A stretch of DNA of 64,000 nucleotides, taken from the IMG/VR virus record IMGVR_UViG_3300024239_000013, positions 221,142-285,141 of that record. One strand, given 5' to 3'. The notes below the pieces were generated by a model. That model was not told the DNA's origin, made no database searches, and saw only the letters and a list, made by a program, of their open reading frames with translations. Below are positions 1-64,000 of this stretch, piece by piece (position 1 is the first letter of the stretch; every line of letters begins with the position of its first letter). This DNA comes from a virus. Position numbers and translations under genes: made by a program.

Positions 1-455
1 ACATCGTCTGCTACTATAAATAAATAATTCTGAGGAGAATTTTGATCGAATGTTATAACAAATCCAGTTCCTCCTGAAACATAATCAACCTCATCTTTTC
101 TAAATATAGATCCTTCGGATGATAAACTATACCCAGTAGAAGTCCATCCACTTTCATTAAAAACATAAATTTTTCCGTCGTTTGAATCTATCCAGAAATC
201 GCCTTCCATCACCGTATTATATGGACCTGAAGGTTGAGCTAAATTAACAAACCATCTATTCCCTCTTATTCCAGTAGCACCAGTATTTCCAGCAGGTCCT
301 TTGCTTCCAGCAGGTCCTGTGTCTCCTACAGGTCCGGTTATACCCTGAGTTCCACCATTAGCTTCTATAATTTCATCAAAATTATAGTTTAGTTTGTCTA
401 TTGCATCAGATTGAGAATCGTTATAATCTAAATACTGTATATTAGTAATTGGCAT
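1..455 (-). CDS. Collagen-like tail fibre protein (3' end outside window)
   Basis: The open frame starts at an ATG at 455 and runs off the left edge, so only about 151 N-terminal residues are visible. Residues 38-65 form an unbroken Gly-X-Y series of ten triplets (for example GPVGDTGPAG), as in collagen-like phage fibres, where such runs form triple-helical rods. It is followed by a segment with EGDFWIDSNDGKIYVF, a common small beta-structured module in phage fibre proteins. The N-terminal part (MPITNIQYLDYND) probably anchors it. It is the last visible gene of a row of very large minus-strand virion genes, only 3 bases after the stop of the 1829-residue protein. Fibre identity rests on composition and context; the host-binding tip is not visible. 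Confidence 0.75.
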   Translation of the reverse strand, partial: MPITNIQYLDYNDSQSDAIDKLNYNFDEIIEANGGTQGITGPVGDTGPAGSKGPAGNTGATGIRGNRWFVNLAQPSGPYNTVMEGDFWIDSNDGKIYVFNESGWTSTGYSLSSEGSIFRKDEVDYVSGGTGFVITFDQNSPQNYLFIVADD

Positions 456-458
456 TTT

Positions 459-3400
459 TTATATTTTATTTATTCCTAAATTAAATAATATAGAGCAATT
501 ATAATTTGCTTCTACATTATACTCAAAATTATAAATTAAATCCTTATTTTTGATTAATTTATAATTGGGTTCATTAAAATATTCCATCTTATATTTATCA
601 GAATTAAAAATATCCCCTCTTACCATTAGATTAGGATCTATGTATTCCGAAGACTTTTTAACATACATGTCAAATAAATTTCCCTGATACAACGGAGAAA
701 CGTTTAAATCTATATAATTATTAATATCGTCATTTATAGAATCAGGATTACCTACTCCAAAATCAGAAATTATATTATCAATAAAAGTCTGTTTTATACC
801 AGAATTTAGTAAATATCTTCTTAGCATTCTATCCAATCTGATTATACCCTTTATAATTCTCATTTCTGGAAAATATTGCCATATTATTTCTGCGTCAGGA
901 AATATTGCAATATCTAATTTATTATAATCAACACCAGAAAGGTATGGGCCTACTACTCCAATACCGGTAGCAGAGTTATTCTGCTGTATATTCTGGATTG
1001 ATGAGATATAAGATTCTATATTATTATTTATAGTGGAAACGTCGCTGTTTCCGGTAGTTCTTGAGATTTGAAGAGTTATGTAGTTATCAAACTTAACAGG
1101 GTCTGGTGTTTTCATTATTTTAGAACCAAAGAAGGTTTTAAATTCCTTCATAGATCTGGTTCCTGCAACATCAATATAAGTTTCTGCTCCAGTAAATTTT
1201 TGATAATAACCAGGATCCCAAGAAGAAGAAAATACATTAAAATCTTTTTTCCATATAGGAGACTGACCAACCAAAGGATAAACAGGACCTTCTGGTAAAT
1301 TTTGACTCTGTGAAAGTATATTATTATCAAGTGAAACTTTAGTAAATTCCAGGTTTCTAGATATTCCGAAATAATATTTACCAGGGGAAAAATTACAGTT
1401 TCTGAATGAAAGATCTAAATCATATCCATAGACAGAATCGGTTTTATCATTATCAAAATGTAATATTTTTCTAAATAAAGGCTCGTATCCTCCAGAATAC
1501 CTCAGTAAAGTTGAAGGTAAGTTTTGTCCTGATTGTATAACATAACCAGTAGGAATAGATTCTCCTATTGTTTGAGGTCCTCCGTAAAATTTAGAAGGTC
1601 TAGATCCCTTAGCTTTAACAAGTCTAGTAGGTTTTTCTATATAAAGTTCAAAATCATTAACTCTTTCTATGCTAATTAAATTTACAGGATCCCAAAAATA
1701 ACTATTATATTTAATGTAAGGTGAACTCGAATTTATTCTTCTTGCAATGTCAGCAACAGAAGTTCTCTGTAATATTGAATCGTAATAACTCTCACCACCT
1801 TGAATCTGGAATACCGGTTTATTTCTATAAACAGACGAAGGTCCAACAGGAACTGTGATTGGGTCTTCAGAAGAAAAAGATATATTAAATGTATATGGAG
1901 CAGATCCTGTTGCCACTTTACCAAATTCAATATATGTAGGTCCTACACCAATAGGCCAAGGATATGTTGGTTCCCCAACTATCCCCGGAACTTTAAAACT
2001 TCCTCTGCCAGTAGGACTAGGTCCTGCAGTAGCTCTCGGTGAATTTTCAACGAAAAATGTGTGAATCTCTTCTCTTAAATCAGTATCGTAAGTTGTACTT
2101 GGTATATAGTTAATAACTCCAGGACTCTGAGTTGTATTAACAGAACTACCGGACGATAACGAAAGATCTAAGGCAGAGCTTAATTTTATATCAGCTATAT
2201 CATAGTATTTCTCTCCTATAACCAGATTAGTATTTAGCTTCTCTTTATTGCTTAATGCATAAAGAAGGGTATAATCTAATTGAGGACTTCCTCCAGTACC
2301 TCCGGTATATCCAAGAGGAAGAGATTTATAATCTCTCATTAAAACATTACAAACAAAAAGAATAAATTTCTGTTGGCTATTCTCTATAACTTCATAGCTA
2401 ACTGGATCTTGTATGATAGAATCATCTTCAGGTATAGCCCTCATTATCGCTGCAAATTTATAATCCTCATATCCTCTATATTGCGGAATGTATTTATCCA
2501 CAGAATTTAAATTTGAATTTGAAAGATTTGATCTTTTTTTCAAAAACACTTTTACTCCCCTAAATAAAGTCTCATAATAACCATTTGCTTTGTTATAAGT
2601 AAATGGGGTGAATAGTTCTTTAGTATATGACTTAGAATCTGAGTATTCTGTCTGATAATCTTGAGGCTCAACAGTAAAATAAGAGGAAAGATATAAAGAA
2701 TCTGAAGGATCTGTACTTCTTGTCTTTACCATATCTATTTTGCCAGGAAGATAGCTATTCTGATTTTGCATTTCCTCTATAGGAAATTGTCTAGGTGGCT
2801 CTTCTAATAAAAACCACTCGTGGGTAACATATCTAGAATCTGGAGTGTTTTTATCTATACTAGGAGAAAAGTTAGTAGGAGTAAAAGCAGGACTTACGTT
2901 AAGTCTATATGTATTACCTCTGGCATCTGTACCTGAACTATATCCCCATTTATTTATAAATGGAACTATTCTAGAAACGTTGGATCTTTCCTGTGTATAA
3001 TTTTCTTCTAAATATTCATATTCACTGTATAATTTACCTCTATTAAATATCTGGATTTTATTAGAAGTAGAATTAACTGGATCTGGATTTAATTTTTGAA
3101 TCCCTATAAATCCATTGAATGCATTTAAATCTGAATTATATCCTATTCGATTTCCGTAATTAGTTTTAGCTGGATCATATAAAACATCTGAATATTGGGC
3201 AGGAAAAACTACTAAATCCTTATATAAATTTGGACTGGCATCTGTAAAATACCCAACTCCAGTAACTCCATAAAAAATATCACCAGGATTATAGATTTGT
3301 TCATTATACTTAGCTTGTCCCTGTTTAACTAAATATGGTATATTTGGCGAAATTTCCCCAGTAACTCCTATTTGCAATTGGAAATACTTATATGTTTCTG

Positions 3401-5948
3401 GTGTTGGTGTATATCCATAATTAGAATACCAGAAATCGAAATCAAATTCCTTGACATCAAAGAACGTAAAAACTCCAACCTTTAAATCAGGGGTACTATA
3501 AACATTAAAAGATTTATCTGATCCCAATTGTATTTTAGGATAATGTGTGGTGTTTACTTTGGTATCATAATCTGAGATATTAGCAACCTTTCTGTAAGAG
3601 AAGTCATTAAACCCAATTATCTTATTTGTTATTGGATCTCTCTGTGGAGAATCAATATATCTAGTAACGCTGGTTATCACTGAATATCCATCGCTAGTTT
3701 TTATGAAATTTCCAGGTTTTACAAAGCCGTCATATTCAATAGGAAAAGATACCCTAGTATCTTTAGTTCTTGTTCCCCCTTCGAAATGAACATTTGATTT
3801 TATTTCAGAAGCATCTACACCATTGATCTTTAGATATCCTGATCTAGAGAAGGTGTAATATTCGGACCATCCGGATATATTAGGTTCGACATTAAATTGA
3901 CCAGGTGCTGCAATATTTATATTAGAGTTTGCTAAATAATATAAATCTTTATAAAGAACTATATCACCTTCTAAATATGATGATGTATTAGACCAAATAC
4001 CCTTAAATCTTAAAGAGAAATTTTCATAGTCATCGAAAACACTTATTGAATATGAATCGTTTCCATAAGTGCCTGAATCCTTAAGTCTTATTATCGAAAA
4101 ATTAAGATTTGCTCCGCTTTCCCATGTTGCAGGATTCACTAGATCTAAAAGATTTGAAAATCCTTTTGCAATCTGATCTGTAGTTCCTGAATTCGCATTA
4201 AAATAATAACTGGAGCCTGTTGAATAATATGATCCAGCTACCCAAACTATAATCGATGAAAGATCTTCAGATCGTATGAGATCATATCTTTTAGGCCCTT
4301 CCGCTCTTTTCCCATTAGGCCAATATATCTTGAAAGTTATAGATTTTTTTAAATCGTAAGGTTTTAAGAACTCTATATCACAGTAAGATTTTCCCGCTTC
4401 TTTGGCATTTATTCCTGGTACAGTTGCTATCTTCGTATCTGTTCCTGTCATTTCCAAAAGATCCAAACTAGAGTCATGTATAACAAATGATCCTGATGTA
4501 GCTCCTGCAGATCCAGTAGCAGAAAAATTTCCACTGTTAAAATCAAAAGGACCGTATGAATATTCAGGTTCCCCATTATAATTTTCGACTCTTTTTAAAG
4601 TGTGAAAATTATTATTTTTATCACTTATATAAAAAAGTTTATTCCTATTAAGATTGTTTATGTCATTAGATCCTGGTAAAAATCCATTACCATTTTCATA
4701 GAAAATTCTTACCCCCGTAGAGGAATTAACTTCATAATTGTTATTATCATAATAATAACCAAAAGAATTTCTTATTGGTTTTGGAGTATTATTATTACCT
4801 TCCAAATTTCTATATTCATAAAAGAAATTACCATTTAATCTAAAAGAAGCCATGTCATTCTTAGAAACATAGAATCCCAAGTATCTATTTATGGTATACA
4901 TATCAGAATCCGGATCATCGAAAAGAAATTCGAGATTTAAAAGATTTGGACATATTATATTATTTCTAGAAAATCCTGAAGTCATATAAGATTCAAAATC
5001 AATCATCCTATCTGAGGAATCCCCGGTGTAATATTGGGATAATATTTCACCCTTTCTAGTAAATACACCATCAGAAATAGAAACCCCCCTGAAGTAAGTA
5101 TAGGAATTTGGACCTAGACTAACATCGATTGGTGATTTCGAAAATTGGTTGTCATTAAATATAGATCTAATATATTTACCAATTTTACTATTTTCCCCTA
5201 TATCAAATGTTTTTACGACGGTTAAATTTGGAAGGATCTTATCACTAAATAATGTTTCTACGTCATTAACTAAATCTAAATTAGCCAACTCATCAAAAAG
5301 AACTACTATACCACTTCCAGATAAAACCGTATACGTTGAATAGCTATCCAAACCAGTGAAAACCTCACCAGCAGAATAGATAATATCATTACCGGATATA
5401 TCTTTACCGTATGATATCTTAAAATCGGTAGAACTATCGTAGTTCTGGACTAATTTATATTTATAGCTACCTAATATGTTTGTTTGATTTTTTGAATAAG
5501 GATAACTAATAGGATCCGGAACTTTAAATATTACAAAATAATCCGGGATTTCGTTTTTTATCCATAACGGAGCAAAATAACTAAAAGATTCGTTGTAGTT
5601 TTTATCAACTAAAGCTGAAGCACCACTAGCATAAAAAAAGTCATATTGATCCGAAAATTCCTTAGCTGTTTCGAAAGCCCCTCTAGTGAATTCTCCAACC
5701 TGAAAAATTGAAGAGGATGGCGTGGTTCCCTTATCAAAGAAATTGAACACATCCAGTGCAAAACTATTTTCTCCTGTAATATTAAAGTTTTTAAACCTAT
5801 CATTACTAAGGGTAGGGTTCACACTCATGGAATTAAAACTAACTCCGTTATTTGAATCAACAGTTATTTTCAAATTCCCAGTCAATTTGGGATTTGTTCT
5901 AATTACTGCAAATGATGAATTATAATCAAAAAGCTTAGCTCTGGACAT
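459..5948 (-). CDS. Very large virion protein (1829 aa), probable fibre or baseplate-periphery protein
   Basis: I do not recognise a named family. The protein is 1829 residues, rich in Tyr, Asn, Ser, Gly and Asp, with no transmembrane segments and no enzyme motif, which is typical of extended beta-rich phage tail proteins. Short Gly-X-Thr-Gly motifs occur in loops (GVTGVG, GGTGG). The gene sits between the collagen-like fibre gene and a 1220-residue structural gene on the same strand, with gaps of only 3 and 21 bases, so co-transcription is likely. The ATG at 5948 has no Shine-Dalgarno-like sequence. A host-range or fibre-network role is inferred from size and position only. Confidence 0.65.
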   Translation of the reverse strand: MSRAKLFDYNSSFAVIRTNPKLTGNLKITVDSNNGVSFNSMSVNPTLSNDRFKNFNITGENSFALDVFNFFDKGTTPSSSIFQVGEFTRGAFETAKEFSDQYDFFYASGASALVDKNYNESFSYFAPLWIKNEIPDYFVIFKVPDPISYPYSKNQTNILGSYKYKLVQNYDSSTDFKISYGKDISGNDIIYSAGEVFTGLDSYSTYTVLSGSGIVVLFDELANLDLVNDVETLFSDKILPNLTVVKTFDIGENSKIGKYIRSIFNDNQFSKSPIDVSLGPNSYTYFRGVSISDGVFTRKGEILSQYYTGDSSDRMIDFESYMTSGFSRNNIICPNLLNLEFLFDDPDSDMYTINRYLGFYVSKNDMASFRLNGNFFYEYRNLEGNNNTPKPIRNSFGYYYDNNNYEVNSSTGVRIFYENGNGFLPGSNDINNLNRNKLFYISDKNNNFHTLKRVENYNGEPEYSYGPFDFNSGNFSATGSAGATSGSFVIHDSSLDLLEMTGTDTKIATVPGINAKEAGKSYCDIEFLKPYDLKKSITFKIYWPNGKRAEGPKRYDLIRSEDLSSIIVWVAGSYYSTGSSYYFNANSGTTDQIAKGFSNLLDLVNPATWESGANLNFSIIRLKDSGTYGNDSYSISVFDDYENFSLRFKGIWSNTSSYLEGDIVLYKDLYYLANSNINIAAPGQFNVEPNISGWSEYYTFSRSGYLKINGVDASEIKSNVHFEGGTRTKDTRVSFPIEYDGFVKPGNFIKTSDGYSVITSVTRYIDSPQRDPITNKIIGFNDFSYRKVANISDYDTKVNTTHYPKIQLGSDKSFNVYSTPDLKVGVFTFFDVKEFDFDFWYSNYGYTPTPETYKYFQLQIGVTGEISPNIPYLVKQGQAKYNEQIYNPGDIFYGVTGVGYFTDASPNLYKDLVVFPAQYSDVLYDPAKTNYGNRIGYNSDLNAFNGFIGIQKLNPDPVNSTSNKIQIFNRGKLYSEYEYLEENYTQERSNVSRIVPFINKWGYSSGTDARGNTYRLNVSPAFTPTNFSPSIDKNTPDSRYVTHEWFLLEEPPRQFPIEEMQNQNSYLPGKIDMVKTRSTDPSDSLYLSSYFTVEPQDYQTEYSDSKSYTKELFTPFTYNKANGYYETLFRGVKVFLKKRSNLSNSNLNSVDKYIPQYRGYEDYKFAAIMRAIPEDDSIIQDPVSYEVIENSQQKFILFVCNVLMRDYKSLPLGYTGGTGGSPQLDYTLLYALSNKEKLNTNLVIGEKYYDIADIKLSSALDLSLSSGSSVNTTQSPGVINYIPSTTYDTDLREEIHTFFVENSPRATAGPSPTGRGSFKVPGIVGEPTYPWPIGVGPTYIEFGKVATGSAPYTFNISFSSEDPITVPVGPSSVYRNKPVFQIQGGESYYDSILQRTSVADIARRINSSSPYIKYNSYFWDPVNLISIERVNDFELYIEKPTRLVKAKGSRPSKFYGGPQTIGESIPTGYVIQSGQNLPSTLLRYSGGYEPLFRKILHFDNDKTDSVYGYDLDLSFRNCNFSPGKYYFGISRNLEFTKVSLDNNILSQSQNLPEGPVYPLVGQSPIWKKDFNVFSSSWDPGYYQKFTGAETYIDVAGTRSMKEFKTFFGSKIMKTPDPVKFDNYITLQISRTTGNSDVSTINNNIESYISSIQNIQQNNSATGIGVVGPYLSGVDYNKLDIAIFPDAEIIWQYFPEMRIIKGIIRLDRMLRRYLLNSGIKQTFIDNIISDFGVGNPDSINDDINNYIDLNVSPLYQGNLFDMYVKKSSEYIDPNLMVRGDIFNSDKYKMEYFNEPNYKLIKNKDLIYNFEYNVEANYNCSILFNLGINKI

Positions 5949-5969
5949 ATGTCAAATTTTTTATCTAAA

Positions 5970-8900
5970 TTAATTAAATGTGTTAATACCGCTATCAAAA
6001 TTAGGGGCAACCAATGTGTCGTTCTTATATGATCCGGTAACTTGTACATCAAAAGAGAATGTATCCTCATTTTGTACTTGTACATCTATTCCTATTTTTT
6101 TACTGTAAGTTATATTTGTTAAATTACCAGATTTTCTCCATCCTCCGATATATCCAGATTTATCTACAGCTCTAAATTGGAATACTAAAGGTACGTTTAT
6201 AGCATTGGAATCACCTTCATATAAAGTTCTCGTAGAAAGAGAGGTAGTTCCTTGTACCTGTAAAGAAGCTGAAGAAGAAGGTCCTAGATAAAGATAAGCT
6301 CCACAAGAATATTTACCTATTAAATATTCATCATTTGCAGTAAATCCTAATTTATCTGGGTACATTCTATCATCTCTAGCTGCTGTTGGTCCGGTTGCAA
6401 AAGTTATAGGGGTCCTATATGACTGTTGAACCCAATAATAATCTAAAGTAGTATCTCCCCAGAAAGTTTGAGTATGTCTGAAAGGAGGATATATCTTATT
6501 AGATGAAGAATAAGGTTTTACTAAATTAGCATAATCAACGAAAGATGAGGAATTTCCAACTGATGCTAAATATGGGTGTCTGTTATCTATACAAAACTCT
6601 GAAATTAGACCTCCTCCATTAGGAGTTCCTCCAGTAACACCCGAAAAAGTACCATTCCATATGTTAGATCCAGTTGCTCCTGATACTGTAGAAGGAGTTT
6701 CTGCTGGGTCATAAGGAATCATAATAGTACCATTTTGAGGGTATGTTCCAGATTGTCCAAAGTTTATATTAGTCAATCCACCATCATAGGCATAAGAAGC
6801 ACTAAAGTTTGTAGAGAAACTAGATCCTAAATTATTACCAGTATAAAGTTGCTGATCATATCCAACACTTCTATATCTAGGATAGATGAACTGAGAATAT
6901 GAATTTGCAGAAGCAAAAGGAGGTGCTTGTCTATAATCAGAATTGCTAGTAATTGACGAATCCGCTAAAACTAAAGAAGTTATAGAGATAGGGCAATCAC
7001 CATATCTAAGGTTATCGTCATATCCAACTGGATAATTCTGAGGTGATATAGTGGAAGGTGCTTTTACACTCAGCCCTCCAGGAATAACCGAAGCTAATTC
7101 AACGGAAGAAGCTTTAGCATTATATAACTGTATACTATATGTGACAGAAGCTATTTTACCAGCATCAGAAGCAAGTGGGTCTGAAAAAATATCACTATAG
7201 AATCCTGCGTTAAGTTTAACTGTAGACCCTCTAGAAACCTTAATCTTATTGTTACTAGAATCTACAATATAGATTTCAAGAACTCCTTTAGCTGTGGTTA
7301 TCTGAGCTGATAAGTTTGCTATTTGATTCTGTAATTCTACTATCTTATCGAAAAGACTTATAACAGCTCCCGCACTGGTATAAAAACCACTAGAAATTCC
7401 AGAAGCTTCATGATAATATGTCTTGTCTCCTGAAGTAAATTGTTGAGAAAGATGTATAGGTAAACCTTGAGCATCTAAGTTTTTCTGAACTTTTACTACA
7501 GCAGCATCTTCATTATTTTGTCTTAGTGTTGTAGATATTCCTTCTACACTAAGATCATCCGGGAAAGATATCACAACAGATTCGGAATAATCAGAAGTTA
7601 ATGGATTGTCTGGCCAACCAGCTTCAGATATAGAAGCTACCTGAATTTCCAATCTTTCACCTTTTGTTATTGCAATATCTAACTGGTTTATATTTTGAAC
7701 ACTGGAATCTGACGTTATTTCATCTGCCCAAACATAAACTCCTCTAGTCTGGTCATAAACTTTCTTTCTGATATCGGTTTTATATTCAGTCCAATTTGAG
7801 AAAGCAGCATTCTTTTTTAGACCATCATTATCTACAAATTCAATATTATCTGAAGGTTGAGCGGTACCGCTATCCGTCAAATATCTATATCTAACTGCAA
7901 ATTGTATAACCTGTTGGGAACCAGTAGAAGGATCCACTTTTGGTGAAGGCATAGGCCAAAATCCTCTAACTCTATATTTAGGAGGAGTTATAATTTGAGG
8001 TACGTCTTGAACTAAAGTTGTCACTTCATCTACAAGAGAAGCATACAGCTGAGCTTTTTTTACTCTCTCGTTAACTAAGCTATTCAAATTTGCTTTTATT
8101 GAAGCAATATTAACACCTCTAGGAGAAGTTGATGGACTTTCGACAACATAATCTCTGATTCTGGTATTAAATCCAAATTCATCATTAAATCCAACTTGAC
8201 GTCCGTCGTCTATATAAGCCATACCGTTTCTATAATAGTTATCATATCTGGATAGACCGGTATTTAATTGAAGTCTTGCCTCGCTTATAGCTTCATCTAA
8301 AGCATCAATTTCACTCTTAAGAGTTGTCTTTAAATTAAGTTTATCCTCAACAATTTTAACTGATGTTGATTGTGTTACTTGTTTGTTTATTTGAACAACT
8401 TTAAAGCTTTCCTGTGTTAAAAGTGGAGCATCAGGAACAAGACCCTGTATAGCTGGTATTTTATTTTCCTTTGCTGTTCCAAGGAAAATTTTTCCCAAAT
8501 CTGAAACTTGATTTAGATAATAATTTTCCAAAGAAACTAATTCTCCATTAGAATCCTTAGTTTGTAATTCATTACTCCAGAATATTACACCAGTTGACCA
8601 AACTGCACTAACTATATTAAAGTTATCGTCAATAGTCTTAAAGAATATTCCTTGTCTTTCATTATAACCAACATTAACCTGAACATATCTAGGTCCAAAA
8701 TCTGTAGAAGATATTGTTAATGTATTTGCTCCAAGATTTATTGGTTGATATCCAGAAACTCTTTTAGCTTGTATAGAAGCCTGATCTCTATCTATGGAAG
8801 TTATTTGATATAAGCTTCCGTCCTCAGTAGAAATCTTATCACCAACATCTAGACTTTTCCCGTCACCAACATTAGTTAATGTGTCGGTGTAAGTTAATTT

Positions 8901-9632
8901 ATTTAGTTTATAATTTCTTCTTACCTCCTGAATAGTAGACCCAGTTTGGTCTGTTAAAGAAACGGTATCATCATAATAACTAATAACACTAAAATCCCCA
9001 ATATATCTTATGGTTCTAAGGGGAAGTTGCTCGATTGACTCGTCGACAAAATACCCTATTCCGTTATCTGAAAGAGACTGTATGAATTCATCGTATGATA
9101 AATCATTTCTGCCCTTTAATTGTTGATCGAAATATAATTTTTGAGAATCCGTTTGTGTATTAGCGATAATTCTTTTAACCACTATTCTATCTGCAGAATC
9201 TGCTATTTGCCCGGTTACATTAATATTAACATATAGTAAAGGACTGAGAAAGCTTTCAAAAAACCAATTATCTTTAACACCAAAAGTACTAGGCACCGAC
9301 AGATTTGTCAATCTAGGTGGTTCTTTTAATGTCTGATATTTAAAAACCTGTGAATATGTTCCATCTGGATTTCTAACGGTAGCTGAAGTGTCACCTATTC
9401 CTGCAAGAGATTTTATATTATTATCAAGTCTTTGAATTTCTCCACTTAAATATCCATATGATGGTATGTTTGCATTTTTAGGTAAACCTTGTTCATCAAG
9501 AACCTCTATGCTTACGGTATCATTAGTAGAGACTGCAACTTCATTTAATCCATTAATTATTTCTAATGAATTTTTCTGTAGCCTTAAAAATTGTGCTACT
9601 AAAGAACTTATTGTATTTTGTGTTCCTCCCAT
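5970..9632 (-). CDS. Large tail/baseplate structural protein (1220 aa) with coiled-coil and Fn3-like parts
   Basis: No precise family was recognised. The N-terminus (LVAQFLRLQKNSLEIINGLN) looks helical and could mediate trimerisation or anchoring. Around residues 420-530 there are charged helical stretches (IVEDKLNLKTTLKSEIDALDEA) likely to form coiled coil. The segment after it (FWPMPSP through VASISEAGWPDNPL) resembles a fibronectin type III-like beta sandwich, as in many tail proteins. A second short helix (SLFDKIVELQNQIANLSAQI) precedes a beta-rich C-terminal half with GVTGG and GATG loops. The gene ends 21 bases before the 1829-residue gene. Virion location is well supported by context; the exact role is unknown. 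Confidence 0.6.
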   Translation of the reverse strand: MGGTQNTISSLVAQFLRLQKNSLEIINGLNEVAVSTNDTVSIEVLDEQGLPKNANIPSYGYLSGEIQRLDNNIKSLAGIGDTSATVRNPDGTYSQVFKYQTLKEPPRLTNLSVPSTFGVKDNWFFESFLSPLLYVNINVTGQIADSADRIVVKRIIANTQTDSQKLYFDQQLKGRNDLSYDEFIQSLSDNGIGYFVDESIEQLPLRTIRYIGDFSVISYYDDTVSLTDQTGSTIQEVRRNYKLNKLTYTDTLTNVGDGKSLDVGDKISTEDGSLYQITSIDRDQASIQAKRVSGYQPINLGANTLTISSTDFGPRYVQVNVGYNERQGIFFKTIDDNFNIVSAVWSTGVIFWSNELQTKDSNGELVSLENYYLNQVSDLGKIFLGTAKENKIPAIQGLVPDAPLLTQESFKVVQINKQVTQSTSVKIVEDKLNLKTTLKSEIDALDEAISEARLQLNTGLSRYDNYYRNGMAYIDDGRQVGFNDEFGFNTRIRDYVVESPSTSPRGVNIASIKANLNSLVNERVKKAQLYASLVDEVTTLVQDVPQIITPPKYRVRGFWPMPSPKVDPSTGSQQVIQFAVRYRYLTDSGTAQPSDNIEFVDNDGLKKNAAFSNWTEYKTDIRKKVYDQTRGVYVWADEITSDSSVQNINQLDIAITKGERLEIQVASISEAGWPDNPLTSDYSESVVISFPDDLSVEGISTTLRQNNEDAAVVKVQKNLDAQGLPIHLSQQFTSGDKTYYHEASGISSGFYTSAGAVISLFDKIVELQNQIANLSAQITTAKGVLEIYIVDSSNNKIKVSRGSTVKLNAGFYSDIFSDPLASDAGKIASVTYSIQLYNAKASSVELASVIPGGLSVKAPSTISPQNYPVGYDDNLRYGDCPISITSLVLADSSITSNSDYRQAPPFASANSYSQFIYPRYRSVGYDQQLYTGNNLGSSFSTNFSASYAYDGGLTNINFGQSGTYPQNGTIMIPYDPAETPSTVSGATGSNIWNGTFSGVTGGTPNGGGLISEFCIDNRHPYLASVGNSSSFVDYANLVKPYSSSNKIYPPFRHTQTFWGDTTLDYYWVQQSYRTPITFATGPTAARDDRMYPDKLGFTANDEYLIGKYSCGAYLYLGPSSSASLQVQGTTSLSTRTLYEGDSNAINVPLVFQFRAVDKSGYIGGWRKSGNLTNITYSKKIGIDVQVQNEDTFSFDVQVTGSYKNDTLVAPNFDSGINTFN

Positions 9633-9653
9633 TTCCTTTGGTTGTTTGTTTTA

Positions 9654-11852
9654 TTAGTTGTTGGTTAAGCTTTTTCCCATTATATCAACTTGAAATTTTA
9701 GATTTTCTGAGTCGATACAAACTATTTCTAACACTGGTTTATAATCTTGCGATGCGAATATCGATTCATCCAATGTTATGATATTTGTAGAATAGCTAAT
9801 GTTACTAGGATTTGAAATTGGATATTTTCCATGTGAGTTTGTTAAGATCCTAATAAAATAGTTTCCTGGGTAAATTATATCTCCAAATGATATTCTAAAT
9901 CTCTGTCCATTTTTCCATTTTACTATATCATCATTTATTCTTATTGTTAAATCCCCACTTAGAGTAATAGGATTTCCATTATTGACGTGTTTAAAATAAT
10001 TAGAGAAGTTTAACAGCTGAATTTCGTTGTTTCCATTTTGAGTAAATGTTCCTTTACCCATATTCTCTCCAATATTAAAATCTTCGTTATTGTTATTGAT
10101 AATAACCTGATTTGGTGTGGATTTATCTAAACTTACTCCGATTCCTTGTTTAAGTAAATCGAGATTGTATGAAACTTCAACACTAGTCTGATTATTTATA
10201 ATCGCTCTAATTAAATCATAATTTTGATTAATTAGACCCATAATAGAATTAGTATTATTAAATAAAGCCTGATTTGCAGCTAATGTTTCTTCTAAATTGT
10301 TTATTTTTCTTTGTAAATTAAGAGCAGTTTCGGAAGAAAGTATTACATTTTCCACGTTTGTTACTCTTTTACTAAGATCTATGAAATTGACACTAGCATT
10401 ATTTAAAGTAGCTGATGCATCTTGTAAAACATTCATTGCATCCATAAACATTGATAAAGAGAATGGAGAATAGTCGTTTATAGCCTGTTCTACCCCAGTT
10501 TGATCAATATCTGTATCAAATTTAAGATTTATTTTAAATCCGTAAGAGTTACCATTTAATTTTGTAACCGGATTTGGTCTATATTTCTGTAATCTAGGGA
10601 TATAAACCTCTCCGCTAGAAGAATTAACATCATCTAAAAATAAAACTCCATATAAATTAGTTGCAAAGTCGCTTGGATTTGCAGGATCATAAACATCATA
10701 ATAGATTAAAACTGCATTAAATTCAAAATCAGAGGAATCAGCAGTTGCATTAAATTCTTCTAATGTTGAAATATTAGGGTTAGATATAATTCCCTGATAT
10801 GAATTAGGGTCAAAATCTATCCCAATTGAATCTAATTTGCTTCTAACATATCTGAGTGTATTAGAATTATCAGTTTTTGTTATGATGTAATTAGAAGGAT
10901 CTACGAAAGAAGAATCTGTGAAATAAGTATTAGCGGTATCTCTAGGAGAATACCAACTACCTGCTACTAATGCTTCTGTTATTCCGGTGTCAATGTAACT
11001 AGAAACTGGAGAACCTAATGCATCATCATCAAAGATAGCTAAATTTGTTAAACCACTTGGATTATTCTCATCATAGCTTCTACCAAAAAGATACTCATCA
11101 TTCAAAGGATTAAATGGATCATTAGACCATTGATAATCGGGATAATAATTCTTATCTACTATGTTTTTGAAAAGAACCGTTGGAGTATTACCATCTTTTG
11201 TAGGAACATAAACATAAACCTCTGAATATGTATTTGTGGAATTTTTAACCGAGTTTACTATATCTAAATTACCAACATATTGAACTACTCTATTATAAAC
11301 TCCTCCGGTCATACCATAGGATCCAGTAGTTCCATAAGGAGCATCTCCTTCAACATATCTTTTTTGAGTTATTGGCAATCCCTCAGACGTAATCACAGTA
11401 TTTTGATCTAATGTGGAAACAACCTCATCGGAATTCGCAGATCTAAATCTAATAGCACCGATTTCTCTTAACCATTTAAAGAAAATTCTTTCGGATACAT
11501 TTTGTTTAAGAGAGGAGTCATAGTTATCGCTACCGGTTACAGTTGATTCTAGGTTTAAGCAATAACTTTGAAAGCTTTGTGAAAAATCTATATTACCATC
11601 CCCTGTTATGATCAAGCCGTTGCTATTTGCCCAGTCTATGAATGCGCTATCTGGTCCATTTAGTCTAATATAGTTAGTTTCAGAATCTGAACTATTGTCT
11701 ATATTAGGAATATTTAAAAGTGCAAATTTAGAGAATCTAAATTTGTTAACAGAATTATTAAATGTAAAAGAAAGATCCTCTGCAGAAGAACTAAAAGTGT
11801 AAAATGTTCCACCTTGTACCTGTAAGGGTCTTATGAATGGGGTTTTTGCCAT
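9654..11852 (-). CDS. Virion structural protein (732 aa), fibre/baseplate region
   Basis: The first 120 residues contain a beta-rich region and the segment SERIFFKWLREIGAIRFRSA, which suggests a domain packed against another virion protein. Residues around 480-560 (NVLQDASATLNNASV, NVENVILSSETALNLQRKINNLEETL) are predicted coiled coil, giving a likely trimeric stalk, followed by a C-terminal beta domain. It lacks enzyme motifs and signal peptide. It lies 20 bases after the 301-residue gene and 21 bases before the 1220-residue gene on the same strand, inside one operon. I cannot assign a T4 equivalent. Confidence 0.6.
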   Translation of the reverse strand: MAKTPFIRPLQVQGGTFYTFSSSAEDLSFTFNNSVNKFRFSKFALLNIPNIDNSSDSETNYIRLNGPDSAFIDWANSNGLIITGDGNIDFSQSFQSYCLNLESTVTGSDNYDSSLKQNVSERIFFKWLREIGAIRFRSANSDEVVSTLDQNTVITSEGLPITQKRYVEGDAPYGTTGSYGMTGGVYNRVVQYVGNLDIVNSVKNSTNTYSEVYVYVPTKDGNTPTVLFKNIVDKNYYPDYQWSNDPFNPLNDEYLFGRSYDENNPSGLTNLAIFDDDALGSPVSSYIDTGITEALVAGSWYSPRDTANTYFTDSSFVDPSNYIITKTDNSNTLRYVRSKLDSIGIDFDPNSYQGIISNPNISTLEEFNATADSSDFEFNAVLIYYDVYDPANPSDFATNLYGVLFLDDVNSSSGEVYIPRLQKYRPNPVTKLNGNSYGFKINLKFDTDIDQTGVEQAINDYSPFSLSMFMDAMNVLQDASATLNNASVNFIDLSKRVTNVENVILSSETALNLQRKINNLEETLAANQALFNNTNSIMGLINQNYDLIRAIINNQTSVEVSYNLDLLKQGIGVSLDKSTPNQVIINNNNEDFNIGENMGKGTFTQNGNNEIQLLNFSNYFKHVNNGNPITLSGDLTIRINDDIVKWKNGQRFRISFGDIIYPGNYFIRILTNSHGKYPISNPSNISYSTNIITLDESIFASQDYKPVLEIVCIDSENLKFQVDIMGKSLTNN

Positions 11853-11872
11853 TGCTTTACTATATTATTTTA

Positions 11873-12778
11873 TTATACTGTGATGTTGGTAGAGCCTATT
11901 ACTATCCAAGATCCGTTCTGATTTGCCTGTCCCTGTCCAACTCTAGGCTCCCATTGAAGAGTAATTGAAGATCTATAAGCTTTATTAGCAGGTACTATTA
12001 ATCCTCCAGATGGGAATCCACCATAATTAGAATTCGTATTAAACCCAGTGTAATATGAGGAAGTTCCAGTAACTCCAGTTGCAATATATCCAGTTGCTGA
12101 TGATGTATTAACAATGGTTAATCTAGTACCTTGAGGAATATTAGGTAGGGTTCCACCTACAGGGGATATACCATCTACAACCTTCATATAGAATCCGGTA
12201 GGTCCGCACTCAGCATAAATTACATCCTCTAGTCCAGTAACGGAATATGGAGAATTTACTGGTGAATAAACTCCACCTCCGCCTGATGTATTCGCTGGAA
12301 ATGCTGTACCTGAAGTAGCACCAGATTTATATGTCGTGTTCTGGCTTATCACATGTCCCTGTGGGCCAAAGTAAAGTGAGCTATTAGCTGATAGCGAACC
12401 GTTGAATGTTGAGCTTCCATTAGAAACAAAGGTTGAACTTGAACCTAGTGTTACTGATCCATTTGCTAAAAACTCACCTGATGAAGTAAATGTTTCAGTT
12501 TGGATATCGACAAAAGAAGAACTACCATTGGAACTAATAGATACTTTTGAATTTCCGGTTGAAGGTAAAGATATTGAATCAAATTTACCAATTTTTGCTT
12601 TAACAATACCCGAAGAAGATTTAGATAAATCTAGAATTCCATTTACTGTATCTACGCCAAATACTCCAACATAACTATTAATCCAATTCTTAAATACTAA
12701 GAAATTTGAATTTATCGTTACTCTAGATGCTGATATGGAATCAGATCCTAAGATTTCGTTAATGTTTACTGTTGCCAT
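11873..12778 (-). CDS. Small fibre-like structural protein (301 aa)
   Basis: The N-terminal part (MATVNINEILGSDSISASRV) is followed by a long Ser/Gly/Thr-rich repetitive beta region (for example SVTLGSSSTFVSNGSSTF) resembling the shaft of phage fibres, then a C-terminal domain with CGPTGFY, GVTGTSSYYTG and a Trp-rich end. It is the first gene of the leftmost minus-strand operon. A GATATATA motif on the coding strand, 32 bases upstream of the ATG, is a good candidate promoter for it. It faces the divergent phoH gene across a 230-base intergenic region. Function as a fibre or fibre-attachment protein is inferred. Confidence 0.6.
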   Translation of the reverse strand: MATVNINEILGSDSISASRVTINSNFLVFKNWINSYVGVFGVDTVNGILDLSKSSSGIVKAKIGKFDSISLPSTGNSKVSISSNGSSSFVDIQTETFTSSGEFLANGSVTLGSSSTFVSNGSSTFNGSLSANSSLYFGPQGHVISQNTTYKSGATSGTAFPANTSGGGGVYSPVNSPYSVTGLEDVIYAECGPTGFYMKVVDGISPVGGTLPNIPQGTRLTIVNTSSATGYIATGVTGTSSYYTGFNTNSNYGGFPSGGLIVPANKAYRSSITLQWEPRVGQGQANQNGSWIVIGSTNITV

Positions 12779-12809
12779 TTTTTTCTTTTAATTTGTTTTT
12801 TTATTGAAA

Positions 12810-12817
12810 TATATATC
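12810..12817 (-). promoter_or_regulatory. Candidate late promoter element GATATATA
   Basis: The minus strand reads GATATATA 32 bases upstream of the 301-residue gene. The same motif recurs upstream of several other minus-strand operons in this window and resembles the T4 late promoter element TATAAATA. Confidence 0.55.
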
Positions 12818-12840
12818 ATTGTCACAGACAACACTTAAAT

Positions 12841-12987
12841 ATGACGGGACAAAAAAATATCTTTCATAAAAAAGTCTTAATTGATATATCTTTAATCACA
12901 AAACATGTGATTTATTCCCGTCTAAACACAAAAAAATTAACATTAAATCAAAAAGATCTTCCAGATTGTACCCAATCTGTGCTCTAA
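12841..12987 (+). CDS. Possible small protein (48 aa) upstream of phoH
   Basis: An open frame of 48 codons from the ATG at 12841 to TAA at 12987 lies in the divergent intergenic region, 21 bases before phoH and on the same strand. The product is basic (MTGQKNIFHKK start) and matches no family I know. Its last codons overlap a 7-bp hairpin. It could be a genuine leader peptide or small early protein, or a chance frame in AT-rich DNA; nothing in the sequence settles this. Confidence 0.25.
   Translation: MTGQKNIFHKKVLIDISLITKHVIYSRLNTKKLTLNQKDLPDCTQSVL
12962..12979 (+). promoter_or_regulatory. Small hairpin in the phoH leader
   Basis: CAGATTG and CAATCTG form a 7-bp stem with a TACC loop, ending 29 bases before the phoH start. 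There is no U-run directly after it, so it is not a standard terminator. It may be a leader structure controlling phoH, or incidental. Confidence 0.25.
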
Positions 12988-13008
12988 TATAAAAAATTAA
13001 AAAAAAAC

Positions 13009-13761
13009 ATGAGAAGAAACAAGAAGAAAATTACTGATGAAGATTTTTACTCAGAATCCCACGTAACAAATTCTAGCGACAAGTCTAAATTTGATATTCA
13101 AAAATTAAGAATAGAATACAAATTTAAAAATGAAAATCAAAAAAAATTAACAAATTTAATCACGGAAAACAAAATTACTATAGCTGCAGGTCCTGCAGGA
13201 ACCGGTAAAACTTATTTGGCTTGTGCTCATGCATTGAAAATGCTAAAAACAGATCAAAGATTTAAAAAAATAATATTAGTTAAAAGTGTAACTGTATTAG
13301 AGGGAGAAGAAGTCGGATTCCTTAAGGGAGATCTTAAAGAAAAAATGTTTCCTTTCACCATATCATTCCTGGATAATTTCCATAAATTAGTCGGTGAAGA
13401 AATTACTCAGTTAATGATAAATTTAGGGTATATTGAGGTTTTACCTCTTGCTTATATAAGAGGAAGATCTATAGATAACTCAATTATAATAGTAGACGAG
13501 GCACAGAACATTACACAAAAAAACATTAGATCTACTATGACCAGAATCGGATATGATACAAAAATGATTATAACTGGGGATACTAAACAAATAGATATGA
13601 AAAATCCAAAATTATCTTCTCTTGATTTAGTAGTTAAGTTATTCGAAAATAAAGATGGAATAGGTACAATGGCATTCTCAACAGAAGACATTGTAAGAGA
13701 TCCGATAGTAAAACTCATCGAAGAAACTTTCGATGAGTGGGAGAGAAATGGAGGTAAATAA
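13009..13761 (+). CDS. phoH: PhoH-like ATPase
   Basis: PhoH-family proteins are P-loop ATPases with a helicase-like core, very common in large phages; their exact role in infection is unsettled, though RNA-related activity is suspected. The Walker A motif GPAGTGKT is at residues 61-68 after a short charged N-terminal extension. A Walker B-type IIIVDEAQN lies near residue 163 and is followed by TRIGYDTKMIITGDTKQID, the characteristic PhoH sensor region. The length of 250 residues fits the single-domain phage type. It is one of only two clear plus-strand genes and is convergent with the 1350-residue gene, with a 5-base gap. The leader is A-rich with no Shine-Dalgarno sequence. Confidence 0.93.
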   Translation: MRRNKKKITDEDFYSESHVTNSSDKSKFDIQKLRIEYKFKNENQKKLTNLITENKITIAAGPAGTGKTYLACAHALKMLKTDQRFKKIILVKSVTVLEGEEVGFLKGDLKEKMFPFTISFLDNFHKLVGEEITQLMINLGYIEVLPLAYIRGRSIDNSIIIVDEAQNITQKNIRSTMTRIGYDTKMIITGDTKQIDMKNPKLSSLDLVVKLFENKDGIGTMAFSTEDIVRDPIVKLIEETFDEWERNGGK

Positions 13762-13766
13762 ATTTT

Positions 13767-16700
13767 TTAGCTTCTAAAAGTAGCATCGGGATTATCCGGC
13801 ATATCAATATCACTACCAAATTGTTGATTGCCGGATTTTAATATTTTATTCTGTTCGATCATAAGATCTTTGGCCAATTTTCTAACTTGATAATCTCTAC
13901 CTGGGAAAGGTTCAGGTTGTCCGTAATCAAAAGAATCAACAAGATTTGGATTTTTATCATCTGGATTTTTCTCTTTGTGATTTACTACCTCAATATAACC
14001 AGGTTTAGTTGTTGCATAGACATTACCGAATGAATCTTCAACACTATTGTATATTGTATAATTTCCAGCGGAAGTAAAAGTATAGATAAAATAAGGGGTT
14101 TCTTTAACATCCAATAATACATCACCAGTTATTGAATTTTTTAAAACCCAATTATTATTTTGCTTTCCATAGATATTTGATGCATAATTACTAAAAATTA
14201 CGGTGGTCATAAGAGGGATTTTCATTCCCTTATCCGTTGAATGCACATCGCACCAGGACCAAGCTCCGGAACCAGGTCTAGATATAATGTTACCCAGATT
14301 TATACCAAGTTCGGGAACATATTGTTCTGAAATAAAGGTAGACCCTTTATTAGAATCATATATTTGGTACCCCTCTCCGGTACTACCGTAATTAAAAGCA
14401 GAAACTGCTAGATTATTCTTTTTGTCCAACTCAATAGATATTGAAAAATCCAATCCATTACTTAAATCTAAAGAAAATTCTTTAGTGTCTAATATTTTAT
14501 TTTTTCCGTTAGTTTTAACTATAGAAACCACATCACCAGAGGGAGTATTTAATTCAGCATATGATACCATTCTATTACCATTATCTAAAATATCAGAAGA
14601 CAATAAAACTAAATAAGATGGATCTATGGAAACATTAAAATTATCCATGGATAGAGGAACTGCTTGATCCGTTATTCTAGCTGTAATAAAATGAGAACCC
14701 ACAGATTCTGCTATATATGGGGTTCCAAAATATTCTCCTGAACCTCCAAATATACTGGTAATATAATAAGAAGAAAGATCTTTAGAAATCTTAGGATAAG
14801 GGAGATATCCAGTTGCTCCTTGTATAACACCTCCAGTTAAACCTTTACCATCCTTATCTAAAATTATGTAGTATGGGGTATATGAAGAAATTCCGTTGAA
14901 TTCTATTCCACTAAAATTAAAACTTCCACTAGAGATACCAGTCATCAAAGAAGTTTCGTCATTATATAATGATTTTATATCCGAAATTATTCTACTACCT
15001 GAGGTTGTTCCGCTACCAAGATAATTTGTACTTGATGTTTTAGTTGAAAATAACGAAAGATCGTCTGATGACATTTTAACATATCCTATTATACTATCAG
15101 AATCCATATTTTGAACAATATCTGAGTTGGATTGTAAAATCTCACTATCTGTTCCTATGTAATCACCAGTCCGATTCCAAAGATTTTTTAATGTAGAAAC
15201 CCCACCGTTTTGTGAAGTACCAAAAACTGGGTCAGATGTTATAGCTAAATTTACAGAATATCTAGATACATCCAATTTAGTTGATTTTTTATTTTCGTAA
15301 AATCCATCTAAGGAATATTTAGAAGGGAAAGATCTAAATTCAAAACATCTGTAGGATTTTGCTACGTCTGAATTAAATCCTCCAGTTTGTCCTAGGTTAC
15401 TAAAGCTGATGGTATTACCAAGATCCCTTCCTATCTTAGCTACGAATACTGAACTAGTATTAAAGTTATTCGTATTGAAATCAGAAGTAACACTAAAGAT
15501 TTCTCTAATTAAAGGGTAAGATCCATCAGAATAATCATAGACGGTTATATAGAATGTATCATTAGTATTATAAGAGAAACTACCCAATGAACCGTTATAA
15601 GCATAATTATAACTAACCCCCAATTTAACCCCCTTTGGACTATTTGGTAGATTTTCAATATAATCAACTCTATATAAAGCAGATTCAGATCCTCTTCTTA
15701 ATAGAATAGGCATTGCAGTAAAGATCTTTTCTAGATTAATATTTGTGAGAGAAGAGTCAAAATTGTTAACATAAATAAATTCTATATCCTCCCATTTATT
15801 AGAAGAAAATCCTACATCGAACATTCCTTTACTTTGACCGAGATTTCCACTAAGATACTTCCAAGTTCCTGTAATTATAACAGAACCAGTAGATCCATAG
15901 ACCCAATGATATTCACCAGATGTTAAACCAGGAACATTAGGATTAGTTACTCCTGCAGGAGCACCTGTAGGACCGTTTCTATATGAATAATTTTCACCTT
16001 CTAACGAATCCCAAACATATGGACCATTTTCTATAAATCTATCAAATGTACCAGAAACAAATAAATAACTTTCATCTTCTGCTGCTACGATATCTTGTAC
16101 TCTTGTTCGGTATCCTCTAAAAGGTAATATTGAATTTACAGATCCATTTTCATTATAAGAAACAATAAATCCCATTTCTCCGGTATCTAATGTGGACAAT
16201 CCAGAAATGCTATTGTCAACCAGGGCTCCACCTATAGTTGGATTTTCATTGTTTAATATTGCTGGCCTATCGTTGCTAAAATTACCGAAATTCACCGAAA
16301 TGTTGCCTTTTAAATATCCACCAACATAATAGTTAATACCATTTTGAGTTTCTATAGAAGTCGAAGAAGTTATCTGTAGGTATCCATGATAATTTGGGTC
16401 GCTATTATTTTGTATAACTGTTATCTTACTATTCCAACTAGGAGGACTTATCGAATCAGATAATAGACTTTCCTCGTACGATTCTATAGGCCAATTATCC
16501 CAATATTCTTGTTTTCCTGCTTTACCACTTGCTATATCGGAAAGATTTGTCGTGAGGAAAAGATTTCTTAGATCAATCCCAGGAAACTTATATTTTAAAT
16601 AATCCTCTTGGTAAACCCTCCATTTAGGATATTCCCATGTATATTTATTAACTTTAGGTAAAGGAGCACCAGTAGATCCTGTTGAAGAAAAATAAGTAAA

Positions 16701-17819
16701 GTTCCATCCCGTGGCTCCAGTATAATTGGACGATCCATATACATGTGGCTGGTCATAATTAAAAACAACAAGATCATTATGACATAAAACCCATAAACCA
16801 TTTTCATATACTGTTAGATTTTTTTGGCTTATGTTATTCTCAACTAATTTTATATCGATTACGTTATTGTTATTTAGTTCCGAGTTTGATGTCGTATATT
16901 GAGTATGTGTATATCCATTGAAATGCCAAAGACCAGTTCCCTGGTATAGTTCACCGTCACCTACTGAGTAAAAAACATGACCATTTGGTCTGGCTTTTAC
17001 TTTAGTAACAGGACCTGATGTTGAATAATTCCAAAAATCTTTCCCATTAAAAAACGAAAGACCAGAATCTGTACCAATCCAAAGATTACCATCTTCATCT
17101 AAATCTAAAGAAAAGATATTATCCGATATGATCCCACTAGTTTTCGTATTGTAAATTTGTGCTTGTTTTATGATCTTAACATCGTCTGTTAAATCTAATG
17201 CATCAAGAACTCCTTGTGGAATTTTAAATAGACCTTCGTTTGTTGCAATATAATAAAAATAACCCTTACCGTCATATCCCTTAGTTATAATATCATATAT
17301 GTGTGGCCAAGTATATCCGGGTACATTTTCTTTCCATTGCCCAGTTTCTATTGTATAATAAAACAATCTTCCCCCAGTAACACCTTTAAATTCTGTATAA
17401 GAATCTACAGGACCAGTTCCACCGAATCCATTTAGAGGAGTACAAAAAGCTAATATATCGTCTCCGAATGGACAAGAGTAAATGTGAGAGATTTCTTGGG
17501 GAACTTCAAAGTCTCCCAAATCGGAAAAATTCCAGCTTTCTCCTATTGAAACGTCATTACTGTCAATGTAAAAAACAGCAACCTCATTTAATCCTGCAAC
17601 TGGACCTTCTGCACAGCCAACCCAAACTCTATCTTCAGGATCTATAGATATACATCTAGTATCTAAAAAATAAGGAGCTCCGCTTGGAACTGCAGAATTT
17701 TGGTAATTATAATAATCCCATCCATTTCCATTGAACCTTTTAATGTCTTGACCGCATCCCCAAACATAAAATTCACGGTCAGTGTCAATTTGGTTCATTA
17801 TTAAATTATAGTTTGCCAT
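13767..17819 (-). CDS. Large virion protein (1350 aa) with beta-propeller-like N-terminal half
   Basis: The N-terminal 330 residues contain repeated blades of the two-component-regulator propeller type, for example DEDGNLWIGTDSGLSFFNG and DPEDRVWVGCAEG, so a propeller-like domain is likely. The middle is beta-rich with many Gly-X-Thr-Gly loops (GATG, GSTG, GPTG, GLTG). Near the C-terminus, a PKD-like segment (YFIYTFTSAGNYTIYNSVEDSFGN) precedes a charged tail. No enzyme motif is visible. Propellers in fibre proteins often bind glycans, so a receptor-binding role is plausible but inferred. The gene follows the glycosyltransferase gene on the same strand across a 191-base gap holding candidate promoters. 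Confidence 0.6.
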   Translation of the reverse strand: MANYNLIMNQIDTDREFYVWGCGQDIKRFNGNGWDYYNYQNSAVPSGAPYFLDTRCISIDPEDRVWVGCAEGPVAGLNEVAVFYIDSNDVSIGESWNFSDLGDFEVPQEISHIYSCPFGDDILAFCTPLNGFGGTGPVDSYTEFKGVTGGRLFYYTIETGQWKENVPGYTWPHIYDIITKGYDGKGYFYYIATNEGLFKIPQGVLDALDLTDDVKIIKQAQIYNTKTSGIISDNIFSLDLDEDGNLWIGTDSGLSFFNGKDFWNYSTSGPVTKVKARPNGHVFYSVGDGELYQGTGLWHFNGYTHTQYTTSNSELNNNNVIDIKLVENNISQKNLTVYENGLWVLCHNDLVVFNYDQPHVYGSSNYTGATGWNFTYFSSTGSTGAPLPKVNKYTWEYPKWRVYQEDYLKYKFPGIDLRNLFLTTNLSDIASGKAGKQEYWDNWPIESYEESLLSDSISPPSWNSKITVIQNNSDPNYHGYLQITSSTSIETQNGINYYVGGYLKGNISVNFGNFSNDRPAILNNENPTIGGALVDNSISGLSTLDTGEMGFIVSYNENGSVNSILPFRGYRTRVQDIVAAEDESYLFVSGTFDRFIENGPYVWDSLEGENYSYRNGPTGAPAGVTNPNVPGLTSGEYHWVYGSTGSVIITGTWKYLSGNLGQSKGMFDVGFSSNKWEDIEFIYVNNFDSSLTNINLEKIFTAMPILLRRGSESALYRVDYIENLPNSPKGVKLGVSYNYAYNGSLGSFSYNTNDTFYITVYDYSDGSYPLIREIFSVTSDFNTNNFNTSSVFVAKIGRDLGNTISFSNLGQTGGFNSDVAKSYRCFEFRSFPSKYSLDGFYENKKSTKLDVSRYSVNLAITSDPVFGTSQNGGVSTLKNLWNRTGDYIGTDSEILQSNSDIVQNMDSDSIIGYVKMSSDDLSLFSTKTSSTNYLGSGTTSGSRIISDIKSLYNDETSLMTGISSGSFNFSGIEFNGISSYTPYYIILDKDGKGLTGGVIQGATGYLPYPKISKDLSSYYITSIFGGSGEYFGTPYIAESVGSHFITARITDQAVPLSMDNFNVSIDPSYLVLLSSDILDNGNRMVSYAELNTPSGDVVSIVKTNGKNKILDTKEFSLDLSNGLDFSISIELDKKNNLAVSAFNYGSTGEGYQIYDSNKGSTFISEQYVPELGINLGNIISRPGSGAWSWCDVHSTDKGMKIPLMTTVIFSNYASNIYGKQNNNWVLKNSITGDVLLDVKETPYFIYTFTSAGNYTIYNSVEDSFGNVYATTKPGYIEVVNHKEKNPDDKNPNLVDSFDYGQPEPFPGRDYQVRKLAKDLMIEQNKILKSGNQQFGSDIDMPDNPDATFRS

Positions 17820-17841
17820 TTATATTGTAAATTTACTTATT

Positions 17842-17849
17842 TATATATT
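17842..17849 (-). promoter_or_regulatory. Weak candidate late promoter AATATATA
   Basis: The minus strand reads AATATATA 23 bases upstream of the 1350-residue gene, the same spacing as two better motif copies at 35041 and 43733. It differs from GATATATA at the first base, so it is a weaker candidate. Confidence 0.3.
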
Positions 17850-17981
17850 ATATTCCTCTAATTTTCACACTCTAAAATATGATTCGCGAGAAGATGTTGG
17901 AATTTTCGTGGTTTCTTTAATATCAGCCCAAGATGATATAATTCAAAAGTGATTGCATTTCATATGATAAGTTAATTTATC

Positions 17982-17989
17982 TATATATC
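17982..17989 (-). promoter_or_regulatory. Candidate late promoter element GATATATA
   Basis: The minus strand reads GATATATA just after the stop of the glycosyltransferase gene and 163 bases upstream of the 1350-residue gene. If used, it gives a long untranslated leader. The 191-base gap between these genes holds no convincing small open frame on either strand. Confidence 0.4.
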
Positions 17990-18010
17990 AAAAATACGAG
18001 GCTCGTAAAA

Positions 18011-18976
18011 TTATAATTTTTGTCTCATTTCTTTAGCATATAAAATGGCTTGTACATAATTATAAGTATTGTTATTTGGATCTATTAATGAAAAATCTTC
18101 AGTCCAAGGAGATTTGTTTATGTAATCACCCTTATAGAAACATTTACCGTCACAATTATTAGTAACCCCGGCATTATGCATTATTTTATGTTTATTCCAT
18201 TCATCAATACCCCAAGAAGATCCCCAACTGAAAGAAAGCTCTTCAGACAATCTAATTTCATTTCCGCCTTTTAATCCACACCATAAAACCCCCCACATGT
18301 CTGCACACCATTTTTGTATCGGATTATAAGTTTCCAATTCATTTAAGCTTAATTTAGCTCTTTCCTTCTCTTCCCTATCTGACATATATTTATAAAGATC
18401 TAAGGTTACAAATTTAACATCTCTCCAAAAAAGATGATCTATATTTTTCATAAGATATTGTGCGCCTCCGGAATTGGAGTTATTTGCTTCTACTAATTCT
18501 CTAGAAACCCCTGCTATATTACACATATCACTTAAAAGCTGATCTGATTTAGATTTAATATAATTGGAGCCTATATAAGATACGGTATCACTGAGATACC
18601 AGATGTCATCATTTATTAAAGAATTAAAATCAGGAATCTCCCTAAATATTATATCAGAATCGTGATAGAATATAATCTCTTCAGAAAGCTGTGGATATTT
18701 TCTAAAATGCTGTTCTAATATATCAGGCCTTAGTATTGGAATATACCCATAATTTTCAATTTCGGTTTTTTTATAAAAGAAAAATCTTACAAATGGGTAT
18801 TTATTGGCAAGTTCTCTTCCTTCTTTGGAAACCAAATCATCATAGGAAAAAAGTATTTCTATCCAATTCGGGTTTATTCCATTTTTCATGAAATTGTGAA
18901 TCAAAACTTCGACTTGCCAATGAAAATATGGAACGTCAGGTTGGGCACAAATAAATGTCATCTTCTTGTTTATCAT
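18011..18976 (-). CDS. Putative glycosyltransferase (GT-A type)
   Basis: The 321-residue protein begins with MTFICAQPDVPYFHWQ, a beta strand typical of a nucleotide-sugar binding fold. It carries a DxD-type metal and nucleotide-sugar site in FYHDSDIIF (DSD at residues 106-108). A conserved-looking GGAQYLMKN and a C-terminal HNAGVTNN region also fit glycosyltransferases that modify surface sugars. Either the virion or host glycans could be the target. It lies among tail-fibre genes, which hints at decoration of virion proteins, but that is inference. The ATG at 18976 lies within an inverted repeat; a second in-frame ATG at codon 6 (MTF) preceded by AAGAAG is an alternative start. Confidence 0.65.
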   Translation of the reverse strand: MINKKMTFICAQPDVPYFHWQVEVLIHNFMKNGINPNWIEILFSYDDLVSKEGRELANKYPFVRFFFYKKTEIENYGYIPILRPDILEQHFRKYPQLSEEIIFYHDSDIIFREIPDFNSLINDDIWYLSDTVSYIGSNYIKSKSDQLLSDMCNIAGVSRELVEANNSNSGGAQYLMKNIDHLFWRDVKFVTLDLYKYMSDREEKERAKLSLNELETYNPIQKWCADMWGVLWCGLKGGNEIRLSEELSFSWGSSWGIDEWNKHKIMHNAGVTNNCDGKCFYKGDYINKSPWTEDFSLIDPNNNTYNYVQAILYAKEMRQKL

Positions 18977-19021
18977 AAGAAACGGTTTCTTATTATAGTT
19001 GTAGCATAAGAAACGGTTTCT
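18974..19021. repeat. Paired palindromic direct repeats at the glycosyltransferase start
   Basis: The 17-base sequence CATAAGAAACGGTTTCT occurs at 18974-18990 and again at 19005-19021. Each copy is a palindrome around a central G; the first extends to 9-bp arms (18975-18993), the second has 6-bp arms. The centres are 31 bp apart, about three DNA turns, and the first copy covers the start codon. This layout is what a two-site repressor operator would look like. Confidence 0.5.
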
Positions 19022-19040
19022 CTTTGATGTTTATGTTAAT

Positions 19041-19676
19041 TTAAAAAATAGTAATACCAACAGTATATTGAGCCGTACTAGAATAAGATTCTGCCACTAA
19101 AGGATTAGTTCCGGTAAAATATCCGGGTGTACTAGAAGATCCACTAGTCAATTGAATATAATTACTTGTACTTATTCCTATAGGTTGTCCAGTTTGAGAA
19201 TATGCTGTTATTTTAAATGTATTACCAGAAACCGGGAAAGATCCGGGATAATAAGTTTGAGAAAAATAGAAGATGTCACCAGGATTAATGTTAATTAATC
19301 CACTAAAAACATTTTGATATGTTCCTGTTCCGATTTTAACGTCAACAGAAGCATAAGCATATATTATATTAAGAGTCGAGTTTCTAATAGCGCCTCCTGA
19401 AGGTATTGTTGTTGTAGTAGTTGTAGAAGTTGTAGTTGTAGTTGTAGTTATTCCAGTAACTGAAATATCAACAGAATTAGTGCACTGAGCGCTGACCGAT
19501 TTAACCCTGATTATCGTTGTTCCATTAGGAACAGTTGTAGAAGTGTACCCAGAGGTTAACGCAGATTTGGAAACTCCAATCTCAAAAGGACTAGAGTACC
19601 CATTTACATTGGAATATAGATCAAATGGACCGGTTCCGGTTCCTGCTGAAGTTAAAGTTATAAGTACTGATGCCAT
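19041..19676 (-). CDS. Tail-fibre-like protein with Thr/Ser linker (211 aa)
   Basis: Two beta-rich domains are joined by a Thr/Ser-rich linker at about residues 76-92, made of TTTT and STTT blocks followed by IPSGG. The linker closely resembles those at the end of the preceding 1546-residue protein, suggesting exchangeable fibre modules. The C-terminal domain (residues 100-211) is Ser/Thr/Tyr-rich and may be the exposed adhesin-like part. No enzyme motif is seen. It starts 24 bases after the 1546-residue gene and was probably transcribed with it. Function inferred from composition and context. Confidence 0.55.
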   Translation of the reverse strand: MASVLITLTSAGTGTGPFDLYSNVNGYSSPFEIGVSKSALTSGYTSTTVPNGTTIIRVKSVSAQCTNSVDISVTGITTTTTTTSTTTTTTIPSGGAIRNSTLNIIYAYASVDVKIGTGTYQNVFSGLININPGDIFYFSQTYYPGSFPVSGNTFKITAYSQTGQPIGISTSNYIQLTSGSSSTPGYFTGTNPLVAESYSSTAQYTVGITIF

Positions 19677-19700
19677 TATATTATTATAAAATTAAAATTT

Positions 19701-22700
19701 TTAACAAGGTCCAAGCGCAGACAGATTCCCATCTCCATAAACATTAACGCTACCTGGAAGAGCACAAAATCTTGCTTCATCATATCCACTAGTTCCTCCT
19801 ATTTGAACGGCTACAGATTGACCGTTACCATCAATATAATCTGCGGAAGCGCTAGTTGTTGTAGTTAAGAGATATTCTATATAATCAGGTTGCAAAGTTG
19901 TTGTTGTGGTTGTTGACGTTGTTGTGGTTGAAGGTGCTATTGTAGTGGTAGTGGTAGTGGTTGGTGTAGGGTAAACCATACTAGCAGTACCTGCAAGTAA
20001 ACAAGGATTTATTGTTGTTGAAGTCGTTGTTGTCGAAGTCGTTGTAGGAGCCGCAGTTGTGGTTGTGGTTGTTGTCGTAGACGTTGTTGTTGTCGTAGAC
20101 GTTGTTGTCGTAGACGTTGTTGTCGTAGACGTTGTTGTCGTAGACGTTGTTGTCGTAGACGTCGTAGTTGTTATACGAGTCCCGCCATTGAGAGATGGTG
20201 GAGGAGGAAAACTAACATTATCCAATAAATTATTTATTATATCCAAATTTATTGGTGATGCTATAGATGATAAATTTCCAGCATCACTAGGAATAGGTCT
20301 ATAATAAAAATTGTTAATATGAGGTTCGTTTGAATTGTTAAGCTGATCGGCAACCTCCTGCAAAGTTAATCCATCTACACCCACAGAAAAAGTTACCCCT
20401 ATAGGGAATGGATACGTTGAATTTGCAGTAGAAATCTTAACATGGTCACCCGGTACTATAGAATGTAATTCATATCCACCCAGCCAATCATTATTAAATT
20501 CAGAATCAAACCAACTATGAGCATATGCATCATCCCAAGTAGTTTCTGTGAATATTTCCCAATTAAGTCTTTTAGTCCCCCAATATTTAAGATTTTCGTT
20601 AGGTTGATTTGGATTATTTTCTGACCAATAAACATAGCTTTCATCAGGGCTAGTTCCACCAGAAAGTACTGGATCTATCGAAACTAGGCTCAAAGAACCA
20701 GTAAAATCTACATTAAACGAAACCCCATTTTGTTGAGAGCCTAATTCATTAGGTGCATAAACTAATACACTAACAGGATCTGCTGAAGGGTTTAAACAAC
20801 TAGCAAAATAATCGGGATATGTCTGTAATGAATTTATTGCTGAAGTTATTGCATTTGCAGTATTATATAAACTATCGCCGGTTTCTGCTTCTCCGATTAA
20901 TCTACCCCCTGCATAAACACTGATAGATCCAGCACCCGTAAATTTTTGATTTTTATAAACCAAGTTATCTACAACATATCTGTTTACTGGGGTAGTTTCT
21001 ATGTTTATCCCATCCCAAAAAGGATCTATAGAAGTTTGTATTTTAAATACGTTTGGAGAAGATGCTATAACATTCCATCTTCCGTTCAATTCTTTAACAG
21101 AACCTGATAATGTGATCTCATCACCATCAACTAATCCATGTGGAGTTGTTGTGGAAATATTGACAAATCCATATTGACCAGGAAATATCTGAAGCGAGTA
21201 TATTTCATCGATCTCTGTTATTTTTTGTGTAAATACGATTTCCCCGGTTGCTCCTATTGGTGAGGTTGGGGTTTTTACATAAATACTTTGACCTTCTTCA
21301 GATTTATTACCATAAACAGCAAAATCTAGTATTTCTCTAGGAATTTTTTTCTCTAGTATTTCTATAGATTCACCTTCTGCCGGATACTCCCACATGGAGT
21401 TATATTCATCCCATCCTCTATCGACATTATCCCAAATGTATTTTTCTACCTCCCGATATCTTGTCCATGCATCTATATCTATAGTTTTAGGTTCTACTTT
21501 GATTACTTTGTCTTTTATAACAGTTGTCTTCGCATTAAAGGCATCATATATGTTGCATATTACCTTATATTCTCCTGTGTAAGGTAAGAAGTGGGCAAGC
21601 TTGTAAAAGTTAGATATTGGTCCTCTAAATTGGAAATTATAAGGGGATCCTGATTGATTTGTATCTTTATTTACAATCCATTCTATTTCTACAGCATTTG
21701 AGAAATCTACATTCTCCCATGTTAATAGATTGTATATCTGAACATCTGACAATAGATCAGCTTCAGAAAAATTCACTGTTATATTATAGGGGTCTTCCAA
21801 TAAGATGGTATATTCTCCAGTTGAATAACTAACATTGGTAACAGTACCAAAAACACCATAGAAAATGTCTGATTGTTTTCTTATCTGAACGACATCACCA
21901 ACTTTATATTTAGGTATAATTAGGGCATCCCAATTTATATTAAGTTCATTCCATTCCCATCTGTCTACAATTAATTCCAATATAACTGGCATTCCTATTG
22001 GAAGCTTATATTTATATCCAGTAACTGGGTCTAAATAAGCATTGGGGTCTAAGTCATTATCGCCTAATTCTAATATCTTTCCATTCTGTTTTAACTCATA
22101 AAAATTCTCAATTGAGGTTATCAGAGATGCATTCTGAGATGTTGTGTAAATCTGCCCATTATCTAGAGGATCTACAGTGTTACCAAGATCTGAAAAAGTA
22201 GGAGGTAAAACTTTAACAACTCCATTAAGCAATGAAGGATTTTTTGAAGAATAATAATATACAGGAGAAGTTTGCTCCGGATTTATATACCAGGTCACAG
22301 AACTTCCTCCGATAGCTCCATTGTTCATAACTCCTAAAGGATCTACCTGATTTAGAAGTGGATCTGTAGTTAGATAAAAATCATATCCATAATCATCAGG
22401 ATCTTTCACATTAAATTGATATGTCTGTCCTGCGTTTACAATCAACTCTGGATTAAATCCAGTTAGTCCGTAAGGGAAGTCACCAGTAAAAGTAATAGCA
22501 CTCCCAGTACCTCCTACGAAATTAACGTCTGCCTGGAAAGAATTACTATAAGAACTTGGTGTTTGTATACCAGTAACAGAAGGGCGAATGGAAAAGTTTC
22601 TAAGATCTTCAATAAATCCAAAATCTGGATTTGGTAAAAAATCAAAATAAAATCCAGAATTTATATCAGATCTCTCCATTACATCAGTCCAAGATTTTGT

Positions 22701-24341
22701 GTTGTATATGGTAAAATAAACACCTTCTCCTGTTATATCAATAATTCTAGCATTTAATGGGAGATAGTCTCTCTTTAGTCTTTCTTTAAGTGCAAATATC
22801 TTTAATAAAACCTCTTCCTGTGTAAATTTAAAAGCATCTTCGACAACAGGATATCCAAAATCATCAAAATCTTCAGTAACTTTATTTAAATCATAATAAA
22901 GACCGAAAAGAGCTGTTTTTTTATAGGTTCTACTTGGTATTAATGAATCTTCCGAGGTTACATCTAAAACATAGTTTCCGTTCTTATCTGGACCATATGT
23001 TTGAGTTAATCTATATTTACCACTATTTTCATTATCAAGAATATCTCCAACCTGGTATCCTAATGAATATCCGTTAGATTGTTGATCTTTTATGTTATTG
23101 AGAAAAGTTTGATTTTGCTGAAGCGGAGATTCTAATTTTAAACTTTTATAATTTAAATTTAACCAATATTCTTTTATTCTTAGATCTTGATAACCAAAGA
23201 ATTTTAAAGCATTGATTAAACCCTTATAACTTCCAATATAAGGGAATATTTCCTCTCCTGAAACTAAAAGTTCTTTTCTTTTTTCATTTATTTCTAAGAA
23301 ATTAGGACTAGGTTCATCAGGATCATGATCTCGAAGAACCACTGAATCACTGTTATTAAAATTTCGGCCTAAGTTTTCTAAAAGAACCTTAAATCTCTCG
23401 TCCTCAGCAATAATCTGTCCATAGAAATCTATCTCTAAAATTTTCTCTGGAGATCCGGAGGTTATATCCTCTACTATTAATTTTCTTTCGTATATATTTT
23501 CTCCATCTTCTGAAGAGTTCAATGCAACGTTAATAGATAAAGCTTCTGAACTAACCGAAGATGTATAGACATATCCATTTTTATACTCATCTGAGGGATC
23601 ATAATCTACCGGAATCACCATATTTGGATAATTCACTATTAAAGGCTCTCCGTTTCCTCCACTCAATTGATTTTCTATCGTGTACGTAAATATAATATCA
23701 GTTACATCGCTTTCCCCATAATTATCATTATACCACCTAGTTCTCCATCTACCAGAACCGGTAGATCCAGTGGATCCGGTATGAGGTAATCCGTATTGAT
23801 AGCCTTCTGGAGTGTCAAATTCTTGTACTATGAAAATCTGCTCATTTTCGTAAAGACCCGCAGAAACAGGTTCAAAATAGATATTTCCCTTGAAATATCC
23901 ACCTGGTCTATTTTCGTATGTTGTATTAAAATATATTTTGCTGTCTGGTGATATTAAAGTTTGTCCATCGTAATCGTGAATAAATCCATTAACAACATAA
24001 TCATTTTCTGAAGTCTTAATTATATCTCTTATCTTCAGTCTAAAACCTTTCTGTCCCGAAACCTCACCTTCTAAATAAACAGTAGATCCCTGATTAATAA
24101 AGGAGACAATTTCAGAATACCATCCATCTAGATCAAACCCATTCAAGTCTTTCTTGTAAAAATAAAAGCTTACATCATTGGAAGTAAAAGATACGATTAT
24201 GTCACCGTCATCCGAAGGTGTTGAATTTTTAGTTCTATAGGTAAACTTAGAGTCTGCTAAAGTTGGTCCGGTTGGACCAATATAGTCAAAATTCAATGGA
24301 TTACCATCTTTACCAAAAAAATTAAGTTTTATATTTGCCAT
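19701..24341 (-). CDS. Large baseplate wedge / fibre protein (1546 aa) with Thr-rich linkers
   Basis: A central segment (EIFPYIGSYKGLINALKFFG, then YQDLRIKEYWLNLN, near residues 365-400) resembles the domain of wedge and P2 gpI-type tail proteins, where it contacts the baseplate. Upstream and downstream are long beta-rich regions, including a PKD-like stretch near residue 900. The last 170 residues change character: several pure Thr/Ser linkers alternate with short segments and end in a small Cys-containing domain (FCALPGSVNVYGDGN). This suggests a baseplate anchor carrying tethered C-terminal modules. It lies after the 176-residue and gp6-like genes in the wedge operon, so a gp7-like position is possible. 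Short GPTG, GSTG and GATG motifs recur. Confidence 0.6.
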   Translation of the reverse strand: MANIKLNFFGKDGNPLNFDYIGPTGPTLADSKFTYRTKNSTPSDDGDIIVSFTSNDVSFYFYKKDLNGFDLDGWYSEIVSFINQGSTVYLEGEVSGQKGFRLKIRDIIKTSENDYVVNGFIHDYDGQTLISPDSKIYFNTTYENRPGGYFKGNIYFEPVSAGLYENEQIFIVQEFDTPEGYQYGLPHTGSTGSTGSGRWRTRWYNDNYGESDVTDIIFTYTIENQLSGGNGEPLIVNYPNMVIPVDYDPSDEYKNGYVYTSSVSSEALSINVALNSSEDGENIYERKLIVEDITSGSPEKILEIDFYGQIIAEDERFKVLLENLGRNFNNSDSVVLRDHDPDEPSPNFLEINEKRKELLVSGEEIFPYIGSYKGLINALKFFGYQDLRIKEYWLNLNYKSLKLESPLQQNQTFLNNIKDQQSNGYSLGYQVGDILDNENSGKYRLTQTYGPDKNGNYVLDVTSEDSLIPSRTYKKTALFGLYYDLNKVTEDFDDFGYPVVEDAFKFTQEEVLLKIFALKERLKRDYLPLNARIIDITGEGVYFTIYNTKSWTDVMERSDINSGFYFDFLPNPDFGFIEDLRNFSIRPSVTGIQTPSSYSNSFQADVNFVGGTGSAITFTGDFPYGLTGFNPELIVNAGQTYQFNVKDPDDYGYDFYLTTDPLLNQVDPLGVMNNGAIGGSSVTWYINPEQTSPVYYYSSKNPSLLNGVVKVLPPTFSDLGNTVDPLDNGQIYTTSQNASLITSIENFYELKQNGKILELGDNDLDPNAYLDPVTGYKYKLPIGMPVILELIVDRWEWNELNINWDALIIPKYKVGDVVQIRKQSDIFYGVFGTVTNVSYSTGEYTILLEDPYNITVNFSEADLLSDVQIYNLLTWENVDFSNAVEIEWIVNKDTNQSGSPYNFQFRGPISNFYKLAHFLPYTGEYKVICNIYDAFNAKTTVIKDKVIKVEPKTIDIDAWTRYREVEKYIWDNVDRGWDEYNSMWEYPAEGESIEILEKKIPREILDFAVYGNKSEEGQSIYVKTPTSPIGATGEIVFTQKITEIDEIYSLQIFPGQYGFVNISTTTPHGLVDGDEITLSGSVKELNGRWNVIASSPNVFKIQTSIDPFWDGINIETTPVNRYVVDNLVYKNQKFTGAGSISVYAGGRLIGEAETGDSLYNTANAITSAINSLQTYPDYFASCLNPSADPVSVLVYAPNELGSQQNGVSFNVDFTGSLSLVSIDPVLSGGTSPDESYVYWSENNPNQPNENLKYWGTKRLNWEIFTETTWDDAYAHSWFDSEFNNDWLGGYELHSIVPGDHVKISTANSTYPFPIGVTFSVGVDGLTLQEVADQLNNSNEPHINNFYYRPIPSDAGNLSSIASPINLDIINNLLDNVSFPPPPSLNGGTRITTTTSTTTTSTTTTSTTTTSTTTTSTTTTTSTTTTTTTTAAPTTTSTTTTSTTINPCLLAGTASMVYPTPTTTTTTTIAPSTTTTSTTTTTTLQPDYIEYLLTTTTSASADYIDGNGQSVAVQIGGTSGYDEARFCALPGSVNVYGDGNLSALGPC
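20068..20160. repeat. 15-bp tandem repeat encoding Thr/Ser linker
   Basis: The unit GTTGTTGTCGTAGAC repeats head to tail: one copy from 20068, an 18-base variant, then four perfect copies at 20101-20160. On the minus strand it encodes TTTTS-type units. Perfect short units like these change number readily by slippage, so linker length may vary among relatives. Confidence 0.85.
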
Positions 24342-24347
24342 CTTAAA

Positions 24348-24878
24348 TTAGAAAACTCTCTTATTATTTTTCTTAACGGTATAGTTAAAGAAATTTTTTA
24401 TCTGCTTAGTTGTTTCCACCAAACCATACACAACCCTTTGGAAATAATTAAGTATCCCCTCCTTTATAGGATCCCTGTATATAACATTCGATAAAGATCT
24501 CTTTAATATCTGGTGTTGATAATCAAATCCGTTATAAAGATTATCATTTACAGTATCTCTTATATCATATATGTTCTGTCCAGGATCGAAATCATAATAT
24601 CTTCTCTCTACAGTAGTCTTTGACATCTCCTTCATTATTTTTTTATAATCATTAAAATCCGAGCATGGAGCAAATTTATAACTTCCGTTAGCATTTGCTA
24701 TTATTGATCTGTATCCAGAACATCCTATATTATTAGCCCTATCTATAGCCAGTTCGGGGGTTTCGTACAAATCCTTATTATTATAGAATGTTGTATTCGT
24801 AGTTTTTGGTTTTATTCCATTAACTGTGTAATTAATTGGTTTATTCCCTTCCGGAAAAAATGGTGTATAATCCTGCAT
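24348..24878 (-). CDS. Baseplate-region protein of unknown function (176 aa)
   Basis: I do not recognise a family. The protein starts MQDYTPFFPEGNKPINY and has a mixed, polar sequence with a basic C-terminal end (NYTVKKNNKRVF). It lies between the gp6-like wedge gene and the 1546-residue wedge/fibre gene with gaps of 13 and 6 bases, so it is almost certainly made with the baseplate wedge. A role as a small wedge or fibre-connecting protein is plausible but only inferred. Confidence 0.55.
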   Translation of the reverse strand: MQDYTPFFPEGNKPINYTVNGIKPKTTNTTFYNNKDLYETPELAIDRANNIGCSGYRSIIANANGSYKFAPCSDFNDYKKIMKEMSKTTVERRYYDFDPGQNIYDIRDTVNDNLYNGFDYQHQILKRSLSNVIYRDPIKEGILNYFQRVVYGLVETTKQIKNFFNYTVKKNNKRVF

Positions 24879-24891
24879 TTCTATAATTATT

Positions 24892-26616
24892 TTAAGATCC
24901 CTGTGATATTATTTGAGATTTCATGTCCGAATTAAGATCACTTCTAAAATTTCTAGGAACTATAGAATTTATATTTATATTAAGAGGTCCAGGTTTACCA
25001 TCAGCTATAGATTCGCTATATGTGGTACCATTTCTATCTGTCCATCCACCTCTTAATAAAACCAATTCATTTCTACCTATTATAATATCTCCGAATTCGT
25101 CCATTCCAATAACTTCGTCGAGCTGTTCTTGTGAAACATTAGAAAGATCTCTTATTGATATCTGATTTTCCTCATTTTTCTGTCCAACAAAGAAAAATGA
25201 TACCGTATCAACTCCTGGAATACTCTCTATAATTGCTATGAAATCTGATTTAGGTATTCGGTCTCTTCTCTTAAGATTGAGCATATATTCGGAAACTCTT
25301 TTTCTTATTGTTTGTTTTATAGTTTCGGGATCATATCCCTCAAAAATACCTAGAATTACATTTGCAATATATTTAGATATAACTGGCTGCACTATTTTTA
25401 TAACAGTTGTTGCAATCATAGAACCAGATTGTTCTATTAAATTAATTACCCTTGCCTTTTGTTGTGAACTAAGTAGAAAATCATCTACTGGAACATTAAA
25501 ATAATCCTCGTTAGTCGAAAGATTCAAAGTTATATCAGGAACAAGATATAAATAAATAACATTATCATCATCCAAATATTCATCATCAAAAGTTGAAAAT
25601 GCATGTATCTGAGAAAATATTCCAAGCTTACTTAAGAAAATCTCATAATTCTCAGAATTAGCAAAAACAAAAGATCGGCTGGTTTTAGGAGCAATCAATC
25701 TTATTAAATTTGTCGATTCTGGATTTATCCCAAATGAAGGATCTATTTCATTTTTTAGATCGATATAAAGATTTAAATCAACCTCGTTCCCAAAAAGATC
25801 AGTTCCGTTAGTATCAAATCTGTATGCTAATGGATTATCTTTAGTTGAATTGATATTACCACTAGAACCACTAGTTCTTAAATATTCTATTCTGATTCTA
25901 GAACCTCTAGGAGGAACCATTCCAAAATTAGAATTTCCAAAATAAACATCAAGGCCTTCTTGAATTCCACCTTTAACTAAATATCCCTTTCCATTAAGAG
26001 GTATATCATACAAAGAATCGTATTTTTTCCACTTTTCTTCATTAACATAAACATTAACATAGAATTGATCTATCAATGCTCCAGAACCAGAAGAAATATT
26101 AAAACTTTGAAGAGCCAATCCATTTCCAGTAACTATAGCTGATTCGAAATTACCTTGAACTATTTTAGCTCTTATTGAATTTCCCCTTACTAATGGAAGA
26201 GTTACCTCAGGACTCCCAAATATTAAAGAATATAACTTTCCGTTTTGTAAACATCTTATTTGAGTGTTATTTTTTATTATAACAGATCCTCCACCGACAG
26301 ATCCTTCTACGAGATTCCATGACAAAGAAACTTCTCCCTGTGCTGCGCTAGCTCTTCCTGGATCATATCCAGAAATTCTAGCTAAACTTCTAACAGAATA
26401 GTCCCTAGTTGCCTCTTGTATATTCAATTCAGTTATAGAATCCTCTATAAAATAAAGAATTAATTGAGAAAGATTCTGCAGAACGAATAGTATCTGACCC
26501 CAAGCAGAAGCAACAGTAAAAACATTGGAAGTCTGGTTATATGTGGACTGTAAAAAGTTAAACGTGTCACTTAGTAGACCGTTAATAAGGATGTTATTTT
26601 TCTTAAATATATTCAT
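24892..26616 (-). CDS. gp6: Baseplate wedge protein, gp6/J-like
   Basis: Wedge proteins of the T4 gp6 and P2 gpJ group form the ring that links baseplate wedges. The 574-residue sequence fits: an N-terminal helical region (LLSDTFNFLQSTYNQTS), then VRSLARISGYDPGRASAAQGEVSLSW, the typical start of the Baseplate_J domain, a long beta-rich middle, and near residue 460 the motif RIPKSDFIAIIESIPGVDTV, characteristic of the family. It directly follows the gp25-like gene with a 9-base gap, the same association found in many contractile tails. The order gp25-gp6 and the motifs make this one of the firmer assignments. Confidence 0.85.
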   Translation of the reverse strand: MNIFKKNNILINGLLSDTFNFLQSTYNQTSNVFTVASAWGQILFVLQNLSQLILYFIEDSITELNIQEATRDYSVRSLARISGYDPGRASAAQGEVSLSWNLVEGSVGGGSVIIKNNTQIRCLQNGKLYSLIFGSPEVTLPLVRGNSIRAKIVQGNFESAIVTGNGLALQSFNISSGSGALIDQFYVNVYVNEEKWKKYDSLYDIPLNGKGYLVKGGIQEGLDVYFGNSNFGMVPPRGSRIRIEYLRTSGSSGNINSTKDNPLAYRFDTNGTDLFGNEVDLNLYIDLKNEIDPSFGINPESTNLIRLIAPKTSRSFVFANSENYEIFLSKLGIFSQIHAFSTFDDEYLDDDNVIYLYLVPDITLNLSTNEDYFNVPVDDFLLSSQQKARVINLIEQSGSMIATTVIKIVQPVISKYIANVILGIFEGYDPETIKQTIRKRVSEYMLNLKRRDRIPKSDFIAIIESIPGVDTVSFFFVGQKNEENQISIRDLSNVSQEQLDEVIGMDEFGDIIIGRNELVLLRGGWTDRNGTTYSESIADGKPGPLNININSIVPRNFRSDLNSDMKSQIISQGS

Positions 26617-26625
26617 TTCTATTAC

Positions 26626-26997
26626 TTATGTTAATCTTAAAGAAACTAGTGGACTCAATCCTCCATCTTGTGGTATTTTAAAATCTAATGTTGCTATATC
26701 TCTCAATTTACCAACATAAAATTTAAGTTCATACGTACCTCCAAGTACAGAAAACAGGGGAACATATACTTTTAAAGCTAGATCTAATTCTTTCCTTATA
26801 CTTGATTCGGAAAGATCTAAATTAAATATAAGGTCTTCTAGATTTAATCCAAATTTAGGATCACCTAAAACCTCTCCCTTATTAGTAAGAAGGAGCATTT
26901 TAAGTTGACCTATACAAATCTCTATTGGATCTGTAATTTCTAACTGGTACGGATTGTAATTTGGATCTAGTGGATCTCTGTTATAAATCTCTCTCAT
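26626..26997 (-). CDS. gp25: Baseplate wedge protein, gp25-like
   Basis: T4 gp25 and its relatives (W in P2, a T6SS sheath-initiator homologue) sit where the sheath joins the baseplate. The 123-residue size fits, and NKGEVLGDPKFGLNLEDLIF (residues 39-58) is the diagnostic GER-type motif, followed by a helix and a beta hairpin (LGGTYELKFYVGKLRDIATLDF). It is the first gene of the wedge operon and is followed by the gp6-like gene. A GATATATA motif 20 bases upstream is the likely late promoter. Confidence 0.88.
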   Translation of the reverse strand: MREIYNRDPLDPNYNPYQLEITDPIEICIGQLKMLLLTNKGEVLGDPKFGLNLEDLIFNLDLSESSIRKELDLALKVYVPLFSVLGGTYELKFYVGKLRDIATLDFKIPQDGGLSPLVSLRLT

Positions 26998-27016
26998 AGG
27001 AAAATTAATTTCCTAT

Positions 27017-27024
27017 TATATATC
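27017..27024 (-). promoter_or_regulatory. Candidate late promoter element GGATATATA
   Basis: The minus strand reads GATATATA preceded by G, 20 bases upstream of the gp25-like start. The 134-base gap around it holds no other convincing gene. Confidence 0.6.
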
Positions 27025-27131
27025 CATAATCAAAGAGAGGTCAAAAGAGGGGAAATTATATAAATATCTGGATAATATTTCTTTTTTTATTTTCATACTT
27101 ATCATAATACCATATGACCCCTGTGTATTTT

Positions 27132-27908
27132 TCAATTCCACTGTAAGAAATAAGATGGAGTATTCTCACCATTGATCATGTCCATTACTTCCTGAAGCTC
27201 ATTTGCTCCTTGGCTTCCGATTTCACTGGCGTTTATTTGAACTCCTCCCGGAAGATTATAAGTGAAAACACTCAACATCTGTGATAAGGCAATTTTACAT
27301 TTGGCTATACAATATCTAACGAAGAGCTCATCATCGTATAAATATTCATCCAATATAGCTACGTGACATCTTACTGATACATCAACTCCGCCTACACTGA
27401 ATCCTTGAGCCATTTGACCCTTTCCTGATCTATTTGGATCTCTCCCTAATATTGTTAAAAATTTAGTGTTCTTATTATATTTAAAAGCATATGTATTTAA
27501 AAGATAGGCTTTAGCCAAGTCGAAATATGAATACATAACTGTTCTATAAACTAAGTTATCTCCTACAAAAGGTGACAATAAAAGTTCGGAACCTAATAAT
27601 TTAGAATCACCAAAATCTCTATCTGGGTTTCCTGATATACCATATCCACCAAGTTCTCTAACCTCATAAACACTAATTATCGATTTCGGAAGCTTTATCT
27701 GTCTAGTTCTTTTAAATTCTTGATGTTGGAAAAGTTTATTTTCCAGAACAAATATTCTTTCCTCTACCGCATATTGGTAATTATCATAAAACCAAGCCTT
27801 TGCCCTGTCTATAATTCTCTCAATCTCTGCGACATTTAGATTGTAAGGTAAAGCACAACTAAAAGAAAGTGAATCTTGTATTTCCTGTATTAACTCTTCC
27901 TGTGTCAT
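27132..27908 (-). CDS. Putative neck/connector structural protein (258 aa)
   Basis: No family was identified with certainty. The N-terminal part (MTQEELIQEIQDSLSFSCAL, then VAEIERIIDRAKAWFYDNYQ) is helical. A middle beta region follows, and the C-terminal helix region (DELFVRYCIAKCKIALSQML with FTYNLPGGVQINASEIG) ends in a highly aromatic tail (YFLQWN). Such small helical/beta proteins are typical of head-tail connectors, and it lies next to wedge genes. The role is inferred; a baseplate component is equally possible. It is 16 bases from the amidoligase-like gene upstream and precedes the promoter of the wedge operon. Confidence 0.45.
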   Translation of the reverse strand: MTQEELIQEIQDSLSFSCALPYNLNVAEIERIIDRAKAWFYDNYQYAVEERIFVLENKLFQHQEFKRTRQIKLPKSIISVYEVRELGGYGISGNPDRDFGDSKLLGSELLLSPFVGDNLVYRTVMYSYFDLAKAYLLNTYAFKYNKNTKFLTILGRDPNRSGKGQMAQGFSVGGVDVSVRCHVAILDEYLYDDELFVRYCIAKCKIALSQMLSVFTYNLPGGVQINASEIGSQGANELQEVMDMINGENTPSYFLQWN

Positions 27909-27924
27909 TTGTTATTAATTTTTT

Positions 27925-29331
27925 TTAGTAATTCATATTACCGAATCTTTGATCTTTGTATTTATCATTTAGATCTTTTAATCTTTTATCAGTAACGAAT
28001 CTTATCATTCTCTGGTCTTCAAGATTTTTAACTTTCATGGTCTCTTTACTAACATCTGCATTTTCTCCAATGTTACCAGCTCTAAGAACTCCTCCTTCAA
28101 TTTTACAGTTTATATTTTTTCCCTGACAGTCTATAAAGCAATCTTTAAGTTCATTCGAATAATCAACAATAGTAGATTTAACCTTTGAAGATATAACTTT
28201 TGTCCCTGAAAAAATATAGGAATCTTCAACTGAGGATTTCTTAATTTCACAGTTGTATATGTTACAATTTCTAATTATTGCATTTTTAATATCACAAAGG
28301 ATTAAATCTATTCCTTCTATTTCAAAAGAGTTCCTAAATCTGGCTTCCTTTACCTGATATCTTCCTGTTGTAGTATCATAATTAAAATAGCAAGATGTAA
28401 TATTACCCTCTATAATAAGATCGAATATTTTATCTCTTATTGCAGGAAAGTAAGTTTTTACATTCTCGTCCCACCCCTTTAGATCTATAAATATATGGAA
28501 GTCTGGATAATTTCTAAAGAAAAAATCTGGATTTGAAAAAGATCTTACAACTTTAGAATACTTATTCATCATTTTCTGAAGTTCTGCTAAATCATCTTTA
28601 CTATATCCAGATATTCTATGACTAAGTATGTCGTATAAATAGAGTATAATATAATCTATTATCTCTCTTATTTCTTTTATTTTTTTCTGATAATCTCTGT
28701 TACCTAAGTATCTAAATTCAATATAACCTTTAGGAATTTTGGTAAAATTAACTCCATAATATTTGTCATCCGGAACTCTATACATTTTAGGATCTATTGT
28801 TTGTATATTTTCTAATATAGAAAATCTATTTCTCGGAACTACTTTTTTTATAGATTTTGCATAGACATTTTTTTCCCTATTCCCGAATCTAGAATAAATA
28901 AATCCTTCATCCAATCCTAAGATAAACTTAAGCTTGTCCAAAGTTTCTATTTTATCCTTTACGTCTCTCCTGTTTTTATCGAAGCTCACAGAAAATTGGA
29001 ATGCACATCTATCCGTTGTCCATCCATTTTCGTCTATCCAATTTAAAACTTTAATTAAAATTGGTATTGCTTCATTATAAGGAAGTGGTCCTGTTATAAA
29101 CTCCATCATTTTACTTCCACCTGAATAATCGGGTTCGAGTTTAAAGTTATCTGAATCAACAGGTACATTAGAGTGATATTTCTCAGAAACCACCACTTTC
29201 TTTTTTAAAAGTTTTGCCAATGACTCCGCAGCCTGACCTTTTAAAAGATCTGTATAGAATTCAAATTCAAATCCTATTACTGAAGAGCCAAGGGCATTTA
29301 TTTTATCAAAATGTGTTCTATTATCTGACAT
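27925..29331 (-). CDS. Amidoligase-like protein with pentapeptide-repeat-like C-terminus
   Basis: Amidoligases of the glutamine-synthetase fold join carboxylates to amines with ATP. The N-terminal 230 residues fit: GFEFEFY near residue 20, KLEPDYSGGSKMMEFITGPL (residues 63-82) with the acidic metal-binding pattern, DRCAFQFSVSFD and later GYIEFRYLG. From about residue 330 the sequence becomes a ladder of short repeats (CDIKNAIIRNCNIYNCEIKK and following), like a pentapeptide or beta-helix domain. The same combination lying among tail genes is unusual. Substrate is unknown; a cell-wall peptide or a virion protein are both possible. It overlaps the S1-module gene by 11 bases, suggesting translational coupling. 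The catalytic His of the classical family is not obvious. Confidence 0.6.
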   Translation of the reverse strand: MSDNRTHFDKINALGSSVIGFEFEFYTDLLKGQAAESLAKLLKKKVVVSEKYHSNVPVDSDNFKLEPDYSGGSKMMEFITGPLPYNEAIPILIKVLNWIDENGWTTDRCAFQFSVSFDKNRRDVKDKIETLDKLKFILGLDEGFIYSRFGNREKNVYAKSIKKVVPRNRFSILENIQTIDPKMYRVPDDKYYGVNFTKIPKGYIEFRYLGNRDYQKKIKEIREIIDYIILYLYDILSHRISGYSKDDLAELQKMMNKYSKVVRSFSNPDFFFRNYPDFHIFIDLKGWDENVKTYFPAIRDKIFDLIIEGNITSCYFNYDTTTGRYQVKEARFRNSFEIEGIDLILCDIKNAIIRNCNIYNCEIKKSSVEDSYIFSGTKVISSKVKSTIVDYSNELKDCFIDCQGKNINCKIEGGVLRAGNIGENADVSKETMKVKNLEDQRMIRFVTDKRLKDLNDKYKDQRFGNMNY

Positions 29332-30487
29332 CTATTAGTTCAACATATATTTTTCCTGATATAGTGTCTACCTCATAAGGAAGAACTCTCAGGTCATCTC
29401 CAGGTTTGATATTAGCAGCTTTTTTCCCGAGTTTATCTTGAGGAACGAGAGCCATTAAACCAAATTCAGTAAGCTCTACTAAAGCTCCATTTTTTCTTTT
29501 ATGTTTAACTTTAGCATCTATAGCTTCACAGGTTCCTTCATTAACTTGTGATTCTAATTTTTGTATAATTATATTTCTTTCTAGAGGCTTATCTAAGGTT
29601 AAAGTTAATCTATTATTATCCTTTATCTCCTTAACATAAAATTCTACTTCAGATCCAGGAGAAAGAGTTGACAAAGAATCTTCTTCCGAAAATTCCGTTT
29701 TATGAATCAATCCGGTATAAACACTGTCCCATTCTACAAAAACTCCAAAATCACTGGTTCCTGTTACATATCCTTTATATTTTTTAGTAAGATCCAATTC
29801 CTGTATTTTGGAATCCATTATCTTATTAAGATATTTTTTATACGAAACGATAAAGATATCCTTAGCTTCCACATAACCTTCAATCATAACATGAAGTTCT
29901 TTTCCGATGTATGATTCAAAATCTGTTATTTTATTAGCAGCTGCTAGTGATCCAGGTAAGAAACATTTAATTCCAGATAGTTCAGCAATATATCCTCCCT
30001 TATTAACACTGATTATTTTAACTTTATATGCACTGCTTTCCTTCTTAATTTGCTCAAAAAGTTCAGCTCTTAAAGTATGAATATAATATTCTATAACTGA
30101 TCCTAAATAGTTACCGTTAGATTTTCTAACTCTAGCTTTAAGTTCAGCTCCAGGATTAAACGAAAGATTTATAATATTAAGTCTTTCTGCGTCTCTCTTT
30201 TCCTTTTTAATATCTATATAAATAGTCTGACCTGATGCTGTCTGAGCTAATGCTTCATCCTCTTTCAGTTGTACTATTTTACAAAGATAAACAGATCCAT
30301 CTACTAGATCTTTAGGTTCGAGTTCATAATCTGAAGAACCATAAGAATCAAAGTATAATTCTGCTAATTCCTGAGCATAGGGTTCGTGACAAAAAATCTT
30401 ATTACCCTTTGCTGATTTAATTTTGTTATTGACTGTTAGCCTGCTAGGTACGTCCCATTCAAAAGTGTCGAAATGATTCGAATTCAT
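29321..30487 (-). CDS. Multi-domain S1-type RNA-binding protein
   Basis: Ribosomal protein S1 uses OB-fold S1 domains to hold mRNA near the ribosome. This 388-residue protein appears to have four related modules at about residues 60-130, 150-220, 230-300 and 315-388. The third is the clearest: KKYKGYVTGTSDFGVFVEWD with TGLIHKTE and a closing NRLTLTLDKP. The second includes NKGGYIAELSGIKCFLPGSL, also a typical S1 strand pattern. Being phage-encoded and in a late operon, it may steer ribosomes to phage messages that lack Shine-Dalgarno sequences; this is inference. A GATATATA motif lies 43 bases upstream of its ATG. Confidence 0.75.
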   Translation of the reverse strand: MNSNHFDTFEWDVPSRLTVNNKIKSAKGNKIFCHEPYAQELAELYFDSYGSSDYELEPKDLVDGSVYLCKIVQLKEDEALAQTASGQTIYIDIKKEKRDAERLNIINLSFNPGAELKARVRKSNGNYLGSVIEYYIHTLRAELFEQIKKESSAYKVKIISVNKGGYIAELSGIKCFLPGSLAAANKITDFESYIGKELHVMIEGYVEAKDIFIVSYKKYLNKIMDSKIQELDLTKKYKGYVTGTSDFGVFVEWDSVYTGLIHKTEFSEEDSLSTLSPGSEVEFYVKEIKDNNRLTLTLDKPLERNIIIQKLESQVNEGTCEAIDAKVKHKRKNGALVELTEFGLMALVPQDKLGKKAANIKPGDDLRVLPYEVDTISGKIYVELIDVR

Positions 30488-30529
30488 ATTTTTTTTAGTT
30501 TAAAGTGATTAAAAGTATCTTTATTATAC

Positions 30530-30537
30530 TATATATC
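30530..30537 (-). promoter_or_regulatory. Candidate late promoter element GATATATA
   Basis: The minus strand reads TGATATATAG in the 83-base gap upstream of the S1-module gene, 43 bases from its ATG. Confidence 0.55.
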
Positions 30538-30570
30538 ATACATTGAGTTCCTTTGTAAAGAAGTTTTTTA

Positions 30571-32007
30571 CTAAAAAACCAGAGGGACAAATCCTATCAT
30601 TGATGTAGGTCCTTTAGCGGTAGGGATACCTCCACGGTATATAAATTTAAGTTCTAATAAATGCATAGCAAAGGAAAATGCTATAGCAGTCGAAACTAAT
30701 TTACTAGCTATTGGAATCTCCCCGGTTTTTTTAAATCTTTTTCCGGTGTTAAAAGATCTTCTTAAATAGTTTGCGAGATTTTTCTGACTTCCATAATATA
30801 CTGGAATATATTTACCTCCCTGAGGTTGTACTATAAGTGCAGGAAATACAGGGGGATTTGACGAAAGAGGTTGATCCAAGGTTGATTTCCAATAATCTAT
30901 TATTCCCCTTGCCATAATATGATATGGGTCATTTTCTTCAACTGGATCTTCTTGGGGTTTTTCTGAATTGGCTATCTCTTCTATCCATTTAATTCTAAGA
31001 TTTCTATATCTTTCATTTTCTTCATCATACTCTTTTCTTTTGGATTCTATAGATAAATTAAAAAATGTAGGGACACCTTCATAATCAAAAAGATTTGCAT
31101 TAATATACGAATTTAATAAGGAAGATTCTGGATACTCATCAGACAAAACACTTATAACTTTTTTTATAGAAATTTCGTTGTTGGGAAATACTGTTTCCTT
31201 TATTGTGCTACTTAAATCATAATCAGACTTCCCTATGATTTTTTTAAAAAAATCAGAATCATTAGAAGGTGAATATGAAAATTTTACGATAAAGTCTTTT
31301 GTTAAATAATCCGGTACTCTTTCTGGGTTGGTTGAATTATCTACCTGTAAAATTCTCTCCGTTATATTAATATCATCCAGATTCTTAGATACATCTATTA
31401 AATTTAGAGTAGATTCTTTGGATCCGCTTTCTTCTATAAGGACTCTAGCAATTTCTTTTAAAACATCAGAACCCCAATCTGAATATGTTCCATATTTTAA
31501 GGAATACAGCCATTCTATATAAGAAACTGAATTATATCTGGAAAATTGTGATATTAATTTTCTTGACAATTCCTTAATTGTTTGACTTCTATCTTTTGGG
31601 AATCCGGGGAACTGTGAAAAAAATTGTGAATATTTAAAAGGTTCGATGTCTTCCTCGTTTAGATCTGTCCAATCTCTGAAGTCTAGTTCTATTTGATCTA
31701 TTGCTCCTTCAACACTAGTTTCCGGCAACTTTTCTTCTAGGTCTGCATACATCGGGTCGGATTCTTTCTCCTCTAGTGTTGGAGACGTTTCACTTTCTAA
31801 CATTTTAAATGCCCTTGCAAAGGACGAAACTAAAATATCTGAAGATCCTTTTTTATGCACATTACCAAAAGGCGACTGAGCCTTATCGACGGTTGCTTTT
31901 AAATATTGATCGCTTATAAAATTAGCAAAATCTTCAGAATCTTTTATATCTTGAGATTCTAATTTTTTACTAACGTTATCTATAAATGATTTCCAATCTG
32001 CTGGCAT
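30571..32007 (-). CDS. Structural protein of unknown function (478 aa) next to the spike
   Basis: I do not recognise a family. The N-terminal half is acidic and helical (KKLESQDIKDSEDFANFISD), with a Glu/Pro-rich linker near residues 85-110. The C-terminal 60 residues are more hydrophobic (ASKLVSTAIAFSFAMHLLEL, then GGIPTAKGPTSMIGFVPLVF), possibly an interface that packs into the baseplate or tail. It lies 3 bases after the gp5-like spike gene in the same operon, so it probably joins the central hub or spike complex. No enzyme motif was seen. Confidence 0.5.
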   Translation of the reverse strand: MPADWKSFIDNVSKKLESQDIKDSEDFANFISDQYLKATVDKAQSPFGNVHKKGSSDILVSSFARAFKMLESETSPTLEEKESDPMYADLEEKLPETSVEGAIDQIELDFRDWTDLNEEDIEPFKYSQFFSQFPGFPKDRSQTIKELSRKLISQFSRYNSVSYIEWLYSLKYGTYSDWGSDVLKEIARVLIEESGSKESTLNLIDVSKNLDDINITERILQVDNSTNPERVPDYLTKDFIVKFSYSPSNDSDFFKKIIGKSDYDLSSTIKETVFPNNEISIKKVISVLSDEYPESSLLNSYINANLFDYEGVPTFFNLSIESKRKEYDEENERYRNLRIKWIEEIANSEKPQEDPVEENDPYHIMARGIIDYWKSTLDQPLSSNPPVFPALIVQPQGGKYIPVYYGSQKNLANYLRRSFNTGKRFKKTGEIPIASKLVSTAIAFSFAMHLLELKFIYRGGIPTAKGPTSMIGFVPLVF

Positions 32008-32010
32008 TTT

Positions 32011-32712
32011 TTATTTAGTTTTAGATACATTACTAAGATGTTCATTTTCTACCATTTTCTGTATAGGGATACCAGAAGGACCGACACCAGTTGGGTGAGT
32101 ATGTGAATTAAAAAGTTTCATAAACTTATCACCTAGAATTATTTTTTCCATGGCTTTTTCACCAAGTTCTATATTTTCTGATTTAATTATAACCTTTTGC
32201 TTCCCACCATTTTTCTCCATTCTAATCTCGTCATCATTCATCTTAAGTTTAATTCTAAGTTTCTCTTTATCCTTTCCTGCATTTTGTGTATCTATCTGAA
32301 TTGTTGCGTCGCCTAATTGGAATAATAATCCATTTTTTCTGGTGTATCCTATTTTTAAAATCCCAGGTTCCGCCTCAGAATCATACACTAGGGCATGAGT
32401 TCCTTCATAAGAATTTTCTTGTTTCAGTTCATCCAAGAGTGCCTTGTCAAATTCCTTTATGAAGTGATAAGACAATTTATAATAATTATTATGTTCGAAG
32501 TGAACTGCAACTATAGTACCTAAACGTGGTATAGATATGTTACCCCCTCCGTAATCCCCACCAAAAGACATACCAGCAATTTGCTCAGCCCAAGGTAAAT
32601 CTTCTACTGGAATACCATCAAAAAATCCAAAAACATCAATTTTAGCTCTCCCCTGATAAAGAGGATCTTTTATATCAACTATTCTACCTAGATATGTTTT
32701 TTCACTTGGCAT
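32011..32712 (-). CDS. gp5: Central spike protein, gp5/VgrG-like OB-fold
   Basis: The N-terminal OB-fold of gp5-like spikes is clear: YLGRIVDIKDPLYQGRAKID (residues 7-26) and VEDLPWAEQ (residues 36-44), followed by IPRLGTIVAVHFEH. The C-terminal part (residues 150-200) is a regular beta sequence with KMNDDEIRMEKNG and KQKVIIKSENIELG, likely the intertwined beta-prism needle. It ends in HTHPTGVGPSG, a His-rich end common in phage spikes. T4 gp5 has a lysozyme domain between these parts; here it is absent, so peptidoglycan cutting must be done by another protein or is not needed. It sits 5 bases from the repeat protein gene in the hub operon. Confidence 0.85.
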   Translation of the reverse strand: MPSEKTYLGRIVDIKDPLYQGRAKIDVFGFFDGIPVEDLPWAEQIAGMSFGGDYGGGNISIPRLGTIVAVHFEHNNYYKLSYHFIKEFDKALLDELKQENSYEGTHALVYDSEAEPGILKIGYTRKNGLLFQLGDATIQIDTQNAGKDKEKLRIKLKMNDDEIRMEKNGGKQKVIIKSENIELGEKAMEKIILGDKFMKLFNSHTHPTGVGPSGIPIQKMVENEHLSNVSKTK

Positions 32713-32717
32713 AATTA

Positions 32718-35018
32718 TTAAAATTCAGTTTCGGGAGTATTAAATCCTCCAGTACTTATATTGTATTTATTTTTAGGTTTTAGATTTCCCAGATTTTTAG
32801 GTTTGTCCATAATAAAATCTCCACTAGTTGGTGGGTAGATTCTACCGATATCTCCTCTACTTTTTTTATCTATGGGTTTTTTATAGACTGGTAAAGGTTT
32901 TTGCTCAAATGAATTAGACTGATCTCTTAATTCTCCTCCAGAATTTATTATTCTTTTCTCAGGATAAACCATTTCTCCTAGATTATTTATATCTATAGAT
33001 TTACCTTCGTCTTCATATACCCTATCTTTAGCTAAGAATTGGTAACTTGGCGTTTCTTTATAAACATCTATATTATTCGGAAGCTGTTTAGTTTCTTCGG
33101 ACTTACCATAAACGGAATCATTAAAAGAAGGATATTTTCTATTAGGGACACCAAGATCTTCTCCAGGTACCTTAGAATAAACATCATCATTTAAACCTCG
33201 ATAAACTCTTTCAGGTAAACCTAAATCCTTGCCTGGAACGTTCTCATAAACATCACCAGATGGTGCAGGATAGACTCTTCCAGACACACCCAAATCCTTG
33301 CCTGGAACGTTCTCATAAACATCTTCAGACGTTGAAGGATAGATTCTTTCAGGAGATCCTAGATCTTTCCCAGGAACATCAGAATATACGTCTCCCGTTG
33401 GAGTTTTATAAACTCTATCAGGAACACCTAGATCTTTCCCGGGAACATCAGAATATACGTCTCCAGTTGGAGTTTTATAAACTCTATCAGGAACACCTAG
33501 ATCTTCACCAGGAACTTTGCTATATTCGTCTCCCGTTGGAGTTTTATAAACCCTTTCTGGAGGTCCTCCTAGTCCATTAGTTTTCGGATTTGGTAATTTA
33601 GATTTATTAAATCCACCATCAATACCACCTAAGCTATTTAAAAAATTCTGAGCATTATTATACGAAAAATTAGAAGTCATCTGTGCTGGATTGAAACTAT
33701 AAGAATTACCAAGAACTAAGCTATCTAATCCTCCTATATTAGGTTGAACTAAATTATTAACCCCCTCGTTAATTAAATCATTAAGCGAATTACTCACAAA
33801 ATTGGTTAAAAGTTCTCCTCCTAATGAAAGGATATCATTTGTATCTCTAGGATTTTTTTGAACCGATGATCTTGAAGAATCCCAGCTATCTCCAAGAATT
33901 AGAGGTTTTCCGTCTTGCCTGATATTAGGATATTGAGTTCTCATTCTAACCTTACCAACATGTATTTTAAATTTCTGTGTTACTGGTTCTGCGCTAATAC
34001 CAACATTAATACTATTTGGTATAGGAGTACTTTCGGTAAAATCAAATTCGCAATTTCTACACTCAAAAACAATCATTGGTTTTATTCCTGTTTGATCTTG
34101 TTGATTTTTAAGCAAAGAAAGATCATTATCTAAACCAGATTGATTTATTATATTACCTACGAATGAATTAAAACTACTTGCAGGATTTATATTAGAATTA
34201 CCGGATTTAAAATTTTTATCTTGATCTCCAATTATGGTATTAACCACACCTAAATTACTACCTGGATTGTTACCAGACCCAAGTAAAGTAGAAAGATTAT
34301 CAATTGCTGTAAGTGCTGCAGAAGAACCTAACAATCTAGAGGTCTTAAAAAAATTACGTATCTCTGAAACAAAAATGTACATAGTAAATTTTCTAAGATT
34401 TCTTGGAAGCAATTCTCTCATATTATCGTAATCAAAAGTAGCTTGATTATAAAGATCTGCTAATGCAGTCATTCTTAGATTTAAAGATTCAAGTGTAGTA
34501 AATTCGAGTACCTTTCCTGCGGTTCTTTGCGGATTAAAAGCATTCTCTGAAGGATTTGATTGATATCCGGGTCTAGAAACTTTAGCCAATTCGTCTAATC
34601 CATTTATCGATTGTATAAACCAGGGGGAATTTGATAAAAGATCGCTGAGTATTACCTTAAATTGTCTAAGCATATCTGATCTTTTCCCACCATAAAGGAA
34701 ATCGGATTCTCTCTGTTCTAAATAACTTGCTGCAGAATAATAAGCAACCTTACCATTAGGTGATGGATTTATATAGTCATATTGTCTTTGTCCAAATGGA
34801 TTTTCGCTAAAAAAGCTATTTCCTGATCCGTGATAATAGCTATCATCTTTAAAAAGTGGACTTGGGGGAAGCCCGTCGTCAGCATTTATTGGAAGGGTTC
34901 CGAAATCAAAAACAAGTTTAAATCCAAGATATGTTGGATCCTCATAATTTCCTTGTTTTGATAGTTTAAATCCTTTTAAAAATAAACTTCTATGTTTGTC
35001 TGTTGCTCCTAATGACAT
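32718..35018 (-). CDS. Hub-associated protein (766 aa) with 23-residue tandem repeats
   Basis: The N-terminal 480 residues are a folded structural region containing GFKLVFDFGTLP and IKPMIVFECRNCEFDF, with segments that could be a tail or baseplate beta domain. About residues 483-646 carry seven tandem units of 23 residues with consensus G-V-P-x-R-V-Y-x-x-P-T-G-D-V-Y-x-x-V-P-G-K-D-L; the last is degenerate. The C-terminus is Pro/Lys/Tyr-rich and probably extended. Such repeats could wrap around or cross-link a tube or spike; this is inference. It lies between the gp27-like hub and the spike genes, and has its own GATAAATA motif 23 bases upstream. Confidence 0.6.
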   Translation of the reverse strand: MSLGATDKHRSLFLKGFKLSKQGNYEDPTYLGFKLVFDFGTLPINADDGLPPSPLFKDDSYYHGSGNSFFSENPFGQRQYDYINPSPNGKVAYYSAASYLEQRESDFLYGGKRSDMLRQFKVILSDLLSNSPWFIQSINGLDELAKVSRPGYQSNPSENAFNPQRTAGKVLEFTTLESLNLRMTALADLYNQATFDYDNMRELLPRNLRKFTMYIFVSEIRNFFKTSRLLGSSAALTAIDNLSTLLGSGNNPGSNLGVVNTIIGDQDKNFKSGNSNINPASSFNSFVGNIINQSGLDNDLSLLKNQQDQTGIKPMIVFECRNCEFDFTESTPIPNSINVGISAEPVTQKFKIHVGKVRMRTQYPNIRQDGKPLILGDSWDSSRSSVQKNPRDTNDILSLGGELLTNFVSNSLNDLINEGVNNLVQPNIGGLDSLVLGNSYSFNPAQMTSNFSYNNAQNFLNSLGGIDGGFNKSKLPNPKTNGLGGPPERVYKTPTGDEYSKVPGEDLGVPDRVYKTPTGDVYSDVPGKDLGVPDRVYKTPTGDVYSDVPGKDLGSPERIYPSTSEDVYENVPGKDLGVSGRVYPAPSGDVYENVPGKDLGLPERVYRGLNDDVYSKVPGEDLGVPNRKYPSFNDSVYGKSEETKQLPNNIDVYKETPSYQFLAKDRVYEDEGKSIDINNLGEMVYPEKRIINSGGELRDQSNSFEQKPLPVYKKPIDKKSRGDIGRIYPPTSGDFIMDKPKNLGNLKPKNKYNISTGGFNTPETEF
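33081..33570. repeat. 69-bp tandem repeats coding for 23-residue units
   Basis: Seven units of about 69 bp lie head to tail inside the hub-associated gene. Two neighbouring units around 33343-33480 are nearly identical, whereas outer units have diverged, so the array probably grew by recent duplication. Confidence 0.8.
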
Positions 35019-35040
35019 CTGAGTTCTATAATATTTACTA

Positions 35041-35048
35041 TATTTATC
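35041..35048 (-). promoter_or_regulatory. Candidate late promoter GATAAATA
   Basis: The minus strand reads GGATAAATA 23 bases upstream of the hub-associated gene, in the short gap after the gp27-like gene. It differs from the T4 late element TATAAATA by one base. Confidence 0.55.
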
Positions 35049-35055
35049 CTACATT

Positions 35056-36609
35056 TTAAAATTGTCTATTTTGGATCGATATCGGGAAAGCTTTAGGTAT
35101 AGCCCCAGATTCATTAGCGACCCAAGTTCTTTTAGATAAAATAAGTATGTGTTTCATACCACCTGCTGTTTCTGACCAGGTAACATGCATACCCATAACC
35201 ACATACAACCCAGAAAGGAATTCATCCCTTGTTGGAATTAGATCAGTGTTTGTTTTTCTGTTTGGTATTTTTCCAACATTCTGTTGTCTAACTCCACCAT
35301 CAAAAACATAAATTTCTACAGGTACTACTTGACCTCTATAGATACCGGGAAAATAGCCATTCAATTCAACCTCCAATGTCATCTTAGTGACGTCATTAAT
35401 ATTTATTATATTTTGATATTTTGAATGATAATAGTTCTTATGAACTCCCTCTCCATTTTGAGGATCAGTATTTAGAATTCCTATCCATTCCCTTCTAGTT
35501 TCTAACTTATAATCATTACTTCTTGCCCTACCTTTTTGTAAAATACCACTAGATGGAACGTTATCAGTTGTAAGTGATTCTATCTCGTAGCTTATGTATT
35601 TTTTTGAAGGGTCATCGGTTTCTAAATTTTCATCATAGAACCCTATGTTTGTAATATACCCCATTTCGTTGCTGTTTATACCAGCTCTAGAAGTTAATGT
35701 ATATCCGTTTATCATAAAAGGGTTTACTGCAGCTCCTATTACATTAGTCAAAAGTAAAGGGAGGCTAACTGGATCTCTAGTAGGGGTTCCAGGAAACATA
35801 GTATCAGCCTTTCCTCCTAAGTTGGTGTACCCTGGTACTATTACTATTTCTTCCTTGGTATCTCCAGAAAAAGAAAATTGATTTCCTAAATTTGCAAAAT
35901 TTAGATTATAATAACTGTCTATCCAGCAATCATAAAAACTGGATTCGTCATCCTTGTATGATCTAATTGAAACTTCTTGTATAAAATCATAATAAGAGTA
36001 ATTTGGACATATCCATGTCATCGAATCTTCAGTGTTTTTCTCGTTTGTAGAAAATCCTAAGTTTAATTCCTGAGAAACCTCTAATAATACATCAACAGAA
36101 CTCATCGATTTGAAGGACTTTATCTTCGGTGTATATAAACCAGGAATATAACATTCAGCGACAACAAAAAATTTAAAATAAGATCCATTTGGGTCTGTTC
36201 CATCATTTGAATATCTACTAGAAACATCACCATCAACGGAAAGGATCTTGAAATCCATTCTGAATGGTTTATAGAAATCTCCAGGAGCTCTCATGTAAAC
36301 CGAAACTATATCTCCGTCTTTTGGATAATTTACTGAAATAAAAGCTGTTTCTGCAGCACTAAAAGTAAAATTAATAACAGGTAAAAATCCACTAAGATTT
36401 AAGCTAAAGTTTATTAAATATGTTGTAACATTATAACCATTAATTGAGATATAAGGGGAAACCACACCAGTTGCTTTCTCGTCAATTGATCCCATATTTC
36501 TCTTAGTTTCGATGCTTTCTGATCCGTTTGCAGCATCGATCTTAATAAGTTCATCAAGTTTTATATTATTTAGAGCTAGTGTTCCAAATTTTATATCATC
36601 TACAGTCAT
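35056..36609 (-). CDS. Baseplate hub protein, gp27-like
   Basis: Hub proteins of the gp27/gpD type form the ring on which the spike sits. The 517-residue protein shows the usual pattern: an N-terminal beta barrel (NFSLNLSGFLPVINFTFSAA, then YPKDGDIVSVYMRAPGD), followed by the signature MSSVDVLLEVSQELNLGFST (residues 169-188) and DSMTWICPNYSYYDFIQEV, where a helix precedes the conserved Trp and Tyr/Phe. A second barrel follows. It precedes the repeat protein and the spike in the operon, the same relative order expected for hub and spike. Sequence similarity is pattern-level, so the name is given as -like. Confidence 0.72.
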   Translation of the reverse strand: MTVDDIKFGTLALNNIKLDELIKIDAANGSESIETKRNMGSIDEKATGVVSPYISINGYNVTTYLINFSLNLSGFLPVINFTFSAAETAFISVNYPKDGDIVSVYMRAPGDFYKPFRMDFKILSVDGDVSSRYSNDGTDPNGSYFKFFVVAECYIPGLYTPKIKSFKSMSSVDVLLEVSQELNLGFSTNEKNTEDSMTWICPNYSYYDFIQEVSIRSYKDDESSFYDCWIDSYYNLNFANLGNQFSFSGDTKEEIVIVPGYTNLGGKADTMFPGTPTRDPVSLPLLLTNVIGAAVNPFMINGYTLTSRAGINSNEMGYITNIGFYDENLETDDPSKKYISYEIESLTTDNVPSSGILQKGRARSNDYKLETRREWIGILNTDPQNGEGVHKNYYHSKYQNIININDVTKMTLEVELNGYFPGIYRGQVVPVEIYVFDGGVRQQNVGKIPNRKTNTDLIPTRDEFLSGLYVVMGMHVTWSETAGGMKHILILSKRTWVANESGAIPKAFPISIQNRQF

Positions 36610-36622
36610 AATAAATTATAAA

Positions 36623-37213
36623 TTATACGGGTTTATTGAATCCCCCTCCACCTGCGCTAGGAGCAAATATTAAGAATCCATCTTTCTTTTCTATCGATTT
36701 ATCGTTAGGTTGAGCTACATTAGGTGCCAATATCATAGAAGGCTGGTTCTTAATTTTGGATTCTAAGAATTTTTTTCTACCTTCACTAACTTTGAATTTT
36801 TTCTGCTCCTGATTTTCTCTGAAAACCTGGTTCGGATTAGTATTAGTGTTTGATGATGATGTTCTTTGGTTCTCATTTTTTTTAGACATAAAGCTTTCTT
36901 CCACAGTAGAAGAAGTTGGAATTAATAATACATTTCCCTCCATTAAAGAGAAAGGATTGCTGATATTATTCATTTTAAGAAGTGATCCTACTGAAGAATG
37001 GTCACCTAACTTTATAGCAGCTATTAAATCAGGCCTCATTTGATAGTATTCAGTAACAAGAAATACACTATCTACAGAAACTTTTACTGCATTATAAGTA
37101 ATAGATGATTTAGTCAAGTCCCAAATACCATAGTTTCCACTAGATTCTAATGTTTTGTCAGGATTGAATATGTTCTTATTCCTATATAAGGTATCTATTT
37201 TAAAATATCCCAT
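36623..37213 (-). CDS. gp53: Baseplate wedge protein, gp53-like (LysM-type)
   Basis: T4 gp53 is a wedge protein with a LysM-like domain. Here, residues 56-103 (VFLVTEYYQMRPDLIAAIKL, then SSVGSLLKMNNISNPFSLME and GNVLLIPT) match the LysM pattern closely, with the closing G-x-x-L-x-I-P. The 90-residue C-terminal tail is Asn/Ser/Lys-rich and probably disordered. The 196-residue length agrees with gp53. It lies 13 bases from the hub and 12 bases from the 619-residue gene, so it belongs to the hub operon. A soluble wedge role is the best guess; a cell-wall-binding function for the LysM is less likely. Confidence 0.68.
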   Translation of the reverse strand: MGYFKIDTLYRNKNIFNPDKTLESSGNYGIWDLTKSSITYNAVKVSVDSVFLVTEYYQMRPDLIAAIKLGDHSSVGSLLKMNNISNPFSLMEGNVLLIPTSSTVEESFMSKKNENQRTSSSNTNTNPNQVFRENQEQKKFKVSEGRKKFLESKIKNQPSMILAPNVAQPNDKSIEKKDGFLIFAPSAGGGGFNKPV

Positions 37214-37225
37214 TGTCTATTAATA

Positions 37226-39085
37226 TTATTGTTGTCCAGGAGCTTTTTGATCAGGTAAATCTGCTCCGTAAGGATTAAGTGTCAATGTATCCTTAATAAC
37301 TTCTTCACTCAATATATTACCAGCAGTATCAGCATAAGCATCATAACTTTGTAAAGAAGATGAAGTTTCTAATGAGCTTTGATATAATCTACCATCACCT
37401 CTATTAAATATACTTTCTATTTCACCTCTTTCTCTGGATCTGGCATGTTTTAATGTAAAAGTAGCCTTTATCGTCGTAGGAAAATCGTCAGGACCTAAAG
37501 CATCTCCGAATTCTATTTTTAAATCATCACAGATCAAATTACCTATCATTGCTATAGGATTACATGGATTTCCTATTGTTAAATGCCATTCTCCTATAGG
37601 AGTCCCTGTTAATAAACTTGAAGATGCCTGGATCTTTTCGATATAATCTGCTGTTACTACGTTCTGTAAAATTCTACGAAGTGCACCAGGAAACTTTTTA
37701 CTAAGATCTCTTATTTTATTAATATCTACTGTGGCTCCGTCTTTATTTGTTAATTGTAATATCTGTGCTCTCAATTCAGCTAGATCTGAATTTTCCGTTG
37801 ATGTTGAAGCCCCTGGGGATATTTCTCCAGTTATTTGTGCTCCTTGAGCGGATTTTGTCGCTTGTCCCTGTGCATTTAATATTTTTTCGCCATAAGTTAA
37901 AATAAAATTAAGCGGATCCTTATAGAATTGTAAAAGCCCTTCCTCTCCTCCAGGAAATCCCACTGCAGGGAATTCGCTATTGTATTTAATATCAGGACTT
38001 AAAAAATTACCATAGTTTGTTCCGATTGATAGTAAATTTCCCATTATATCCAGCATAGCAGCCTTAGTATTAACTTCACCGACTGATGTTAAATCATATT
38101 CAAATACAACATTCAGATTTTCCCACGTAAACTTAAGTCCAGATTTTCTTACATAGGTATCTTTAATAACATCCATAGGAACCCATTGATATTTACTCAA
38201 AAGACCAAAATTTCCTTCAGTAGCTCTGTCCCTCAATCCACTGTACCTTCTACTTTCTACTGTTGTGTTATTGGGGTCTGCATAAATAGCTGCATTTTCC
38301 CCTATAGACTGCAAAGCTAAAGAAAGGTCATCCGTACCTGTAACAACCCTAGCTGCTTCTGAGAACCATTTATAAGGTAAATCCCCATAGAAACCCTTTG
38401 ATGTTGCTTCCTGCGTAATGACATCTGCTTGGGTATCTTGATCCCATTCTAGTCCGGTTGTAAATTGGATTAAACTACTAAGTACATTACCGGTATTTCC
38501 ACCAAACCAGGTAACAGCTTGTGCTACTGGTCTTCCTGCACCTTTAGTAAGGTAAGCTTCTGATGTCTTAACCGATTCGGGTACTGATAAATTATCGAGA
38601 ACTGGAGTTGGAAACCTTCTTAAGGTTATCATGTAATTATTAGGTATCGTTCCATAATACTTACAATATAAAAAATCTTTCCAGTAATAAGGAGCAGAAA
38701 GTCCCCCGATAATACTTTTTTCGAATTTAGAAACAAATCCGGATAACCTTCCTTCATTGTTACCGATTATAGATTCCAGATCAGAGGTCTCTCTTACTAG
38801 ATATCCTGCTGAAGGATTTTTTGATTTTAGTGAGGATACTCTTCTATTATATTCGGCATTTTCCGATTTATAATAGGAATCCACAAAGTCATTTTCATTA
38901 TTTCCTAATGAATAAAATAAGAACTGTCCATACGCATTTGGAGTTCTTTTTGCAGCTTCGTAGAAAAGACTTCTGGCTGTAGGTCCCTTAAATGGATTAT
39001 TTGATCCTAGATTGCTATATCGTTTTACAATCGTAGAAACATTTTTTCTTAAAAGAGTTTCTTGTAAACTTGGTCCTGGAATCAT
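37226..39085 (-). CDS. Tail tube/baseplate junction protein (619 aa), gp48/gp54-type candidate
   Basis: The C-terminal part (GEWHLTIGNPCNPIAMIGNL, then DDLKIEFGDALGPDDFPTTI and KATFTLKHARSRERGEIE, near residues 500-570) resembles tail-tube-like beta barrels where the tube joins the baseplate. The first 470 residues are an extra domain with Tyr/Ser/Gly-rich parts and a Ser/Thr/Ala-rich stretch (AQGQATKSAQGAQITGEISP). It is the first gene of the operon containing gp53-like, hub and spike genes, consistent with a baseplate cap or tube-initiator role. This assignment is inferred from the C-terminal pattern and position, not from a clear family match. Confidence 0.5.
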   Translation of the reverse strand: MIPGPSLQETLLRKNVSTIVKRYSNLGSNNPFKGPTARSLFYEAAKRTPNAYGQFLFYSLGNNENDFVDSYYKSENAEYNRRVSSLKSKNPSAGYLVRETSDLESIIGNNEGRLSGFVSKFEKSIIGGLSAPYYWKDFLYCKYYGTIPNNYMITLRRFPTPVLDNLSVPESVKTSEAYLTKGAGRPVAQAVTWFGGNTGNVLSSLIQFTTGLEWDQDTQADVITQEATSKGFYGDLPYKWFSEAARVVTGTDDLSLALQSIGENAAIYADPNNTTVESRRYSGLRDRATEGNFGLLSKYQWVPMDVIKDTYVRKSGLKFTWENLNVVFEYDLTSVGEVNTKAAMLDIMGNLLSIGTNYGNFLSPDIKYNSEFPAVGFPGGEEGLLQFYKDPLNFILTYGEKILNAQGQATKSAQGAQITGEISPGASTSTENSDLAELRAQILQLTNKDGATVDINKIRDLSKKFPGALRRILQNVVTADYIEKIQASSSLLTGTPIGEWHLTIGNPCNPIAMIGNLICDDLKIEFGDALGPDDFPTTIKATFTLKHARSRERGEIESIFNRGDGRLYQSSLETSSSLQSYDAYADTAGNILSEEVIKDTLTLNPYGADLPDQKAPGQQ

Positions 39086-39103
39086 TTAGTACACATTCTT
39101 TTT

Positions 39104-39442
39104 TTAAAGAGTGTGTATGGTATATCCAAATTCTTCGGAATGCTCGTCTAAGAAGGTCTCAAAATTTTCTAAAAAATCCGGAGAAATGTTCTTATAGCAA
39201 ACTAGTATACCATCACACTTCGTACTATATATTCCTTGTAGTATTTTCTTGCGAATAGTGTAGTTTATTATAAATTCAGATTCATTAGATAAATTGTCGA
39301 TATCATATCCAAGTTCTCTTATTATTTTAGAAATATCTACTACATAAAAATCTGAGCCATGAGTTGATCTTTTCTTGGCTTCTTTTGGTGAATATCGGGA
39401 TATGTAGAATTTTACAATAATTTTATTATGCATCGGATTCAT
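39104..39442 (-). CDS. Hypothetical protein (about 112 aa)
   Basis: I do not recognise it. The sequence (HNKIIVKFYISRYSPKEAKK, then FYVVDISKIIRELGYDIDNL) has a beta-alpha pattern and no membrane segment or signal peptide. The frame extends to a TTG at 39451, but ATGs at 39442 and 39433 are more likely starts; either overlaps the end of the upstream gene by 8-17 bases, suggesting coupled translation. It ends 18 bases upstream of the 619-residue baseplate gene. Confidence 0.55.
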   Translation of the reverse strand: MNPMHNKIIVKFYISRYSPKEAKKRSTHGSDFYVVDISKIIRELGYDIDNLSNESEFIINYTIRKKILQGIYSTKCDGILVCYKNISPDFLENFETFLDEHSEEFGYTIHTL

Positions 39443-39722
39443 TAGATTCAAGACTATCCCAATTTTTATTTAGTAAAAAGGATTTAAGTGATGAATATTC
39501 AGTGGATTCGTTTCTATAAAAAAAGACATCATTAGAATCTGGTTCTTTACCAAATTTTTCTTTTTCTTGCTTTATAAGGTCGTTTTTAACAGCCTGAAGA
39601 TGTTTTCTGTGTCTATTCTTTCCATATTCTACAGTTTCTTCAAGTTTAAGATTTTTTGATTTTATGTCACCCAAAAGGCCCATTTTCCTTAAAATTTTTC
39701 TTCTTTCTTTTCTATTACTCAT
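39426..39722 (-). CDS. Hypothetical basic protein (98 aa)
   Basis: The N-terminus is strongly basic and helical (SNRKERRKILRKMGLLGDIK) and the C-terminus acidic and Ser-rich. Small phage proteins with an N-terminal RKERR motif are common and often bind nucleic acid or other proteins, but no function can be claimed. It lies 10 bases from the Nudix gene and overlaps the next small gene, so these form one operon. Confidence 0.6.
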   Translation of the reverse strand: MSNRKERRKILRKMGLLGDIKSKNLKLEETVEYGKNRHRKHLQAVKNDLIKQEKEKFGKEPDSNDVFFYRNESTEYSSLKSFLLNKNWDSLESNESDA

Positions 39723-39732
39723 AATAAATATA

Positions 39733-40314
39733 TTAGATATCTATACTAAATCCTTTATTTTTACCGAAAACTGAATCATCCCTGTTATAGAGATCCATTC
39801 CTACAACAAATTTAAAAAGCTTAAGGAATAGAGAAGGTATAAAAACATCCTTAACTTTAACCACATCATTAGCAGGGATAAATTGGAAAGTTGACGATAA
39901 CTCTTTATCTGAACCGTCCGTAATTGGCTCATTTCTTTTCATATCACTAACATCTATAGCAAAACAAGGATATTCCTTATCAATAAATTTAGAAGCGGTA
40001 ACGGTACCTAAGAAATACCATTTATTATTATCCTGAATATCATACCCGGATTCCTCTTTTAGTTCTCTTTTTGCTGTTTGTAGATAGTCAGGATCTTCAT
40101 CTTCTGAAGTTCCAGTAATTAAAGTTATCGAATATCCACCTTCTCTAAATGGGTTTTTTTCTTTTAGTACACCTAACATCAGAGGTAACCCGTTATCATC
40201 CTTTATGAAAGGTAACAAGATAACAGTTTCAGTATTCGAGCATATTCCGATACTATTTTCTCTTTCAACGACATTAAAATTAGGAGAACTGTATAAAATT
40301 TTTTCGTTATTCAT
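39733..40314 (-). CDS. Nudix hydrolase-like protein
   Basis: Nudix enzymes cleave nucleoside diphosphates linked to another group, such as oxidised nucleotides, NAD or RNA caps. Residues around 68-92 hold a Nudix box: G-T-S-E-D-E followed by TAKRELKEESGY, matching the R-E-U-x-E-E-x-G core. The spacing from the Gly to the REL core is one residue longer than the strict consensus. The 193-residue length and flanking strands (ETVILLPFIKDDNGLPLMLG and KWYFLGTVTASKF) fit. Substrate cannot be read from sequence. It overlaps the upstream 224-residue gene by 8 bases. Confidence 0.82.
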   Translation of the reverse strand: MNNEKILYSSPNFNVVERENSIGICSNTETVILLPFIKDDNGLPLMLGVLKEKNPFREGGYSITLITGTSEDEDPDYLQTAKRELKEESGYDIQDNNKWYFLGTVTASKFIDKEYPCFAIDVSDMKRNEPITDGSDKELSSTFQFIPANDVVKVKDVFIPSLFLKLFKFVVGMDLYNRDDSVFGKNKGFSIDI

Positions 40315-40981
40315 TATTCTTAGAATTTTTTCCTATAGTTGATTTTTCTAAAACAAGATTCTTTTCTGATTCTACTTTTTTATTTACAGAATAATAAGTT
40401 TTTTTTATAGAATCTGCCAGAGAAGATTTGATATCTTCAATATCAATACCATCTAAAACAAAATTTATAATCTCACTATCTGCATCATCAAAAGAACTAG
40501 ATAAAACTCCATATAGCTCTTTTGGAGGTAGATTTAACTTTAATTTTATAGAAACCTCTACAATGTTTTCTTTTTGTTTTTTTAACAGCTTATATATCGG
40601 AGAATCCGTATCAACAAATAACTGAGGATCCTTATAAACTACCTCAGTAACAGATGATGTTTTTGACTGCGGGATCGCTTTTATAATATCAGATTCTCTG
40701 TGATCTATTTGTTTTAATTTTGGTTGGGCTGGAAAATAAGTCATATACTCTTCCAAAAGTTCTAAATTAATTCTCTTTCCACTTTCAAATTCAACAAAAA
40801 CGCTCTCGCCGACTTTATTGACTCTTTTGAATGATTCTATCGATAAACTATCGTCTCCTTTTATCCATTGGAACTCCATATTAGAATACATACTACTAAG
40901 TTCTTCGAGATTAACTTTTTTATTTTCCATTTTTTTATTTTTTTTATTTTTACCGAATAAAAGACCAATGAAATTAGGCAT
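40307..40981 (-). CDS. Hypothetical protein (224 aa)
   Basis: No family was recognised. The N-terminus is hydrophobic then very basic (MPNFIGLLFGKNKKNKKMEN); a second ATG at MENKKVNLEE is a plausible alternative start that would drop this segment. The rest is acidic with helical parts, ending in a Lys/Glu-rich tail. It overlaps the Nudix gene and is the first gene after a terminator-like hairpin at 41054-41083, so it probably starts a transcription unit, although no good copy of the GATATATA motif is visible. Confidence 0.55.
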   Translation of the reverse strand: MPNFIGLLFGKNKKNKKMENKKVNLEELSSMYSNMEFQWIKGDDSLSIESFKRVNKVGESVFVEFESGKRINLELLEEYMTYFPAQPKLKQIDHRESDIIKAIPQSKTSSVTEVVYKDPQLFVDTDSPIYKLLKKQKENIVEVSIKLKLNLPPKELYGVLSSSFDDADSEIINFVLDGIDIEDIKSSLADSIKKTYYSVNKKVESEKNLVLEKSTIGKNSKNNE

Positions 40982-41053
40982 CTTTATACAATTTTACGTT
41001 TAGTATATGATTTTTTCCTACTATTAATAAATATATTTTAATAAAAAAATAAA

Positions 41054-41083
41054 ACCATCCAAGATTGTAGAATCCGGGATGGT
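41054..41083 (-). terminator. Rho-independent terminator for minus-strand transcripts
   Basis: ACCATCC (41054-41060) pairs with GGATGGT (41077-41083) in a 7-bp stem. On the minus strand a T-rich run follows at 41053 down to 41041. It lies just after the stop of the 318-residue gene. Confidence 0.65.
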
Positions 41084-41109
41084 CTTTTGTTTCGTATATG
41101 TTAAAATAT

Positions 41110-42066
41110 TTAATCCTTATTTTTAGAAACTTCCCTTATTTTTTTATCTGATATGAAGAAGCGTAAAAGTTTTTTTAATTTTTTTACATATTTTTCATCT
41201 TTCTTGCTTCTTTCTTGCTTTTCTTTTTCGTCCAAATCATTATATTTCCAATCTTCTCTATTTTCAACTTCTAGGAAGTGGTTATATAATCTTTCTTCAT
41301 CTTCACTATTTTCTATACCTAAAGATTTTTTAAGAAGATAGTTTAAATAATCGTTTTTATTTATATCCTGGATATCTGATTCTATTTCCTCCTCTTCAAA
41401 ACCATCTATATTAAAATTCAAGATTGTTTTACCTCTTTCGCTATTTATTGAAACTGAAGGATAAACGTCAGATTTTTTTCTAAATATTTCAAAATTACCT
41501 ATGAATTGATCTGGAGATTTTTTTCTTATGTCCACCTGCATATCATTCATAAGAGATATTTCATATTTCCCATCTTCGCATTTTTTCAAATCTTTAACTT
41601 CGCACGGAACTCCGAGTATTTCCATTATAAAATAAACATCATCCTTAACTGTGTCCAATTGTCTAGTTTTATATGTCTCGTTATCTATTTTAGAATTAAT
41701 GTAATCTTCTATAAAATCTTCTAGTATTTCTCTATTGGATCTTTTATTTAGCCATCTTTGATTAGGATCAATTTTTATAGAATATTGATTTTCCTGGATT
41801 TTATTAATCTTGATAGAATCTTTGGGCAGATTTATTTTTTTGTCCATTTTACCAAATCTATTACAGAAAGAAATTGTAACGTTATTATCATCTTGTGAAG
41901 TAATCAATAACTTACCAACAGGGGGTATAGATTCATTCCCACTAAAATTTTCGGCGAATATTTCATATCCGTCTTCTATTATATTTTTAATTTCGTCAAT
42001 TTCATAATTAAAAGACTCAGACTCCTTTATCATGAATTCTCTAAAATTTAGTATTCTGTTATTCAT
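41110..42066 (-). CDS. Putative inner-head protein (318 aa) with capsid-targeting-like N-terminus
   Basis: The start MNNRILNFREFMIKESES carries a Phe-x-x-Phe motif followed by a Glu site, like the N-terminal capsid-targeting sequence of T4 internal proteins (consensus close to MKTYxEFIxE). In T4 the prohead protease cleaves after that Glu. The rest is very rich in Lys, Glu, Asp and Ile, mostly helical, ending in a highly charged tail (DEKEKQERSKKDEKYVKKLK). No enzyme motif was found. It lies 20 bases after the 149-residue gene in the same operon. Packaging into the head is inferred from the N-terminal motif. Confidence 0.5.
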   Translation of the reverse strand: MNNRILNFREFMIKESESFNYEIDEIKNIIEDGYEIFAENFSGNESIPPVGKLLITSQDDNNVTISFCNRFGKMDKKINLPKDSIKINKIQENQYSIKIDPNQRWLNKRSNREILEDFIEDYINSKIDNETYKTRQLDTVKDDVYFIMEILGVPCEVKDLKKCEDGKYEISLMNDMQVDIRKKSPDQFIGNFEIFRKKSDVYPSVSINSERGKTILNFNIDGFEEEEIESDIQDINKNDYLNYLLKKSLGIENSEDEERLYNHFLEVENREDWKYNDLDEKEKQERSKKDEKYVKKLKKLLRFFISDKKIREVSKNKD

Positions 42067-42086
42067 ATTATCTACAGTCTAGCATA

Positions 42087-42536
42087 TTATTTTTCACCAA
42101 AATAAACAGTAATATCAAAGTTTCTTGGGTCTGTTGACTTATTCATATTTATTTCTAATTTTTCAGGATAAGTTGGGATTGGTGAATCACTTACTTCATT
42201 TTTCAACTGGCTGTAGTCTATGGTTTTACCTGGAATTAAGTCTATATCAAATTCTTTAATTCCATTTGGATAATCATCAACCTCAAATTCAAGCTCTATT
42301 GAATTTAAAGAGAATATGATTCCGTCGATTCCTCCCTTCTTTACAATTAGATCTACTGAATACTCAATAAAAGCTTTACAGTCGTTTATTTCTTCATATT
42401 CTTCTGGTCTATCATATAAATCTATATCAACGTACTTTAACTCCCACCCAAAAGAATAGTCATTGATTCCGCCTCCTATTTTCTTTCCATTTGAATTGTT
42501 TTCTGAAAAAGCAGTATAATCGTATATTTTCGACAT
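42087..42536 (-). CDS. Hypothetical protein (149 aa)
   Basis: Not recognised. The N-terminus (MSKIYDYTAFSENNSNGKKI) loosely resembles the Phe-containing start of the inner-head candidates but has only a weak cleavage site. The rest is acidic and beta-rich (DGIIFSLNSIELEFEVDDYP). It is the first gene of a minus-strand unit, with a GATATATA motif 17 bases upstream, and faces the divergent gene at 42619. Confidence 0.5.
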   Translation of the reverse strand: MSKIYDYTAFSENNSNGKKIGGGINDYSFGWELKYVDIDLYDRPEEYEEINDCKAFIEYSVDLIVKKGGIDGIIFSLNSIELEFEVDDYPNGIKEFDIDLIPGKTIDYSQLKNEVSDSPIPTYPEKLEINMNKSTDPRNFDITVYFGEK

Positions 42537-42552
42537 TTTATTTTTTTTATTC

Positions 42553-42560
42553 TATATATC
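42553..42560 (-). promoter_or_regulatory. Candidate late promoter TTTGGATATATA
   Basis: The minus strand reads TTTGGATATATAG 17 bases upstream of the 149-residue gene, in the divergent region. It is one of the copies with the extended TTGG upstream bases. Confidence 0.6.
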
Positions 42561-42583
42561 CAAAGTAATATTTTTAGATTTAA

Positions 42584-42591
42584 AATATATA
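42584..42591 (+). promoter_or_regulatory. Candidate promoter AATATATA for the plus-strand gene
   Basis: The plus strand reads AATATATAG 27 bases upstream of the 240-residue gene. It differs from the minus-strand motif only at the first base. Confidence 0.35.
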
Positions 42592-42618
42592 GATAGAGCA
42601 TTTTAAAAAAATTGTATC

Positions 42619-43341
42619 ATGAAGCAAATAAGTCCAGTATGGTTTATAAAGAAACCACTAGATCAAGAACACAAGGAATACGTACTTTTAGATTATCTTA
42701 AAAAATTAAGTAGAAAATTAGATAAAGAAAATTGTTATTCCATACTAAGAGAAATCTCCAACAAAATAAAAATAATAAACGAATTTAAAGAATCTAAGAT
42801 TATAAGTGAATTTCTAATAAATAATCTTAAGAAGGAAGATAAAAAAATAGCTAAAGAGTTTATATATGATAATTTAGACGAATCTGATAAATTATTATTG
42901 GAAAAAATATTAGAAAGTTCTCTAGAAATACTATACGAATATTTAGGTATTTGTTTAGATATGATAAAAGAAGAAGAATCTAAAATAAGGATATTTAAAA
43001 TAGACCCACCATCAGGAGTAGAAGATAGACAAAAATCTGGTATAGTAATAGTTAGAAATATGATAACAGATAGAATTATACCATATTATTGGCAGGATTC
43101 GGTTACTCTAAAAACAAAGGAAGGAGATAAAGAAATTTTTATATTAAAAAAAATTCATATAAAAAACCAAACATTCTCCTTAAATTATGAGTACATTTAT
43201 CACGAGATATTGGAAAAATTCAGTAAAAGTTCCAAGAGATTGTCCCCTGATTTACACATAATTGAAATATATGAGAATTTTGAAGAAGACTCTGGTATTT
43301 ATAAATTAGCAAAAGAAAAATTTATAGAAATGTTATCATAA
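42619..43341 (+). CDS. Hypothetical protein (240 aa) on the plus strand
   Basis: Not recognised. The protein is rich in Lys, Glu, Ile and Leu and mainly helical in its first half (for example LREISNKIKIINEFKESKII), with a more beta-like second half (SGIVIVRNMITDRIIPYYWQ). No signal peptide or enzyme motif was seen. It is an isolated plus-strand gene between minus-strand operons, with its own candidate promoter upstream and a strong bidirectional terminator directly after its stop. Confidence 0.6.
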   Translation: MKQISPVWFIKKPLDQEHKEYVLLDYLKKLSRKLDKENCYSILREISNKIKIINEFKESKIISEFLINNLKKEDKKIAKEFIYDNLDESDKLLLEKILESSLEILYEYLGICLDMIKEEESKIRIFKIDPPSGVEDRQKSGIVIVRNMITDRIIPYYWQDSVTLKTKEGDKEIFILKKIHIKNQTFSLNYEYIYHEILEKFSKSSKRLSPDLHIIEIYENFEEDSGIYKLAKEKFIEMLS

Positions 43342-43373
43342 AAAAAGAGAGCTAATTTTTAGCTCTCTTTTTT
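43341..43373. terminator. Bidirectional Rho-independent terminator
   Basis: AAAAAAGAGAGCT pairs with AGCTCTCTTTTTT around an A/T loop between two convergent genes. The A-run and T-run on either side let it work in both directions. Confidence 0.9.
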
Positions 43374-43374
43374 A

Positions 43375-43710
43375 TTAAAAATCATTTAGTTTTTTAATAC
43401 TGAATTGTTCGGATTCACTAGTATCCATATTGAATATTCCACCTGATGCCGAAGCGTCAGCCATACCAGTAGTATCTCCTACATTCATTCTATATCCAGG
43501 TACTTCTATTTTAGACTGCTTACCAAAAACTGAATCAGCATAACCTACATAGTCGTAAGCATGTTGTCTAGTAATTTCAGATAGTCCAGTTTTTTCTGGT
43601 TGATGAGTTTGGTTTTCTTTTGAAAATGGTTTATATTCATTATCGTGGACTTTACCTAAAAATTGTTCATAGTCCAATATTTCTCTTTTTGCAACGTTTT
43701 GTTGGTTCAT
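43375..43710 (-). CDS. Small head-region protein (111 aa)
   Basis: Not recognised. The N-terminus contains EILDYEQFLGKVHDNEYKPF, a possible relative of the capsid-targeting motif, but the Glu site is not convincing. The C-terminal half is Gly/Ser/Met/Asp-rich and probably disordered (GDTTGMADASASGGIFNMDT). It is preceded by a GATAAATA motif 23 bases upstream and followed by a strong terminator, so it may be a single-gene unit within the head cluster. Confidence 0.5.
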   Translation of the reverse strand: MNQQNVAKREILDYEQFLGKVHDNEYKPFSKENQTHQPEKTGLSEITRQHAYDYVGYADSVFGKQSKIEVPGYRMNVGDTTGMADASASGGIFNMDTSESEQFSIKKLNDF

Positions 43711-43731
43711 GATCGATTTATTAATATTTTA

Positions 43732-44352
43732 TTATTTATCACTCTTACCAAAGAGTCCTTCCCAAAAAGATCCAAAAGAATTGGATTTTGTTTTTTCAGG
43801 ATATTCTTTTACTAGCTGTTGCGATAGAGCATCCTTCATTTTTTCTTTACTTTCATCGTCAAGCTTATTGATAACATCTTTACCTACTGGTTCTTCTCCT
43901 AAAACTTTCAGAAAAAACTTAGTTAAATTTTCCTTACCCATTCTTTCCTGTAAACTTTCTCTTATTATGGAAGCTAACCATCCGTTAGGCATTATACCAA
44001 ATGGAGTATAAAGGGAATCGAAACCTTTTCTTTGGATATATTCTTGTACGGCTTGAGCTAAACGAGGAGCTAAAAATTGAGCATTAGCATTTTTACCGGT
44101 TAATAATCCTGGGATTTCTTTAATCTCTATGGCGTCTACAACTTCTTGAATTATAGTAGAGGCTTCACTATTTTCAGAGATCCCTAATTTCTCCAGAAGC
44201 GAAGCTGCAAGTTTTTGTTTAACGGTTTTAACAAAACCTGCTCCTAATAAAGGAAGCATCCTACCAAATATTGAGTTCATATCGGATATAAGATCTTCAT
44301 TAACCTCATTTGAATCGTATGAAAAATCTTCAAAACTTTTTATCTTTGACAT
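43732..44352 (-). CDS. Putative inner-head protein (206 aa) with capsid-targeting-like N-terminus
   Basis: The start MSKIKSFEDFSYDSNEVNED has the Phe-x-x-Phe motif followed by VNE|D at residue 19, resembling the T4-type capsid-targeting sequence and protease site. After it there is a helical region with a short hydrophobic stretch (GRMLPLLGAGFVKTV), an amphipathic middle and a charged C-terminus. No enzyme motif was found. Promoter motif GATATATA lies 21 bases upstream. A head-internal location is inferred. Confidence 0.55.
   Translation of the reverse strand: MSKIKSFEDFSYDSNEVNEDLISDMNSIFGRMLPLLGAGFVKTVKQKLAASLLEKLGISENSEASTIIQEVVDAIEIKEIPGLLTGKNANAQFLAPRLAQAVQEYIQRKGFDSLYTPFGIMPNGWLASIIRESLQERMGKENLTKFFLKVLGEEPVGKDVINKLDDESKEKMKDALSQQLVKEYPEKTKSNSFGSFWEGLFGKSDK
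43733..43740 (-). promoter_or_regulatory. Candidate late promoter GATAAATA
   Basis: The minus strand reads GATAAATA 23 bases upstream of the 111-residue gene, the same spacing as at 35041. It overlaps the stop codon of the preceding gene. Confidence 0.5.
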
Positions 44353-44372
44353 TTTTGGATTTTATTTTAGTG

Positions 44373-44380
44373 TATATATC
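44373..44380 (-). promoter_or_regulatory. Candidate late promoter ATTGGATATATA
   Basis: The minus strand reads ATTGGATATATAC, 21 bases upstream of the 206-residue gene, with the extended ATTGG upstream bases seen also at 51324. Confidence 0.6.
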
Positions 44381-44405
44381 CAATAAAAATAAAAATATTC
44401 GAAGA

Positions 44406-45812
44406 TTAGGCTATAGCTAAAAATAATTCAACAGCCTTTTGTCTATAAGTTAATTTATCCTTTTTTATTTCTGGATTTTTGAGAGCCTCTTTTTTTCTAT
44501 TTATTATTGATTCTGGTAACATAGGACCAAAAGTATCTTTTAATATCTTTTTGTCCTTTCTCCATTCTAGAGGAAGATGCATTGCAAATCTAACAATTTC
44601 TAAATTTAAAAACGGATTTCTTAATTCCAATGTATGAGCCATTGACATCTTATCAAGTCTTGGTAAATGATAGAAAGTAAGTTCTTCAAAAATATCAGAT
44701 TTTTGTGAATCGTATTCATGAATTCTTGAATACCCTCCAAATAACTCATCTGCTCCATCTCCACTTAATACTATTCTATAATCAGTATTATTACGAATTG
44801 ATTCGAATAAATGATATTGGGGTATAACAGATCCCAAATCTATCGGGCTTTCGTTCCATTGTGCATATATAAGACCATTTTTTGCAGGATCCATATCATA
44901 GCTAAGGAAATTTACAGGAGTGTCTAAATGAGCTCTTAAATCGTTTATAAAGGGAGTTTCCCCATTTTCTATACTAAACCAAGTAACCTTTGCATCTAAC
45001 TCTTTTAAAATAGCAGCAATTATAGAAGAATCCAATCCTCCGGAAACTAAAAGGGATATCGGATAATTTCTAGATACCAATCTATTCTTAACACTTTCAA
45101 ACATCTTATCCCAAAGCCAATCGACGTATGAGTCATAATCAGCACCTTCCAATTCAGGAATTGGAAGATCCCATAATCTATAATAGTCCTTGTAGGTTTG
45201 TTCAAATCCGGGTGATTGCATATTATGATAATAAATTGTATTAGGAAGAACTCTTTTTATATTTTTATATGCTGTTCTCGTATCCGTATTATATCCCCAT
45301 TTTCTAACTGAGCTTATAAAAATTTCATCTATATCAGAAAAATTAGTATAAAGTCCTTTTATCTCAGAGCAGATTTCTCCCAATTCATTTTTATATAAAG
45401 ATTTCTTTCCAAGAGGATCTGTAAAATATATAACGTCTCCGTTTTTTGAATTGTAGACCACAATAGACCAAAAACCATCCCATTTTACAATGTGAGGAAC
45501 ATACATAGCAACAAAAAATTCTAAATTACCTCCTTTATAATTTTTAAAAAGATCACATAGGTATTCAGTATCAGATTCAAATATATTCGAATCATAATTA
45601 AAAATTTCACCATTAAACATCAGATAAATACCGTCGTTTATTTCTATTGGTTGGTTCCAATTATCACCGTCTAAAGTTTGTATAGGTAATCTATGATGAC
45701 ATAGCGTTATGTCACCAAATGACTCTGTTGATCTTTCTATTCCCCTGTGTTTAATAGAGTCTAATATTCTATCATCAGAATTTCCTCTTGTAGTAAGTAA
45801 TATTCCACACAT
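44406..45812 (-). CDS. asnB: Asparagine synthetase (glutamine-hydrolysing)
   Basis: AsnB makes asparagine from aspartate, ATP and glutamine. The N-terminal Cys2 nucleophile (MCGILLTT) and HRG at residues 22-24 mark a class II glutaminase domain, with FNGEIFNY at residues 66-73. The synthetase domain has the PP-loop SGGLDSS (257-263), the second motif LSGDGADELFGGY (349-361) and RNPFLN (398-403). At 468 residues it is shorter than typical bacterial AsnB. Apparently intact. A virus carrying it could raise Asn supply for its Asn-rich proteins or amidate something else; this is inference. It lies 2 bases from the kinase gene, forming a two-gene metabolic unit between head genes. Confidence 0.88.
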   Translation of the reverse strand: MCGILLTTRGNSDDRILDSIKHRGIERSTESFGDITLCHHRLPIQTLDGDNWNQPIEINDGIYLMFNGEIFNYDSNIFESDTEYLCDLFKNYKGGNLEFFVAMYVPHIVKWDGFWSIVVYNSKNGDVIYFTDPLGKKSLYKNELGEICSEIKGLYTNFSDIDEIFISSVRKWGYNTDTRTAYKNIKRVLPNTIYYHNMQSPGFEQTYKDYYRLWDLPIPELEGADYDSYVDWLWDKMFESVKNRLVSRNYPISLLVSGGLDSSIIAAILKELDAKVTWFSIENGETPFINDLRAHLDTPVNFLSYDMDPAKNGLIYAQWNESPIDLGSVIPQYHLFESIRNNTDYRIVLSGDGADELFGGYSRIHEYDSQKSDIFEELTFYHLPRLDKMSMAHTLELRNPFLNLEIVRFAMHLPLEWRKDKKILKDTFGPMLPESIINRKKEALKNPEIKKDKLTYRQKAVELFLAIA

Positions 45813-45814
45813 AA

Positions 45815-46396
45815 TTATTTAGATAAAATTTTTTTAAAGTTTTTTGTTATGTTTTGTATCGAGGTCTCATCAAAATTATTTAGAAATCTATGTATTTTAG
45901 CTATTTCATATTTTTCAAAAACAGAAATGACCTTTAAATATGATTCAATTTCTCTAGAATCTCCATCGATTCTATCCCATTGATCTTTATTCCTGTTATT
46001 TTTATTTGGATTGTCTCCATATAGGAATATAATCTCGATATTTTCCATTAGATTGAAATCCTTAATTAGCTTAATTTGATCCTCCATTTCAGATTCAGAT
46101 ATTCTTCCTTCCATTATTCCCCAAGCAAGTACAGTAAGAATACCTCTATCGTGAATAAAAGAAAAAACATTTCCATTAGACTCAATAGGAACTAAATCCT
46201 TAAAAAGCTGCATTAACATAAGTTCTTTCCCCATAGAAAAAGCATGAGCTTCTTTACTATTTTGACTTTCTAGACCAAGTCTAGAAAAATAGCCAGCAAA
46301 GGAAAATTGATACCTTTGGATGTTGAATTTCTCCGATATTAATTTGGAGATGAATGTTTTTCCAGAATTTCTAGGACCTTCAAATACGTATACCAT
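45815..46396 (-). CDS. P-loop kinase, deoxynucleoside/thymidylate kinase-like
   Basis: The N-terminus MVYVFEGPRNSGKTF carries a Walker A motif (GPRNSGKT) right after the first strand, as in nucleotide and deoxynucleoside kinases. A later IHDRGILTVLAWG matches the DR-type motif of the deoxynucleoside kinase and thymidylate kinase group, and IEIIFLYGDNP is a core strand. The frame extends 5 codons to a TTG at 46411, but the ATG at 46396 is the better start because the P-loop then begins near residue 7. Substrate unknown. It probably shares a transcript with asnB. A GATATAAA-like sequence overlaps the region just upstream of this ATG. Confidence 0.65.
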   Translation of the reverse strand: MVYVFEGPRNSGKTFISKLISEKFNIQRYQFSFAGYFSRLGLESQNSKEAHAFSMGKELMLMQLFKDLVPIESNGNVFSFIHDRGILTVLAWGIMEGRISESEMEDQIKLIKDFNLMENIEIIFLYGDNPNKNNRNKDQWDRIDGDSREIESYLKVISVFEKYEIAKIHRFLNNFDETSIQNITKNFKKILSK

Positions 46397-46460
46397 GTAT
46401 TTTATATCCAAAAAATACTAAATGTTTTCAAAATAGTTATAAAAATTGACTTAAAATAAA

Positions 46461-46492
46461 AAAAAAAGAGGGATTTAATTCCCTCTTTTTTT
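46461..46492. terminator. Bidirectional Rho-independent terminator
   Basis: AGAGGGA and TCCCTCT form a stem, extended by A-T pairs, with a TTTAAT loop, flanked by an A-run and a T-run. It ends the head gene of 827 residues and insulates the asnB-kinase unit. Confidence 0.9.
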
Positions 46493-46495
46493 ATT

Positions 46496-48979
46496 TTAAT
46501 TTTTGAATTCCTTACATTTGAAAGGTGATGTTTGTGGTACCTGTTCGAATGTGTTTGCATTCATTCTCTTTAGATGAGTTTTTATACTTGGATATATGTC
46601 TGCACCTATATAGTAACAGTTTTTGGCAAGAGATTTTCTTATAGGTGAATCTGGATTTACGTCAGAAAGTATTCTAAGACCAGCTAAGTCTTCGCTAACT
46701 TCACCATTTTTATTAACTTTCCTCTCTGCTATCTTTTTGGAAGGTGCTGTTATTATGGTAGATTTTTCAAACCCTAATAAATTACCGGTATCTTCATCTT
46801 CATTAGTAGCTGAAAACATTTGGTCTCTATTTATTCTTTTAGCGGTAGCTTCACCCAATAAATTATCATGAATCCATTTAACACAGCTGATGAATTTATT
46901 ACCATCGAAAGATATTGCGTTTGCTATCATCACTAAGAAGTTATTTATAGCAACAAAATCTTCTTTACCTAAATCTGGATTTTTTTCAGCAGTCTGTAAT
47001 GCAATTTTAAATGCTTTTGCTATATCGCCTTTAAGGTCGTCATATTCTATGAAAGGTATACTCTTATTCTTAATAGAAGCACTCATCATTTCATAAGAAG
47101 AGCTTAGATCTAATTCATCATTCTGTGAATTTTCTCTGAGTAATGATTTTATACCTTCGTATCTATATTCAGGTCTAATCATACCAAAAGTTTTCCACCC
47201 TTTTAAATAATTCTCTATAAAATCAACCGAATCATCATTACCTAAATTTTTTATCCCTCTGGCATCTGCCCATTTATTCCAGTTACATGGATTTTTTAGA
47301 GAACTTGAAGATAGATTTAGATTATAAACACCTCCAGAAAAAAAGAAATATGAGTATTCTTCAATATCTTTTTCTTTCACTATCTTTTCTATACTGTCGT
47401 TCCAAGCTTTAATAAACTGTGGGCTATATGAAGATTTTAAAGATCCATCAGATTTAAGGAAATCCTCTTCCTCAACTTTTAGGTTATAAACAGACCTTAA
47501 ATTTTTTGATAGGGTCTTAATTCCTGAAGAAGATCCTCCTCTACTTGGGGATTCGTAAGTTTCACCCTTATCTGAGACATTTCCTCCTAAATTTTTATAT
47601 TGAGTATTAAGCTCTTTTTCGAAATCTGAATTATTTATGACTATTTTACTTTCATATAACTTACTAAAATCATCTAGACTAACTACTGGACTATATCCCT
47701 CATTCATCTTGTTTCTTATAATATCCAAAGATCTTTGTATCGATTTCTTATCCTTATCAGAAACCCAATCAGAAGAAAGAATATCATCTAAAAGAACCTT
47801 ATCTATTTCACCATTGTTGTTTTTATTTCCTATTATTTTCTGAAGAGTAGAAACTACAGCAGTTGTTGCTGGACCATATTTACCATTAGGACCGCCTTTA
47901 GATTTTATCAATTTAGAAGCAGAAGGAATCCCATTTACAAGTGCATTTTGAACGGCATAAATAAGTCCGCTTCCTTTTATTTTTTTATCCGAATCTGAGT
48001 CACCTCTTTTAAGTGGAAATACTGATTTAACTATCTGATTTTCTTCAGCTATTTTATCTTCTTTTATCTCCTTTGTTGTTATAGTATATTGTGCTTTAGC
48101 TCTAGTCAAAAGATCCAGTGCAGCATTAGTAAGATCTGTCACATCAGAATATGATGTATAGACTTCTTCATCATCTTCTAAATTCTGTAAAGATCTATTA
48201 GCAGTTTGAATTAATGTTTTATTGAAATCCTCCTGGTATTTCTCAACTTGTTTCTCCAACTCCTCTAGTGCTTTTCTGTCTCTTTCTCCAAATCCACCTC
48301 TGGTGGTATCCAAAACTTTTCTTTTCTCGTCAAGATCGATGAATGTTCTTTTCCAATCTCTACCATAACCATTTCTTTGGTCCTTTCCCTCTGCAGAAGT
48401 TATGAGATTATATAGAAGTTTTTTGAGATTCTCTATTCTTCCTTTATAACCGGTAAACATGGATTCTAATATAGGATTACCCAGGAATAATTCAGATTCG
48501 TCTACTTTCTTACTTTTTAATTCCTTCTCTGCTTCTTTTGCTATATTATCTAAAGTGTTTTGTAATTTTACTGGAGACTTTCTAAAACTTTTTAAAATAA
48601 CCTCGTCCTTATCTTTACCGATCTCAGAAGCTCTCTTTAGCGCTTCTGCAAGCTTTTTAAGAGCTTCCAAATAAAGTCTCTTAGTTTCAGCGTATTTAGA
48701 ATTTAGCAAATCATTATCGTCTGCATAATCCAAAAGTTTAGCAGTTAACTCTTTAACATTCTTAGAATTACTAATATCTGAAAGTTTTACTCTCATAACA
48801 TCAGGATTTCTATCTCTGGCAGGAGCCAAATCAAAAGTCAATATTTTGAAAGCATCTAGAGCATTATCAGATATCTTATTTAAAAGTGCATCTACTTTTT
48901 CGTTCTCCAAAATTACTTCATAGTGCTCATTAAATAAAGATTTTGCTACTGGATTATTTAAGTATGGATTTTTTCTCAT
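46496..48979 (-). CDS. Large putative inner-head protein (827 aa) with peptidoglycan-binding-like segment
   Basis: The start MRKNPYLNNPVAKSLFNEHY and a later segment (GNPILESMFTGYKGRIENLK, about residues 167-186) share an N-P-[VI]-x-x-S-[LM]-F pattern, so the N-terminal motif is repeated inside. A third motif-like segment, VSLDDFSKLYESK, lies near residue 430. Around residues 340-390, GPNGKYGPATTAVVSTLQKI resembles a PG_binding_1 domain. The rest is mostly helical and Lys/Glu-rich. Multiple Glu sites could be cut by the prohead protease. It may be injected with DNA or help cross the cell wall; this is inference. It ends at a strong terminator. Confidence 0.5.
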   Translation of the reverse strand: MRKNPYLNNPVAKSLFNEHYEVILENEKVDALLNKISDNALDAFKILTFDLAPARDRNPDVMRVKLSDISNSKNVKELTAKLLDYADDNDLLNSKYAETKRLYLEALKKLAEALKRASEIGKDKDEVILKSFRKSPVKLQNTLDNIAKEAEKELKSKKVDESELFLGNPILESMFTGYKGRIENLKKLLYNLITSAEGKDQRNGYGRDWKRTFIDLDEKRKVLDTTRGGFGERDRKALEELEKQVEKYQEDFNKTLIQTANRSLQNLEDDEEVYTSYSDVTDLTNAALDLLTRAKAQYTITTKEIKEDKIAEENQIVKSVFPLKRGDSDSDKKIKGSGLIYAVQNALVNGIPSASKLIKSKGGPNGKYGPATTAVVSTLQKIIGNKNNNGEIDKVLLDDILSSDWVSDKDKKSIQRSLDIIRNKMNEGYSPVVSLDDFSKLYESKIVINNSDFEKELNTQYKNLGGNVSDKGETYESPSRGGSSSGIKTLSKNLRSVYNLKVEEEDFLKSDGSLKSSYSPQFIKAWNDSIEKIVKEKDIEEYSYFFFSGGVYNLNLSSSSLKNPCNWNKWADARGIKNLGNDDSVDFIENYLKGWKTFGMIRPEYRYEGIKSLLRENSQNDELDLSSSYEMMSASIKNKSIPFIEYDDLKGDIAKAFKIALQTAEKNPDLGKEDFVAINNFLVMIANAISFDGNKFISCVKWIHDNLLGEATAKRINRDQMFSATNEDEDTGNLLGFEKSTIITAPSKKIAERKVNKNGEVSEDLAGLRILSDVNPDSPIRKSLAKNCYYIGADIYPSIKTHLKRMNANTFEQVPQTSPFKCKEFKN

Positions 48980-48994
48980 TTTTGATTAATCTTT

Positions 48995-49264
48995 TTAGTA
49001 TATATTAGTATTTCCTGCATCTGGATTTGCTCTAATTTCCGCAGCTAAAGTTTTAAGAAGATTTGATATCTGTAAGTAAACAACTGATTGTTTATTCAGA
49101 GATTCAATTTCAGAATTAACATTTCCTGGTTTTTTAGCTTTTTTAATTGCAGATATCTCAGAGAATTTTTTCGAAAGATCCAATTTCGTTTGTTCCATCT
49201 TAGATATTTCTGCTTCATTCATTTCAGAATATCCACCCATTTTAAATTCATTAAAACTAATCAT
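48995..49264 (-). CDS. Small putative inner-head protein (89 aa)
   Basis: The start MISFNEFKMGGYSEMNEAEI contains the Phe-x-Glu-Phe motif and MNE|A at residue 17, a very good match to the T4 capsid-targeting and cleavage pattern. The rest is a single long helix with Lys/Glu pattern (TKLDLSKKFSEISAIKKAKK). It overlaps the end of the 296-residue gene by 8 bases, implying coupled translation and shared fate. A gp67/gp68 or internal-protein-like role is inferred. Confidence 0.6.
   Translation of the reverse strand: MISFNEFKMGGYSEMNEAEISKMEQTKLDLSKKFSEISAIKKAKKPGNVNSEIESLNKQSVVYLQISNLLKTLAAEIRANPDAGNTNIY
48999..49006 (-). promoter_or_regulatory. Weak candidate promoter AATATATA
   Basis: The minus strand reads AATATATA 20 bases upstream of the 827-residue gene, overlapping the end of the small inner-head gene. 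The first base differs from the main motif. Confidence 0.3.
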
Positions 49265-50147
49265 GATTTCTTGCTACTGTTATTTTAGATCTGAGGTCTC
49301 TTATTTGACCCATATATTTTTCTCTAATTTCCTTTATTCTCTTAGCTGCTGATTCTCTAGTTTCTCCGTTCCCGGTTTTATTTGAAATTTCATTATTAAG
49401 AGCATCCCTTTCCAAATCCATCTGAACGTATAAAGAATCTCTTTCCTTTATAAGAGAGGAAGTTAGTTTTTTGATTTGTTCCTTGGTAAGAGATGAAATT
49501 TCTTTCGTAAACTCTGATATTGACATTGATGTATATCGATCGATAGAGCTATCATTTAAACCAGAAGATTTCTTTTCGTCCTCCTTTGATTTAACTTCTC
49601 TACTAACCAAATCACCATAGTTTTTTTTGAATTCCAGATCTCTTTCCTTTGCTTTAAGAACTGCCTTTTTGTATTTGTCATAAAGATCCTTAGATGTGGA
49701 AGAATCTGCTAATTCTTTAGACTTCTTATACATTTCCTCTGCAACTTCAGCATCGACTTTAGCTTTATTCACCTCCCAGAAATTTTGCAATTTAATGCTA
49801 TCACTAATTACATCTTTAACAACCTTCATTAAATGATCTACTTTTTTAGCGTGAACCTTTTTAGAATTAGCTAAAACAGCATTATTTCTTTGGATATATC
49901 TTTCGGCTTTTTTTGCTTCTGCTGGGTCATTTTTAGATTGGGCTCTTTCCAATTCTAGTTTATCTATTTCAATTAAAACTTCCTCCCATTCATCAACAAA
50001 TTCCAATTCTAGATTTTTATAGTCATTTAGGAGTCCTTGAAGTTTACTCATAGCTCCACCAAAATTAGCACTAAACCAATCTTTAACTTTATCAAAAAAG
50101 TTTGCTTCATTTAGGGTTTCCCATTCTTTAAATTTAAGAGTCTTCAT
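49257..50147 (-). CDS. Coiled-coil putative inner-head protein (296 aa)
   Basis: The start MKTLKFKEWETLNEANFFDK is nearly the T4 internal-protein sequence: M-K-T, an aromatic-x-Glu-Trp/Phe core and LNE|A at residue 14. The remaining residues are dominated by charged coiled coil (for example LEFVDEWEEVLIEIDKLELE and KKSKELADSSTSKDLYDKYK). No enzyme motif was found. It is the middle gene of a group of three overlapping or adjoining coiled-coil genes and lies upstream of the small 89-residue gene with which it overlaps. A core/scaffold or packaged protein is likely. Confidence 0.6.
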   Translation of the reverse strand: MKTLKFKEWETLNEANFFDKVKDWFSANFGGAMSKLQGLLNDYKNLELEFVDEWEEVLIEIDKLELERAQSKNDPAEAKKAERYIQRNNAVLANSKKVHAKKVDHLMKVVKDVISDSIKLQNFWEVNKAKVDAEVAEEMYKKSKELADSSTSKDLYDKYKKAVLKAKERDLEFKKNYGDLVSREVKSKEDEKKSSGLNDSSIDRYTSMSISEFTKEISSLTKEQIKKLTSSLIKERDSLYVQMDLERDALNNEISNKTGNGETRESAAKRIKEIREKYMGQIRDLRSKITVARNHD

Positions 50148-50148
50148 T

Positions 50149-51297
50149 TTAATCTATTAATTTTGATTTAGCTTTTTTAATTCTTCCTACGTTAGCTGGA
50201 GAATTCTTATCTTTTTCTATACTAGCAAAAAGATCAGATACCACCTTTTTAGTTCCTGAATTAGCATCATCTCCGTTAATAATCTCCTGATTTATTTTAT
50301 TTGTTAACTTAGTAAAATCAGATTCTTTGGATAAAACCTTAGTTATCTCTGATTCAGTTTTACCTAGACCTCTAAATAGATGTAAGAGATTTTCCTTTGC
50401 ATCTAAAGTAGAGCTCAGTTCAAGAAGATCCATTTTAAAAGTCTCTATGTACTTTAGTGATATTGTTTTAGGGCTCTTAGCCATTTTAGATTCTAAAACA
50501 TTCAATTTTCTCTCAATATCAGATCTTAAATCTGCTATTTCTTTTTCTAATTCATTTTTTCTTTGTATTAGGTCCTTACCCTTTCTACTCGAGATTTTTT
50601 TCTTCTCCTTTTCTAAATCTACAGATAGATCATTTTTAGGGGCTCTGTCCTCTAAATCTCTCTCAGTTTTAGCTTTTATATCATTAGCCTTTTCCTCTGC
50701 ATCTCTCTTTGCATCTTCTATTTTTTCTTTATACTTTCTAATTTCAGTTTGGTCTTTAGATCTTTCTGAAGCTAATTTATATTCTAGTTCTGCTATAGCA
50801 ATTTCATCCTCTGCATATCCTGCAGCTAAATATTGTTTTCTTCTAGAATTATCATCAGTAAGTCTATAAGCAACATCTTTTGATTTTTTAATCTTTAATT
50901 TTTGAGCTTTCACATAAGCTTCAAATTCTTTAATTTTAGAATCTCTTTCTTTCTCTAAAGAATCTATTTTTTCTTTATTTCCGGATCTAGATAAGCTATC
51001 TATTTGAATATCTATTTTTTCTATATTCTTTTCAAACTCGTCTTTTTTTTCTATTAAATCTAATTCTAAATCAAGAATAATTTTTCTAGCCTGATCAATC
51101 ATACTTATTCTTGACATAGATCCAAGGAAAAATTTAGATAAGCTATTCTTTAAATTATTCATAAGATTCCCTTCATTAACCGAATGTATAGGTTCAACTC
51201 TTTCTAGGGAATTAAGCTCATTCAACAATTCAGGACTTACACTTTCCATCAAATCCCCATATTTTTTGAATTCACTAAAAGATGGTATATTTTTCAT
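50149..51297 (-). CDS. Highly charged coiled-coil inner-head / scaffold-like protein (382 aa)
   Basis: The start MKNIPSFSEFKKYGDLMESV has the Phe-x-Glu-Phe motif, and SVNE|G at residue 42 fits the inferred protease site. The rest is an almost continuous Lys/Glu/Asp/Arg-rich coiled coil (for example DIQIDSLSRSGNKEKIDSLE and KEKIEDAKRDAEEKANDIKA), like a scaffolding core protein. Three adjoining genes here may form the prohead core together with the repeat domain of the protease. It begins a unit with GATATATA 27 bases upstream. The gene ends one base before the 296-residue gene. Role inferred. Confidence 0.55.
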   Translation of the reverse strand: MKNIPSFSEFKKYGDLMESVSPELLNELNSLERVEPIHSVNEGNLMNNLKNSLSKFFLGSMSRISMIDQARKIILDLELDLIEKKDEFEKNIEKIDIQIDSLSRSGNKEKIDSLEKERDSKIKEFEAYVKAQKLKIKKSKDVAYRLTDDNSRRKQYLAAGYAEDEIAIAELEYKLASERSKDQTEIRKYKEKIEDAKRDAEEKANDIKAKTERDLEDRAPKNDLSVDLEKEKKKISSRKGKDLIQRKNELEKEIADLRSDIERKLNVLESKMAKSPKTISLKYIETFKMDLLELSSTLDAKENLLHLFRGLGKTESEITKVLSKESDFTKLTNKINQEIINGDDANSGTKKVVSDLFASIEKDKNSPANVGRIKKAKSKLID

Positions 51298-51323
51298 ATA
51301 TAGACAATTATATTTTTCTATTC

Positions 51324-51331
51324 TATATATC
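51324..51331 (-). promoter_or_regulatory. Candidate late promoter TTATTGGATATATA
   Basis: The minus strand reads TTATTGGATATATAG 27 bases upstream of the coiled-coil gene at 50149. This is the fullest form of the extended motif. Confidence 0.65.
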
Positions 51332-51361
51332 CAATAAGATTTTTTATATGTTACCTAAACT

Positions 51362-53098
51362 CTAATGAATTCCATATTTATAATTACCACAGTCCCATAT
51401 TTTATAATATCCCATAGAATGCATAATATCATCAGCTTTTAAGTTTGGATCAAATCCAAGAGAAATCAATTTAGATTTTGTCCAGTTTAGTCGATTAGAT
51501 TTTCTATCGTCAACAACCCAATAATATCCAGGAGTTGTTTTTCCGATATAAATAAATCCACTTTTATAATAAGAAGTTTCTTTGTGATTGGGGGAGAAAG
51601 AAACATCGCAATAAGTAACTATAGATTTGGTAATATTATCTTTTATATACTTAATAATCCTAGAAACTCCACCAACTACAGTTGTATTAATAAGACTACA
51701 ACTTCTGATTACCTCATATTCATATTTAGATTTTTTACTATCTATTAATTTTCTAGTTTTCGCTAAACTCATCAGAGAAACTAATACATTCTCGTAATAT
51801 AATCCTATTATTATACTTGCTGGACAATATCCCTTGAGATGATTCTTCTGTGTAAAATGCTTATATTCACTTTTAGTGACCTGTTTTATTTCACACTTTC
51901 TGGCAAAAATTTTTCTTGAAATAGCACCAACTGCAGAAGATATCATAGACTTAACTATTTCTTTTTTATACCTCCAATCATCCTCCCATATATGATATAA
52001 ACTAATACCTTTACTTGATAAAAATTCAGTTTTTTCTTGGTGATATTTAGAATTCTTATATATCTCAGAGTGCCAATAAAGTCCATTAAACTCAAAAGCA
52101 ACGTTTATTTTTGGCAAATAGACGTCAACTTCAGAAAATTGTTTATTGTTTTTAAATAAACTTCTATTATTAGATAATACCTCTCCAGGATATATTTCTT
52201 CTATATATTTTAGTAATTCCCTTTCCAAAACAGAAGATTTCATGTCTATTGGGTTACAATATGGACATGGATCTATTCCATTTCTAAGTTTAGCATTTAT
52301 AGTTGTTGAATGGAAACTAAAATCATGATTGCATCTTTCACAATTTAGATCAACCTTAGTTGTCGAATAACTAATCAATCCAATAGAATAAGAATCCAAT
52401 TTACTAGAAAGTGTTTTTTGCTTAGTTATCGATGAAGACTCCGAAACTTTCTTAGCTATTTCAGGATTTTTCATAGTATTCTCGTGTCCATACTTAAGAA
52501 TATTGGTATTTCTTGACGACTCCGAATTAATAAAATCCAAGGTTCCATATTTTTCAATACAGGTTTTAAGTCTTTTTTCAGAAATCTCCTTATTTTTTAA
52601 GGGAGAGTCTACACCATATTTTTCATTAAGGGTTTCCCTTATTTTTTCTTTTACTTCATTGGATTTGAAATTATGATCAACCCCATATTTTGTTAACATA
52701 GTAGCTTCATATTTTTTTCTTTCTTCCGAACCTTTTTTGAAATACGAGTCTCCGTATTTTGACTTTATTGTATTTTTAAAACTATCGACTTTAATTTTTC
52801 TTTTACATTCAGAATTACCACATGTATTAAAGTAACCATCACTGAATCTATAGAATTTTTTAGGGTTTCCGCATATGCACTTTTCTACTAATTCCAAATT
52901 ATTTATTATATGATATAATCTTTGTCCTATAGTAATGTCAAAATATACTTGATTTAGAAAATGTGTTACGTTCTCGATATCTGAAATTAATTCCTTATCG
53001 TTCCTTATTCTAGTGAATATGCCATTTAATGACATATTATTCGAAAGCTTATCGTTGATGTCATTCGTTATTAATATCAGATTATTGCTAAGTTTCAT
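51362..53098 (-). CDS. Homing endonuclease-like protein (Vsr/EDxHD-type nuclease)
   Basis: The 578-residue protein has a C-terminal nuclease of the Vsr-like EDxHD type, seen as EVDVYLPKINVAFEFNGLYW followed by HSE and the later ISLYHIWEDDW. The N-terminal half has a Cys4-type zinc motif (CICGN through CGNSECK), then repeated KYGVD-type units (TKYGVDHNFKSNEVKEKI, NEKYGVDSPLKNKEI) that are usual DNA-binding modules of phage homing endonucleases, and a CxxC ribbon (CERC, CPYC). Free-standing genes of this type sit between essential phage genes and spread by cutting alleles that lack them. It lies directly after the capsid gene's terminator and lacks a clear late promoter. It appears intact. Confidence 0.82.
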   Translation of the reverse strand: MKLSNNLILITNDINDKLSNNMSLNGIFTRIRNDKELISDIENVTHFLNQVYFDITIGQRLYHIINNLELVEKCICGNPKKFYRFSDGYFNTCGNSECKRKIKVDSFKNTIKSKYGDSYFKKGSEERKKYEATMLTKYGVDHNFKSNEVKEKIRETLNEKYGVDSPLKNKEISEKRLKTCIEKYGTLDFINSESSRNTNILKYGHENTMKNPEIAKKVSESSSITKQKTLSSKLDSYSIGLISYSTTKVDLNCERCNHDFSFHSTTINAKLRNGIDPCPYCNPIDMKSSVLERELLKYIEEIYPGEVLSNNRSLFKNNKQFSEVDVYLPKINVAFEFNGLYWHSEIYKNSKYHQEKTEFLSSKGISLYHIWEDDWRYKKEIVKSMISSAVGAISRKIFARKCEIKQVTKSEYKHFTQKNHLKGYCPASIIIGLYYENVLVSLMSLAKTRKLIDSKKSKYEYEVIRSCSLINTTVVGGVSRIIKYIKDNITKSIVTYCDVSFSPNHKETSYYKSGFIYIGKTTPGYYWVVDDRKSNRLNWTKSKLISLGFDPNLKADDIMHSMGYYKIWDCGNYKYGIH

Positions 53099-53135
53099 GT
53101 TTCGTAAAATTGCTTATATTGTTTAATATTATAGC

Positions 53136-53170
53136 AAAAAAAAGCTTTAGTTTTCACTAAAGCTTTTTTT
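53136..53170. terminator. Strong bidirectional terminator after the capsid gene
   Basis: AAGCTTTAGT pairs with ACTAAAGCTT around a TTTC loop, extended by A-run and T-run pairs. It ends the very highly expressed capsid transcript before the homing endonuclease gene. Confidence 0.92.
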
Positions 53171-53188
53171 ATTTATTTAATGTTTAGA

Positions 53189-54901
53189 TTATGCTAGACC
53201 TCCTGCAGGTACATTAACAAAGAATGTTAAGTACATAGTTTCAGGTAACATACCAGCTTCAACTAGAGCGTATCTAGATTTAACTGCTATTTTAGGTGAC
53301 ATAGTACCTTCAGAGATTGTCTGAATTGACTCTGCCATCATATAAGGCATGAATTTAAGACCTGGTTCGTCGTCTCCACCTTTTCTACCAACTAATACTC
53401 TAGTATCTCCGTAGCTCATGTTTTGATCTACATAAACAGTCATACCAGCAAGAGATCCTACCGGATATAATGTACCGTTATTTTGAGTTAGAGTGTTAGA
53501 GAAAGGAGCAAAAGTGAATTGAGAGATGTCTTGAAGTGCACTTGCAACTGCAGCGTTTGTTACGATGAAGTTAGCTGGACCTCTTCTACCTCTGTTAGCT
53601 ACTACGTTAGCAGCTGCAAGAATTCTAGAGAATAATCTTCTTTGTAAAGTTGATAAGTTCTCGTAAGAAGTTGATGCAGGACCTGCTGGAATAGCCATAG
53701 CTACACCTTGATCTGATTTATTAACGTAAGCTGCTGTTGTACCAGTAGATCCGTTAAGTACTAAGTTTAAGTTCAAGTTTTGGTTTTCAACGTTGTTGAA
53801 TTGAACGTGGTTAGACCAACCTAGAGCAAATGCTCTTGAAAGGATGTGCTTGTTAATTGCTTGAGAAACCTCGTTAACTAATGCATTCTCGATCATTGAA
53901 ATAACGTCGATACCGAATTGTTTGTTAAGGTCTTGGATTTGCTCAGTTGTAACTGAAGCAGCAACTTGGAAAGTCTCAGCTTCTACGAACTTAGTGAAAG
54001 TAGAAAGACCCATTGAGTTATAGTAAGTAGATTCAGCTACTCCTCTTAACATTGGGTTATAAGTTTTAGTACCATCAACATAAGGTCCTTGCCAATCAGC
54101 ATCGTTATTGAAACCAGCACCAGAGAATCCTTGGATGTGATCTTCTAAAGCTTTAACTAATTGAGCAACGTATCCGTTAACTGAAGTAGAAGTACCAGTG
54201 TACATACCGCTAGTACCAACTTGTACTGAAGTACCGTTGACGATAGAAGCTATTGTATAGTTTTGAGTAACTCCAGCAACCTCGAAAATTGGGAAACCGT
54301 CAATTCTTGAAAGTCCAACGAAAGTTAAAGTTAAAGTACCACCGTTAACTACAGTGTAAGAAGTTCCTACTGTAAAAGTACCAGCTGTAGCACCAGTAGC
54401 ACCAGCAGCAGATCCTTGATAAACAGGGAATTTAATCATTGATGGAGCTTTTGCTAAAGCATCTGCAGCAGAAGCATCTGAGCCAGTAGCACCAGCTAAT
54501 TTACCACCTGCATATACATAATCTAGATAAGATAAGATACCAGTTGGTCCTGACATAGGAATAACAGGAACGATATCAAACCCGATTGTTTTAGCAGCTA
54601 CTTGAATAGCTAAAGGTAACAATGATGGGAATTTATCTCCTGAACCTTGCCAAGATGCGTTATAGAAACCAGCATTAGCACCAGTTGATAATCCACCTGC
54701 TCCTGGGAATGATGGAGGGGTTACGTTACCCATACCATTTACAACACCTAAAGAGTTATATGCACCCGCAGATTCGTTTAATGAGTGATAGTGACAATAT
54801 TTAGTTAACCACTCTTTTTTGCTTGAGTCAGTGATTCCTGCTTTACTCTCGATGATAGGAGACCAGGTTTCATAGATTTCTTGTTCGTTAATCAATTTCA
54901 T
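53189..54901 (-). CDS. gp23: Major capsid protein, gp23-like
   Basis: The 570-residue protein matches the T4 gp23 type: an N-terminal propeptide with HSLNE|SAGAYNS at residue 43, the prohead protease cleavage pattern, then LPLAIQVAAKTIGFDIVPVI and PMSGPTGILSYLDYVYAGGK, the classic start of the HK97-fold core. The C-terminal part (ISQFTFAPFSNTL, then GSLAGMTVYVDQNMSYGDTR) also agrees. Residues about 130-250 contain an insertion-like Gly/Ala/Thr-rich region with GATG motifs. It is flanked by the protease/scaffold gene upstream (29 bases) and a strong terminator. The ATG has no Shine-Dalgarno sequence. Confidence 0.95.
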   Translation of the reverse strand: MKLINEQEIYETWSPIIESKAGITDSSKKEWLTKYCHYHSLNESAGAYNSLGVVNGMGNVTPPSFPGAGGLSTGANAGFYNASWQGSGDKFPSLLPLAIQVAAKTIGFDIVPVIPMSGPTGILSYLDYVYAGGKLAGATGSDASAADALAKAPSMIKFPVYQGSAAGATGATAGTFTVGTSYTVVNGGTLTLTFVGLSRIDGFPIFEVAGVTQNYTIASIVNGTSVQVGTSGMYTGTSTSVNGYVAQLVKALEDHIQGFSGAGFNNDADWQGPYVDGTKTYNPMLRGVAESTYYNSMGLSTFTKFVEAETFQVAASVTTEQIQDLNKQFGIDVISMIENALVNEVSQAINKHILSRAFALGWSNHVQFNNVENQNLNLNLVLNGSTGTTAAYVNKSDQGVAMAIPAGPASTSYENLSTLQRRLFSRILAAANVVANRGRRGPANFIVTNAAVASALQDISQFTFAPFSNTLTQNNGTLYPVGSLAGMTVYVDQNMSYGDTRVLVGRKGGDDEPGLKFMPYMMAESIQTISEGTMSPKIAVKSRYALVEAGMLPETMYLTFFVNVPAGGLA

Positions 54902-54930
54902 GATTTTATTTACTTTTTTTTAATTTTAAT

Positions 54931-56919
54931 TTACCTTTTTGAGAATTTTTGCTCTAGTGCTGAAGCTATATAATTCATATAATCATTTGAATAAGCTTTT
55001 GGAGCATCGTCTTGAGCTAGATTTTCATTCTCGTTTAGTTTTTGAACACCAACTGGTTTAGTCCCTAGCTGTCTAGTAGACCAGAAGTTTTTGATCTGGT
55101 AAGGTGTATCTAATCTATAGAAGTTACTTTGAGCAATGATAGATTGCTGGTGGCCTTCGTTAAGAGATTCCCAAACCTGAACATATTCTTCAGGCATCTC
55201 GTCGATAAACTTAAGTCCTGTTTTGTTAGTGTTCTCGTTAAGAGTTTCTTCTGCCTTCTGTGTGTCGGCTGGTGCTTCTACAAATCTAGAAGCTTCGTTT
55301 ATATTTGATTCAGTTTTTTGTGTTTTAACTGATTCTATCAAATTGTCAATTTTTGTTGAAAGATTATCATAATCTCCAGCAAATCCAGATTCATTTAAAC
55401 CTGCTTTAGCTGAAAGATCTACGCTTTCTCTTAGTGATTCTTCTTTTTGCATAATTCCGTTATTAACGCTTTCTGCTATATATTCAGTATAAGATATTGA
55501 TCTTTTAACTTTTTCTGCTAAATATTCAGAATAATCCAATCCTCTATTAAGATTTTCAGCTAAATAATCAGAATATTCGATTGATTTGTTTAAGTTTTCT
55601 GCTAAGTACTCAGTATATTCAATTCCATCATTTAGTTTTTCTGCTACGTATTCAGTGTAGGCAATACCTTTATCTAAGTTTTCTGCAATATATTCAGTGT
55701 AAGCAATACCTTTATCTACATTTTCTGCAAGATATTCAGCGTAGGCAATACCTTTATCTACATTTTCTGCAAGATATTCAGAATATTGGATATTCTGATC
55801 AACTTTCTCTGCAAGATACTTAGAATATTCAATGGATTTATCTACATTTTCAGCAACATACTCAGAATAAGAAATGGATTTATCTACATTTTCAGCTAAA
55901 TACTTAGAATAAGAAATATTCTTATCAAGATTTTCAGCTAAATATTTGCTGTAGCTGATACTAGAATCTAAATTCTCTGCAAGATATTCTCCGTACTTGA
56001 TAGCATTATCTAAGTTTTCAGCAAGATATTCAGAATATTTTTCTAATTTTTTTACTCTTTCTTCTAGTGCTGAAGTATTAGAAGATTCATCAGATTCTGT
56101 CAATTTTTCTCTTTGGTCTTTAATTTCTGCTATTGAACTTTTCATAGCATCCATCTCTTTTTTTAAGAAAATCGAATATCGATTAAGTTCTTCTGCAGTA
56201 ACAAGTTCTTTATTCTCCATGAGGATTGTTTTATTTTTGTCTATTTTTGATACGAGTTTGTTAAATTCTTCGTTATTTTCAACTTTATATATCTTTACTG
56301 AGGATTCATTTTCTAGGCCTAATGATTCATTCACACAAATTAAATCAGATAATACACTAGAATTTCTCATTTCGAAAAATTCTTCAAATGTATAACCTGC
56401 ACTTTCATAAACTCTTTCAAGCTGTGCGTCTTGAAATCCAGGATCTGCAACTAGGTCGTAAGTAAATATCTTTTTAATTTGAACTTTCTTATCGTTACCT
56501 ACCGCTCCTGCTGCTCTAGATGATATAGATAAAGGAACTCCAGCATCTACTAATTTCTTAGCAATCTGACCCGCTGGTGTATCTAGAAGTCTTACTTTAA
56601 TTCTAATTTCTCTAGTATTCTTATCGTAAGTAAGATCCGTAATTATGTGGGATATGTTTTTTAAAGAAACGTCAAACTTTTCTGGGTGGTCTAATTCTCC
56701 AACCAGTCTTTTTTGAGCTATCTTATCTTTAAGATAATTTAAATGTGGAAGATATTCAGCTTCTTCATATATCCTATTGTTGTTGTTCTCTTTTCCGAAA
56801 ACAGCAGCAATACCCTCAAGTACATATTCTTCAGAATCTGTTTTTTTAGATTCCAAAACCGTTTCCTGTCTTTCTAGAATAAAAACTAAATCTTCGTTCA
56901 ATTTTTGAGTTGTCGGCAT
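54931..56919 (-). CDS. gp21: Prohead protease fused to repeat scaffold (gp21-like plus core)
   Basis: Residues 30-180 match the gp21/S80 prohead protease: YVLEGIAAVFGKENNNNRIY, catalytic-type His78 in GELDHPEKFDV, Ser133/Ser134 in SISSRAAG and an acidic YDLVADPGFQDA. Residues 295-490 are fourteen tandem 14-residue units of the form Y-S-E-Y-L-A-E-N-V-D-K-S-I-x, two heptads each, likely a long coiled coil. Seven or so LNE/VNE/INE sites occur, including KLNE at residue 8 and several after the repeats, so the protein probably cuts itself up. T4 has separate protease (gp21) and scaffold core (gp22) genes; here they appear fused. It precedes the capsid gene by 29 bases and has a GATATATA motif 26 bases upstream. 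Confidence 0.88.
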   Translation of the reverse strand: MPTTQKLNEDLVFILERQETVLESKKTDSEEYVLEGIAAVFGKENNNNRIYEEAEYLPHLNYLKDKIAQKRLVGELDHPEKFDVSLKNISHIITDLTYDKNTREIRIKVRLLDTPAGQIAKKLVDAGVPLSISSRAAGAVGNDKKVQIKKIFTYDLVADPGFQDAQLERVYESAGYTFEEFFEMRNSSVLSDLICVNESLGLENESSVKIYKVENNEEFNKLVSKIDKNKTILMENKELVTAEELNRYSIFLKKEMDAMKSSIAEIKDQREKLTESDESSNTSALEERVKKLEKYSEYLAENLDNAIKYGEYLAENLDSSISYSKYLAENLDKNISYSKYLAENVDKSISYSEYVAENVDKSIEYSKYLAEKVDQNIQYSEYLAENVDKGIAYAEYLAENVDKGIAYTEYIAENLDKGIAYTEYVAEKLNDGIEYTEYLAENLNKSIEYSDYLAENLNRGLDYSEYLAEKVKRSISYTEYIAESVNNGIMQKEESLRESVDLSAKAGLNESGFAGDYDNLSTKIDNLIESVKTQKTESNINEASRFVEAPADTQKAEETLNENTNKTGLKFIDEMPEEYVQVWESLNEGHQQSIIAQSNFYRLDTPYQIKNFWSTRQLGTKPVGVQKLNENENLAQDDAPKAYSNDYMNYIASALEQKFSKR
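55450..56037. repeat. 42-bp tandem repeats coding for fourteen 14-residue units
   Basis: The coding sequence between 56037 and 55450 consists of fourteen 42-bp units. Units share the Y-x-x-Y-[LVI]-A-E core but differ by many bases, so the array is old and maintained at protein level. Confidence 0.9.
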
Positions 56920-56944
56920 TTTTCTATATTCTTTTTATCTTTCT

Positions 56945-56952
56945 TATATATC
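56945..56952 (-). promoter_or_regulatory. Candidate late promoter ATTGATATATA
   Basis: The minus strand reads ATTGATATATAAG 26 bases upstream of the protease/scaffold gene. This unit presumably also serves the capsid gene, since no separate motif was seen in front of it. Confidence 0.6.
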
Positions 56953-56987
56953 AATAAAGATTTTAATATTTTTAATCTTTTTTTATA

Positions 56988-59570
56988 TTATTCATATTTT
57001 ATTCTATCTTCAACTTCAGTCGTAAACTTTTTAGCTATTTGGAAAGCTTCACCGTCGGTCACTCTATATTTTCTAACTCTATCCCCAGGGGATGCAAATT
57101 TATTTTTAAGTTTAACTTCTACTATATCTCCTCTGTTATCCTGTAGTGCTTTTGCGAAAGATATTGCCTTCCATCCTTCTACGCCTAGAACTTCTTTTTC
57201 CTTATCTGATAAGAACTTATCTATTAAGTTTATTCCACCAGTTACTGAATTGTCTCTTATTATCGTAGAACTTCTTCTATCCTTAATTTTAACATCATTT
57301 GGATCAACCTTGATATAATAATCATCAGAAACCTTACCTTCTACTTTATCACCAGAAACTTCTGGTTTTTTTTCATCGGTTTTTGGATTTACTACTGTTA
57401 CGATATCAGATTCTCTTCCGTCTTTTTTATTATCAAGTTTGGCTTTTTTAAATTGATATACACCTCTCTTAGGATTGTTTATATCCTCATTTATGGTATT
57501 TGTCTGAACCGAAATCGATTCACCTCTTTTGGCTCCATAGTCACTTGGATCTATAGTAAAGTTAGTGAATTTTCCAGTTTTATATTTTCTTAATTCTGGA
57601 TCTGCGTATTCTCTATCAGTAACCCAATATATTGCGACTTTTGCTGGTGTTGATAAATCGGCTGAAGATAGACTAACAATATCTCCTGATTTTTTATCCT
57701 CATTTATACCATAAATTCTATCGCTAAACGAAGAGAAGCTTGTAATGACATCATTTTCATTAACAAGGTCCATGTATACTAAGCCACCGTCTTCTGATTC
57801 ATTCTTTTTAGAACCATTTCCTGAATCTTCTTTAACTTCCTTAGGTATAAATATTTTATCGATGTCATCTTTAGAAGTTGATCTTAATTCGTCATTATTC
57901 ATAAGTCTACCAACAACATTTATTATATCACCTTCATCGTTCTGATAATAAAATTCATAATTTTCTGGTGCACTATCATCTGAAATTATAAGTTGATCTG
58001 AAGAACTGTCCAAAGCTGTTTTAAAAACATCCCAATCACACATACCCTTAAATTTAAAGATAGTTGCTAATTTAGATATTCCGTCAACATAAGATATTTT
58101 AAAATCAAGGTCTTCGTTATCGAAAACTCTAGCTATAGTATTTAGAGCACCTTCTTGGTCATTAACAATGTCGTTATTGTCCAATGCAATTAAAACAAGA
58201 TCATGTTCTGCAAGTTGTTTCTGTGCTTCTTTAGAATTTATCTGAGTTAATATAAGTATGGAGTAATTGTTCTTATCCGCTATTTTAATAAATTCTGCTG
58301 TTGTTCTCGTTTCATTGTTAAAAAGGAAACTAGTAACAGTGCCCCATCCTCCTCCTGCTGGCTGAGACCAACAAACTGTAATAGGTACTCCGATTGGGAT
58401 TTTTTTAGAATCCATTTCCCTCTGTGCAAATGATTTAACCTCATTATATTTTGGAGCTTGCTTATCACTAAACCAATTCCAAGCTGATCCTATTACGTCA
58501 GTTAAAATAAGTATTTCACCAACAAAAGGAATAAGTTTAGCTCCTCCTTGAGCTGCTCCTCTTGTAAATCCTTTAGAAAATGCTTTTAAAGCACCCTTTG
58601 CTCCAACCTTACCTAATGTATAAGCTGATTTTGCTCCCTTTGCTCCTCTAACTATCGAAGATCCAATAGTTCTGGTGTTTTTAAGTAAAGCAACATCTTT
58701 AGCTCCTCCCCATAGACTTTTTATAGCAGAACCACCATAATTTTTTATCTTATCCATTACACCAGGGGGAACCTGAGTTGCATTTTTTGGATTTATTCTA
58801 AATCCCGATATACTCTTAAGTAAAAGTGCTCCAGATAATGCTCCACCCGCAGCTTTTAATGCTCCAAAAAGAGTGATACTAACCCCACCCATTACTGCTA
58901 ATATTGATGCATCTTGTATAATTTTTTGAGTAAGACCTTCAGCAGTTTCATTTTCTGGAATTTGACCACCGGGATACATCTCATTAACATCAAGAAGCAT
59001 TATCTTTGATGCAGATTGAGATTTAGTGAAAGATTTCATTTTTACCGCCTTTAAGGTTTCCTGTATATCTTCTCCAGTATCTGGATCATTTCCACAGATA
59101 AAAATTGCCTTTTCCTTTCCATCTAATATTTCACCAGGACTTAAAGTTTCGTCTATTTTACCTTCACTCTTTAATTTATTGTAAGCAAAATGGAATTTTA
59201 TGGCTTCCCTAAATTTAGGATCATCATCAGCAGTATTAGTATCTTCATTCAATTTAGAAAAATTAGAAAAAGAAATTACTCCGTTATCTAAATCGTTCTC
59301 ATCTAACGAAACGTTTATATCGTCTAAATTAAAATTATATTTTTCCTTGATGTATTCTGCAACATTAGAATATTTACTCATATCTTCAGAATCAGCGACC
59401 CAAGATCTAGGATTTTTATCAAGCCATTTTTGAAAATCCTCAGATTTTGCCCACCATTGAAAATCTTCAAAAGATGCACTTTCTGCTCCTTTCATATCAA
59501 GGGGAACTGTTAAGAATGGGAAATCGTCTCCGTTTTTATATTCTGTTTTTTTAGGTAGTAGTATAATCAT
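56988..59570 (-). CDS. Polyprotein-like inner-head protein (860 aa) with glycine-rich hydrophobic region
   Basis: No family was recognised. Three Glu sites of the prohead-protease type occur inside: KLNE|D at residue 109 after VISFSNFS, GINE|D at 624 after ITSFSSFSDRIY, and TINE|D at 695. The first two follow Phe-rich segments resembling the capsid-targeting sequence, so the protein may be cut into several pieces. Residues about 221-365 are Gly/Ala-rich and hydrophobic (LAVMGGVSITLFGALKAAGG and GGAKLIPFVGEILILTDVIG), with basic patches, and might insert in membranes. Later regions are charged and beta-rich. It may be ejected with DNA; this is inference. It is the gene upstream of the protease. 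Confidence 0.55.
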   Translation of the reverse strand: MIILLPKKTEYKNGDDFPFLTVPLDMKGAESASFEDFQWWAKSEDFQKWLDKNPRSWVADSEDMSKYSNVAEYIKEKYNFNLDDINVSLDENDLDNGVISFSNFSKLNEDTNTADDDPKFREAIKFHFAYNKLKSEGKIDETLSPGEILDGKEKAIFICGNDPDTGEDIQETLKAVKMKSFTKSQSASKIMLLDVNEMYPGGQIPENETAEGLTQKIIQDASILAVMGGVSITLFGALKAAGGALSGALLLKSISGFRINPKNATQVPPGVMDKIKNYGGSAIKSLWGGAKDVALLKNTRTIGSSIVRGAKGAKSAYTLGKVGAKGALKAFSKGFTRGAAQGGAKLIPFVGEILILTDVIGSAWNWFSDKQAPKYNEVKSFAQREMDSKKIPIGVPITVCWSQPAGGGWGTVTSFLFNNETRTTAEFIKIADKNNYSILILTQINSKEAQKQLAEHDLVLIALDNNDIVNDQEGALNTIARVFDNEDLDFKISYVDGISKLATIFKFKGMCDWDVFKTALDSSSDQLIISDDSAPENYEFYYQNDEGDIINVVGRLMNNDELRSTSKDDIDKIFIPKEVKEDSGNGSKKNESEDGGLVYMDLVNENDVITSFSSFSDRIYGINEDKKSGDIVSLSSADLSTPAKVAIYWVTDREYADPELRKYKTGKFTNFTIDPSDYGAKRGESISVQTNTINEDINNPKRGVYQFKKAKLDNKKDGRESDIVTVVNPKTDEKKPEVSGDKVEGKVSDDYYIKVDPNDVKIKDRRSSTIIRDNSVTGGINLIDKFLSDKEKEVLGVEGWKAISFAKALQDNRGDIVEVKLKNKFASPGDRVRKYRVTDGEAFQIAKKFTTEVEDRIKYE

Positions 59571-59572
59571 TT

Positions 59573-60373
59573 CTATTTTTCTGTGTAAATTTTATCGTAT
59601 GATTTTGAAATAATATTTATCAATTTTTCTATATATCCTTCATTTCTAAGCTTTTTAAATGCTAGGTTTCCTATAGACATTTCTCCTCCTTTTTCTAACC
59701 CCTCTCTTCTCATTTTAAATATTTTTTTCTTCATCGTAAGACATCTCTTATAAAGTTGTCTAGCATTTGAAGGTATCATCGAGTCAACAAGAAGTCTTGA
59801 ATGTAATTGTTCTATGTCAGAAACTATGGAATTATATTTCTTTTCAACATCTCTCTCGTCTATTGAAGGTGGATTATATGATGGAGATTTTATCCATTCA
59901 TTTTTTAAAAGAGAAAAGAGAGCAGATGCTGTATGTGGTTCTGATTCGTCCTGTACGTAAAGTTCAACGTCATAACCTCTAATAACGATATCATGTCTAA
60001 GATTCCACATGAATCTAATCCCACCTATGGCTTTTTTTAGTATTTGAGGATTGTCATCATCAATACCTTTAAGGTTAACTATAATATGAACGTCAAGATC
60101 AGAAAAATCTGTGTAGTTGTAATTTGATAAAGATCCAGTTAATTGTATATCAACAATATCCTTTTGTTTTAATACATCTTCATAATTAGAAAAAAATTCA
60201 TTGGCTATCCTAAGTAGCTTTCTTCTAACTCTCTGGTCAAATACCCATTTATCCTTCTTCTTAGTCCAAAAAACTGGAGCCAACTCATCATGGTAGAAAG
60301 AATTTACCTTTCCTTCATTTAATGAATTGCTTCTTTTATTTAAAAATCTATTAAACTCTAATAATCTATCCAC
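59573..60373 (-). CDS. Nucleotidyltransferase-fold protein with capsid-targeting-like N-terminus
   Basis: A Pol beta-type nucleotidyltransferase core is visible: QLTGSLSNYNYTDFSDLDVH with GS at residues 80-81 and the D-x-D pair at 92 and 94, and a third carboxylate in YDVELYV (Glu137). The N-terminus DRLLEFNRFLNKRSNSLNEG matches the Phe-x-x-Phe plus LNE|G pattern of the inner-head group, so the enzyme may be packaged and delivered. The start is GTG at 60373, the only start that keeps this motif. The substrate is unknown; AMP or other nucleotide transfer to RNA or protein is possible. A promoter-terminator hairpin lies directly upstream. It ends 2 bases before the polyprotein-like gene. Confidence 0.72.
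   Translation of the reverse strand: MDRLLEFNRFLNKRSNSLNEGKVNSFYHDELAPVFWTKKKDKWVFDQRVRRKLLRIANEFFSNYEDVLKQKDIVDIQLTGSLSNYNYTDFSDLDVHIIVNLKGIDDDNPQILKKAIGGIRFMWNLRHDIVIRGYDVELYVQDESEPHTASALFSLLKNEWIKSPSYNPPSIDERDVEKKYNSIVSDIEQLHSRLLVDSMIPSNARQLYKRCLTMKKKIFKMRREGLEKGGEMSIGNLAFKKLRNEGYIEKLINIISKSYDKIYTEK
59630..59637 (-). promoter_or_regulatory. Possible internal promoter GGATATATA
   Basis: The minus strand reads AAGGATATATAG inside the end of the nucleotidyltransferase gene, 60 bases upstream of the polyprotein-like gene. A GATAAATA lies 16 bases further downstream (59614-59621). Either could serve the next gene; both may be chance within coding sequence. Confidence 0.3.
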
Positions 60374-60378
60374 AAAAA

Positions 60379-60412
60379 AAAAGCTTTTCTCTATATATCG
60401 AGAAAAGCTTTT
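60379..60412 (-). terminator. Terminator hairpin whose loop is the promoter motif
   Basis: AAAAGCTTTTCTC (60379-60391) and GAGAAAAGCTTTT (60400-60412) form a perfect 13-bp stem, followed on the minus strand by a T-run. It lies after the exonuclease gene. The 8-base loop is exactly GATATATA on the minus strand. Confidence 0.9.
60392..60399 (-). promoter_or_regulatory. Candidate late promoter GATATATA in hairpin loop
   Basis: The minus strand reads GATATATA 19 bases upstream of the nucleotidyltransferase GTG. A transcript starting a few bases downstream would begin inside the second stem arm and could not fold the terminator. Confidence 0.6.
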
Positions 60413-60431
60413 AATGTATTTGATTTTTTTA

Positions 60432-61133
60432 CTAGAAGCAGATTTTTTTCATGATAAGCATTAATGTTCTAACGTCGGACTCACAATATCTTGATATCTT
60501 CAAGTGATCTTTGTCCAACCAATACGTTTCATTTACTTTGGATCCATCAAGATCTCCTTTAGGAGATTCTATATTTAGGGAGCAGGCTAATAAATCTAAG
60601 CTAAGATATTTTTGTTGAACCCAGCTACCAAATGAAAATATCTCAGAGGTATCAACATAAGGGATTTCCCATGGTTTTTTGTCCCATACTTGTAAATTTC
60701 CTGATGGATTTATTCCATTGAATATCATTCTTTTACCAAGACATGGAACATCAAATCCCTTAATATTATGACCACACAATTTCCAATTTTTGGCCATTGC
60801 ATTATTGAATATCTTGTTGGTTTTGTTTAGTATATCAACCTCATCGTCACCATAAAAAGATTTAAACGACATTTCACCATCCGCACTAAAAGATCCAAAA
60901 CTAACACATACAACTTTTGAAAATTCGGGTTCTAGAGATCCTTTTTGTAAAAATATTTCACTGTCAGATGCTTTTTCTAGCTCTATATTAGATCCTCTAT
61001 AATAATTTGCTCTCTTAGTCCAAAGAAGAGCAAGTCTAGGATTTAAATATTCCATGGATGAGTAGGATTCGTATGCGCATGCTGTCTCTACATCAAAATA
61101 AAGTAGATTTTGTATTACTTCTTTTTTAAACAT
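60432..61133 (-). CDS. 3'-5' exonuclease, PolB-exonuclease-like (DEDD type)
   Basis: The RNase H-fold exonuclease motifs are present: LLYFDVETA with Asp14 and Glu16 (motif I), GHNIKGFDVPCLGKRM with the second Asp (motif II), and SRYCESDVRTLML with Tyr and Asp (motif III, DEDDy type). This fits the predicted 3'-5' exonucleases related to the exonuclease domain of B-family polymerases. The 233-residue length is that of a stand-alone domain, so it may act in proofreading, repair or host DNA breakdown. It ends at a strong terminator hairpin that separates it from the head genes and lies after the UVDE-like gene across a 48-base A/T-rich gap. Confidence 0.82.
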   Translation of the reverse strand: MFKKEVIQNLLYFDVETACAYESYSSMEYLNPRLALLWTKRANYYRGSNIELEKASDSEIFLQKGSLEPEFSKVVCVSFGSFSADGEMSFKSFYGDDEVDILNKTNKIFNNAMAKNWKLCGHNIKGFDVPCLGKRMIFNGINPSGNLQVWDKKPWEIPYVDTSEIFSFGSWVQQKYLSLDLLACSLNIESPKGDLDGSKVNETYWLDKDHLKISRYCESDVRTLMLIMKKICF

Positions 61134-61181
61134 AAAAAATTATTTTTAAGCAAATTTAATAAAAATTCCCGAGAATAAAAA

Positions 61182-62084
61182 TTATTTTTTTAAAATTTTA
61201 TTTATTATAGTAGGAGGAAGAGCTTTATAGGTTTTCATATATTTAATATATGATAGTTCTCTTTTAGGTGAATCTATTATAACATCACAATCTAAACCAA
61301 AAGTAGGTATTCTTCTGCTTAAAAATTGTACTGGATTTGGTGAAATAGAAATTCCGTTTTCATTTATTTCCTCAGATTCGGAATGTATATAAAAAGGTTT
61401 TTGACCGGGTCTCCATGTGGAAGCAGCTAAGAATAGTGCTTCTCTTATCGAGAGTCCACCGTCATTAAATTGATGAGGAAGAGATCTGAAACAAAGAGGA
61501 ATTCCAGATTCATAATATATTCCAGAAAGAAGATCAGTGATTGAAAATAAACTTGGCTTATCGTCATTTGTTACACATAACTTCTGTCTAGTTCTATCAG
61601 ATAACAATGAAAGTCTCTCGCAAAACAATTTCATCGTTTGTTTTCTGTTGCCATAAGCAGATCCAATTCTAACTATTATAGATGGATAATTAATGCCGAG
61701 AAGGTCTAGTATAGAACTCAATCGGTTTAAAAATAATACACTATTTTCTTTTACCGATTCTATTTGACTTCCTAAGAAATGTTCCTTCCCTACAAAAAAA
61801 CAAATCTTTAGAGAATTCTTGTTAATTAATGAATTTATAGAATTTATTCTTGACGATATCTCAGGATCCTCTTCCTCTATAACATCCAGGAAAAAAGATT
61901 CATGAAAATCAATTTCACCAACATCTAAACAAACAATATTTGCATGGATCCGTGAATTTATTACACAAACATCCAATATTAACGAAAGTATATCCTTATA
62001 AGAGGTTATTGTAAAGTCCCCCTTTATATGTTCTCTTGGAATTCCAAGATATGAAATATTCGGTTGATTATTTCCAGATAACAT
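61182..62084 (-). CDS. UV damage endonuclease-fold protein, metal ligands altered
   Basis: UVDE enzymes nick DNA next to UV lesions using a TIM barrel with three metals. The region YPSIIVRIGSAYGNRKQTMK (residues 133-152), KLCVTNDDKPSLFS (168-181) and SGIPLCFRSLPHQF (193-206) line up with the UVDE pattern. However, the usual I-H-x-G-G, E-N-D-D-K and F-D-x-H-H-H have become IRIGS-like, TNDDK and FRSLPH, so several metal ligands, including the glutamate, look replaced. It is therefore either inactive or diverged in chemistry. A further UVDE-like feature is FYIHSESEE near residue 231-239. It sits with an exonuclease and a UVR-motif protein, suggesting a repair-related group. Confidence 0.62.
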   Translation of the reverse strand: MLSGNNQPNISYLGIPREHIKGDFTITSYKDILSLILDVCVINSRIHANIVCLDVGEIDFHESFFLDVIEEEDPEISSRINSINSLINKNSLKICFFVGKEHFLGSQIESVKENSVLFLNRLSSILDLLGINYPSIIVRIGSAYGNRKQTMKLFCERLSLLSDRTRQKLCVTNDDKPSLFSITDLLSGIYYESGIPLCFRSLPHQFNDGGLSIREALFLAASTWRPGQKPFYIHSESEEINENGISISPNPVQFLSRRIPTFGLDCDVIIDSPKRELSYIKYMKTYKALPPTIINKILKK

Positions 62085-62130
62085 TTATTTTTTACTATTG
62101 TATCTGAATAACAGTAAATAGTTTCGCTAG

Positions 62131-62610
62131 TTATCCACCAGTAGTTTCCAAGCCAAGTTCGTTTGAGCTATATACAGTATCTGAATTGTAAGCAGATCCT
62201 GGTATTTCGTTATTTTTATATTTTGAAAGGGTTTCCATGTTACCGTGATCCCCACCTTCTGCAAATTTAACGGTGTCACTTTTAACCTCAATAACGCTTT
62301 CTGTTTTTTTACCGTCAGTATAAACTTGTATAAAATATCTATATTGCTGATTATCAGGATTTCTAAAAGCTCTAACTATTACACCAATAACCTTCTTCTT
62401 TGAATTCAATGGCTGAGCAGTGATAACATCACCCAATTGAAATTGTGAACCCTTAACAGTTCTATCCACATTAGGATCTGGGCCAACGGAAACCGAAAGA
62501 TCACTGAATGGCTTATAATTTATTTTAAATACACCATTGGCTCCGCCATATCCATAGCTGTCTCCAAATGCATTGCTATCAAATTCATTTATTGAGATTA
62601 TGTGTTTCAT
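62131..62610 (-). CDS. Hypothetical protein (159 aa) with SH3-like middle
   Basis: Not recognised. The N-terminus MKHIISINEFDSNAFGDSYG resembles the Phe-containing start of the inner-head proteins, with an INE at residues 7-9. The middle (FQLGDVITAQPLNSKKKVIG, then YRYFIQVYTDGKKTESVIEV) has the strand pattern of a small SH3-like barrel. The C-terminus is Asn/Ser/Gly-rich. It lies one base after the UVR-motif gene. Function unknown; packaging is a weaker inference here than for the others. Confidence 0.5.
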   Translation of the reverse strand: MKHIISINEFDSNAFGDSYGYGGANGVFKINYKPFSDLSVSVGPDPNVDRTVKGSQFQLGDVITAQPLNSKKKVIGVIVRAFRNPDNQQYRYFIQVYTDGKKTESVIEVKSDTVKFAEGGDHGNMETLSKYKNNEIPGSAYNSDTVYSSNELGLETTGG

Positions 62611-62611
62611 A

Positions 62612-63160
62612 TTAATTAATGTCGGGATTTTCCGAGTTATTTTGAAGCTTTATAACTTCTTTTATCTTAGAAGCTAATTCATATTGTTCATTGTCAATAG
62701 CCTTTTTGAACATAATCTCGAGTTTATTCTCATCGGAATCCTCAAATTTATTATTCTTATATTGAGAATTTTCTATAGTTAGGACCCTTTGTGGAGAGTA
62801 GATGACTTCTAGTGTAGAATCTAGTACAATCTCTTCGAATTCCGCTTCTTCATCATCATATTGTTCCATCAGCTGGTTTAATGATTCTTCGGTCCATTCT
62901 GCATTGTTCCAGAAAATCATCCAATACCCATAAATTAATTCGGAAAGATCATTTTCTATGACGTATTTTAATAGGCATTTTAGCTCATTTTTTATATCTG
63001 ATTTGGTTATACCGGTATCAAAAGATTTTCTCTTAATTCCAGGTATAGCAGAGGTTCCGTCTCCGACACCTTTTTTAAAGCAAGTATTTACCGCATAAAT
63101 AGAATCCCAGTCTAGACTAGAAATTACTTTTTCGATTAATTTATTGTTGGGCTTTTTCAT
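62612..63160 (-). CDS. Protein with C-terminal UVR motif (182 aa)
   Basis: The last third contains LEIMFKKAIDNEQYELASKI (residues about 146-165) followed by KEVIKLQ, which matches the UVR motif of UvrB, UvrC and ClpC-type proteins, where it forms a small helical hairpin for protein contact. The first two thirds are helical and acidic and not recognised. Pairing with UvrC- or Clp-like host proteins is a guess. Candidate promoter GGATATATA lies only 6 bases upstream of the ATG, which would leave almost no leader. Confidence 0.5.
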   Translation of the reverse strand: MKKPNNKLIEKVISSLDWDSIYAVNTCFKKGVGDGTSAIPGIKRKSFDTGITKSDIKNELKCLLKYVIENDLSELIYGYWMIFWNNAEWTEESLNQLMEQYDDEEAEFEEIVLDSTLEVIYSPQRVLTIENSQYKNNKFEDSDENKLEIMFKKAIDNEQYELASKIKEVIKLQNNSENPDIN

Positions 63161-63165
63161 TTTTT

Positions 63166-63173
63166 TATATATC
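63166..63173 (-). promoter_or_regulatory. Candidate promoter GGATATATA next to a start codon
   Basis: The minus strand reads GGATATATA six bases from the ATG of the UVR-motif gene. If functional the transcript would be leaderless or nearly so; otherwise the copy is a chance match. Confidence 0.35.
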
Positions 63174-63176
63174 CTT

Positions 63177-63590
63177 TTATCTTCCTATTTGCTCTGCTAT
63201 ATCGGATATCCATTTCTGGTATCTTTCTGGATAGAAACTTTTTAACTGTAAAAGATCTTTTTTTGTAATTTTGTATTTTTCCCTTATTAAATCTTCAATA
63301 TCAGGTAATTCTTTTACTGAATCTATCTTCTCCTTTTCTAATTTTTTAGTTTTTGTATATATCCAAGTTGGAGGTTTGCTGTATCTGTGAGATAGATTGT
63401 CTCTCCACCAATCTACTACCGGAGGGGAGACAACCTTTAATTTATTGAATTGATTAGCCTGTATGGGAAATTGTATCGACATGATTCGATTGACCATAAA
63501 AAAATTCTTAGACTTATCAAATTTACCTACAGTTTTCCAAACTTTATCGTCACTTGAAAATATATTTTTTATTAAAGTAAATAATTCCAT
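63177..63590 (-). CDS. Clamp-loader small subunit candidate, gp62-like
   Basis: T4 gp62 works with gp44 to load the sliding clamp. The segment SKNFFMVNRIMSIQFPIQAN (residues 26-45) resembles the conserved F-M-x-N-R-x-x-S motif near the start of gp62-like proteins. The C-terminal region (ELPDIEDLIREKYKITKKDL, then KSFYPERYQKWISDIAEQIG) is helical. The length of 137 residues is shorter than T4 gp62 (187). The assignment rests on one motif and the general phage setting and should be treated as tentative. Confidence 0.45.
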   Translation of the reverse strand: MELFTLIKNIFSSDDKVWKTVGKFDKSKNFFMVNRIMSIQFPIQANQFNKLKVVSPPVVDWWRDNLSHRYSKPPTWIYTKTKKLEKEKIDSVKELPDIEDLIREKYKITKKDLLQLKSFYPERYQKWISDIAEQIGR

Positions 63591-63595
63591 TGTTA

Positions 63596-64000
63596 TTAAT
63601 TTAGAAAATTTTCAAAAGGATCAAATCCTTTAGGTTGGTATCCACTAGTTACCCATTCGGTTCCTTCTAATATTTTTATTCTATCTAGAGTTACTGATCT
63701 TTTTTCAATATTAGATCCTCTCTCAATCTCACTTAAACAACCTTTAGCTACAAAATCTGGTATCATACTTCGATCCAACCACATCAATTTAAAGTTCCTA
63801 ATTATATTAGATTTAACTTTTACCCTGTTTTCTGTACTATCTACGCCTTTAGAAGTTCGAATTACAATACCACTAAGCCAATCCAGGAAATTCTCGCTAT
63901 CTTCGGAATTTAACAAATAGCTAAAACTCTTATCAGACCATTCTGATTCTAGGAATGCACCGTAAACAGCTTCTGCTTTTTTTTGTGTGAAATTGACAAT
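63596..64000 (-). CDS. Unknown protein, 5' end outside window
   Basis: The frame has no stop up to the right edge, so it is truncated there; an internal TTG at 63916 is not the true start. The visible 134 residues start IVNFTQKKAEAVYGAF and include GIVIRTSKGVDSTENRVKVK and WVTSGYQPKGFDPFENFLN. No family was recognised. It lies 5 bases upstream of the gp62-like candidate. By T4 gene order the neighbour would be the clamp-loader large subunit, but no AAA+ motif is visible in this part. Confidence 0.65.
   Translation of the reverse strand: MVNFTQKKAEAVYGAFLESEWSDKSFSYLLNSEDSENFLDWLSGIVIRTSKGVDSTENRVKVKSNIIRNFKLMWLDRSMIPDFVAKGCLSEIERGSNIEKRSVTLDRIKILEGTEWVTSGYQPKGFDPFENFLN

Follow-up and report, generated by a model that had tools for sequence, protein, structure and literature searches.

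A putative T4-type capsid-targeting propeptide at the start of an estimated 40 genes in an uncultured giant phage

In phage T4, a short N-terminal sequence directs internal proteins into the prohead and is removed by the prohead protease, and the question raised by the locus studied here is whether a similar sequence shared by several of its proteins acts in the same way. The window analysed is a stretch of 64,000 nucleotides (positions 221142-285141 of the 319,334-base virus record IMGVR_UViG_3300024239_000013), and coordinates refer to it unless a contig is given. The phage is related to Lak megaphages, PTm1, and PAU, and its major capsid protein matches those of Lak megaphages, LR756500, Tenacibaculum PTm1/pT24, Sphingomonas PAU, Chryseobacterium MA9V, and Flavobacterium MaF61. 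A sequence-only reading had described at least six proteins encoded between 41110 and 60373 with a Phe-rich start followed by a Glu site, and all six N-termini that it gave were found. They are listed below (↓, cleavage position, predicted except for T4 proteins) with scores from a nine-column tag profile, whose seeds came solely from outside the window and which was scored leave-one-out.

42022..42066, (−) strand: N-terminal tag MNNRILNFREFMIKE↓S of p318 (gene 41110-42066; profile score 10.1, leave-one-out)
44296..44352, (−) strand: N-terminal tag MSKIKSFEDFSYDSNEVNE↓D of p206 (gene 43732-44352; profile score 12.9)
49214..49264, (−) strand: N-terminal tag MISFNEFKMGGYSEMNE↓A of p89 (gene 48995-49264)
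50106..50147, (−) strand: N-terminal tag MKTLKFKEWETLNE↓A of p296 (gene 49257-50147)
51172..51297, (−) strand: N-terminal tag MKNIPSFSEF...SVNE↓G of p382 (gene 50149-51297; profile score 11.2)
60314..60373, (−) strand: N-terminal tag MDRLLEFNRFLNKRSNSLNE↓G of a nucleotidyltransferase-like protein (NTase; gene 59573-60373, GTG start)

The six genes have a common layout: an aromatic-x-x-aromatic pair and then a Glu site, which comes directly or behind a spacer. Up to the Glu, the tag measures 14-20 residues in five of them; p382 has Glu sites from residue 18 to 42 (LME18↓S, LNE27↓L, and VNE42↓G, residues numbered by eye), and at some processing sites V or M stands in place of L/I. The NTase matches phrog_36119 (E = 9.6e-40) and, weakly, Pfam NTP_transf_2; no function emerged from Pfam or PHROG for p206, p296, p382, p89, p318, or the neighboring 860-residue protein p860. 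In the predicted model of p206, residues 1-22 are of low confidence or disordered, and helices start from residue 19.

A set of 78 related loci was collected around the protease gene, and conservation was assessed by counting the distinct orthologue N-termini that keep an aromatic pair plus a Glu site. This pair-plus-Glu rule was met in 39/39 N-termini for p296 (3.3 expected), 44/44 for the NTase (6.7 expected), 21/21 for p89 (0.9 expected), 26/37 for p382 (3.6 expected), and 23/34 for p206 (2.9 expected); no relative of p318 was found in the 78 loci. F6 and W9 of p296 are nearly invariant, as is E20 of the NTase behind a spacer of variable length, and F10 and E19 of p206 are among only ten invariant columns in 20 orthologues with identities down to 25%. 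Between divergent orthologues the spacers vary, with both aromatics and the Glu retained.

Two further genes were considered as tagged proteins and rejected. The first is located between p318 and p206:

43375..43710, (−) strand: p111, with a conserved aromatic pair (ILDYEQFL) and no Glu site (profile score 11.2)

The Glu rule was met in 0/19 of its orthologues; its relatives begin with ILD[FY]xxFLxKVHD, thus with an aromatic pair and no Glu, and p111 may possibly carry an uncleaved tag. For the second, p159 (62131-62610), the rule was likewise unsupported in orthologues, and p159 and its relatives share another conserved start, MK[HY]IKxINE[FY], which has no aromatic pair.

The previously claimed resemblance of these N-termini to those of T4 internal proteins was checked on the T4 genome (NC_000866), where ipII and ipIII begin with MKTYQEFIAE↓A and ipI with MKTFKEFTSTTTPVSTITE↓A. 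In the tag of T4 IPIII, targeting depends mainly on residues 4 and 7 (Y, F) and processing on residues 8 and 10 (I, E); gp21 cuts the bond after L/I-x-E, and, as is relevant to p111, a T4 tag with Asp at the cut site still targets although it is no longer processed (PMC9026906). The tag studied here corresponds residue for residue to the T4 capsid-targeting sequence (CTS) at these four experimentally mapped positions. By analogy, the aromatic pair (F/Y-x-x-F/W) would bind the prohead core or scaffold and draw the protein into the prohead, and a fused S77 protease would cut behind the Glu in [L/I/V]-x-E, a site that in this phage mostly reads [L/I]-N-E↓[S/A/G/D]. Within the maturing head, the cut would set the mature protein free, and the payload would then probably be delivered with the DNA.

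The capsid protein and the protease-scaffold fusion are encoded within the same gene cluster:

54773..54901, (−) strand: propeptide of the major capsid protein (gene 53189-54901), cut predicted at SLNE43↓S
54931..56919, (−) strand: prohead protease (N-terminal part) fused to scaffold (Pfam Peptidase_S77, 1.3e-7; phrog_207 head maturation protease, 8.2e-39)
55471..56037, (−) strand: scaffold repeats, 14 tandem 14-residue units YxxY[LVI]AE (residues 295-483)

The PTm1 homologue of the fused protease is annotated as "prohead core scaffolding protein and protease". The N-terminus of the protease was also tried as a tag and was not supported by the Glu rule in orthologues. The capsid protein contains a T4-gp23-like W.P..E segment (residues 13-18), and its propeptide site had been claimed to follow the same N-E rule as the tags. 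It does fit, with N42, E43, and S44 invariant in 52/52 relatives, yet this invariance is weak evidence because the capsid protein is well conserved overall. As a separate observation, a homing-endonuclease-like gene (51362-53098) is found immediately or almost immediately downstream of that for the capsid protein; such a gene occupies the same place in several relatives (L095 16751-18550, L096 17165-18562, and L100 16817-18274) and is annotated so in PTm1.

The pattern also occurs within a polypeptide chain. The N-terminus of p860 itself does not meet the rule, and two tags were found in its interior:

59244..59276, (−) strand: first internal tag of p860, ISFSNFSKLNE↓D (residues 99-109; gene 56988-59570)
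57699..57749, (−) strand: second internal tag of p860, VITSFSSFSDRIYGINE↓D (residues 608-624)

The first was present in 46/46 distinct orthologue linkers (3.1 expected from shuffling), with F101 and E109 nearly invariant, and the second in 48/49 (5.4 expected from shuffling), with F612 invariant and F615 nearly so. Among orthologues the linkers differ in length and sequence while the tag pattern stays. In the predicted model of p860, each tag forms a short helix in a low-confidence or disordered linker between folded parts. Foldseek comparison of the p860 and p206 models with the PDB yielded nothing at E ≤ 0.001; confidence in both models is low (mean pLDDT 60 and 64, respectively). Cleavage being inferred, p860 is probably cut into three pieces; alternatively, tagged proteins that used to be separate may have been fused in it.

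The number of carriers was estimated over the 441 ORFs of the whole record, with shuffled N-termini of the same composition and internal stretches as null models. The profile gave 21 N-termini scoring ≥10, compared with 1.0 (internal) or 1.45 (shuffled) expected; several of the 21 are seeds, each scored without itself. A strict motif, [FYW]xx[FYW][LIVM]xE near the gene start, was found in 22 genes genome-wide (1.4 expected from shuffled N-termini, 2.7 from internal stretches), or in 11 if an 11-copy array of leucine-rich repeat (LRR)-like genes is excluded. A looser rule was met by 61 genes, or by 50 without the array, where 19-24 were expected. From this excess we estimate that about 40 genes, i.e. 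about 9% of the ORFs, are tagged; single assignments remain uncertain because of the high background of the loose rule (19-24 among the 50 non-LRR genes). Unsupervised motif discovery on all N-termini was of no further use: its likelihood beat the controls, but the motif was diffuse and dominated by general N-terminal composition. N-termini in this AT-rich genome do contain more K, I, L, and F in general, and Lys/Phe/Ile-rich starts could in principle mimic the motif by chance. Given that 11 strict matches remain when the LRR array is set aside, where shuffling at constant composition yields 1.4, and given the invariance among orthologues, such a compositional origin is scarcely tenable; it is the conservation in orthologues that disfavors it.

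The tag was not found everywhere. None of the 25 ORFs below 41 kb, the tail part of the window, qualified, and twelve identified proteins lack it, namely ribonucleotide reductase, Hsp70, terminase, portal, gyrase A, gyrase B, two helicases, NAMPT-like protein, DNA polymerase B, ligase, and thymidylate synthase. Two side observations concern genes of these types. Two adjacent portal-like genes with similar N-termini are present (G000:C1 289775-291442, Portal_T4, E = 8.6e-64, and 291447-293036), and the NAMPT-like gene (G000:C1 133247-134803) and a Nudix-like gene (window 39733-40314) possibly serve NAD metabolism.

Taken together, we consider it very probable that the shared N-terminus is a T4-type capsid-targeting propeptide used genome-wide, by about 40 genes, and freed by the S77 protease; binding, packaging, cleavage, and delivery are inferred. 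What is observed is a sequence pattern that is statistically in excess, is conserved in relatives, and agrees with the T4 positions. The location of tagged proteins in the virion and their cleavage are inferred; there are no virion proteomics for this phage. The capsid-targeting interpretation proposed by the sequence-only reading is thus supported, as far as sequences can support it, by the T4 match, the S77 protease, the absence from the window's tail genes and from the twelve replication, nucleotide, chaperone, and packaging proteins named above, the orthologue conservation, and the tags of PAU described below. Its expectation of a set larger than that of T4 and including an enzyme was borne out at the level of sequence, with an estimated 40 or so tagged genes and several enzymes among them. 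The description as a group of head-region genes needs widening, since these six make up only the smaller part of all tagged genes and most carriers lie outside the head cluster. The genome-wide profile search retrieved four head-region genes (43732, 50149, 43375, and 41110) among its 21 matches. An equal frequency of the motif in non-head genes, proposed as refutation, is a poor test because T4 internal-protein genes are also distant from the capsid genes.

Among the distant tagged genes, several encode enzymes recognized by Pfam: a CHAP hydrolase (1.6e-8), two SLT transglycosylases (1.1e-7 and 1.2e-10, the second with a spaced tag), a RimK-like ATP-grasp ligase (4.9e-34), and an adenylate kinase (3.4e-40), the domain of which starts at residue 27, after the tag. 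The rule was met in 25/25 N-termini of the RimK-like protein, with the strict motif in 24/25 (0.03 expected), and 9/13 N-termini of CHAP proteins within the clade keep the rule, likewise 9/13 for the strict motif (0.01 expected). Some CHAP relatives in other contigs bear a variant form, e.g. MKSFREILNE; at greater distance, CHAP proteins have no tag. The LRR-like paralogues comprise 11 tandem genes (G000:C1 38629-48374, outside the window), all bearing NYK[TA]F[IV][NS]E at the start. Scans of viral contigs gave no LRR relative confirmed by tblastn, probably because of low-complexity filtering; the genome search did find similar arrays in the relatives G005 (10 matches) and G007 (19 matches), which bear tag variants, e.g. 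MKNLKTYRQLFE↓S. In a giant Vibrio phage whose LRRs are similar, MKFKQFLAE↓S and related starts occur. Independently of the LRR genes, a small paralogue family with the start ME[KR]EF[VIL]PY..AL.LKELGFDE was noticed at G000:C1 108578-119563.

These distant carriers bear on two other explanations. The tag might be capsid-directed only in head-cluster proteins, the distant matches being inherited leaders or chance matches without a packaging role, as could be argued from the high background of the loose rule and from the few tagged proteins that T4 itself packages. This we regard as unlikely, given that the cleanest tags lie outside the cluster, that the RimK-like and CHAP counts far exceed expectation, and that the LRR arrays of relatives bear tag variants. 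Alternatively, the N-terminus might be a docking or sorting signal for a target other than the prohead (a phage compartment, a membrane site, or a chaperone), with the Glu left uncut. The location of most carriers outside the head cluster would fit such a role, as would carriers plausible in the cytosol, such as the adenylate kinase, whose gene adjoins that of ribonucleotide reductase; adenylate kinase is an odd head cargo and counts against packaging. We judge this explanation distinctly improbable, in view of the matched T4 targeting and processing residues, the Glu site retained despite variable spacing, the position of tagged genes next to those of capsid protein and protease, and the PAU tag on a scaffold and on labelled internal capsid proteins.

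A broader version of the capsid-targeting interpretation would see in the tag a general cargo address (for about 40 proteins, including enzymes and the LRR family) that works inside a chain and imitates the 14-fold scaffold repeat; tagged proteins would then co-assemble with the scaffold and be freed by the same cuts. We hold it to be doubtful, though possible. The resemblance between repeat and tag is merely suggestive: scored with the tag profile among 82,000 internal positions, the repeats come out at ranks of about 59-400, which is the chance level for one protein, and scaffold mimicry is therefore kept only as speculation.

If capsid targeting by the tag holds true, its presence on about 40 genes would mean a large and diverse load of proteins in the head. 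Sequence alone would then suffice to read which proteins an uncultured giant phage packages, and enzymes probably brought into the cell at infection would become predictable. A targeting signal that in T4 is known from just a few proteins would turn into a genome-wide cargo manifest testable in cultured relatives such as PAU, and tags would be on offer for loading proteins into very large heads.

A text search of the literature collection used revealed no described expanded CTS set in such phages. By comparison with known systems, the tag meets the sequence criteria of a T4-type CTS: a short N-terminal propeptide (10-20 residues) with aromatics at i/i+3 and an [L/I]-x-E↓ cut site in a phage that encodes an S77 protease. 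As in T4, the carriers are scattered away from the capsid genes and fast-changing bodies follow a constant tag, and the variable spacer between aromatics and Glu is shared with IPI. T4 packages few tagged proteins (PMC9026906); unlike T4 with its handful, this phage has about 40 carriers, prefers Asn before the Glu, and includes enzymes, a tandem LRR family, and a protein with internal tags. The giant phages phiKZ and SPN3US resemble it in having many processed internal head proteins, some with long propeptides. The propeptides of SPN3US mostly comprise 100 or more residues (PMC5694885), a criterion not met by the short common tag found here; only the first predicted piece of p860 (109 residues) is comparable. 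In phage P1, the N-terminal 30 residues of DarB suffice to put a reporter into the head (PMC9024508), but the Dar proteins have no common consensus and the head is not of the T4 type, whereas here a consensus is found genome-wide.

Among the relatives, no expanded tag set was found in the 70 kb of PTm1 examined, and MA9V-1 has a few tags (MKNFFSFINEA, MKTFTCFINEA, and MKTFFNFVNES). In PAU, 21 genes carry a tag of its own, MKT[L/I]xxLYE↓ (1.2 expected), among them the annotated scaffold and, of five genes labelled "internal capsid protein" by the depositors, four (p = 9e-5); the remaining one, gp70, and two internal vertex proteins lack it, and the depositors may not have assigned their labels independently of the tag. 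The N-terminus of the PAU capsid protein has been determined by sequencing (PMC5646251) and falls within one residue of ALME64. PAU thus resembles the phage studied here in combining an S77-type protease with its own genome-wide tag, and differs from it in the form of this tag (leucine-Tyr/Phe-Glu versus F..F[IL]NE) and in encoding protease and scaffold by separate genes.
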